Positions 1 through 31,432 of a DNA stretch of 31,432 nt are shown in pieces. The notes under the pieces are model-generated. The model searched no databases. It was given only the letters and a program-made list of their open reading frames with translations, and had not been told where the DNA came from. The first letter of the stretch is position 1. Every line of letters begins with the position of its first letter. Both the position numbers and the translations under genes were made by a program. The stretch comes from a virus: positions 1 to 31,432 of the IMG/VR virus record IMGVR_UViG_3300013131_000156, one strand, 5' to 3'.

Positions 1-1
1 A

Positions 2-2044
2 CTAGGTACAGGCAGCGAAGCAAGTTTTGAAAGAATTGATTATATTATCATTTACACAGCAGACCCTAACGTACAGTTTGATCTGTATCGTGCTTCAAGC
101 GGCGGTAGTGCATTAACTGGTAATAATTTATATGTAATAGAAGGTAACGCAATTTACCTACAAAACACCACAACAAATACCACAATGGCCACAGTGGCCT
201 ATCAAATGAATTGGGGTGACGGTACAAGTAACGTAGCTATCGCTAACGACAGTGCCAGTGGTGGTGTATTAGGTAGTCGCCTAGCATATACACCTAGTTA
301 CACAGCTAGCTCAGGTGCAACTACAAATACTATGCGCTTGTTCTTGACAAGCCATACAACTGCTAACCCAAGTGTTATACCACGTGCTAATATTGCTAAC
401 GTAAAAGTTTATGATGCTAATATTAGTAGTCCTGCGGGTCTAAACACTAAAACATTGTCATTCAGTGGTAGTGTTGGTACTAACGCTACCTTAGCCGCTA
501 GCGCCACAGATAACACAGGCGGTACAACCTTAGCAGCCAATGCTAGTGTAAGCCGCACAGTAGCCACGGGTACAACCTTAGTAACTACCTCAGGAAATGT
601 TACAACCAATTATTCTTACAATGCTAACGTAGGTTACCTACAGGCAGTAGTTAACGGCACAGTACGCGGTAACGCAAACGTTGCTAGTACTAGTGCAGGC
701 ATCACAGGCAACTTAGGTGTAATTGGTTTTAGCGATTTCTGGTTACTAACATCAGCAGGCGCAAGTACAACCTTTGCCGCAAGTACATATTATCCAGGAG
801 CATTCTGGGGCTTTACGGCTAACGTAGTAGCACAAGGTGGTAGCATACCTGTAGGTATTAATCGCTTTGGTCTTAACCATAGTAGTACAGGTATTGTGGC
901 TAATGTAGAATTTGTTAAAGATGATGTAACAAGTGTGCCTACGGTTACAGCAGGTACGCTGGCAATCAAAGCACCAGGTACATATAGATACATTAGTGGT
1001 ATTCCATATTTCAATACAGGAAGCCCGCAACTATGGTGGCAGAATATTACCATCAACAGTTGGATTGGCCAGACATGGAATAATACTTCTAACGTAGCCT
1101 ATGTAGTTACAGGCACAGTTAAAGAAGGATCCTCAGGCAACGCTATTCTTGCTAACTCACATGCTTATGTAAATCTAAGTAATATTAGCAGTCCAATGCT
1201 GGCTAGCGGCACACCGGTTGCAGGCACAGGTAATGTATCAGCTTACAATGCAGGTAACTTAACAGTAGCTATTAATCAAGCAAGTGTTCGCAGTGTGGCT
1301 AACTTAAGAATTGTAGTTACAAACGTAAACGGCACAAGTGCCTATGTTGAAACAGGTGTAAACGTTCAAGTTCACACAGCAAGCCAAAGCGGTATTAGTG
1401 AGATTGCTATCAGTGCTAACACGAGTGCTAATACTAACCCAGCAGTGCGTAGTACCTACTTCTTAGCTAGTACCTCACATACACCAAGTTATGTAAGTTC
1501 TACAAACTTTATGACTACACCAAATGTTTATACAGAGGCAAGCGACCCTGGTGTAGCAGGCACACGCGAAGCAACAATTCGTATTGGCGTATTAAAATGG
1601 TCAGCTAATAATTACAGCACAGGATACTTACCTGTAGGACCAGATCGCAGTGCAGATGGCACAAGTTATCAATACTTTACCATGGGACTACAACGTAGCG
1701 GGGTTAGTGGATTTAACCTACACTTAGTAGCACCTGCTGGTATTGCTGGCTTGTGGGTAGCAGCCCCAGGCACATATATTGATCAAACCAGTTCATTAAA
1801 TGGATGGTTAGATGCTACAACTAGCTATGCTGGTAGCGGTCGTCCTGGTGCTAACACAGGTAGTGGTGGCAACGGATCAAACGGGTGTGGTACTGGTGCA
1901 CTAGTATCAGCTAACGTAGCCTTAAGCGGTACCTTTGCAATGACATTAGGTAACGTAAGTTTATCATCAGCGACTAATAATGTTGCTTTAGTTAGAATTG
2001 CCCTAGCTAGTGGACAAACAGTTTCCACATTGGCGGTGTCATAA
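2..2044 (+). CDS. Large virion adhesin/tail-fibre-like protein, 5' end outside window
   Basis: The reading frame is open from the first bases of the window, so this is the C-terminal 680 residues of a longer protein. The first ATG at 185 is internal and should not be taken as the start. The sequence is rich in Thr, Ser, Asn, Ala and Gly with alternating beta-type patterns. It contains a PKD-like WGDGT motif near position 209, and Ser/Asn/Val-rich segments that look like tandem Ig-like beta-sandwich domains. The C-terminal part (GWLDATTSYAGSGRPGAN, then an NGCGTG segment) resembles the ends of structural proteins in marine T4-like phages. No catalytic motif is visible. Its stop overlaps the next ATG by one base (TAATG), so the two are probably translationally coupled. 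A virion surface or fibre role is inferred from composition and context. Confidence 0.7.
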   Translation, partial: LGTGSEASFERIDYIIIYTADPNVQFDLYRASSGGSALTGNNLYVIEGNAIYLQNTTTNTTMATVAYQMNWGDGTSNVAIANDSASGGVLGSRLAYTPSYTASSGATTNTMRLFLTSHTTANPSVIPRANIANVKVYDANISSPAGLNTKTLSFSGSVGTNATLAASATDNTGGTTLAANASVSRTVATGTTLVTTSGNVTTNYSYNANVGYLQAVVNGTVRGNANVASTSAGITGNLGVIGFSDFWLLTSAGASTTFAASTYYPGAFWGFTANVVAQGGSIPVGINRFGLNHSSTGIVANVEFVKDDVTSVPTVTAGTLAIKAPGTYRYISGIPYFNTGSPQLWWQNITINSWIGQTWNNTSNVAYVVTGTVKEGSSGNAILANSHAYVNLSNISSPMLASGTPVAGTGNVSAYNAGNLTVAINQASVRSVANLRIVVTNVNGTSAYVETGVNVQVHTASQSGISEIAISANTSANTNPAVRSTYFLASTSHTPSYVSSTNFMTTPNVYTEASDPGVAGTREATIRIGVLKWSANNYSTGYLPVGPDRSADGTSYQYFTMGLQRSGVSGFNLHLVAPAGIAGLWVAAPGTYIDQTSSLNGWLDATTSYAGSGRPGANTGSGGNGSNGCGTGALVSANVALSGTFAMTLGNVSLSSATNNVALVRIALASGQTVSTLAVS

Positions 2045-3489
2045 TGCCTATACAGAACGCATCAGATTCACAAAAAGTTGACTATCTTTGGAAGAAGGTA
2101 GTCTACGGCGCCGCCAAAACAGATATAGCTGGTAATATTGACGCGACTCAAGAACCCTATGCAAGTCCGCTATTAATTCGTGGTGATAAGATCCTACAGG
2201 AATCAGATCTGATTCCTACAGTTATTCCTGGAAGTAACACCCATCCTGTAACAGTTTATACAACTAGTCTACCAGCAGAATGTACTAGTGCAGCTGGTAT
2301 CCCAACACCAACACTAACATGGATAACTGGTAGAACTAACTGGGTTCCGCCAGAGTTTGGGTCTACATATCAAGTTAAAGTGTATATAGGCCCTAGTGGC
2401 CAAGCAGGCAACGTATTAACTAAAGCAACACAGGTATTTGCTACGGGCAGTGGTAGTAACGACCTATGGGTATTTGACTATCAGTCTGGTATCTTAAACT
2501 TTAACAGTAATAATACACCATACAATGGTGCAAGTCCTATTAGTTTTACAGGAAACAGTGTTTACATTAGTGGTGCTGTTTATTCTGGAAACTTGGGGTT
2601 ACCTACTGCAAGTAATATTGGTAATGCTATTCTAGGTTACTTCTCATTTGATGGTAATACAGTTACATCAATTCAATCTAATGGTAATATTGTATTAAAT
2701 GCTCCAGGTACAGGCATCGTTCAGGTACAGGGAACTGATGCGTTTGGCTTACCTGCAGGTGATCAGACATCAAGACCAGATAGCCCGCTGGTTGGGTATA
2801 CACGTTTTAACACAACTAGTAAAACAATCGAATACTACGATGGCACTAACTGGATATCACCAGGTCAAGCGACTGTTAGTAGTGAAATTATTAATCCCGA
2901 CGGTGTATCTAACACTTATCCTTTAAGTGCTAATACAACATCATCTGGTATTTTTGTAAGTATCAACGGTACAATACAACAACCAGGCTATGCTTATAAT
3001 ATTGTTAACAATAATGAAATTCAATTTACAGAAACTCCGCTAACTTCAGATTCTGTTGAAGTACGTTTAATGGCTCCGAGTGCTGTTACAGTTGGCGCAT
3101 TACAATTTAATAATTATACATCTGTATCTCTTGACACAGAAAATATCAACATTGTAGGTAACATTCAAACTACCGGATTCTATAATAATAAATCTAATGT
3201 GTTATTAGGAAATCTAGCTACCACAACAGTTGACAGTTATAGTATTACAAGTTACAGAACATCAAAATATGTGTTCCAAGCAGTTCGTGGTAGCGATGTA
3301 CAAAGCTCAGAAACACTAGTAACACATAATGGTACTACAGCAGTTTCAACTACCTACGGCGTTCTTACTATCGGTAATAGTTTAGGCAATGTTAGTGCTA
3401 CTATTGTGGGTAGTAATGTAGAAATTCAATATACTCCAACATTAGTTAATACATATCTTACTATTAGTCGTAATTTTTATCCTCTATAA
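2044..3489 (+). CDS. Virion structural protein with fibre-type C-terminal domain
   Basis: This 481-residue protein starts on the ATG that overlaps the upstream stop codon (TAATG). Near residues 249-272 it has a short module ending in Y-Y-D-G-T-N-W, a type common in phage virion proteins. The last 200 residues (NTTSSGIFVSINGTIQQPG onward) are clearly related to the end of the 1602-residue protein downstream. Both share the pattern V-S-I-N-G-x-I-Q, then F-T-E-x-P, then an S-x-K-Y segment and a T-x-Y-G segment. The protein is therefore probably a fibre or baseplate-associated component, and the two may share an assembly or attachment partner. No enzyme signature is seen. The structural role is inferred; the exact T4 equivalent is unknown. 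Confidence 0.7.
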   Translation: MPIQNASDSQKVDYLWKKVVYGAAKTDIAGNIDATQEPYASPLLIRGDKILQESDLIPTVIPGSNTHPVTVYTTSLPAECTSAAGIPTPTLTWITGRTNWVPPEFGSTYQVKVYIGPSGQAGNVLTKATQVFATGSGSNDLWVFDYQSGILNFNSNNTPYNGASPISFTGNSVYISGAVYSGNLGLPTASNIGNAILGYFSFDGNTVTSIQSNGNIVLNAPGTGIVQVQGTDAFGLPAGDQTSRPDSPLVGYTRFNTTSKTIEYYDGTNWISPGQATVSSEIINPDGVSNTYPLSANTTSSGIFVSINGTIQQPGYAYNIVNNNEIQFTETPLTSDSVEVRLMAPSAVTVGALQFNNYTSVSLDTENINIVGNIQTTGFYNNKSNVLLGNLATTTVDSYSITSYRTSKYVFQAVRGSDVQSSETLVTHNGTTAVSTTYGVLTIGNSLGNVSATIVGSNVEIQYTPTLVNTYLTISRNFYPL

Positions 3490-3494
3490 CTTTT

Positions 3495-3522
3495 TAGTTT
3501 TCTGCATAAATACATAAAACTA
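3495..3522 (+). promoter_or_regulatory. T4-type late promoter inside an inverted repeat
   Basis: The late core CATAAATA lies at 3505-3512. It is flanked by TAGTTTT (3495-3501) and AAAACTA (3516-3522), a 7-bp perfect stem with a 14-nt loop that contains the core. With T4 geometry (core at -13 to -6) the start would be near 3518, giving an 82-nt leader for the fibre gene at 3600, whose ribosome site GGAG is at about 3590. The rest of the 110-base gap holds only an 8-bp palindrome (CCTATAGG, 3534-3541) and no gene. Confidence 0.6.
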
Positions 3523-3599
3523 GCACAAGTACGCCTATAGGGATATGGAACTGCAGGCAATTATAGTGTAAATTTAATATAATTTAAGCGGAGTATTCC

Positions 3600-6500
3600 A
3601 TGGCGGCATTGACCCGAATTTTTAACAACCAAATCTATAATAGCACAATTATAGGTTATCAAAAAATTGCAGCAGGTACTATCACAGGTAGCTTATTTGC
3701 AAGCAACGTAACAGTTCCAGGCGACTTACTAATTTCAGGTAACTTGTTTGTATTAGGGTCTAGCTCATATACAACAATCGCAAGTACTAACACCTATGTA
3801 AACGACCCATTGATCCTTATGAATAACGGTTTCAGTGGATCTAATAGTTACGACGAAGGTTTGATTTTTAATCGTGGTACTGACCAAAACCAAGCTATTA
3901 TTTGGAGTGAAGCATTTGATGAATTCCGCTTAATTGCAACAAACGAAACAGGTACCACATACGGTAATATAAATGCCACTGGCTTAGCAAGATTAAGTGT
4001 TGGTAGTTTTAACGTACCAGGCACAGCAAATATTGGTACTTTAGCAGTAACAGGTGCTATCTCTGGTGCAAGTTTAAATGTATCAGGCAATGTATTGGCA
4101 TCAACTGTGGGTGCTAGTTTCTTAACAGCTTCTACAGTAGCAGTTGGTAACATCGCCGCAGTTACAGTAGGCAATGTCGGAACACAATTTAATGGCGCCG
4201 CTGTTAACTTAAGCGGTAATATATTATCAGCAGGCGCAGTTCATAATAGTTTAACAGTGAATGGTAATGAATCAGTAACTGGTTACTTAAACGTAACTGG
4301 TAACGTAATGGCGGCTGTTATTACTGCGAGCCAATTGAACACAACTGGTAACGTACTAGCAACTGCTGGTGTATTTAATGGGTTAACAGTGAATGGTAAT
4401 GAAGCAGTGACTGGTTACTTAAACGTAACCGGTAATGTAATGACTGCCCAATTAAATGCAGGACAAGTCAACACAACTGGTAACGTACTAGCAACTGCTG
4501 GTGTATTTAATGGGTTAACAGTGAATGGTAATGAAGCAGTGACTGGTTACTTAAACGTAACTGGTAACATTATGGGCGCTGCTGGTATCCTTAACGGATT
4601 AACTGTAAACGGCAACGAAATTGTTACTGGTTATTTGGATGTAACAGGTAATGTTTTAGCAACAACGGTATTGGCACAATTAGTAACAGCGGACGACGCT
4701 ACGTTTGGTAATGTAGCCGCAGGATTCATCGGAAACACCGGTACAGCATACACTGGTGCAAGCATCAACTTAAGTGGTAACGTATTAGCTGCCGCAGGTG
4801 TTTATAATGCACTAACAGTGAATGGTAATGAATCAGTTACTGGTTATTTGAATGTAACTGGTAACGTATTAGCTGCCGCAGGTGTTTATAATGCACTAAC
4901 AGTGAATGGTAATGAATCAGTTACTGGTTATTTGAATGTAACCGGTAACGTAATGACGGCACAATTAAATGTGGGTCAAATTAATACCACAGGTAATGTA
5001 TTAGCAACAGCTGGTACATTTAATGCGCTCACAGTAAACGGGAATGAAAGTGTAACTGGTTACTTGAACGTAACAGGTAACATTTTAGGCGCTGCAGGAA
5101 CACTTAGTAGTTTAACGGTCAATGGTAACGAGTCGGTAACAGGTTACTTGAATGTAACAGGGAACATTTTAGGCGCTACTGGTACACTAGGTGTACTAGG
5201 CGTTAACAACAGCTTATGGGCTAATGCAAGTATAGCAACTACCGCACAAGGTATTGGTGCGATTGTTGTACCTAACGGTGGTATTAGCGTAGCAGGTGCA
5301 GCAAATATTGCAGGTGCAATCACTACAGCAGGGGCAGCACAATTTAATAATACAGTAACAGTTGGCGGCATCGAGTATATCACTAACACAACCAACGCCA
5401 CAGAAGGCACTGGCTCAAGCGGTGCACTGCAAATTAAGGGTGGCGCAAGTATTGCTCGAGATTTGCATATTGGTGGCAATCTTTACGCAAGTAATATCTT
5501 TACAACAACATATCAAGTTATCACAGTACAGGATCCGTTACTGTACTTAGATGCGGCTAACACATATCCGTACAACTTTGATATTGGTTTCTATAGCAAC
5601 TTTGTAGGGCCTAACCCGATTGACGACACTGGTAACGTTTACCAGCATACTGGGGTAGTCCGTGATGACACTGACAACACTTGGAAATTCTTCAGTAACG
5701 TTAGAACTGAACCTAGCGGTAGCGCGATTACATTTGATACTAATACAATTTACGACCCAGTTAAAGCAGGTAACTTACAGTTAACATACACTCAAGCTGC
5801 AACAAGCACCACAACAGGTGCCCTACAAGTCGCAGGTGGAGCAGGCATTGCAGGAACGGTGGTAGCTGGACAAATTAACAGCACAGGTAATGTACTAGGT
5901 CAAGCCGGCACATTTAACGCATTAACAGTAAACGGCAATGAATCAGTAACTGGTTACTTGAATGTAACTGGTAACGTACTAACAGCATCATTGAGCACCG
6001 GGCAAATTAATACAACAGGTAACGTACTTGCTACGGCGGGTACATTTAACGCATTAACAGTAAACGGCAATGAATCAGTAACTGGTTACTTGAATGTAAC
6101 TGGCAATATTATAGGTGCAGCTGGCACATTAAGCGGCTTAACTGTAAATGGTAACGAGTCAATAACTGGTTATCTAAACGTAACTGGTAATGTAATAGCA
6201 TCAGCAGGCACGTTTAATGGCTTAACTGTGAATGGAGCAACAACACAAAATGGTACTCTAACAGTATCAAGTGGATTCATTAATTCATCAGGCAATATTT
6301 TAGCTACTGCGGGCACATTTAATAGCTTAACTGTAAATGGTAATGAATCAGTAACTGGTTACTTGAATGTAACTGGTAACGTAATGGCCGCAGTAATTAC
6401 AGCAAGTCAATTAAATTCTACAGGTAATATTGAAGCTCAAAATGGTGTATTAAATGGCTTAACTGTAAATGGTAATGAATCAGTAACTGGTTACTTAAAT

Positions 6501-8408
6501 GTAACCGGTAATATTATGGGAGCAGTTGGCACGTTAAGTGGCTTAACTGTTAACGGAAATGAATCAGTAACTGGTTACTTGAATGTAACTGGCAATATTA
6601 TAGGTGCAGCTGGCACATTAAGTAGCTTAACTGTAAATGGAGTAGTAAACTCAACAGGTAACGTTTTAGCTACAGGCGGTGTGTTTAATGGCTTAACTGT
6701 AAATGGTAACGAGTCAATAACTGGTTATCTAAACGTAACCGGTAACGTAATAACTGCGCAAGTAAACGCAGACATAGTGGCCGCAACGGGAACTATCTGG
6801 GCAAATGCGTCAGTTGTGACTAACGGATTAGGTGTTGGTGCATTGGTTGCACCTAACGGTGGCGCATCATTTAACGGTAATATAATTGCAAACGAAAATG
6901 TATTTGCTGGGCCTGATGCATTTAATAAAGCGGTTGGCCTACAGGCTATAACATTTGCTGGGGTAGATGCAAATCAATACTATGTACAATCTGCACTACG
7001 AAATCTAGATAACAGAGGATCAGCCGACTTTGTTGCATACGGGTCTAGCGGAGCTGATAGTGATGGCTGGGCAGATTTTGGTTTCACCGGAAATGCGTTT
7101 GCTGACCCTTCGTATACTATTACAGGCCCAGACGACGGCTATTTTATTGTTCGTCCAGATGTGGGCGGTGGTAACTTAGTACTAGCAACAAGTGAAACAG
7201 GGGTCTTTAATGATATCGTCCTTGGTGTAGGAAGCTTCCTGTCAACAGCAGAAGTTGCGCGATTCCATGGTAACGTGGGTTCAAGCGGTAATGCGTGGAT
7301 CAAATATCAAACAGTTTCTACAACACCTAACAATGGCGCTTTACGTGTAGATGGTGGTGTGGGCATTAGAGGAAACATCCGTGTAGGCGGTGGTGCTGTA
7401 ATTAATAACAGCCAAACAGCTGATCCATTCCAAGTTAAAGGTGTTGCAACAACAAGCCTAATTTACGCCGACACTGCACAAGGTGCAGTAATTATTGGCG
7501 GTAGTAACGTTGCTCCACAACTAGGTAGTACACTGAAAATTAACGGCACAGATTCAATGTTATTACCAATTGGTAGCACAGGTCAACGTCCTGGTGCAAC
7601 AGGTAATATTGACCTTGCTGGTATGATTCGTTTCAATACTACTATCCAGAACATGGAGTTCTACGATGGTACACAATGGCAAACAGCAGGTAGTGTATTT
7701 ACAGTAATCAGTGATCGTCAATTTACAGGTAATGTTGGTGGCGGTTACGGTAACGTTGACGGTACCAACAAAAACTTTACTATTCAAGCTAACAGTACAA
7801 CATCTGGTACAATCGTAAGCATTAACGGTGTAATACAATTCCCAACACTTGCATATGACGTAAGTGGAACAACATTAACCTTTACTGAAGCACCTGCTCC
7901 AGATGACGTTATTGATGTTCGTGTATTAGCAACAACATCAACCATTGGTGCACTTGCTAACGGCAATGGTCTAAATCAAGTTATTGCAGGCAACGACGGG
8001 GTACAGATTTGGACAGGTACGAGTGCAACAGTTGAGCGTGTATTAGTCAACCAAGCAGGCGATGTTAACTTGTTAGACAACAACAAATTGACCTACACAC
8101 AAACTGCGACTAATATTGTAGCTAACAACACACCATATGTGATTGCTACATTTAGTACTGCTTCATATACTAGTGCAAAATACTTAATTAGTGCTAAGAA
8201 AGGTGCTACTAACGTTCAGACGATGGAAGCTGTGGTAGCGACAGATGGCACAAGTGCATATCTAACAACTTACGGTATTGTGAATAACGGGACCGACATG
8301 GGTGGATTAAGTGCTAACGTAGTAAGCGGTAATGTAAGAATATACTTTACAACTACATCAAACATGACTAATGCAAATGTTAAGGCATTTGGTACATATA
8401 TTGTTTAA
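3600..8408 (+). CDS. Giant repeat-containing tail fibre/virion protein (1602 aa)
   Basis: The start is supported by GGAG about 8 bases upstream. The N-terminal 200 residues (LASNVTVPGDLLISGNLFVLG and on) look like a beta-helical fibre shaft. A shaft with 15 copies of LTVNGNE(S/A/I)(V/I)TGYL(N/D)VTGN follows, in two blocks separated by a non-repetitive region (about residues 530-770). A second fibre-like region follows. Near residues 1340-1361 is a YDGTQW module like that of the upstream gene. The C-terminal 220 residues are paralogous to the end of the 481-residue protein. Composition and repeats fit an elongated trimeric fibre that contacts the host. The gene begins a late transcription unit. 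No chaperone or protease domain is evident. The fibre role is inferred; which T4 fibre it replaces is unknown. Confidence 0.75.
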   Translation: MAALTRIFNNQIYNSTIIGYQKIAAGTITGSLFASNVTVPGDLLISGNLFVLGSSSYTTIASTNTYVNDPLILMNNGFSGSNSYDEGLIFNRGTDQNQAIIWSEAFDEFRLIATNETGTTYGNINATGLARLSVGSFNVPGTANIGTLAVTGAISGASLNVSGNVLASTVGASFLTASTVAVGNIAAVTVGNVGTQFNGAAVNLSGNILSAGAVHNSLTVNGNESVTGYLNVTGNVMAAVITASQLNTTGNVLATAGVFNGLTVNGNEAVTGYLNVTGNVMTAQLNAGQVNTTGNVLATAGVFNGLTVNGNEAVTGYLNVTGNIMGAAGILNGLTVNGNEIVTGYLDVTGNVLATTVLAQLVTADDATFGNVAAGFIGNTGTAYTGASINLSGNVLAAAGVYNALTVNGNESVTGYLNVTGNVLAAAGVYNALTVNGNESVTGYLNVTGNVMTAQLNVGQINTTGNVLATAGTFNALTVNGNESVTGYLNVTGNILGAAGTLSSLTVNGNESVTGYLNVTGNILGATGTLGVLGVNNSLWANASIATTAQGIGAIVVPNGGISVAGAANIAGAITTAGAAQFNNTVTVGGIEYITNTTNATEGTGSSGALQIKGGASIARDLHIGGNLYASNIFTTTYQVITVQDPLLYLDAANTYPYNFDIGFYSNFVGPNPIDDTGNVYQHTGVVRDDTDNTWKFFSNVRTEPSGSAITFDTNTIYDPVKAGNLQLTYTQAATSTTTGALQVAGGAGIAGTVVAGQINSTGNVLGQAGTFNALTVNGNESVTGYLNVTGNVLTASLSTGQINTTGNVLATAGTFNALTVNGNESVTGYLNVTGNIIGAAGTLSGLTVNGNESITGYLNVTGNVIASAGTFNGLTVNGATTQNGTLTVSSGFINSSGNILATAGTFNSLTVNGNESVTGYLNVTGNVMAAVITASQLNSTGNIEAQNGVLNGLTVNGNESVTGYLNVTGNIMGAVGTLSGLTVNGNESVTGYLNVTGNIIGAAGTLSSLTVNGVVNSTGNVLATGGVFNGLTVNGNESITGYLNVTGNVITAQVNADIVAATGTIWANASVVTNGLGVGALVAPNGGASFNGNIIANENVFAGPDAFNKAVGLQAITFAGVDANQYYVQSALRNLDNRGSADFVAYGSSGADSDGWADFGFTGNAFADPSYTITGPDDGYFIVRPDVGGGNLVLATSETGVFNDIVLGVGSFLSTAEVARFHGNVGSSGNAWIKYQTVSTTPNNGALRVDGGVGIRGNIRVGGGAVINNSQTADPFQVKGVATTSLIYADTAQGAVIIGGSNVAPQLGSTLKINGTDSMLLPIGSTGQRPGATGNIDLAGMIRFNTTIQNMEFYDGTQWQTAGSVFTVISDRQFTGNVGGGYGNVDGTNKNFTIQANSTTSGTIVSINGVIQFPTLAYDVSGTTLTFTEAPAPDDVIDVRVLATTSTIGALANGNGLNQVIAGNDGVQIWTGTSATVERVLVNQAGDVNLLDNNKLTYTQTATNIVANNTPYVIATFSTASYTSAKYLISAKKGATNVQTMEAVVATDGTSAYLTTYGIVNNGTDMGGLSANVVSGNVRIYFTTTSNMTNANVKAFGTYIV
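4251..6746 (+). repeat. Fifteen in-frame fibre repeats in two blocks
   Basis: The coding repeat LTVNGNExxTGYLxVTGN occurs eight times in 4251-5164 and seven times in 5922-6746. Two degenerate copies (LTVNGATTQNG and LTVNGVVNSTGN) lie in the second block. Spacers such as STGQINTTGNVLATAGTF also recur. Some copies are identical over long stretches of DNA while others have drifted at third positions. This suggests repeated duplication and recombination within the gene. Confidence 0.9.
4776..4943 (+). repeat. Perfect 84-bp tandem duplication in the fibre gene
   Basis: Two adjacent 84-bp units (4776-4859 and 4860-4943) encode the same 28 residues starting GNVLAAAGVYNAL. They differ only at the last base (ACT versus ACC). 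The unit length keeps the frame. The near-zero divergence marks it as the most recent expansion of the repeat block. Confidence 0.9.
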
Positions 8409-8417
8409 GGGTGATTA

Positions 8418-9155
8418 ATGTTACATCTAAATAAAAAATATCGTCGAGGATATATTAGCGAAGATATTATTGTTGAGCGTAAGTTAGAAGGTGGAATGTG
8501 GACAACGACCACCGAAACGGTCCCTAGTCGTGTTACTAATAGACAAATATCTAACACCGCTGTGGTAATTGGGAACGGAGTAAATCGAGTGGGATTTGAT
8601 TTACAGCAACTCAGAAAACCTAGCGGTTTATTGGGCGCCAGAACAGTGCAAACATACGGGTGTAATGCGTTGTATAGAGACTTTAGTCCTGATTTCTTAG
8701 TAGCTGTAGGAAACAACGGTATTGTTAGTGAACTTGCTAATAGCGGATATACAAATGATCACATTGTATATTCGAGTGCTATACATTTATTAGAGCACCC
8801 TAGTAAATTTTATCTAATCCCGCATGACATATATGCTGATGCAGGCACAACAGCGGCTTATATTGCCGCATTTGATGAGCATACGAAAATATACTTAATA
8901 GGGTTTGATGGCCAAGAACCAGGAAATTGGAACAACAATGTATACGCAGGTACCCGCGGGTATGATGCAATAAACGTAAAAGTTGATTCAAGTGAATGGA
9001 TTTTAAATCACAAACGGTTAATAGATGTTTATGACACAGTAGAATGGGTCTGGGTAACACCTAAAGGAACAAATCAGATTCCGGAACTATTAAAATCCAA
9101 TCTTAACTTTAGACAAATTGACTTTAGACAACTGGTCTTAGAGTGCGATTTATAA
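8418..9155 (+). CDS. MptE/DUF115-like Rossmann-fold protein
   Basis: This 245-residue protein starts nine bases after the fibre stop, with GGGTGA as ribosome site. After an N-terminal extension it shows a glycine-rich nucleotide-binding type turn VVIGNGVNRVGFDL (residues 49-62). A YGCNALYRDFSPDFLVAV segment (80-97) and a DAGTTAAYIAAF helix leading to IYLIGFDG (141-165) follow. This order is that of MptE-like/DUF115 proteins, a fold shared with some sialyltransferase-like enzymes and flagellin glycosylation factors. Similar genes occur in marine T4-like phages. Its place directly behind the fibre genes suggests a role in modifying fibres or host surface sugars, but the substrate is unknown. 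It converges on the Nudix gene, sharing the 6-bp palindrome TTATAA as both stops. Confidence 0.6.
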   Translation: MLHLNKKYRRGYISEDIIVERKLEGGMWTTTTETVPSRVTNRQISNTAVVIGNGVNRVGFDLQQLRKPSGLLGARTVQTYGCNALYRDFSPDFLVAVGNNGIVSELANSGYTNDHIVYSSAIHLLEHPSKFYLIPHDIYADAGTTAAYIAAFDEHTKIYLIGFDGQEPGNWNNNVYAGTRGYDAINVKVDSSEWILNHKRLIDVYDTVEWVWVTPKGTNQIPELLKSNLNFRQIDFRQLVLECDL

Positions 9156-9617
9156 TACAGATTCTAAAGTCTTAATCTTATCTACAACACTTGAAAAATT
9201 GATAGTACGCCAAACCCCCGGATGCAGGGGTTTTGGGTGATCTTCTAAACCAACCCAGCAGTAACCTCTATGTTCGCTATTTAAGATGGGTGTAAATTCT
9301 TCATCTACGGGAATAAGAAAAGTATGATAGGTGAATTTACCGTTCTCACTGGTAAATTTTTCTATAGGAATAACTTTTGTTTGTGTAAAATTATAGCTGA
9401 GTTCTTCATCAAGTTCGCGAAGCAGGCTACTTAGCAACTGTTCTCCTGCCTCGATGCCGCCACCGGCTAATCCCCAAGTGCCTGCATGTTTTTTAGTGTT
9501 GCGCAATAGGAATAGATAGCGGTGTGTTGTAGTACAATAGATGAAAGTGCCTACGCCTTCTATAAGACCAGCGTCCACAGTCCCTCTTTGTACTCGCCCT
9601 CGTAGCTTTTTAGCCAT
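9150..9617 (-). CDS. Nudix hydrolase
   Basis: The protein carries a Nudix box, residues 53-75: G-x5-E, then x7, then RELDEELSY. Metal-binding glutamates E68, E71 and E72 are present. The usual glycine of the REUxEExGU signature is replaced by Ser74. Upstream, TWGLAGGGIEAGE is typical of the family. Such enzymes cleave nucleoside diphosphates linked to another group, with Mg2+; the substrate cannot be read from the sequence. It is the last gene of the - strand gp14-gp15 operon. The ATG start overlaps gp15 by 58 bases. A GTG at 9578, preceded by GAGGG, would shorten the overlap to 19 bases and is a plausible alternative start that still keeps the whole Nudix domain. Confidence 0.85.
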   Translation of the reverse strand: MAKKLRGRVQRGTVDAGLIEGVGTFIYCTTTHRYLFLLRNTKKHAGTWGLAGGGIEAGEQLLSSLLRELDEELSYNFTQTKVIPIEKFTSENGKFTYHTFLIPVDEEFTPILNSEHRGYCWVGLEDHPKPLHPGVWRTINFSSVVDKIKTLESVL

Positions 9618-10960
9618 TGATTACCATTCCATTTATATTGAACACCTGTAGTCAGGTTGCTTACATATTGTAAACTCGTAGTACTTTGGCTGTCAAATGA
9701 AACTACCCAATGACTGCCGTTATATTGTATAATATCGTTAGCACGTGCTACTAGAGCAACACTGTCTGCACCTCGCCAAGCAACTGCATCATTACCTGGA
9801 GCATTACTATAATTACCAATATCTGCTAGGATTAGATAACGGGTACCTGATGTTGGACTCGTCGGTGCTGACTTAGTGGGATCAATAATAGCGTTAATGG
9901 CAGTAAGCGTATTGCCTGGTTTAGTATCAATGTCAACATTGAAGATTAGTTGACTAGTGTCGGTTGGGTGGTAACTTACCGTACCTATAACTTCAGTAAT
10001 ACCATCTTCTTGCAGCAGTCTAACTTGACTGATACCGTTGTTTAGTTCGCCATACATGTTGATCAGCTTATGCCAATCATCTTTGGTGCCTACTTTAGTG
10101 GGTGTTTCTAGTGTAGGCGGGTCTCTAGGATCCGCAAACTCGCTAATTTTTAATAAGGTTAAAGTATTACCTATTAGTAATACACCATACATAAGTGGAG
10201 TAAAGTATTGACGAGATCCTAATAGGTTGTCTTCACTGTAAACAGCATCACTTAAGTTGCCGTCTGCATCATGTATACTAGCAATAATCTTTTGAATTAC
10301 GCCAAGTTTTTTAACCTTAGCAGGCGGACTAATCCATACAGGTAGTTTGAATGTTAGTGTAGCTACATCAATTGGGTTTTCTGTGCCGATAGGAACACTA
10401 CGACTAGTCCAATTAGGACTTTCTAAGTAAACCACACTTAAACTTGTCCAGTCGATGTAGTTGTCTGTACTTTGTATTTCTAGTGCAGGATTAAACAATA
10501 CAATAAGTTGCTCTAGTAACTGCAATTTTTGTTTAGTATTACTAGTCCAGATGTCTAATTTAAGTTCAATAGTGTACGGAACAGGCATCATACGTTCAAT
10601 AGTAAACGCATTACCTTGACGATTTTCGAACTCTTGGGTATCTTCGTTGTAGTAACGCTCACGAATGTTCATCTTACCGATAAAGTCTGGTTGTTGCACA
10701 CGATCCCTATCATAGGTAAGGTTATTTACATACACAGTCATAGCAGGCACAGTTGGCATAACACTACCTGAACTGTTATTACTGATGATCATTTGTACTT
10801 GTCGACTGCTATCACCCCAGTAAACTGGTACACGCTGTAAGGTTTTGTTACCATCACGATCTGCACCATACTCAACTTGGAAACCCGATACCATACGAAT
10901 GAACTGCGCTAAGAAGCGTTCTATTTGCGCATCATAGAAAAACTGTTGACTTGCTACCAT
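9560..10960 (-). CDS. 15: gp15-like tail terminator / sheath stabiliser
   Basis: The N-terminal 230 residues follow the T4 gp15 pattern. There is FFYDAQIERFLAQFIRM at residues 7-23, then RVPVYWGDSSRQVQ, a TVPAMTVYVNNLTYDRDR segment, then PVPYTIELKLDIWTSN and a C-terminal LTFKLPVWISPP strand. In T4 gp15 caps the tube and sheath and joins the tail to the neck. At 466 residues it is far longer than T4 gp15 (about 270). The extra 200 residues hold Trp/Tyr-rich modules (NDIIQYNGSHW and VQYKWNGNQW) ending in a GLWTLVL tail. Its ATG overlaps the gp14 stop by one base (TAATG). The gp15 assignment rests on motif pattern plus gp14 adjacency. Confidence 0.75.
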   Translation of the reverse strand: MVASQQFFYDAQIERFLAQFIRMVSGFQVEYGADRDGNKTLQRVPVYWGDSSRQVQMIISNNSSGSVMPTVPAMTVYVNNLTYDRDRVQQPDFIGKMNIRERYYNEDTQEFENRQGNAFTIERMMPVPYTIELKLDIWTSNTKQKLQLLEQLIVLFNPALEIQSTDNYIDWTSLSVVYLESPNWTSRSVPIGTENPIDVATLTFKLPVWISPPAKVKKLGVIQKIIASIHDADGNLSDAVYSEDNLLGSRQYFTPLMYGVLLIGNTLTLLKISEFADPRDPPTLETPTKVGTKDDWHKLINMYGELNNGISQVRLLQEDGITEVIGTVSYHPTDTSQLIFNVDIDTKPGNTLTAINAIIDPTKSAPTSPTSGTRYLILADIGNYSNAPGNDAVAWRGADSVALVARANDIIQYNGSHWVVSFDSQSTTSLQYVSNLTTGVQYKWNGNQWLKSYEGEYKEGLWTLVL

Positions 10961-12414
10961 TATATATTATCCGCTGAAGGACGCAAGGCTTGTGACAAGC
11001 TCTGACGTTCGTTGATTACATGTCTATAAACTGTGTATTCCAATAAACTACCTACAGTAGGTTGACTTGTAATAGTAAATCCTATGTTGCCGCTAACATT
11101 AGACATGGTATTAGTAATAGGTATACCATTCAGTTTTGTTCTCACACCATAGGTGCTTGTATATGGGACTTTAGTAACTACAGTCCCATATGGACTTGTA
11201 TTGCTTAAAGTAAACGATATAGTTGATGCGTTAGCTTCTGGAGTGTATGCACTTGATACACGAATAGCGTCCCAAGCTGCCGCGTTACTCATAAATTTCT
11301 CGGTATTGTTTACAAAGCCACTGCGTTGTGTTGTATTGTTTATACCTGGTGTTAGATTTGTTCTCACCGCATCCTCTACCTTAACCCAACGACGGCCATC
11401 ATAACGGAACAAGCGATTAGGTTGATAATCTAAACGTAGGTAATAAGTACCGACCCCTGGATCAACTGGGAAGCTAATGCCAGCTGCAACGGTTCCACCA
11501 TTTGGTGCAGTACCATCACCGGTTAAGTACCCTTCTACTTTAACTGTTGAAGTCAAATATTGGTCACTAGCATCATCTATAGTAGTACTAGCATCAATCA
11601 CGGTTCCATCTAAAGTATGTGTCGCTTGGCTAGCGTCTAACCCATTAGGATTGCTAGGTAATCCATCTGGACCCAAGGCTAAAGTATAAATTGAGCTGGT
11701 ATCATATCCGCTCTTAGGTACATCGGTTTCTGCACGCTGTACAACAGCATCATTAATTTCAATAAGTTTGTTGTACGTGCTGAGTAGATCAGTAAGAGCG
11801 CGATCGCTGCTATCAACAACACCATCGCCGTTCATGTCTAAGTTGTTGATAATATCTTTGTATTCTTGGCTGTCTACCAATGGTTGTATTTTAACACGCC
11901 ATAAGTGTGGATACCATAGAGGACTAAAGCCTTCCGCTGCACGGGTAGCATCCTGCACTACATAAAAACGTTTAAGTACCACAGGAACTGTATCATCCAG
12001 TGGATAGTAATCTTTTAGGAACGGCATTTCTAACACATCACCTACCATGATCTTACGACCTAAGGTGTCAATCATGTCATTAAGATGGAATGTGGCAAAT
12101 ATAGTATCGCCGGTTAGGAATAACCCAAACTGCGTTAAGTCAAAATCACTATCGTTAATTCGAAACTGTGTACGCATTGTATAAACACTAGTGTCATACT
12201 TACGATCACGGTTTTCTAAAAATAACAGATCTTGTATGGCTGTAATACCAGTAGTGCCGGGTTCTGTATTGCTAACAAAACCAGTGTCTTGTACACCCAA
12301 ATATTTGTGTAAATTAATATCAACACCGCCCACAGTGAACTGTTCGCTGATATTTCTATCAATAAATTGATAATCGCTACCTTTCTGCGGTCTGTAAAGT
12401 GATAATCTTGGCAT
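10960..12414 (-). CDS. 14: gp14-like neck protein with C-terminal extension
   Basis: Residues 60-185 fit the T4 gp14 neck protein. A LLFLENRDRKYD segment is followed by SDFDLTQFGLFLTGDTIFATF, then GDVLEMPFLKDYY and a final LWRVKIQPLVDSQEYKDI. gp14 and gp13 form the neck through which head and tail join. The protein is nearly twice the length of T4 gp14 (256). After the core comes an EF-hand/dockerin-like loop, D193-x-N195-x-D197-G-x-V-D201-x-x-D204. A YYLRLDYQPNRLFRYDGRRW module (about 325-345) and an Ig-like C terminus follow. It is first in the - strand late operon, with AGGAA 8 bases before the ATG and a late core 22 bases upstream. Normally it lies beside gp13, but here it is inverted away from it. 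Confidence 0.7.
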   Translation of the reverse strand: MPRLSLYRPQKGSDYQFIDRNISEQFTVGGVDINLHKYLGVQDTGFVSNTEPGTTGITAIQDLLFLENRDRKYDTSVYTMRTQFRINDSDFDLTQFGLFLTGDTIFATFHLNDMIDTLGRKIMVGDVLEMPFLKDYYPLDDTVPVVLKRFYVVQDATRAAEGFSPLWYPHLWRVKIQPLVDSQEYKDIINNLDMNGDGVVDSSDRALTDLLSTYNKLIEINDAVVQRAETDVPKSGYDTSSIYTLALGPDGLPSNPNGLDASQATHTLDGTVIDASTTIDDASDQYLTSTVKVEGYLTGDGTAPNGGTVAAGISFPVDPGVGTYYLRLDYQPNRLFRYDGRRWVKVEDAVRTNLTPGINNTTQRSGFVNNTEKFMSNAAAWDAIRVSSAYTPEANASTISFTLSNTSPYGTVVTKVPYTSTYGVRTKLNGIPITNTMSNVSGNIGFTITSQPTVGSLLEYTVYRHVINERQSLSQALRPSADNI

Positions 12415-12436
12415 TACATATTCCTATTACGTCTAG

Positions 12437-12444
12437 TATTTATC
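12437..12444 (-). promoter_or_regulatory. Late promoter core for gp14-gp15-Nudix operon
   Basis: On the - strand this reads GATAAATA. With T4 late geometry transcription would begin at about 12431, leaving a 17-nt leader that contains TAGGAA ahead of the gp14 ATG. Unlike most late cores here, no convincing flanking inverted repeat is seen. Confidence 0.7.
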
Positions 12445-12449
12445 AAGTC

Positions 12450-12478
12450 TTGACAACCTACCAAATTGATGTTATACT
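12450..12478 (+). promoter_or_regulatory. Consensus sigma70 promoter, divergent from the late promoter
   Basis: TTGACA (12450-12455), a 17-bp spacer and TATACT (12473-12478) form a near-perfect host sigma70 promoter. The +1 expected seven bases past the -10 box is 12485, exactly the A of the next ATG. It is read by host RNA polymerase and so probably acts early. The -35 box is only six bases from the - strand late core, so the two may compete. Confidence 0.8.
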
Positions 12479-12484
12479 ACGAAA

Positions 12485-12754
12485 ATGAATAATCAAATAC
12501 AAACAAGTATGGATTGGGCAAAGGTGCAAACAAACATAGAAGCACCTGTGTATAAAATGAAAAGATACAACCATGAAATGTTTAAGGTAAGTAGAAACAT
12601 TGGGTACATGATTAGTGCGCTAAGTAAAGAAGAAGTAAACTGTCGTAAATTGGGCAAGCAAACAGAAAGACACAAAGAAATGCTTGACAAAATAAACGAA
12701 GAGATAGCAAACTATGAACGTATGATAACTTTTGCTGTATTATTAGCGGGATAA
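12485..12754 (+). CDS. Small unknown protein, probably early and leaderless
   Basis: The 89-residue product is unrecognised. It is charged and helical, with a likely coiled coil over residues 40-80 (SKEEVNCRKLGKQTERHKEM and following). It has a short hydrophobic end (FAVLLAG). No Shine-Dalgarno sequence precedes the ATG, and the sigma70 promoter places +1 on the ATG itself. An ATG at 12509 also lacks a ribosome site. The gene heads a three-gene unit on the + strand between the inverted gp14-gp15 block and gp13. Function unknown. Confidence 0.65.
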   Translation: MNNQIQTSMDWAKVQTNIEAPVYKMKRYNHEMFKVSRNIGYMISALSKEEVNCRKLGKQTERHKEMLDKINEEIANYERMITFAVLLAG

Positions 12755-12759
12755 ATTAT

Positions 12760-12966
12760 ATGGTAATTATGAGTATTGAAGAAGCATACCGCGCAGTGCG
12801 TGACTATGGTGAAATGAATGAACACTATAGTTTATGGTCAGCGGTTAAGTGTATGGAAGATGCGTGGGATGATCTAGACTCATATGATCGTACAGCATAT
12901 AAAATGGTTAAACGAGAATTATCAAATCTAGTAACAAAAACAGTAGAGGAAAAACATGGCAATTAA
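12760..12966 (+). CDS. Small acidic protein of unknown function
   Basis: The 68-residue protein begins five bases after the previous stop, with GGGA eight bases before the ATG. A second in-frame ATG at 12769 would give a product starting MSIEEAYRAVRDYG. The sequence is rich in aromatic and acidic residues (MEDAWDDLDSYDRTAYKM) and probably all-helical. It overlaps the next gene by 11 bases, which supports co-translation. No family is recognised. Confidence 0.6.
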   Translation: MVIMSIEEAYRAVRDYGEMNEHYSLWSAVKCMEDAWDDLDSYDRTAYKMVKRELSNLVTKTVEEKHGN

Positions 12967-14164
12967 AATTGACGGCGCAAAGAAAAAAACTAAGGTAGTA
13001 GCACGAGACCCTATTTTCTTAGATGAAAAAGCAGTGGGTACAGAACCAGTCTGGGACGCACAACGAGCAATAGAGTTTACAGACGAGGTATTTGACCATA
13101 ACTTCCGTAAAAGTATGCGCTACTATAACTATTTCTACTCTACTAAAGATCTTAAGAAATATCTGGTAGAGTGGTTGCGCACACATGAAGGCAAGGACGG
13201 AGAGTACCATCACTTAGATAAGAAAACTATTGACTATTATGCCAAAACTAGAGATAATTTAACTCCATTTACTGCCTGTGCCATCGCAAAAGCACATACA
13301 CAAGGCATGCCCCTACGTGATCGTCATGTAGAGTATCTACTTAAAACAGTTAAAGAAGTTATCAAACTGCAAGAAGAGATAGTAGAAGAAGATGTTCCCG
13401 CTGATGACAGCAAGAAGGCACCTAAGACTGACGTAAAGGTGCCTACAATACAAGATCGCATGAACGCAATAGCAGACAAGCACCAGCTACACTTTTTAGA
13501 ACTAGAAGATCAACTGTTTGCTGGTGAAACTGTGGACCCTAAAGCCTACGAGTATCTAATTGGCAAAAATGTAGCACCTGCTACTTTAGCACGTATTCTT
13601 AGTCCTTTTGAACGTAGCCGAACAGAGTTTGCTGAGGCACGCACTAGTAAAGATGAAGATACTAAAGATGCGTACGGGCATTTAAAAACTGCCGACTATA
13701 AACGCTACGATGCGTTTTATACTGCGCTATTTGATGGTTTTGCTCAATACGGCCAAGTTAAGAAAGCAACTAAGAAAGCGGCTGTACGCAAACCGCCAGC
13801 AAAAGAAAAACTGGTTGCTAAACTTAAGTATCTAAAAACAGACACCGCAACTAAAGCAGTAAGTATTAATCCTGTTGATATTATTGGCTCTCAAATATTG
13901 TGGGTTTACAATATTAAGACACGCAAACTGGGCAAATATGTAGCTGAAGAATACAGTGCGCTTAATGTTAAAGGTACTACTATTACAGGATATAGTGAAA
14001 GTAAGAGCGTAAGTAAAACTCTACGTAAACCTGAAGTACAAATAAAAGAGTTTTTAGGTGCAAGTAAAGTTGATTTGCGTAAGTTCCTTGAAAACATCAA
14101 AGCCACCGAAGTAAAATTGAACGGGCGCATTAACCAAGATACAATCTTGCTAAAAGTTCAGTAA
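12956..14164 (+). CDS. Conserved marine T4-like phage protein, function unknown
   Basis: This 402-residue protein is preceded by GAGGA. Its N-terminal 150 residues are helical with many aromatics (FRKSMRYYNYFYSTKDLKKY). A short acidic linker (EEDVPADDSKKAPKTD) leads to a second helical region, then a lysine-rich hinge (KKATKKAAVRKPPAKEKL, about 275-292). The C-terminal 110 residues form a compact domain with ILWVYNIKTRKLGKY, then KTLRKPEVQIKEF and a final EVKLNGRINQDTILLKV. Proteins with this ending are widely conserved in marine T4-like phages without an assigned role. It lies in the sigma70-driven unit, so it is probably made early; the basic hinge would allow nucleic-acid binding, but that is speculation. 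Confidence 0.65.
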   Translation: MAIKIDGAKKKTKVVARDPIFLDEKAVGTEPVWDAQRAIEFTDEVFDHNFRKSMRYYNYFYSTKDLKKYLVEWLRTHEGKDGEYHHLDKKTIDYYAKTRDNLTPFTACAIAKAHTQGMPLRDRHVEYLLKTVKEVIKLQEEIVEEDVPADDSKKAPKTDVKVPTIQDRMNAIADKHQLHFLELEDQLFAGETVDPKAYEYLIGKNVAPATLARILSPFERSRTEFAEARTSKDEDTKDAYGHLKTADYKRYDAFYTALFDGFAQYGQVKKATKKAAVRKPPAKEKLVAKLKYLKTDTATKAVSINPVDIIGSQILWVYNIKTRKLGKYVAEEYSALNVKGTTITGYSESKSVSKTLRKPEVQIKEFLGASKVDLRKFLENIKATEVKLNGRINQDTILLKVQ

Positions 14165-14170
14165 ACGAAA

Positions 14171-14210
14171 TTATCCTGTTATCAACGATAAATACTTGGT
14201 AACAGGATAA
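14171..14210 (+). promoter_or_regulatory. Late promoter in hairpin loop that masks the gp13 ribosome site
   Basis: TTATCCTGTTA (14171-14181) and TAACAGGATAA (14200-14210) form a perfect 11-bp stem with an 18-nt loop. The late core GATAAATA occupies loop positions 14187-14194. The expected late start is about 14200, the first base of the right arm. The gp13 ribosome site AGGA (14204-14207) is inside the right arm. Read-through RNA from the upstream sigma70 unit would fold and hide the site, while late RNA would lack the left arm and be free. No U-tract follows, so a terminator role is less likely. Confidence 0.75.
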
Positions 14211-14215
14211 TTTAC

Positions 14216-15130
14216 ATGTCATTATTACCAGCAAACGTATCAGCACAAAGCGGCTTAACAGCTAATCTTAGCTTAACCACAGAAAGCCTCTATAATCCAG
14301 TAACTGGCACTGGTGCAGGCCCTATTGCTTTTGATGCTAATCTACAAGCACAATTAACCACAGTACAAAGCCTGCAGAACGATATCACTGACTACATTCG
14401 ATTGCGTTTGGGTTATGGTATGATTGATGTTGAGGCTGATAAAGAACATTTTGATATGGGGATTAAACAAGCATTGATCCGTTATCGTCAAAAGAGTTCA
14501 AACGCAGTTGAAGAAAGTTATGCGTTCTTAGATATCTATCCTGAAACACAAGAATATATTCTCCCTAACAATATTATGGATGTTAAACAGATTTATCGAC
14601 GTGGTATTGGTAGCGTTACAGGTACAACTGCTAGCCAATTTGAACCATTTGCAAGCGGCTATTTAAACACTTATATGTTAGTAGCTGGCCGTGTTGGTGG
14701 GTTAACTAACTACGAATTATTTGTAGATTATCAAAAACTTGCTATGCGTATGTTTGGCGGCTTTATGAACTTCTACTGGAACAAAGTTACTAAGAAACTC
14801 ACTTTAGTTCGCAAACAACCATTCCAGGGTGCTAATAATACAGCACAATCTGAAACAGTTATGTTACATGTGTTTAATGTTAAACCAGATATTGTATTGT
14901 TAAACGATCCGCAGGCATTTCCATGGATTCAAGACTATGCGTATGCACTAACATCGATTAGTGTTGGTCAAGCACGTGAAAAATTTGCATCTATTGCTGG
15001 CCCACAAGGTGGCACGACCCTAAACGGTACAGCTATCAAAGCAGAAGGGCAGGCCTTGCTAGATAAATTAGACGAAGAAATCAAAAATTATGTAGACGGT
15101 GGTCAACCATTAACTTGGATTATGGGCTAA
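14216..15130 (+). CDS. 13: gp13-like neck protein
   Basis: The protein has 304 residues, close to T4 gp13 (309). A diagnostic segment begins NDITDYIRLRLGYGMIDVEA (about residues 55-74) and continues DMGIKQALIRYRQKSS. It corresponds to the gp13 N-terminal helix bundle that recognises the connector. A strand-rich region (YAFLDIYPETQEYILPNNI) and long helices toward the end follow. gp13 joins gp14 to close the head portal after packaging and receive the tail. The ATG follows AGGA by eight bases, and this site lies in the stem described above. Its usual partner gp14 is on the opposite strand 1.8 kb away. Confidence 0.8.
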   Translation: MSLLPANVSAQSGLTANLSLTTESLYNPVTGTGAGPIAFDANLQAQLTTVQSLQNDITDYIRLRLGYGMIDVEADKEHFDMGIKQALIRYRQKSSNAVEESYAFLDIYPETQEYILPNNIMDVKQIYRRGIGSVTGTTASQFEPFASGYLNTYMLVAGRVGGLTNYELFVDYQKLAMRMFGGFMNFYWNKVTKKLTLVRKQPFQGANNTAQSETVMLHVFNVKPDIVLLNDPQAFPWIQDYAYALTSISVGQAREKFASIAGPQGGTTLNGTAIKAEGQALLDKLDEEIKNYVDGGQPLTWIMG

Positions 15131-15136
15131 TAGCGG

Positions 15137-15165
15137 TTGACCTTCTAGTAGTAAATCTATAAAAT
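15137..15165 (+). promoter_or_regulatory. Sigma70-type promoter for dNMP kinase
   Basis: TTGACC (15137-15142), a 17-bp spacer and TAAAAT (15160-15165) fit a host sigma70 promoter. The expected start near 15172 leaves an 18-nt leader with a GGGG ribosome site. This fits early expression of a nucleotide-metabolism gene placed among late genes. Confidence 0.6.
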
Positions 15166-15189
15166 AGTAATATCAAATTGGGGGTTTCA

Positions 15190-15870
15190 ATGAGTCGTAT
15201 CATCGGCATTTGCGGGTTCATCGGGTCGGGCAAAGATACAGTTGCTGACTATCTAGTTAATTTTCATGGTTTTAAAAGAGAAAGTTTCGCTAACAGTTTA
15301 AAAGATGCTGTGAGTCATGTTTTTGGTTGGGATAGAGATCTTTTAGAAGGTCGGACCAAACAAAGCCGTGAGTGGCGAGAAACTAAAGACGAGTGGTGGA
15401 GCAAACGTCTCAAACGAGATATCACACCACGTTGGGTTCTACAGTACTGGGGCACAGATGTAATACGTAAAGGGTTCCATAACGATATGTGGGTGGCTAG
15501 TTTAGAAAACCGGCTACGTCAGGCACAAGACGATATTGTAATTACAGACTGTCGCTTTCTTAATGAAATTAAAGCAATCAAAGCAGCAGGCGGACAGGTT
15601 ATCCGCATTAAACGTGGTCCTGAACCAGAATGGTATGATGCGGCTAAAGACTATAACAAAGGTATGAAGCGCATTGGCTGGGCCTTGGGTAAGGATATCT
15701 TAGATAAAGCCGGAGTTCACGCAAGTGAATATAGCTGGGTTGGTAGTAAGTTTGACTCTGTACTTGATAATGATAGTACCTTAGATGAGTTGTTTGAGCA
15801 AGTAGAAGGGTTCTTAGCGACTAAAAATCTGGAACTAAATCCCCTTGACGCCAACCAAGTCCTTCTCTAG
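15190..15870 (+). CDS. Deoxynucleoside monophosphate kinase (T4 gp1-like)
   Basis: The start chosen is the ATG at 15190, five bases after GGGG. The TTG twelve bases upstream is less likely. Residues 3-14 (IIGICGFIGSGK) form a P-loop followed by DTVADYL. Later come LQYWGTDVIR, and IVITDCRFLNE, which is the LID/Walker-B type region of the phage dNMP kinase fold. T4 gp1 phosphorylates dTMP, dGMP and hydroxymethyl-dCMP with ATP for phage DNA synthesis in the cytoplasm. The length (226) is near T4 gp1 (241). Specificity cannot be read here. Its 3' end overlaps the convergent Cys-rich gene by 50 bases. Confidence 0.8.
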   Translation: MSRIIGICGFIGSGKDTVADYLVNFHGFKRESFANSLKDAVSHVFGWDRDLLEGRTKQSREWRETKDEWWSKRLKRDITPRWVLQYWGTDVIRKGFHNDMWVASLENRLRQAQDDIVITDCRFLNEIKAIKAAGGQVIRIKRGPEPEWYDAAKDYNKGMKRIGWALGKDILDKAGVHASEYSWVGSKFDSVLDNDSTLDELFEQVEGFLATKNLELNPLDANQVLL

Positions 15871-16171
15871 CAACTTCGTACTGACAGTTAGCACAGATTG
15901 TTTTTAAGTTAGTTAGACTGTTATTATTAAGATCACCATCGATATAGTAAACAAATAGTTGATCTTTATACTTTGCCTTAAAGCCGCACTTTTCACAGTG
16001 CGGTTTCTTTTTATATCCAGCTTTATGCCAACCAGGTACCTGCGGCGGCAAACGTTTCTTTTTACGAATACAACTGTCACAACGACTCCTATAATATGTC
16101 TTACCCCACATCTTATAGTTGACTGCACAGGGCTTTTTACCACAAACCTCACATAATTTTCTGTATTCCAT
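15821..16171 (-). CDS. Cys-rich HNH-like protein with catalytic His replaced
   Basis: Starting at the ATG (16171) the product is 116 residues; a TTG at 16186 would add five residues (MAKYH). Two Cys pairs in the N-terminal half (CEVCG and CDSCIRKKK) and two in the C-terminal half (CEKCG and ICANCQ) suggest two zinc ribbons. The second encloses LFVYYIDGDLNNNSLTNLKT. This matches the HNH core xxHHIDGDxxNNxxxNLxxLC except that both histidines are tyrosines. Homologues occur in marine T4-like phages. The Tyr-Tyr change would remove the general base of an HNH nuclease, so a DNA-binding role without cleavage is more likely. It is transcribed against its neighbours, and no clear promoter is seen. 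Confidence 0.7.
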   Translation of the reverse strand: MEYRKLCEVCGKKPCAVNYKMWGKTYYRSRCDSCIRKKKRLPPQVPGWHKAGYKKKPHCEKCGFKAKYKDQLFVYYIDGDLNNNSLTNLKTICANCQYEVAREGLGWRQGDLVPDF

Positions 16172-16212
16172 ATGGTATTTAGCCAATAGCAGTGCGCGAA
16201 CCTTTCAAAGGG

Positions 16213-16260
16213 CACTTTAAACCACTGATTTAACCAAATAATAATAAATAGTTTAAAGTG
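16213..16260 (+). promoter_or_regulatory. Late promoter for gp18 in an inverted repeat
   Basis: CACTTTAAAC (16213-16222) pairs with GTTTAAAGTG (16251-16260), a 10-bp perfect stem. The core AATAAATA (16243-16250) is the last part of the 28-nt loop and touches the right arm. The expected start is about 16256. The resulting 31-nt leader contains AGAGGA ahead of the sheath ATG. The left arm is partly duplicated next to itself (ACCACTGATTTAAC), which allows an alternative fold. Confidence 0.65.
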
Positions 16261-16286
16261 GTATCATTAAAGAGGAATACAACACT

Positions 16287-19200
16287 ATGGCAGCATTAAC
16301 TTCACCTGGCGTATCAGTTACCATAATTGATCAAAGCCAATACGTATCTACACAAGCTGGTACAGTTCCTTTCGTTTTACTTGCTACTGGCCAGGATAAA
16401 GTAAATCCTAGCGGCACAGTTGCAGCAGGAACAACTATTGCTAATGCAGAAAAAATTATTACAGTTACTAGTCAACGTGACTTAGTAAACATGTTTGGTA
16501 GCCCATATTTTGAAACTGATGCTGCAGGTAATCCTGTAAATAACAGTCAGTTAAATGAATACGGTCTACTCGCAGCTTATTCAGCTTTAGGCGTAACAAA
16601 CACAATCTATGTACAACGTGCTAATGTAAACTTAACAGAGTTAGCAGGTACAAGCACTCGTCCAACAGGCACACCAACAGATGGCACATACTGGTTAGAC
16701 ACAGCAAGCACAAACTGGGGTGTATACTCATGGGATTGGGAAACTGGCTTTATTAGCGAACAAGGCAACCTGTCAGTTATCACCGATACTGACTATTTAA
16801 GTGCAGGTGTTCCACTAAGCTCGTTTGGCGCTATTGGCGACTACGCTGTAGTTGCTACAAGTTCGAGTAACCCAATATACTACAAAGGCTATGATAATAC
16901 ATGGGCATTAGTTGGTAGTGATGATTGGAAATCAGCAGTGCCTACTGCAACTGGCTCAGTATCAAGCCCAACATTAACAGCTGGTAGTAAATTAATCATT
17001 AACGGTAATACTATTACTGTTAGTGGCACTACAGTGAGCTCAGCAGTTAGCGCAATTAACGCTGCTTCACTAAACGGTGTAAGTGCTCGTGCAAATGCAA
17101 CTAACCAAATTGAACTTTTTGTAAATGGTTCTACAATCGTTTACAGCAACGCAGCAGGTAATGTTCGTGGCGTAATTGACACAGCAACAAGCACAGCAGA
17201 TACACTACAAATTACACGTGGTAACGTATTCTTAGGTGCAAACGTCGACTGTATGGCTAACCTAGGTTTATTATCATCTACCACTAGCTTTGCAACAATC
17301 TCAGGTAGCGGCAACACATATACATACAATGGTCCTACTATTGCTTATGCAAAATACACAAACCCACCAGCATGGCGCTCATCAGATGTAACGCCTCGTC
17401 CAAATGGTTCAATCTGGTTAAAAACAAGTGCTACAGGTACTGGTGCCAACTGGGCTGTTAAAGAATATGTAGCAAACACTGATTCATGGACACAACTAAG
17501 TGCTCCGTTGTATGCAAGTGATGCGGCTGCTATCTATGGCTTAGATCCAGTAGCGGGCGGCGCAGGCCTAGCGGCAGGTACACTATATGTTAAATATGAC
17601 ACATTAGGTACTAGCACATTATCATTTAAACCATATATTAAGAATGTGGCAGGCGTACTAACAATTACCGGTACTGTAGCAGGCGGTTCTGCTACTTACA
17701 CTGTTAATGATAGTTTCCGTTTAGATGTAAGTGTACCAGCGAGTGCTACATTATCTACAGCAACAGTTACACTAAGTGGTACAACAGCAACTTCTATGAT
17801 AGCTGATGTGTTAGCTGCAGGCTTACCTAATATCACTGCTGGTGTAAATGCAAGCGGACAGGTATATATCCGTCACAATGCGGGCGGCACTATCCAAATG
17901 ACACAAATCACTGGTACACCACTTAACACAGCTGGTTTGTTTGATGACAACCATGTGCAAGTAATTTCAGCAGGTACAATTTACCTAGCTAGCCCATTTA
18001 CTGCGCTAACATATAACTATGGTGCTGATGCTCCGTACAGTAACCCAGCTGAAAATACCCTATGGTATTACAGCGATGCAACCGAAGTGGACATTATGAT
18101 TCACGATGGTACTGGTTGGAAAGGCTACCAAAACGTTGCTAATGATTCACGTGGTTATGATTTAACTAACACAGACGCTAACGGTGTGATTGTTGCCGCA
18201 AGTCAACCAACAACACAAAGCGATGGCTCTAGCCAATTGGCAGCAGGTGATTTATGGTTAGATACTAGTGATCTAGCAAACTTCCCTGTACTATACCGTT
18301 ATAACGGTATATCATGGGATTTAATTGATAACCAAGATAACGTGAGTTCAGATGGCATCTTGTTTGCAGATGCACGTTGGTCAGCAACAGGTAACTTAAA
18401 TGTCATTACTGATACTATCCCAACTATTACTAGTTTGTTATCTAGCGATCACTTAGATCCAGACGCACCTGACTATCAATTGTACGCTCGTGGTACATTG
18501 TTATTCAATACACGTCGTTCAGGCTACAATGTTAAACGCTTTAAAGCTAACTATTTTACTGATGCAGAATTAGCAGTTGTGCATAGTACAGAAGCTGATG
18601 CATGGGTAAGTTATAGCGGTGAAGATCCTACAACAGGTGTTCCGTACTTCGGTTACAAAGCACAACGTAACACAGTGGTACAAGCTATGAAATCAGCAGT
18701 TGCTTCTAGCACAACATTACGTGAAGAACAAACGCAATTTAACCTAATTACAGCCCCTGGATATACAGAACTTATCCAAGACTTGATCACTTTAAACAAC
18801 GATCGTTTAAACACAGCGTTCATTATCGGTGACAGTCCATTGAACTTAGCATCAGATAGTACAACTATTGACAACTGGTCTAAGAACTCAGCACTTGCTG
18901 CTGACAACGGCGAACAAGGTTTAGTGAGCCATAGTGAGTACTTAGGTGTTTACTATCCAAGCGGGTTAGCAACAAATTTAGACGGTGAAAGCGTAGTTGT
19001 TCCGCCAAGCCATATGATGTTGCGTACAATGATTCGCAGTGATGCAGTTAGCTATCCATGGTTTGCTCCAGCTGGGGTACGTCGTGGTTTAATTGATAAC
19101 GTAAGTTCAATTGGTTATGTTGATACAAACAATGACAATACATACAAGAGCATTGGTGTAACAAATGGTCTACGTGATGTATTGTACTCAAACAACGTAA

Positions 19201-19598
19201 ATCCACTAACAGTATTACCAGGTGTAGGGTTAGTAGCATACGGTCAAAAAACACGTAGCGCACAGACTTCAGCAATGGATCGTATTAACGTAGCTCGTTT
19301 AGTGGTTTACCTACGTACAGTTCTAGCTAAAGTTGCTGCACCGTTTATATTTGAACCAAACGATACTATTACACGTAACCAAGTTAAAGCGGCATTTGAT
19401 GCTGTATTCAATGACTTAGTTGCTAAACGCGGTATCTATGACTTCTTGGTAGTTTGTGACACAACAAACAACACACCAGCACGTATTGATGCTAATGAGT
19501 TGTGGGTTGATATTGCTATACAACCAGTTAAAGCAATTGAGTTTATTTACATTCCAGTACGTTTACAAAACACTGGCGCAGCATTAACTATCCAGTAA
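16287..19598 (+). CDS. 18: gp18-like contractile tail sheath protein, enlarged
   Basis: The N terminus (LTSPGVSVTIIDQSQYV, then VPFVLLATGQ) and the C-terminal 380 residues are those of T4-type sheath proteins. The latter include RRGLIDNVSSIGYVD, DRINVARLVVYLRTVLAKVA and AIQPVKAIEFIYIPVRL. Sheath subunits polymerise round the tube and contract to drive it into the cell. At 1103 residues it is much longer than T4 gp18 (659). The surplus, roughly residues 130-700, carries at least four Trp-rich modules (WLDTASTNWGVYSWDW, WLKTSATGTGANW, LWYYSDATEV with HDGTGWKGY, LWLDTSDL with YRYNGISWDL) and a beta-rich SxxTAGSKLIINGNTITV segment. These probably decorate the tail surface. It starts its own late unit. 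Confidence 0.9.
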   Translation: MAALTSPGVSVTIIDQSQYVSTQAGTVPFVLLATGQDKVNPSGTVAAGTTIANAEKIITVTSQRDLVNMFGSPYFETDAAGNPVNNSQLNEYGLLAAYSALGVTNTIYVQRANVNLTELAGTSTRPTGTPTDGTYWLDTASTNWGVYSWDWETGFISEQGNLSVITDTDYLSAGVPLSSFGAIGDYAVVATSSSNPIYYKGYDNTWALVGSDDWKSAVPTATGSVSSPTLTAGSKLIINGNTITVSGTTVSSAVSAINAASLNGVSARANATNQIELFVNGSTIVYSNAAGNVRGVIDTATSTADTLQITRGNVFLGANVDCMANLGLLSSTTSFATISGSGNTYTYNGPTIAYAKYTNPPAWRSSDVTPRPNGSIWLKTSATGTGANWAVKEYVANTDSWTQLSAPLYASDAAAIYGLDPVAGGAGLAAGTLYVKYDTLGTSTLSFKPYIKNVAGVLTITGTVAGGSATYTVNDSFRLDVSVPASATLSTATVTLSGTTATSMIADVLAAGLPNITAGVNASGQVYIRHNAGGTIQMTQITGTPLNTAGLFDDNHVQVISAGTIYLASPFTALTYNYGADAPYSNPAENTLWYYSDATEVDIMIHDGTGWKGYQNVANDSRGYDLTNTDANGVIVAASQPTTQSDGSSQLAAGDLWLDTSDLANFPVLYRYNGISWDLIDNQDNVSSDGILFADARWSATGNLNVITDTIPTITSLLSSDHLDPDAPDYQLYARGTLLFNTRRSGYNVKRFKANYFTDAELAVVHSTEADAWVSYSGEDPTTGVPYFGYKAQRNTVVQAMKSAVASSTTLREEQTQFNLITAPGYTELIQDLITLNNDRLNTAFIIGDSPLNLASDSTTIDNWSKNSALAADNGEQGLVSHSEYLGVYYPSGLATNLDGESVVVPPSHMMLRTMIRSDAVSYPWFAPAGVRRGLIDNVSSIGYVDTNNDNTYKSIGVTNGLRDVLYSNNVNPLTVLPGVGLVAYGQKTRSAQTSAMDRINVARLVVYLRTVLAKVAAPFIFEPNDTITRNQVKAAFDAVFNDLVAKRGIYDFLVVCDTTNNTPARIDANELWVDIAIQPVKAIEFIYIPVRLQNTGAALTIQ

Positions 19599-19611
19599 TA
19601 TACGCAGATAA

Positions 19612-19632
19612 TGGGAGGGGTTACCCCTCCCA
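19612..19632 (+). other. Strong GC-rich hairpin after gp18
   Basis: TGGGAGGGG and CCCCTCCCA form a perfect 9-bp stem around a TTA loop, 14 bases after the sheath stop. No U-tract follows, so it is not a classical intrinsic terminator. It may protect the 3' end of the sheath transcript, attenuate read-through into gp19, or be a processing site. Confidence 0.7.
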
Positions 19633-19649
19633 AATCTGAGACAAAAAAT

Positions 19650-19669
19650 GGTAAATACTATAAAGTATT
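19650..19669 (+). promoter_or_regulatory. Possible degenerate late promoter and small hairpin for gp19
   Basis: GGTAAATA (19650-19657) keeps the TAAATA part of the late core but differs at the first two bases. AATACT and AGTATT (19654-19659 and 19664-19669) form a 6-bp stem with an ATAA loop. Here the core is in the left arm, not the loop. AAGGAAG at 19672-19678 is the gp19 ribosome site. Confidence 0.35.
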
Positions 19670-19683
19670 AAAAGGAAGAAAAG

Positions 19684-20301
19684 ATGGCAACATCATCATT
19701 AACAAATTTTACAGTGCCGTTATCAACTAACCAAAGTGCTAGTTCTCAAGGTCTGTTAATGCCAAAATTAAAGTTCCGTTTCCGCGTAACTTTTTTAAAC
19801 TTTGGCGTTACACAACCTACAACAGAGCTAACAAAACAGGTTATTGATTTTAAACGTCCTAGCGTAAGTTTTGAAAACATTACTATACCTATCTATAACA
19901 GTCAGGTATATCTAGCAGGTAAACCAACCTGGGCTGAAGTCACATGTAATTTACGTGACGACGCTACGGGTGAAGTTACTAAACGTGTTGGCGAACAGAT
20001 GCAGAAACAATTTGACTTTTTTGAACAAAGTTCTGCAAGTTCTGGTATCGACTACAAGTTTACTACAATTCTTGAAGTTCTTGATGGTGGTAATGGTGCT
20101 AATAACCCTAACATTTTAGAAACTTGGGAAATGTATGGTTGCTATCTAATGTCAGCAGACTACGGCGATAATAACTATAGCAGTAATGAGCCAATGACTG
20201 TTGGCCTAACTATCCGTTATGATAACGCATTACAAACACCAACGGGTGCTGGTATTGGTTCAACTATAACAAGAACATTAGGTACGGTTATCACTGGTTA
20301 A
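19684..20301 (+). CDS. 19: gp19-like tail tube protein
   Basis: The 205-residue product follows the sheath gene, as in T4. It has the tube-protein pattern. KLKFRFRVTFLNFG leads into a VIDFKRPSVSFENITIPIYNS strand-turn and YLAGKPTWAEVTCNLRDDATGEV. After a helix (QMQKQFDFFEQ) come LEVLDGG, then ETWEMYGCYLMSADYGDNNYSSNEPMTV. Hexameric rings of this protein stack to make the inner tube that carries DNA. It is somewhat longer than T4 gp19 (163), with a Ser/Thr-rich start and a Thr/Gly-rich tail. A strong terminator ends the unit 25 bases downstream. Confidence 0.85.
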   Translation: MATSSLTNFTVPLSTNQSASSQGLLMPKLKFRFRVTFLNFGVTQPTTELTKQVIDFKRPSVSFENITIPIYNSQVYLAGKPTWAEVTCNLRDDATGEVTKRVGEQMQKQFDFFEQSSASSGIDYKFTTILEVLDGGNGANNPNILETWEMYGCYLMSADYGDNNYSSNEPMTVGLTIRYDNALQTPTGAGIGSTITRTLGTVITG

Positions 20302-20326
20302 TCCAGACGAAAAATTTACAAATTAA

Positions 20327-20355
20327 GAGCCCGGTTAAAATCCGGGCTTCTTTTT
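20327..20355 (+). terminator. Rho-independent terminator after gp19
   Basis: AGCCCGG (20328-20334) and CCGGGCT (20342-20348) form a 7-bp GC-rich stem round a 7-nt loop. TTCTTTTT follows. It insulates gp19 from the next unit, whose late core begins four bases later. Confidence 0.9.
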
Positions 20356-20358
20356 GGC

Positions 20359-20375
20359 GATAAATAATATAAATG
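20359..20375 (+). promoter_or_regulatory. Tandem late promoter cores upstream of tube-fold gene
   Basis: GATAAATA (20359-20366) and TATAAATG (20368-20375) lie nine bases apart. The first predicts a start at about 20372, with a 13-nt leader including GGAATAA. The second predicts a start at about 20381, leaving only four leader bases before the ATG at 20385. No flanking inverted repeat is present. Confidence 0.6.
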
Positions 20376-20384
20376 GAATAACAT

Positions 20385-21383
20385 ATGGCACTTACTGATT
20401 TTTTAGGTGAATTAAGACAGTCAATAGCTCCGGATCAAAATATCCGCGACTTTCAACACGCCTCTCGCACCTTTATTGACAGTTTATACAGACTAAGTCC
20501 TAAACTAAGCACTCTATTCCATGTGTTTATTGATTTGAACGAAATAGTACAAACAGATCAAATTAGTCAAATTGAAATTGGCTTAATGGCTAAACAAATT
20601 CAATTACCTAGATTCAATGTACAGACTAAAACGCATAATTCTTACAACCGTAAGATGGTACAACAAGAACGTATTAATTACGATCCTGTTGGTATTACGT
20701 TCCACGACGATAGCGCAGATCAAGTGGTTAACTTCTGGAAAAACTATTATCAATATTATTATAGAGACAGTGACTATCTTGCTAATGAAGAAACCTATAG
20801 ATATGATAGTAAGTACCAGCAACGCCAGCAACAAGCCTGGGGATATAGCCCTGTAAAAAATGATGGTAATCAAAATTATATTAAAGCTATAAGAATTTAT
20901 AGCCTACATCAAAAGCGTTTTACATCTTATAATTTAATTAGACCTACTATAACAAGTTTTGCGCACGGGCAATTGGTCGCCGGTGATTATGCTCCCCTTG
21001 AACACACTATGCAAGTGCAATACGAAGCTATGTTATACGATAGCGGTCCGGTAAGTTCTGGAGTCGTACAAGGATTTGATGTTATACACTACGACAAGAC
21101 TCCTAGTCCGTTACGTAATGCTGGTGCTGCACTAGGTGGCATTGAAGGAGTAATTAAAGGTGTACAACATGGTGATCTTGGGGCAATAGTTCACGGTGGT
21201 ATTAACGTTTTTAATATTTTTACTGGTAGTGACGTGCAACTTAAGCAAGCACCGAGTATCGATTTAAGTAATATAGGAAACGGTATTTTACGAGGGCAAA
21301 ACCCATTTAGTAGTGTTTTTGCACCAACAAGTTCTACAGTGCAACAAGGAATAAGAAAGGCCATTGGGGGCTCTAGTGGCTAA
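20385..21383 (+). CDS. Tail-tube-fold structural protein, candidate gp48/gp54 type
   Basis: This 332-residue protein follows the tube gene and precedes gp4. Residues 45-130 follow the tube-fold outline. LFHVFIDLNEIVQ leads to an IGLMAKQIQLPRFNVQTKTH strand pair and NSYNRKMVQQERINYDPVGI. Then comes TFHDDSADQVVNFWKNYYQY, the helix that in tube paralogues follows the central sheet. The C-terminal 90 residues are Gly/Ala-rich and flexible (AGAALGGIEGVIKGVQHGDL), as in T4 gp54. T4 gp48 and gp54 cap the baseplate and start tube assembly. The gene may therefore encode a tube initiator, but which of the two is not decided by the sequence. Confidence 0.55.
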   Translation: MALTDFLGELRQSIAPDQNIRDFQHASRTFIDSLYRLSPKLSTLFHVFIDLNEIVQTDQISQIEIGLMAKQIQLPRFNVQTKTHNSYNRKMVQQERINYDPVGITFHDDSADQVVNFWKNYYQYYYRDSDYLANEETYRYDSKYQQRQQQAWGYSPVKNDGNQNYIKAIRIYSLHQKRFTSYNLIRPTITSFAHGQLVAGDYAPLEHTMQVQYEAMLYDSGPVSSGVVQGFDVIHYDKTPSPLRNAGAALGGIEGVIKGVQHGDLGAIVHGGINVFNIFTGSDVQLKQAPSIDLSNIGNGILRGQNPFSSVFAPTSSTVQQGIRKAIGGSSG

Positions 21384-21392
21384 GGAATAACT

Positions 21393-21911
21393 ATGGCAAT
21401 CAACGGAAACTTACCAGGGCAAACAGTAAATAGCCCTAGCACAACAAATTATTTTAATAACTTCTACGATCAAACTGTTACCACCAGTCCAATGATTAAT
21501 GATGCTGTGGTAGCGTATTTTCAAAATATCACAGGTGATTCAGAGACTGGGAAAAATCTAGCGGCCGCTATAATCTATACAGCATTACAACAAAATATAG
21601 ATCCTATGAGTGTTATTGATCAGTTGAATCTACTAAGCGCACGAAATAGAGCGTCTGAACCCGAATATCACCCTGGCACTACTAATCAGTATGCCCAAGA
21701 TACTAATACCTACAATAGTCAAACAGGTGAATGGGAGACCAGCGGAACAAATTACGCAAAACCAGGACCTAGCGCCGCATATAATCAACTTAACGAGTTA
21801 GATGCGTATCTAACAATGTTCCTTAACCTTAACCGTGTAAGCACGAGTCTATTGGGTATTAGTAATAGTCCTATAGTTAGCCCTTACGTTAAACGAACAA
21901 TTCTGGCATAA
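21393..21911 (+). CDS. Conserved structural-type protein of marine T4-like phages
   Basis: The ribosome site AAGGAA overlaps the previous stop codon. The 172-residue product has an N-terminal block (NYFNNFYDQTVTTSPMINDA, then VVAYFQNITGDSETGKNLAA and ALQQNIDPMSVIDQLNLL) and a C-terminal block (LNELDAYLTMFLNLNRVSTS, then LLGISNSP). Both are familiar from a small conserved protein of marine T4-like phages lying in baseplate/head-completion gene groups. Between the blocks, about residues 88-130, is a polar insertion with NTYNSQTGEWETSG that is not expected in the compact version. It ends in TAATG with gp4, so the two are probably translated together. Role unknown, probably structural. Confidence 0.6.
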   Translation: MAINGNLPGQTVNSPSTTNYFNNFYDQTVTTSPMINDAVVAYFQNITGDSETGKNLAAAIIYTALQQNIDPMSVIDQLNLLSARNRASEPEYHPGTTNQYAQDTNTYNSQTGEWETSGTNYAKPGPSAAYNQLNELDAYLTMFLNLNRVSTSLLGISNSPIVSPYVKRTILA

Positions 21912-22342
21912 TGGCTAAGTACGCTAACGGCAAATTTACAATTAAGAACGCAGAAAAATACATAGGTAAAAAAGTACCCACGTATCGGAGTTCTTGGGAA
22001 TTTGCTTTTATGAACTTTTGCGATAATAACCCAGCAGTAACACAGTGGGCTAGCGAAAGCATACAAATCCCTTACTTCAACCCAGTACTAGGTAAACAAA
22101 CAATCTATGTACCAGACTTTGTTATTATCTACCAAGATGTAAACAAAAGACAGCATGTAGAAGTAGTAGAAATTAAACCTTTATCTCAAGTAACTATGGA
22201 AACGGCTAAGTCAGTTAAAGACAAATATAGCGTAGCAATCAACATGGCTAAATGGGCCGCTGCAGATGCTTGGTGCAAGGCTAACAACATGCGTTTCCGT
22301 GTAGTAACAGAGCACGACATCTTTAAAAATCTCAAACGATAA
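21911..22342 (+). CDS. 4: gp4-like head completion protein (PD-(D/E)xK-type fold)
   Basis: The 143-residue product matches T4 gp4 in length and pattern. KYIGKKVPTYRSSWEFAFMN (16-35) is followed by WASESIQIPYFNPVLGKQ, YVPDF and VEVVEIKPLSQ, with a closing helix NMAKWAAADAWCKANNM and RVVTEHDIF. gp4 finishes filled heads before tail joining. The arrangement E30, P68-D69, E87-x-K89 is that of the TnsA/PD-(D/E)xK nuclease fold and all four key residues are kept, so end-trimming activity on packaged DNA is possible. The start overlaps the upstream stop (TAATG). Confidence 0.8.
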   Translation: MAKYANGKFTIKNAEKYIGKKVPTYRSSWEFAFMNFCDNNPAVTQWASESIQIPYFNPVLGKQTIYVPDFVIIYQDVNKRQHVEVVEIKPLSQVTMETAKSVKDKYSVAINMAKWAAADAWCKANNMRFRVVTEHDIFKNLKR

Positions 22343-22345
22343 AAA

Positions 22346-22365
22346 TAGTATTAAATACAATACTA
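22346..22365 (+). promoter_or_regulatory. Hairpin with degenerate late core at gp16 start
   Basis: TAGTATT (22346-22352) and AATACTA (22359-22365) form a 7-bp stem with a 6-nt loop. ATTAAATA (22350-22357) keeps TAAATA but misses two bases of the core. The predicted start (about 22363) is two bases before the gp16 ATG, whose A is in the stem. No Shine-Dalgarno sequence is visible for gp16. Confidence 0.4.
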
Positions 22366-22862
22366 TGACACAAAAACTATCCGAATTATTTAACTTGCCT
22401 CCTATTGAAGGTACTACTCCTGAGGAAGCAGAATTAACCATTGAAGAAAATCGTGAAATGATTGAAGCAGTAGACGATGCTATTGATAAGATTGATGCTG
22501 CATTGCCAATGGTGGGTGACCTAGACACCAGCGATAAAGAGTTAGATGAACTAAGTGATCTAGCCAAAGAAAAGTTTCAAGATTTAATTGATCTAGGAAT
22601 GAATGTAGAAGCTCGCTTTAGCGGGCACATCTTAGCCACAGCAGGCACACTGCTGGGCCATGCTATTACAGCTAAACAAGCCAAGCTAGATAAAAAGCTA
22701 CGTATGGTTGATCTACAACTTAAAAAGGCACGTTTAGACCTGCAAGTTGAGCAGGCAAATAAAAAATCAGATGGCGACAAGATAATTGACGCAGAAGACG
22801 GTCAGGGTGTAGTACTAGACCGTAACGAATTACTTAACCAATTACTTAACAAGAAAAGCTAG
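22365..22862 (+). CDS. 16: gp16-like terminase small subunit
   Basis: This 165-residue acidic, all-helical protein begins with an LSELFNLPPI segment. It has a long central helical hairpin (RFSGHILATAGTLLGHAITA flanked by DLAKEKFQDLIDLGMNVEA and KLDKKLRMVDLQLKKARLDL). The C-terminal tail is short and acidic. Length and layout match T4 gp16 (164), which forms rings that regulate the gp17 motor. Here it is not adjacent to gp17: about 4.5 kb with five other genes and a homing endonuclease lie between. The start lacks a ribosome site; translation may depend on coupling to gp4 (22-base gap) or on a nearly leaderless late transcript. Confidence 0.7.
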   Translation: MTQKLSELFNLPPIEGTTPEEAELTIEENREMIEAVDDAIDKIDAALPMVGDLDTSDKELDELSDLAKEKFQDLIDLGMNVEARFSGHILATAGTLLGHAITAKQAKLDKKLRMVDLQLKKARLDLQVEQANKKSDGDKIIDAEDGQGVVLDRNELLNQLLNKKS

Positions 22863-22883
22863 TGTTTTTGATAAATAACACTA
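22860..22883 (+). promoter_or_regulatory. Late promoter in inverted repeat after gp16
   Basis: TAGTGTT (22860-22866) pairs with AACACTA (22877-22883), a 7-bp stem with a 10-nt loop. The core GATAAATA is at 22870-22877. The expected start is 22883, giving an 18-nt leader with GGAT for the gene at 22901. The left arm begins with the gp16 stop codon TAG. Confidence 0.65.
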
Positions 22884-22900
22884 TATATGGATCTTAACTT

Positions 22901-23500
22901 ATGAAGAATTTTTTAGAATATCTAAGCGAAACTCAAAAGATTTATGAATTTCGTATTAAAGTAGCTAACTGCGATCCTGCAGATAAGCTAGACTATTTAA
23001 AAGCTGGTTTAGAAGGTTACCAAGTTGAAAGTTTAGGAGTAGCTAAACGTTTGCCTATTAAAGCGAATGACATTGACTTTCCAAGCATTCAAAACTGTGA
23101 AATCTTTTTACTGGATGCTAGCCTTAAATATCCAGTAAACGATGCACAGTTGCGTGGTATCGTTGCTGAACGTTTAGGTTGCAGTCAATCACAGGTTGTT
23201 GTTGTTCCTGCTGCCAACCCAGAAGAACAATGGCGCTGGAATCCAGACAATGGTGAAATTAAAGAGTTCAAACAAGGTGAAGATGTACTAACACAACCAC
23301 TTCCAGAAGCTACAGCTGAACAAAAGGCCGCAAGCAAGTTTTATTCAGAAGCAGGTACTATTCTAAAAGAGTTAAACAAACCAGCAGAGTTTGAGATTGC
23401 AGGTAAAGACACTACTGTTGGTGGTGCTAAAGACCCTGCATACGGTAAAACAACAAATGATGTAGCAGTTGGTACAAAAAGCCCAGTAAAAGGACAATAA
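22901..23500 (+). CDS. Putative internal head protein with capsid-targeting-like N terminus
   Basis: The 199-residue protein starts MKNFLEYLSE-T. This resembles the T4 capsid-targeting sequence MKTYQEFIAE-A, which is cut by the prohead protease after (L/I)-x-E. After it a compact alpha/beta domain (FRIKVANCDPADKLDYLKAG, then LPIKANDIDFPSIQNCEIFL, then RGIVAERLGCSQSQVVVVP) looks ferredoxin-like. The last 70 residues are polar and extended, ending in TTNDVAVGTKSPVKGQ. Similar proteins exist in marine T4-like phages without known role. Location between gp16 and gp17 and the N terminus suggest packaging in the prohead; this is inference. The next gene follows after three bases. Confidence 0.6.
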   Translation: MKNFLEYLSETQKIYEFRIKVANCDPADKLDYLKAGLEGYQVESLGVAKRLPIKANDIDFPSIQNCEIFLLDASLKYPVNDAQLRGIVAERLGCSQSQVVVVPAANPEEQWRWNPDNGEIKEFKQGEDVLTQPLPEATAEQKAASKFYSEAGTILKELNKPAEFEIAGKDTTVGGAKDPAYGKTTNDVAVGTKSPVKGQ

Positions 23501-23503
23501 GAA

Positions 23504-25852
23504 ATGAGCGATATGAAAATGTATAACATTCTAGGTATGTTTAAAAACCTAGTTAAATCTGATAAACCTGCTGAGGTTACTACACCAAAAGAAACAGTAT
23601 ATGAAAGCGTGGAACCACGTGGTAGTATTACTGAAGCAGTTAAAGGCTTAGAAAGCAAATATGCTACATTTAAAGAAGCAAAGAAAGCTAAACCAGACTT
23701 TTTAGACGTAGACAAAGATGGCGATAAGGCAGAGCCATTTAAGAAAGCTGTTAAAGATAAAAAAGCCGTCGAAGAAGGTGCTGGTCCTTACACGCTCGAT
23801 GATCCAAAGCATCCTAAGTTCAAAGCTAACTACGAAAAATATAAAAAAGCTCACCCAGACTGTACACTAGCAGAGTTTGTTGCAGCCATGCGTAAGAAAG
23901 AAAAAGGTCTGAACGAAAGTCAAGCAGTTGTTATTGGCGGCAAAGAAGTTGATTTGAATAGTTTAGAATTTGAAAACATAAACAAATGGGACGCACCTGA
24001 TTACTCAGACGCTTATTGTGTTGCGGCTAGTTTTGTTGATGGTACTCCGCTATCAGAAGTTGAGCTTGATCAATTAGAAAGCAAGTACAGTGCTGAAGTA
24101 CATACAGCTATACACAATAGTCTACATGAAGCGGCCTACGATGAGCCAGCAGCACCAGATGCTGACGCTATTGCTAAACGCAAACGTCTACAGGCTATTA
24201 AAGATCGTCAAGAAGATGAACATGGTTATGGCGCAGAGCGTAACACACCAATCCGTAAAGTTGCTGGTAAAGCCTACGGTGGTTCTGCACAGAAAGATGT
24301 AGCAGAACCAGATGAGTTAGAAGAATACACACAAGCTGAATACGATCAAGCGATTGGTGATTTTAAAGCTAAAGGTGGTAAGGCACAACAACTACCACCA
24401 GGTAGTGCTAAGAATCCCATCTCAACAGCAAGTCGCCACATTGGCGGCCGCAGTGAAATTGGTGGTGGCAAAAAATCAGGCAAAGCTGCACAAGCTACAT
24501 CAAGCAAAGCGGTAGTTGACGTGTATGAAAAAGCACCTCCAGGCGCTAAAGCTGAACGTATGGTTAAACATATTAAGAAAGGCTATGCTAAAGACGGCAA
24601 ATTATCTAAGAAAGAAAAAGGTATTGCTTATGCTACAGCATGGAAAGCTAAGAAAGCTGGCGTCGTAGAAGCTACACAATTTGGTGATAAAATTGCCAAT
24701 AGCAAAGCTGAATTGAAAAAAGCTAAACCAGCAATGGTTAAAGAAAGTCGTGTTATGGAAGAAACAGATTACTTCTACGAAAAAGTAGCTAAAGCTCTAG
24801 CTGAGAAAAATTCGTACTTAGACACAGCAGGTAGCGAATTCAATGATGCTGTACGTAAAGAAATGGTAGCACAAGGCATTCCACCTAACAAGGCTCGTAA
24901 CATTTTAACAATGGACGAAGACTTCTTAAGCGACGTGGCTACATCATACGGTCACTACTGTCAAATTGACGCACATTCACCTTTACCGGCTGAAATTGAT
25001 CTAGGTGGAGTAAAAGAATTAGATGAGATTGCTCGTCTAGCAGGGTTACCAACTAAAGAAGCAACATGTGAAGGTTGCGGTATGGTAGAATCATCATGCT
25101 CATGCCAACACGAAAGCACAATGGGTGCAGTAGCAGGCGGATTAGCAGGTGCAGCATTAGGTAAATCACCTGCGGCAGCTAGAGTTGGTGCCGCAATAGG
25201 TGACCAGTTAACAAGTGAAGAAGAACTAGATGAAAGAGAGCAATTCCAATCTATGCCACAAGGTTATGCTTCTGGTACTCCTAAAGCGCCAGCGGTGAAT
25301 CCTAACGTTAAGTCTACATTTGACAAAAGCAAACTAAACCCAATGCGTGAAGAAGAAATGGAAGAAGGCAACGAATTCTCAGGTGCACTAGCTAAAGCTA
25401 AAGCTGCAGGTGCTAAAGAATTTGAAGTTGACGGTAAGAAATACACTGTTAAAGAAGATATTAGTGTAAACATTTCTGCAAGCGGCGAAGATGATAGTGT
25501 TAATTTAATTCGTAAATTAGCAGGTATGAATATGATTAACCACACATTGGGCGGCACTAAAACTGACAAGATAGTAGGACAATCACTTGGAGAGCCAGAA
25601 CAGGCGCCTGAAGAAGTTAGCGTAGCTGACCTAACACAAGACGAAAGCCTAGAAGAAGAACGTGACGTAGAATACACAAACACACCTAACGAAAAAATTG
25701 CAGGTGTAGATGCAGCTATTCCTAGTGGAACTGATTTAAATCGTGCTAAGAAACAGTACAAACGTGAATATCCAGGTGATAACCCAATGGCTGTTAAAGA
25801 AGAAGCTCTTTGGAAATCATACGAAGCAATGATTAGTGACGTTAAGAAGTAA
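23504..25852 (+). CDS. Large Lys/Glu-rich virion or scaffold-associated protein
   Basis: This 782-residue protein is very rich in Lys, Glu and Ala, with few stable hydrophobic cores. Visible elements in order: an acidic EF-hand-like loop DVDKDGDKAEP (68-78); a basic block AKAERMVKHIKKGYAKDGK and KKEKGIAYATAWKAKKAG (about 348-386) familiar from marine T4-like phages; and EIARLAGL (508-515). A Cys cluster C522-x2-C525-x6-C532-x-C534 follows, then a Gly/Ala-rich segment MGAVAGGLAGAALG (540-553) and a second motif LIRKLAGM (668-675). Several (L/I)-x-E sites such as SITE-A could be prohead-protease cuts. The mix suggests a scaffold-core or ejected internal protein with DNA contact. The specific role is unknown. 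Confidence 0.55.
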   Translation: MSDMKMYNILGMFKNLVKSDKPAEVTTPKETVYESVEPRGSITEAVKGLESKYATFKEAKKAKPDFLDVDKDGDKAEPFKKAVKDKKAVEEGAGPYTLDDPKHPKFKANYEKYKKAHPDCTLAEFVAAMRKKEKGLNESQAVVIGGKEVDLNSLEFENINKWDAPDYSDAYCVAASFVDGTPLSEVELDQLESKYSAEVHTAIHNSLHEAAYDEPAAPDADAIAKRKRLQAIKDRQEDEHGYGAERNTPIRKVAGKAYGGSAQKDVAEPDELEEYTQAEYDQAIGDFKAKGGKAQQLPPGSAKNPISTASRHIGGRSEIGGGKKSGKAAQATSSKAVVDVYEKAPPGAKAERMVKHIKKGYAKDGKLSKKEKGIAYATAWKAKKAGVVEATQFGDKIANSKAELKKAKPAMVKESRVMEETDYFYEKVAKALAEKNSYLDTAGSEFNDAVRKEMVAQGIPPNKARNILTMDEDFLSDVATSYGHYCQIDAHSPLPAEIDLGGVKELDEIARLAGLPTKEATCEGCGMVESSCSCQHESTMGAVAGGLAGAALGKSPAAARVGAAIGDQLTSEEELDEREQFQSMPQGYASGTPKAPAVNPNVKSTFDKSKLNPMREEEMEEGNEFSGALAKAKAAGAKEFEVDGKKYTVKEDISVNISASGEDDSVNLIRKLAGMNMINHTLGGTKTDKIVGQSLGEPEQAPEEVSVADLTQDESLEEERDVEYTNTPNEKIAGVDAAIPSGTDLNRAKKQYKREYPGDNPMAVKEEALWKSYEAMISDVKK

Positions 25853-25853
25853 T

Positions 25854-25949
25854 ATGGCAGTAAAGCTACACGTAGAATATTTTTTAGTATGTTTATGTGT
25901 AGCTTTAGTAAGAAGCTTACGCAAAATTTGTAAACTATTTAAACTATGA
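25854..25949 (+). CDS. Possible 31-residue membrane microprotein
   Basis: An ATG one base after the 782-residue gene's stop opens 31 codons, ending in TGA within the ATGA overlap with the next gene. The peptide (MAVKLHVEYFLVCLCVALV then a basic tail RSLRKICKLFKL) has one hydrophobic helix and a positively charged C terminus. Exact tiling between neighbours is the main support. A clear ribosome site is lacking, so it may instead be an unused spacer. Confidence 0.4.
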   Translation: MAVKLHVEYFLVCLCVALVRSLRKICKLFKL

Positions 25950-26332
25950 AAATTAATGAAATCATTGTAGAAACTCGCGGTGAAGGTCCTGTTCCTAAAG
26001 AACTAGAAGATAAAAGTATGGGCGGGGTTATCCGTATGCGTGATGTGGGCGGCTACGATCGTACCTATCACTTAAATCGTATCATGATGGCAGCGGCTAT
26101 GGCCGACGGCCAAGACGAACGTCCAGTTGATATGGATAGCTCTAGCTTTGTAGAAAAATACAATGTAGCAATACCATTTAGTGATGCAGAAGAACTAATG
26201 ATGTATCAGGCCATGGCTACTATTCCTACAGACGGTAAAGAATTAGTTAAACGCGGTCGCAGTCAAGAAGCCGATGATACAAACAAACAAAGTCCTATAT
26301 CGCCTCGTAAGAAAAACAAATACGGAGTATAA
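25946..26332 (+). CDS. Conserved marine T4-like phage protein with capsid-targeting-like N terminus
   Basis: The 128-residue product begins MKINEIIVE-T, again a short basic/hydrophobic stretch ending in (I)-x-E as in T4 capsid-targeting peptides. Its centre (YHLNRIMMAAAMADGQDERP, then VDMDSSSFVEKYNVAIPFSD) and its tail (RGRSQEADDTNKQSPISPRK, then KNKYGV) are a recognisable combination in marine T4-like phages. No enzymatic motif is visible. It lies in the group between gp16 and gp17 and overlaps the preceding microprotein by four bases. A head-internal role is inferred. Confidence 0.65.
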   Translation: MKINEIIVETRGEGPVPKELEDKSMGGVIRMRDVGGYDRTYHLNRIMMAAAMADGQDERPVDMDSSSFVEKYNVAIPFSDAEELMMYQAMATIPTDGKELVKRGRSQEADDTNKQSPISPRKKNKYGV

Positions 26333-26333
26333 C

Positions 26334-26561
26334 GTGGACGAATTAGATCAAATTAAACAGCTTGCTGGGGTAACTCAAAACGTAGGAAAACTGCAAGAAT
26401 ACAAAGGCTACGGTAGCGTTAAAACTGATGGTAGTAACATGAGTATTACTGCTAATGAAAAGATTCAACACCAAAACAGCAATAACATCCAACCTGGTAC
26501 ACAGGAATGGTTTAGATTGTGGTTTGCGAAAACAGGAATCACCGGAGAAACTCCCTTCTAA
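26334..26561 (+). CDS. Small protein with IxxLAG motif, GTG start
   Basis: The chosen start is GTG at 26334, one base after the previous stop and six bases after GGAG. An in-frame ATG at 26274 would require a 59-base overlap and has no ribosome site. The 75-residue product starts MDELDQIKQLAGV and ends with PGTQEWFRLWFAKTGITGET. The N-terminal motif matches ones in the 782- and 776-residue proteins. The Trp/Phe-rich end resembles small conserved proteins in marine T4-like phages. Function unknown. Confidence 0.6.
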   Translation: MDELDQIKQLAGVTQNVGKLQEYKGYGSVKTDGSNMSITANEKIQHQNSNNIQPGTQEWFRLWFAKTGITGETPF

Positions 26562-26581
26562 ACTTAACTTCGCAAAACTAG

Positions 26582-26611
26582 TTCTAACAGATAAATAACT
26601 ATATGTTAGAA
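26582..26611 (+). promoter_or_regulatory. Late promoter in inverted repeat covering the HNH start codon
   Basis: TTCTAACA (26582-26589) and TGTTAGAA (26604-26611) form a perfect 8-bp stem. The core GATAAATA (26590-26597) begins the 14-nt loop. With the core at -13 to -6, +1 is 26603, the A of the ATG. Two bases of the start codon are in the right arm, so read-through RNA would hide it. T4 homing endonuclease genes such as I-TevI and mobE use a similar late-promoter/hairpin arrangement. Confidence 0.7.
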
Positions 26612-27331
26612 AACAAATACACCTCTTATTATAACAATATTATCAACAAAGCTAAAAATCGTCTATTAGATGGGTATTATGAAACCCATCATATTATTCC
26701 TAAATCGCTCGGCGGCACCAATCTTAAAGAAAATCTTGTAAACCTAACAGCCCGTGAACATTTTATTTGTCATCTTCTACTTACTAAAATGTATGAAGGT
26801 GATGCTAAAAGTAAAATGATACATGCTGCTTGGGCTATGACAACATTAGAAAATGAATTTCAACAAAGATACAAAATAACATCAAAAATATATGAATCTC
26901 TGCGTATTGAATATGCAGAACTTGTTTCTAATAGATTATCCGGAAAACCTGGAAGAAAACATTCTGAGGAAACTAAAAAGAAATTGTCTTTAGCGATGGC
27001 AGGCAAATCAAATGGCCCAATGAGTGAAGAATCTAAAAGAAAACTATCCGAATCAATGAAGGGTAAAAACGTAGGAAAAAAACGTACACTAGAACAAATT
27101 CAACAACAGTCACTACGACAAACTGGTAAGAAAAGAGCACCGCATTCTGAAGAAACAAAAGAAAAATTACGACTAGCTAATCTTGGAAAAAAGAAAGCCC
27201 CCGACACTATAGAGACTCGTGTTAAAAAATCATTGGCATCAAAAGGCAAAACTAAATCGCCTGGCCAGGTTGCAAAGCAACGAGAATCATTGTTGAATTA
27301 TTACAAACAAAAAAAGATGGGACATAAGTAA
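26603..27331 (+). CDS. Free-standing HNH homing endonuclease with NUMOD3 repeats
   Basis: The 242-residue protein has an N-terminal HNH core YYETHHIIPKSLGGTNLKEN (25-44) followed by NLTAREHFICHLLL. It includes H29-H30, N44, H53 and H57. Four NUMOD3-type DNA-binding motifs follow (about 118-134, 138-155, 179-196, 199-215), each of the form HSEETKKKLSLAMAGK. The end is lysine-rich. Such enzymes cut a specific site in related phage genomes, so that repair copies the gene across. It lies between the 75-residue gene and gp17, five bases before the gp17 ATG. The cut site is therefore probably in or near gene 17 of endonuclease-free relatives. No Shine-Dalgarno sequence is seen. Confidence 0.85.
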   Translation: MLENKYTSYYNNIINKAKNRLLDGYYETHHIIPKSLGGTNLKENLVNLTAREHFICHLLLTKMYEGDAKSKMIHAAWAMTTLENEFQQRYKITSKIYESLRIEYAELVSNRLSGKPGRKHSEETKKKLSLAMAGKSNGPMSEESKRKLSESMKGKNVGKKRTLEQIQQQSLRQTGKKRAPHSEETKEKLRLANLGKKKAPDTIETRVKKSLASKGKTKSPGQVAKQRESLLNYYKQKKMGHK

Positions 27332-27335
27332 ATGT

Positions 27336-28904
27336 ATGGCAACAGCAAAAGGTACAGATAACGTCCTTGTTAAAAAGCCCCATCAACAAACGGCATTTAC
27401 ACAAGAACAATTACAAGAATTTGCAAAATGCGCAGACCCAGTAACTGGCCCTGAGTATTTTATGAGTAACTACTTCTACATACAACACCCCACTAAGGGA
27501 CGTATGTTGTATCAACCTTTTGACTACCAAAAACGCCTAATCGATACATATCACAACTACCGCTATAGTATATCGCTAATGCCCCGACAAACAGGTAAGT
27601 CAACAAGTGCCGCAGGTTACTTGTTATGGTACGCTATGTTCGTGCCAGATAGTACTATCCTAATTGCCGCACACAAATTTACAGGCTCACAAGAAATTAT
27701 GCAACGTATTCGTTACGCTTATGAAAGCGTACCGGACTTTATACGTGCTGGTGCAGTGAGTTACAACAAAGGTAGTATTGATTTTGACAATGGTAGTCGT
27801 ATTGTAAGTGCTACAACAACAGAAAATACAGGTCGTGGTATGAGTATTTCATTACTATACTGTGACGAGTTCGCATTCGTTAGACCTACCATAGGCCGAG
27901 AATTTTGGACTTCAATTAGTCCCACACTAGCAACTGGTGGTAAATGTATTATTACATCAACGCCTAACAGTGATGAAGACCAGTTTGCTCTCCTATGGAA
28001 AGGTGCTAACAAGTGCTTTGACGAATTTGGAAACCCAACTGAAGTGGGTGTTAACGGATTTAAATCATATCGTAGTTACTGGAACGAACACCCCGACCGC
28101 GATGAAAAATGGGCTGCTGAACAGCGAGCACAGTTAGGTGATGAACGTTTCCGCCGAGAGATGGACTGCGAATTCATTATCTGGGATGAGACCTTAATTA
28201 ATCCTACTACACTTATTGAGATGTCTGGCTTAGATCCTATAGAGCGCCAAGGTCAAGTTCGTTGGTACAAGAAACCTGAAGCGCAGTATACCTATGTTGT
28301 CGCTATGGACCCAAGTTTGGGCACAGGGGGCGATCCTGCAGCTATACAAATCTTTGAACTACCTACATTTAAACAAATTGGCGAGTGGCAACATAATAAA
28401 ACACCAGTGCAACAACAAGTGGGTATTTTGACTGAAATTGTTCGTTATTTAAATGAAACAGTAAGCCAAAATAATATCTATTACAGTGTTGAGAACAATA
28501 CCTTAGGAGAAGCTGCACTTATCTGTATCAATGAAATTGGTGAAGAGAACATCAAAGGTATTTTCTTAAGTGAACCCAAACGTGCAGGTAGTGCTCGTAG
28601 ATATCGTCGTGGATTTAATACAACTAACAGCACAAAAATTTCAGCTTGTGCTAAACTTAAAAATCTAATTGAAAGTAAGCGTATGACTATTGTAAGTAAA
28701 CCGCTACTATCAGAACTTAAAACTTTTGTAGCCAATGGGCCTAGCTTTGCAGCCAAGCCGGGTGAAACAGATGACCTGGTTATGGCACTAGTATTAATAG
28801 TGCGCATGTCTATGCTCTTACAAAGTTTTGACAGTCAAATTGACTCTACAATGAAAGACAGTCTCGAAGATGTAATTGAGCCTATGCCTTTCTACATTAT
28901 GTAG
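27336..28904 (+). CDS. 17: gp17-like terminase large subunit
   Basis: The 522-residue protein has the full motor-nuclease layout. The Walker A motif is PRQTGKST (83-90), Walker B is LLYCDE (173-178), and the coupling motif is ITSTPN (206-211). The C-terminal RNase H-type nuclease has acidic residues D325 (VVAMDPSLGTGGD), E386 (YYSVENN) and D479/D480 (GETDDLVMAL). It packages DNA into the prohead with ATP and cuts the concatemer. It is shorter than T4 gp17 (610), mainly at the N terminus, but starts properly with the YQPFDYQKRLID region before Walker A. The ATG at 27336 is five bases after the homing endonuclease stop; an ATG at 27332 is out of frame. Ribosome site is weak, so coupling to the endonuclease gene or use of upstream transcripts is likely. 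Confidence 0.92.
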   Translation: MATAKGTDNVLVKKPHQQTAFTQEQLQEFAKCADPVTGPEYFMSNYFYIQHPTKGRMLYQPFDYQKRLIDTYHNYRYSISLMPRQTGKSTSAAGYLLWYAMFVPDSTILIAAHKFTGSQEIMQRIRYAYESVPDFIRAGAVSYNKGSIDFDNGSRIVSATTTENTGRGMSISLLYCDEFAFVRPTIGREFWTSISPTLATGGKCIITSTPNSDEDQFALLWKGANKCFDEFGNPTEVGVNGFKSYRSYWNEHPDRDEKWAAEQRAQLGDERFRREMDCEFIIWDETLINPTTLIEMSGLDPIERQGQVRWYKKPEAQYTYVVAMDPSLGTGGDPAAIQIFELPTFKQIGEWQHNKTPVQQQVGILTEIVRYLNETVSQNNIYYSVENNTLGEAALICINEIGEENIKGIFLSEPKRAGSARRYRRGFNTTNSTKISACAKLKNLIESKRMTIVSKPLLSELKTFVANGPSFAAKPGETDDLVMALVLIVRMSMLLQSFDSQIDSTMKDSLEDVIEPMPFYIM

Positions 28905-28915
28905 ATAAATAATGT
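28894..28915 (+). promoter_or_regulatory. Late promoter in inverted repeat across the gp17 end
   Basis: ACATTAT (28894-28900) pairs with ATAATGT (28909-28915), a 7-bp stem with an 8-nt loop. The core GATAAATA (28904-28911) starts on the last base of the gp17 stop TAG and runs into the right arm. The expected +1 is 28917, the A of the next ATG. A competing palindrome CTACAT-T-ATGTAG (28892-28904) overlaps the left arm, so two folds are possible. Confidence 0.65.
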
Positions 28916-28916
28916 T

Positions 28917-31247
28917 ATGAGAGAAATTAATAAAATCGCAGAAGGCCTATTTGAGAAAATTCGTGACCGATTTGAAGATGTTAGTTTGGGTGATGAAAAT
29001 GCACATGCTACACAAAATCCAGAAGATGCACGTTTTTTCAATTTTGACTATGTAGTTGATGGTCACAACTACGGCAATATTACACTTAGCGTCATTGATG
29101 AAACAAGTCTGAAAGTTTATTTTAGTAAAAACATCAGTCACGACCTAGATGACGAGCAACGCAAGCATTGGTACAGTTTCCTTAGAGAACTGCGTGAATT
29201 TGCTAAACGTAATCTACTAAGTTTTGAGCCACGTGATATTACACGGTCAACTCTTAAACACCGCGATATCCAACAAATTTCTAAAGCTGATAACACATAC
29301 GATAAAGACGAAGTTATTGGCGAAAGTCGCTTATATGGTACTAGCCGTAGTAGCTATGAAAATGATGGCCCTGTGCGTATTATTATCCGCCACAGCGATC
29401 ATATTAACCCAGAATCTCGTGGAAGTCGTAGCCGTAAAATCCGTGCTATGTACTTAGAAAACGCAGAAGGCGAACGTCTAAAACTACCACACAACAGTCT
29501 ACGCTATGCTCGTGCTATGGCCCGTCATTTACAAGAAGGCGGCAGCATCGGTGATGAGTTTGGACAGCACATTACAGAAATTGCAGAAGAGTGTAGCAAG
29601 TTAAAACCATTTAAATCTGCTATGATTCGCAGAGTATTTGAAGATGGCGAAACGCAGGCAATGGTAGAAGCTGCATTTGAATACCACGGCCTACTAAAAG
29701 ACACACTAGGTAAAATGAGCGGTCGTAAGGGCTACCAACAATGTAAAGAACAGTTTGTTGCTACTAGTACCAGCTATGTTCCAGAAGAAGATTTTGATGC
29801 TGACAGTGTCAGAGAACGTTTTGTAAAACGTACATATAATGATCGCATGAATGATGCGCTACCTATTGTATACAAGGCTTATAACATGAAGAAAACTAAT
29901 AAAATGGCAGAAGCCTTTGAAGGCTGGGCAAACAATGTAGCAGAAAGCTGGGACGAGGATGAAGAAGGCGTTAAACAATGGGGTATAGAACCTATTAACG
30001 TTGATGACTTGGCTGATTTATTTGCTGAAGAATTACCACTAGGTGTCGATGCTGTAAATGCTATTAATGCTGTCAGTGGTGTTATTAATAGTAACGAATT
30101 GGATGAAGTACTCTTGCACACAAGTAAAGCAAATCCAGAATTGGACGCTCGTGATGTAATTTTATCATGGTTGGAATCAAATGTACCAGCAGTGTTCCAA
30201 GAATTACAAAATGAAATTAACGAATCAGAATCCGGAGATTCACCATTTGACCGTATGAGCAGAGCGGAATTATTAGATTATTTAAACCTAAACCCACTAA
30301 AAGCACAAAATATTCCAAACGAAGAACTACGTGCTGCCGCAGAAGAACGCTCGCTCGATATGACAGAGGGTAATACCTACGGTAGTTACGGTGCAGTATA
30401 TGAAGATGATGAAGATCAAGTGGAAAGTATCACTTCAGCAATCGTACGTAGAATATTAAACAATATTGGCCAACACAGTGAATTATTAAGAAAAGCAGGA
30501 CCAGACGGTGTACTTAATGCTGCACGTGACGTAGCAAGTTTTCACGCACCGGTAGAAGAATTGGGCTCGAGTGACATCAGCAACATGGTTCGTGAAGTAT
30601 ACCTTGAAGTTGGTGTAGACTACCCGGAACTAAATGAAACTCCGTTACGTCAAGCAAGAACACCAAGTAAAAAAGCCCGCGACGCAAAATATTATGATTA
30701 CCTAGCAAGAACGTTAGGTGAAAATTTAGAATCAATGGCTCCAGCAGATAGTTCTAGCCCTTTAACTCACGCACATGAAGCATACTGTGATGCTTGTGAT
30801 CGCACAGCAGACCAATGTGTTTGTGATGATGAACTAGATGAAGGTCGTGTAAAAGAAGTTAGTATAGATCTTGAAGAACTGACAGATGAAGAATTCAAGG
30901 CAAAATATGGAAAAACCAAAGAAGAAGTAAAACAAGCACTGTCAGAAGGTCTATCAGGCTTACAAAAATTAGGCGCTGGCGCGGCATTAATTGGTGCATT
31001 ATCAACTAACGCATACTTAGATAATAAAGCAGTAGAATCGAGTCCGCAAGTACAAAAACTAGAACAACTATATCAGCAAGCACTAGCAAATGATGACGTT
31101 CAAAAAGCAAATGAATTAGAAGATAGAATTGAAAATCTTAAGGCACGCATTGAACTAGGCAAAGGTGAAGTACTAGATAAAGACGGTAACCCGATCGAAC
31201 CAAAATACGAAAGTATACAAGATATTAGAACTCTAGCAGGCTTATAG
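28917..31247 (+). CDS. Large acidic virion-type protein with Cys cluster
   Basis: The N terminus MREINKIAE-G fits a capsid-targeting peptide with (I)-x-E cleavage. Residues 40-130 (FNFDYVVDGHNYGNITLSVI, then LRELREFAKRNLLSFEPRDI) and 180-215 (RKIRAMYLENAEGERLKLPH) are conserved in marine T4-like phages. The middle is acidic and helical. The C-terminal part has C624-x2-C627-x6-C634-x-C636 and a Gly/Ala hydrophobic segment LQKLGAGAALIGAL (682-695). A coiled coil (LEQLYQQALANDDVQKANEL) and a final DIRTLAGL ending at the last residue follow. This shares three elements with the 782-residue protein. No Shine-Dalgarno sequence precedes the ATG. Probable internal or ejected head protein; role unproven. 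Confidence 0.55.
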   Translation: MREINKIAEGLFEKIRDRFEDVSLGDENAHATQNPEDARFFNFDYVVDGHNYGNITLSVIDETSLKVYFSKNISHDLDDEQRKHWYSFLRELREFAKRNLLSFEPRDITRSTLKHRDIQQISKADNTYDKDEVIGESRLYGTSRSSYENDGPVRIIIRHSDHINPESRGSRSRKIRAMYLENAEGERLKLPHNSLRYARAMARHLQEGGSIGDEFGQHITEIAEECSKLKPFKSAMIRRVFEDGETQAMVEAAFEYHGLLKDTLGKMSGRKGYQQCKEQFVATSTSYVPEEDFDADSVRERFVKRTYNDRMNDALPIVYKAYNMKKTNKMAEAFEGWANNVAESWDEDEEGVKQWGIEPINVDDLADLFAEELPLGVDAVNAINAVSGVINSNELDEVLLHTSKANPELDARDVILSWLESNVPAVFQELQNEINESESGDSPFDRMSRAELLDYLNLNPLKAQNIPNEELRAAAEERSLDMTEGNTYGSYGAVYEDDEDQVESITSAIVRRILNNIGQHSELLRKAGPDGVLNAARDVASFHAPVEELGSSDISNMVREVYLEVGVDYPELNETPLRQARTPSKKARDAKYYDYLARTLGENLESMAPADSSSPLTHAHEAYCDACDRTADQCVCDDELDEGRVKEVSIDLEELTDEEFKAKYGKTKEEVKQALSEGLSGLQKLGAGAALIGALSTNAYLDNKAVESSPQVQKLEQLYQQALANDDVQKANELEDRIENLKARIELGKGEVLDKDGNPIEPKYESIQDIRTLAGL

Positions 31248-31272
31248 TAAAATTACAATTATAATTTCGATT

Positions 31273-31300
31273 AAAAAGGACCTACGGGTCCTTTTGTTTT
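31273..31300 (+). terminator. Rho-independent terminator with UACG tetraloop
   Basis: AAAAGGACC (31274-31282) and GGTCCTTTT (31287-31295) form a 9-bp stem capped by a TACG loop, a stable UNCG-type tetraloop. GTTTT follows. The flanking A and T runs suggest it may work in both directions. It ends the gp17/776-residue transcription unit. Confidence 0.9.
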
Positions 31301-31330
31301 GGCTAAAATTTGGCTATATTGCTCTTGTGA

Positions 31331-31371
31331 GATAAATAATTATAACGTATAGTATATAAATGCTAGACGTT
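31331..31371 (+). promoter_or_regulatory. Tandem late promoters, one in a hairpin loop
   Basis: GATAAATA (31331-31338) predicts a start at 31344. That is the first base of an imperfect stem pairing 31344-31354 with 31361-31371 (11 positions, one mismatch, one G-U). The 6-nt loop TATAAA belongs to a second core TATAAATG (31355-31362), which predicts a start at 31368. RNA from the first promoter would carry a 5'-terminal hairpin; RNA from the second would not. Confidence 0.55.
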
Positions 31372-31409
31372 TTAGGCATATTTTAAGACCATCTTATAGG
31401 AGAAACATT

Positions 31410-31432
31410 ATGGCAACATCATTAGCAGAAAT
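31410..31432 (+). CDS. Start of a late gene cut by the window end
   Basis: An ATG at 31410 follows AGGAGA by six bases, the best ribosome site in the window. It opens MATSLAEI before the sequence ends. The strong site and paired late promoters suggest a highly expressed structural protein. The seven or eight residues visible are too few to name it. Confidence 0.6.

Follow-up and report, generated by a model that had tools for sequence, protein, structure and literature searches.

Gene Content and Late Promoter Core

The window, by which we mean the whole stretch of 31,432 nucleotides analyzed here, is part of a T4-like jumbo myophage genome, for which searches with DNA and protein sequences gave relatives such as PA5oct, GAP32, Munch, 121Q, and RaK2, and hundreds of its relatives are present in IMG/VR. 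PHROG matches were obtained for the tail sheath, tail tube, tail sheath stabiliser, terminase large subunit, neck protein (head-tail adaptor Ad2), and deoxynucleoside monophosphate (dNMP) kinase. The neck gene is preceded by three ORFs on the same strand, the last of which matches phrog_11903, a family of unknown function (table 1).

Table 1. Features of the window discussed in the text.
Feature	Position	Strand	Remarks
7-bp stem, chance level	3495..3522	+	core 3506, P=0.14
Sigma-70-type promoter TTGACA-17-TATACT	12450..12478	+	proposed early promoter of the operon reading into the neck gene
Three ORFs 5' of the neck gene, proposed early operon	12485-12754, 12760-12966, 12956-14164	+	ORF list
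Left arm of neck hairpin, AAATTATCCTGTTA, anti-Shine-Dalgarno	14168..14181	+	14-bp stem; 5' of the predicted late start
Late core GATAAATA in hairpin loop	14187..14194	+	RNA start predicted at ~14200 from T4 spacing
Right arm of neck hairpin, TAACAGGATAATTT, with Shine-Dalgarno AGGA (14204-14207)	14200..14213	+	pairing kept in 56/62 orthologs
Neck protein gene, T4 gp13-like head-tail adaptor Ad2	14216..15130	+	phrog_211, E=6e-32; tblastn to annotated neck proteins
Weaker sigma-70-like site TTGACC-17-TAAAAT, 5' of the dNMP kinase gene	15137..15165	+	2 mismatches
dNMP kinase gene	15178-15870	+	
Intrinsic terminator, kinase/sheath boundary	15981..16006	+	10-bp stem and T run
10-bp sheath stem (core 16243-16250)	16213..16260	+	not conserved, 4/62 orthologs; median pairing energy -6.0
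7-bp stem, chance level	22860..22883	+	core 22871, P=0.07; pairing significant in 2/61 orthologs
8-bp stem around HNH homing endonuclease core	26582..26611	+	right arm includes start codon 26603-26605
7-bp stem, chance level	28894..28915	+	core 28905, P=0.07; pairing significant in 5/78 orthologs
Imperfect stem 3' of the genuine core (31331-31338)	31344..31371	+	expected to remain in late RNA
Predicted leaderless late starts	28905-28919, 22352-22367, 26590-26605		also orthologs in L001-L240

Across 160 related loci and the window, GATAAATA occurs at 206 sites just upstream of genes and at none inside ORFs, and CATAAATA, AATAAATA, and TATAAATA are likewise enriched just upstream of genes. A conserved core thus lies 5' of late genes, as expected of T4-type, gp55-dependent late promoters (TATAAATA). 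This distribution bears out the reading of the core as a T4-like late promoter made in the first-pass annotation, and (G)ATAAATA is, on this evidence, the real late core of the window phage. The same ATAAATA late motif is described for CBB and GAP32 in the available portion of the CBB report (PMC5259590), which counts 35 sites upstream of structural genes in CBB and reports a gp55-like sigma factor for that phage. Unlike the motif given there, the window clade favors G at the first core position (GATAAATA); that portion of the report makes no mention of hairpins alongside the motif. Within ~45 bp at 12436-12478, a sigma-70 promoter on the plus strand and a late core (GATAAATA) on the minus strand stand back to back, separating minus-strand structural genes from a plus-strand operon.

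Inverted Repeats around the Cores

Seven inverted repeats had been described around late cores of the window, and as strings of letters all seven exist. For each ATAAATA core, the longest surrounding stem was compared with 3000 dinucleotide-preserving shuffles of the flanks. Three stems stand above chance, those of the neck (core 14188, 14 bp, P=0.0003), sheath (core 16244, 10 bp, P=0.002), and HNH (core 26591, 8 bp, P=0.006) genes, but the three 7-bp stems do not (table 1), and the seventh was misassigned. In effect, the genuine core GATAAATA at 31331-31338 falls outside the stem at 31344-31371, which is thus rejected as a loop enclosing a late core. The neck repeat, first given as 11 bp at 14171-14210, is present but truly extends over 14168-14213, with 14 bp. 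The gene 3' of the 3495-3522 stem starts at 3600, 77 nt further downstream. No stem above the shuffles was found at cores 20360 (P=0.99) and 31332 (P=0.70) or at the minus-strand core 12443 (P=0.99).

Taken together, the nine cores of the window give a combined P of 2e-5, rising to 0.002 without the neck core and to 0.03 when both neck and sheath are excluded. Non-promoter TAAATA sites of the window carry stems as well (8 and 10 bp at 22352 and 23125). RNA folding gave z values of -5.1 for the neck, -3.1 for the HNH gene, -2.3 for 31320-31400, -1.9 for both 28880-28940 and 3480-3540, -0.2 for 22845-22915, and -0.1 for the sheath. Apart from the neck hairpin and probably that of the endonuclease, the window stems are chance or lineage-specific occurrences.

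A Hairpin That Would Mask the Neck Gene on Read-Through RNA

The right arm of the neck element is AACAGGATAA, including a Shine-Dalgarno at the correct distance, and the left arm is complementary to it. The late start predicted from T4 spacing coincides with the first base of the right arm, in agreement with the earlier suggestion that late RNAs usually begin in or next to this arm. For read-through RNA the folding energy is -20.7 kcal/mol (z=-5.1), with the Shine-Dalgarno buried as in masking hairpins, whereas RNA from 14200 would lack the left arm and has no fold.

The hairpin is kept in 56 of 62 unique ortholog leaders by a pairing-energy test, and a few orthologs lack it (L236, L210, and L151). 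In a MAFFT alignment of 25 representative leaders, 79% of the cells are paired, against 38-56% when the arms are slid, and 34 cells show double changes against 15 in shuffled alignments. Changes on both sides affect 12 of the 16 pairs. MAFFT misplaces a few divergent leaders (L210, L236, L153, and L207), so the covariation counts should be lowered rather than raised by this. Folding, conservation, and covariation strongly support, for the neck gene, the proposal that late RNA would lose the fold while read-through RNA keeps it.

A candidate source of transcription into the neck gene from upstream is the promoter at 12450, which has one mismatch to the consensus and a TG before the -10 element and is the only plus-strand site of the window with at most one mismatch. 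Of 54 distinct loci, 50 have a sigma-70 site with 0-1 mismatches upstream of the neck gene on its own strand, compared with 17 of 54 on the reverse strand; none was found directly in front of the neck gene in 62 leaders. No plus-strand terminator was called between the 12450 promoter and the neck gene, and at 57 loci none was found within 500 nt 5' of the neck gene.

We propose that early RNA from the 12450 promoter would traverse the three upstream genes and continue into the neck gene. Pairing of the left with the right arm would bury the Shine-Dalgarno on this long RNA, and thus neck protein would not be made early. A gp55-like sigma factor would recognize GATAAATA in the loop late in infection, and RNA would begin at ~14200; lacking the left arm, it would leave the Shine-Dalgarno open and neck protein could be made. 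The transcription start, the translational block, the timing, and the use of a gp55-like sigma are the predicted parts of this scheme.

Distant Jumbo Phages and Competing Explanations

Among distant jumbo phages, neck stems masking the Shine-Dalgarno (P<0.05) occur in 11 of 14 leaders with a co-directional upstream gene (GAP32, CBB, XbC2, Kaldavass, Hallingskeid, Munch, fENko, 121Q, SD-2_S15, RaK2, and XaC1). BF, a twelfth co-directional case, has a like stem of 8 bp (P=0.10). PA5oct and Cassandra, which belong to one genus, have a co-directional upstream gene yet no masking neck stem. Among the phages with a neck hairpin the arm sequences are unrelated and the geometry is the same, with the left arm abutting or overlapping the core. 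No masking neck stem was found in the four phages with a divergent upstream gene (Atu_ph07, Phosso, SCTP-2, and Vibrio 2.275). By lineage, grouped by hand and with the window clade and BF counted as positive, the hairpin is present in 8 of 9 co-directional lineages versus 0 of 4 divergent ones, the latter control being these four phages (P=0.007). RAS14 and XacN1, whose neck-like domains lie within large fused genes, and the unannotated SRB7757 were left out of the comparison. The annotated neck starts of 121Q and RaK2 place a likely Shine-Dalgarno (GAGGTGCT) inside the ORF (L244:4935 and L246:4932), and the true start in both is probably the next ATG downstream.

The neck leader thus combines core, stem, covariation, an upstream promoter sequence without an intervening terminator, and recurrence in distant jumbo phages with a co-directional upstream gene. 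We put at roughly 85% the probability that 14168-14213 is a T4-type dual-use leader, masking the neck gene on read-through RNA and leaving it open on late RNA.

An inverted repeat with the core in its loop could instead act at the DNA level, as a cruciform or operator aiding the binding of a late sigma factor, co-activator, or repressor at the late promoter, much as the I-TevI operator of T4 overlies its late promoter (PMC2988022). We consider this role, also raised in the first-pass annotation, quite improbable, because the repeat is missing from most promoters that share the core, and the neck repeat is absent beside divergent genes. Moreover, the arms vary among lineages with Shine-Dalgarno pairing retained, and an upstream element is lacking in T4 late promoters (PMC2988020). 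Slightly less probable again is translational coupling, with ribosomes that finish the upstream gene at 14164 opening the hairpin so that the neck gene is translated in step. The upstream stop of the window does lie only 3 nt 5' of the left arm; in relatives, however, the stop and the neck start are separated by widely differing distances (mostly 46-76 nt), and a late promoter within the loop would serve no purpose in coupling.

Hairpins at Other Late Genes

The dual-use arrangement of the neck leader is not shared by the other late genes of the window clade. As a class, the GATAAATA promoters of relatives show no enrichment of stems (mean 5.01 bp vs. 4.91 bp in shuffles), and the long stems, when sorted by downstream gene, belong mostly to the neck gene. 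Among unique ortholog leaders tested by pairing energy (P at most 0.05), stems are at background for the sheath (4/62), tube1 (1/84), tube2 (4/67), 22901 gene (2/61), 22365 gene (5/65), portal-like gene (5/78), minus-strand gene (3/50), and terminase (2/31). Ribosome-binding-site masking by the sheath stem was considered and rejected in the window clade: the Shine-Dalgarno is outside the arm and the left arm is missing in most orthologs. In five large genomes, a significant masking stem accompanies 32 of 382 putative late promoters (~8%) against 19 of 813 control starts (P=3.8e-6), an excess seen only in this five-genome pool with control starts, since a first survey of one genome gave none by proportion at P<=0.05. 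The claim that stems around cores are a general design, common to all late promoters of the window phage, is therefore refuted and scarcely credible, with these eight late genes at background, the promoters of relatives at shuffled level, and ~8% of late promoters affected, despite a combined P in the window that stays at 0.03 even without neck and sheath. Hairpin promoters are a minority restricted to few genes, as in T4.

The hairpin-bearing genes of the five genomes include those for neck, sheath, and tail tube proteins, GIY-YIG-like and HNH endonucleases, a non-specific endonuclease, and a KTSC-domain protein. The KTSC-domain genes of Munch, RaK2, and GAP32 (L281:1432, L294:844, and L331:18078) carry near-identical hairpins that mask the Shine-Dalgarno and enclose the late core in their loop (ACTCCAAGG ... 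CCTTGGAGT). An expected proximity of hairpin promoters to sigma-70 consensus sites fell short of significance over the five genomes (7 of 21 vs. 70 of 295 within 3 kb, P=0.23).

The boundary between kinase and sheath offers a further comparison. Sigma-70-like sites with at most two mismatches precede the kinase gene in 49 of 69 leaders, and the terminator between the two genes is present at 40 of 60 sheath loci and in none of the shuffles. RaK2-like phages lack a terminator between kinase and sheath, and their sheath genes carry masking stems instead (e.g., AATCCTCCAA-TAAATA ... TTGGAGGATT). As a tentative rule, one that we ourselves think rather doubtful, an early or middle operon running into a late structural gene of jumbo T4-like phages might be insulated either by a boundary terminator or by a masking hairpin whose loop, or loop edge, bears the late promoter; these two devices would swap between lineages, and the hairpin would be lost when the upstream gene is inverted.

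Endonuclease Hairpins and Predicted Leaderless mRNAs

The HNH stem of the window is the same in the close relatives L009 and L011, and would probably mask the AUG of a predicted leaderless late mRNA. Homing-endonuclease-like genes with masking hairpins around late cores were also observed in the related genome G002 (L267; 7847, 9495, and 13890) and in L257 (17832); they are of NUMOD3, SegE GIY-YIG, and HNH types, as in T4.

At some late genes the ATG follows the core TAAATA by only 4-8 nt, with a mode of 5; at this distance, T4 spacing would put the RNA start on the A of the AUG. A Shine-Dalgarno-like motif is found in 2 of 162 short (<=8 nt) leaders, as opposed to 356 of 424 leaders of 15-45 nt. 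Leaderless late mRNAs are thus predicted in the window's clade, and the core within the 28894-28915 stem would serve such a start for the portal-like gene at 28917. The short spacing occurs at 15 genes in G002 and is all but missing in Munch, RaK2, GAP32, and PA5oct. These predicted leaderless mRNAs may be more novel than the neck hairpin.

Comparison with Known Systems

Our literature search, with subscription papers mostly outside its reach, found no jumbo-phage reports of such hairpins but did find the precedents of T4, namely the masking hairpins of genes e, soc, 49, and I-TevI (PMC3014915, PMC2988022). With the neck leader, the T4 trick of masking the ribosome sites of late genes on early RNA would reach jumbo phages and, in the neck gene, a structural gene; support comes from covariation over many relatives and from a natural control, the divergent neighbors without a hairpin. 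Such structures are dispensable for late promoters generally, and where they occur they could offer a sequence-only means of detecting genes whose early expression a phage avoids.

In T4-like phages, a late promoter and a masking hairpin precede the homing endonuclease genes I-TevI, I-TevII, I-TevIII, segB, and Aeh1 mobE (PMC2988022). The hairpins of the 26603 HNH gene and of the G002 endonuclease genes resemble these, with the difference that the 26603 arm would cover an AUG, on an mRNA predicted to be leaderless, rather than a Shine-Dalgarno. At T4 e (lysozyme) and soc, the long early RNA hides the Shine-Dalgarno, the late promoter is in the DNA of the structure's 5' strand, and the late RNA is free of the masking structure (PMC3014915). 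The neck leader appears to work likewise, the Shine-Dalgarno being hidden on long RNA and the left arm removed by the late start, but here the gene is that of a jumbo-phage neck protein (head-tail adaptor), the arms are unrelated, and the case is known from sequence alone. Read in this way, the neck hairpin is the mechanism of T4 genes e, soc, and I-TevI at new genes, the mechanism itself being known.

Follow-up and report, generated by a model that had tools for sequence, protein, structure and literature searches.

A conserved hairpin around a late promoter suggests translational control of the T4 lysozyme type for the neck gene of uncultured T4-related phages

Translational control by a hairpin that surrounds a late promoter has been described for the T4 genes e, soc, 49, I-TevI and segB, and for Aeh1 mobE (PMC3014915, PMC2988022). 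In I-TevI, segB and mobE, the early and middle read-through RNA folds over the ribosome binding site, and a late start frees this site (PMC2988022). Here, we describe a similar arrangement in front of a neck gene on a stretch of viral DNA of 31,432 nucleotides (IMG/VR record IMGVR_UViG_3300013131_000156, positions 1 to 31,432), which we refer to as the window. In the literature searched, which was covered in part, we found no description of this type of control on a neck gene, and gene 13 of T4 itself, which follows wac, is not arranged in this way.

The gene in question (positions 14216-15130, plus strand) encodes a 304-aa neck protein of the gp13 family (head-tail adaptor Ad2), matching PHROG 211 with an E-value of 5.7e-32. 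Ahead of it, a left arm at 14168-14185 (AAATTATCCTGTTATCAA) pairs with a right arm at 14196-14213 (TTGGTAACAGGATAATTT), both read on the plus strand, forming 18 pairs (17 Watson-Crick and one G-U) around a 10-nt loop (CGATAAATAC). The loop contains a T4-type late promoter core, ATAAATA (GATAAATA, 14188-14194, plus strand), while the gp13 Shine-Dalgarno sequence (AGGATAA, from 14204) lies within the right arm, followed by the ATG at 14216. The initial annotation had correctly put the late core in the loop and the ribosome site in the right arm. The perfect 11-bp stem it reported (TTATCCTGTTA/TAACAGGATAA) is indeed perfectly complementary, but it is only the inner part of the 18-pair stem. The hairpin has a minimum free energy of -20.8 kcal/mol, against -9.2 kcal/mol (sd 2.6) for shuffled sequences (z -4.4; 0/200 shuffles as good). 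In 60 Markov-shuffled windows, the longest stem per window was 11-15 bp, and 18 bp was never reached. Rfam covariance models gave no match to 13900-14500 up to E = 1.

This arrangement very probably controls translation of the neck gene as a switch of the T4 lysozyme type. RNA from a sigma70 promoter further upstream would run through a gene of the PHROG 11903 family into gp13, where the 18-bp hairpin would pair the Shine-Dalgarno sequence and leave gp13 untranslated. In the later phase, RNA polymerase carrying a gp55-type sigma factor of the phage would start at the GATAAATA core in the loop. From the spacing of T4 late promoters, we place this predicted start at about 14200, so the late RNA would begin in the right arm and be translated, the left arm occurring in read-through RNA only. 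The window is itself a 31-kb fragment, and gp55-like sigma factors are encoded by its close relatives G001 (E 1.3e-6) and G005 (E 6.1e-7). Folding predictions bear out that the fold hides the Shine-Dalgarno sequence in read-through RNA and not in late RNA. Its predicted probability of being unpaired is 0.001 in the read-through RNA, making it the most occluded of the 24 gene starts in the window, versus 0.34-0.45 in RNA starting at 14199-14203, which is within the range of other genes. Since the read-through RNA would fold over the ribosome site and the late RNA cannot, synthesis of the neck protein should be confined to the late phase.

The position of the stem relative to the upstream gene may modify this picture. 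In most relatives, the stem starts within 30 nt of the upstream stop codon or overlaps it, which might allow ribosomes that terminate there to open the stem briefly. If this happened regularly, the two genes would be translationally coupled, and gp13 synthesis from read-through RNA would scale with translation of the PHROG 11903 gene. As coupling would predict, only 3 nt separate the stop codon of this gene from the stem in the window, and in some relatives the two overlap, but other relatives have a gap of 12-28 nt between the stop and the stem. Ribosomes usually reinitiate poorly over a distance of about 50 nt, and a stem of more than 20 kcal/mol should refold fast. We therefore regard coupling as very unlikely, and prefer a switch set by which of the two RNAs is present.

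The early-type unit that would supply the read-through RNA lies entirely on the plus strand. It consists of two small ORFs without a family match (12485-12754 and 12760-12966), and ends with the PHROG 11903 gene, of unknown function (12956-14164). In front of it is a pattern match to an early sigma70-type promoter (12450-12478, plus strand; TTGACA-17-TATACT with a TG extension). The consensus promoter claimed at this position by the initial annotation is thus a real pattern, scoring 11/12 with an extended -10. A sigma70 match of 11-12/12 is found upstream of gp13 in 127/133 relatives with enough sequence, mostly 1.2-2.5 kb away. Only a few bases from this promoter lies the late core (ATAAATA, 12437-12443, minus strand) of a divergent structural gene (10960-12414). 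This back-to-back layout (12437-12478), in which the late core points leftward and the consensus-like sigma70 promoter rightward, recurs in relatives. In some relatives (L007, L077), the upstream unit contains another candidate for a late core, which we rejected; it resembles coding sequence and is absent from the window. Scanning the plus strand for terminators revealed none from the promoter to the hairpin in the window, and none in the last 1.6 kb ahead of the hairpin in 56 relatives. Read-through into gp13, as we infer for this locus, is in keeping with the conserved sigma70 promoter, the lack of terminators in these scans and the co-directional upstream unit.

The same observations could be read in another way, with the hairpin ending or protecting the 3' end of the early-unit RNA (as a terminator, an RNase III site or a stabilising 3' stem) and the hiding of the Shine-Dalgarno sequence being a by-product. 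The hairpin does directly follow the unit's last stop codon, and no other terminator was found between the early promoter and gp13. However, the stem is A+T-rich, is followed by ACATG instead of a U-tract, and was not flagged by the terminator scan. Relatives also keep the Shine-Dalgarno sequence in the right arm and the late core in the loop, which would be needless for a terminator, and in some of them (L399) the left arm lies within the upstream coding sequence. A role at the RNA 3' end is hence unlikely, and the translational switch remains our preferred explanation.

To see how far the hairpin extends among related phages, we compared gp13 relatives of 72-100% identity, which are encoded on 80 viral contigs. 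Where the upstream sequence is included, the loop nearly always contains ATAAATA and the right arm nearly always contains the Shine-Dalgarno sequence, despite differing arms. One closer relative (L078) is without the stem, and in another (L052) a paired GGATAA directly follows the core, remote from the start codon. In some relatives (L033, L034, L043 and L048), the stem extends, such that the gp13 start codon and second codon pair with bases to the left of the left arm. We also searched viral contigs for the DNA pattern of hairpin and core, finding at least 119 matching stretches. Among the matches listed, 113 of the 116 examined precede gp13 (112 gp13 relatives down to 36% identity and one gp13 fragment), and the remaining three precede an HNH homing-endonuclease-like ORF. 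Ahead of such an ORF, L133, L149 and L172 have a hairpin of the form ATCCTGTT...ATAAATA...AACAGGAT, like T4 I-TevI and Aeh1 mobE.

The initial annotation had proposed looking for covariation of the two arms in relatives, and this is indeed seen. We aligned 33 relatives, chosen for having ATAAATA, so the invariance of the core in all 33 reflects that choice. The structure of the window pairs 85.9% of cells in this alignment versus 33-51% in slid controls, and 9/18 pairs have changed on both sides. The covariation score is 0.191 versus 0.105 in shuffles (0/500 as high) and at most 0.065 in slid versions; as relatedness alone can beat shuffles without any structure, we give more weight to the slid control and to the complete exchange of the arms in other lineages.

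An inverted repeat centred on a late core could instead act as DNA, for example as an operator or cruciform bound by a dimeric regulator. The I-TevI operator, a DNA site overlapping a late promoter, provides a precedent (PMC2988022). However, the imperfect pairs in 21 distinct fixed-geometry hairpins include 25 G-U versus 2 A-C (in seven and two different columns, respectively, with cells being non-independent events). DNA-level symmetry would favour neither, so the excess of G-U points to sense-strand RNA. This wobble pattern is a misfit with a fixed protein site, as is the wholesale replacement of the arms in other lineages with pairing kept. A DNA-level function is therefore highly improbable, and these data argue for a hairpin that forms in RNA, as the switch would require.

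Gene order around gp13 provides a natural experiment. We added about 217 further, more divergent gp13 loci to the comparison, and counted a hairpin where the duplex was at most -10 kcal/mol and z at most -2. In a large group of phages (for example Atu_ph07, Phosso, L268 and L316), gp13 is directly divergent from a homologue of the structural gene at 10960-12414, with no early unit between them, while the early unit occupies precisely this place in the window's group. When loci were clustered at 95%, a hairpin was present in 62/74 of the clusters whose upstream neighbour is co-directional versus 2/27 of those where it is antiparallel (Fisher p = 1.4e-12). The corresponding numbers were 29/38 versus 1/9 with 80% clustering (p = 5.5e-4) and 11/16 versus 0/5 with 65% clustering (p = 0.012), although all of these p-values overstate the certainty, as the clusters share ancestry and are not fully independent lineages. 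XaC1 and GAP32, scored as co-directional misses, have true hairpins with the core within the stem. Six distant co-directional clusters with a PHROG 11903 gene (L084, L212, L237, L331, L368 and L379) are without a strong hairpin, so the early unit permits a hairpin and is not always accompanied by one. The absence of the hairpin beside an antiparallel neighbour supports the proposed switch, in which only a co-directional unit would deliver read-through RNA.

The antiparallel exceptions, such as L316 and L352, resemble mirrored Shine-Dalgarno sequences of divergent genes. Such trivial symmetry, where the ribosome site of a divergent gene yields an inverted repeat with that of gp13, accounts for these exceptions. 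Extending it to the window would require a leftward gene start at 14168, but there is none, and the upstream neighbour, the PHROG 11903 gene, is on the gp13 strand in 180/180 relatives where it was found. The chance that the hairpin in the window arises in this way is thus negligible.

We also investigated whether other late promoters carry similar hairpins. In G001, a 189-kb relative (the 188,801-base record of L136), gp13 is a clear outlier among 20 late cores before ORFs, with a hairpin z of -7.8 and a duplex of -22.4 kcal/mol; the next-best late core has a z of -2.5. A weaker candidate is found at position 41821 (minus strand) of the same genome, where a late core preceding a 971-aa ORF is flanked by AATTATCCA and TGGATAATT. 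Relatives with the gp13 hairpin also conserve the late promoters of the sheath gene and the divergent structural gene, but the stems there do not exceed background, and we thus rejected the sheath promoter as a second switch. In the window, short inverted repeats around the late promoters at 16245, 22871 and 26591 had raised the idea that hairpins are a general feature of late promoters. This was also rejected; the repeat at 16245 is not kept in relatives, and only gp13 stands out clearly among the 20 cores of G001.

The other late promoters of the window show some features of their own. At the sheath late core (16213-16260), relatives keep the leader GTTTAAAGTA that follows the core, and do not keep the inverted repeat. 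Several relatives have a leftward small CxxC-type ORF with its own ATAAATA between the kinase and sheath genes (15900-16230); the window is without this core. The late cores at 26591-26605 and 28905-28919 are separated from an ATG by only about 5 nt, suggesting leaderless late RNAs or misplaced starts.

Taken together, the covariation, wobble bias, occlusion of the Shine-Dalgarno sequence, conservation, specificity and gene orientation support, at the level of sequence, the proposal of the initial annotation that gp13 would be kept silent until late transcription.

Similar structures also occur in more distant phages. The neck-gene leaders of Munch, XaC1, Hallingskeid, K64-1, GAP32, CBB and PBECO4 have folds of -19 to -30 kcal/mol. 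These seven giant phages share with the window the gene family, the Shine-Dalgarno sequence in the right arm and the co-directional genes upstream. They differ in that their arm sequences are unrelated, their upstream genes are others (several of the neck genes are near macro-domain, NUDIX, thioredoxin or glutaredoxin genes), and the late-type TAAATA core is located at the top of the stem or in the left arm, partly in the stem. ATAAATA was earlier proposed as a late motif in CBB and GAP32 (PMC5259590). PA5oct also has co-directional genes upstream, with weak structure only. Perhaps this control has repeatedly come to act on the neck gene among T4-like giant phages, where an early-type unit in front tends to give rise to a hairpin over the ribosome binding site around the late promoter, with arms differing by lineage, though we put this forward tentatively and at somewhat less than even odds. 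If so, premature neck protein may harm assembly or the early phase of infection. The conserved hairpin itself already singles out the neck protein as a component of the virion for which there may be selection against early synthesis. It also extends a form of control known from a handful of T4 genes to a testable rule in a large, uncultured group of T4-related phages, namely that gene order predicts an RNA switch. The set of hairpins is unusually well conserved, and is suited to bench work.

Among the described systems, T4 gene e is similar in that its late core (TATAAATA) lies in the loop and its Shine-Dalgarno sequence in the right arm, that it follows early-type genes of the same strand, and that its late RNA is without the left arm (PMC3014915). 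It differs in that a lysis gene is controlled, that there are two late promoters, and that the stem is weaker (duplex -13.8 kcal/mol versus about -23 kcal/mol for the gp13 hairpin). T4 soc likewise is a virion-protein gene after co-directional genes with a late-type core in the loop (PMC3014915), but it encodes a small capsid accessory protein and has a short, A+T-rich stem (duplex -9.5 kcal/mol). Scored in the same way, the T4 leaders of e and soc have z values of -3.6 and -3.3, and T4 gene 49 is not recovered by this metric. I-TevI, segB and Aeh1 mobE differ in being mobile endonuclease genes, and I-TevI additionally autorepresses through DNA binding. The initial annotation called the window's locus a textbook-clean version of the T4 lysozyme control. 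The anatomy is the same, with the late core in the loop and the Shine-Dalgarno sequence in the right arm, but it is of the ordinary e, soc and I-TevI type. Judged by comparison of genomes, the neck-gene hairpin is a new and widely conserved case of the control known from T4 e, soc and I-TevI, and the comparative support for it is unusually strong.
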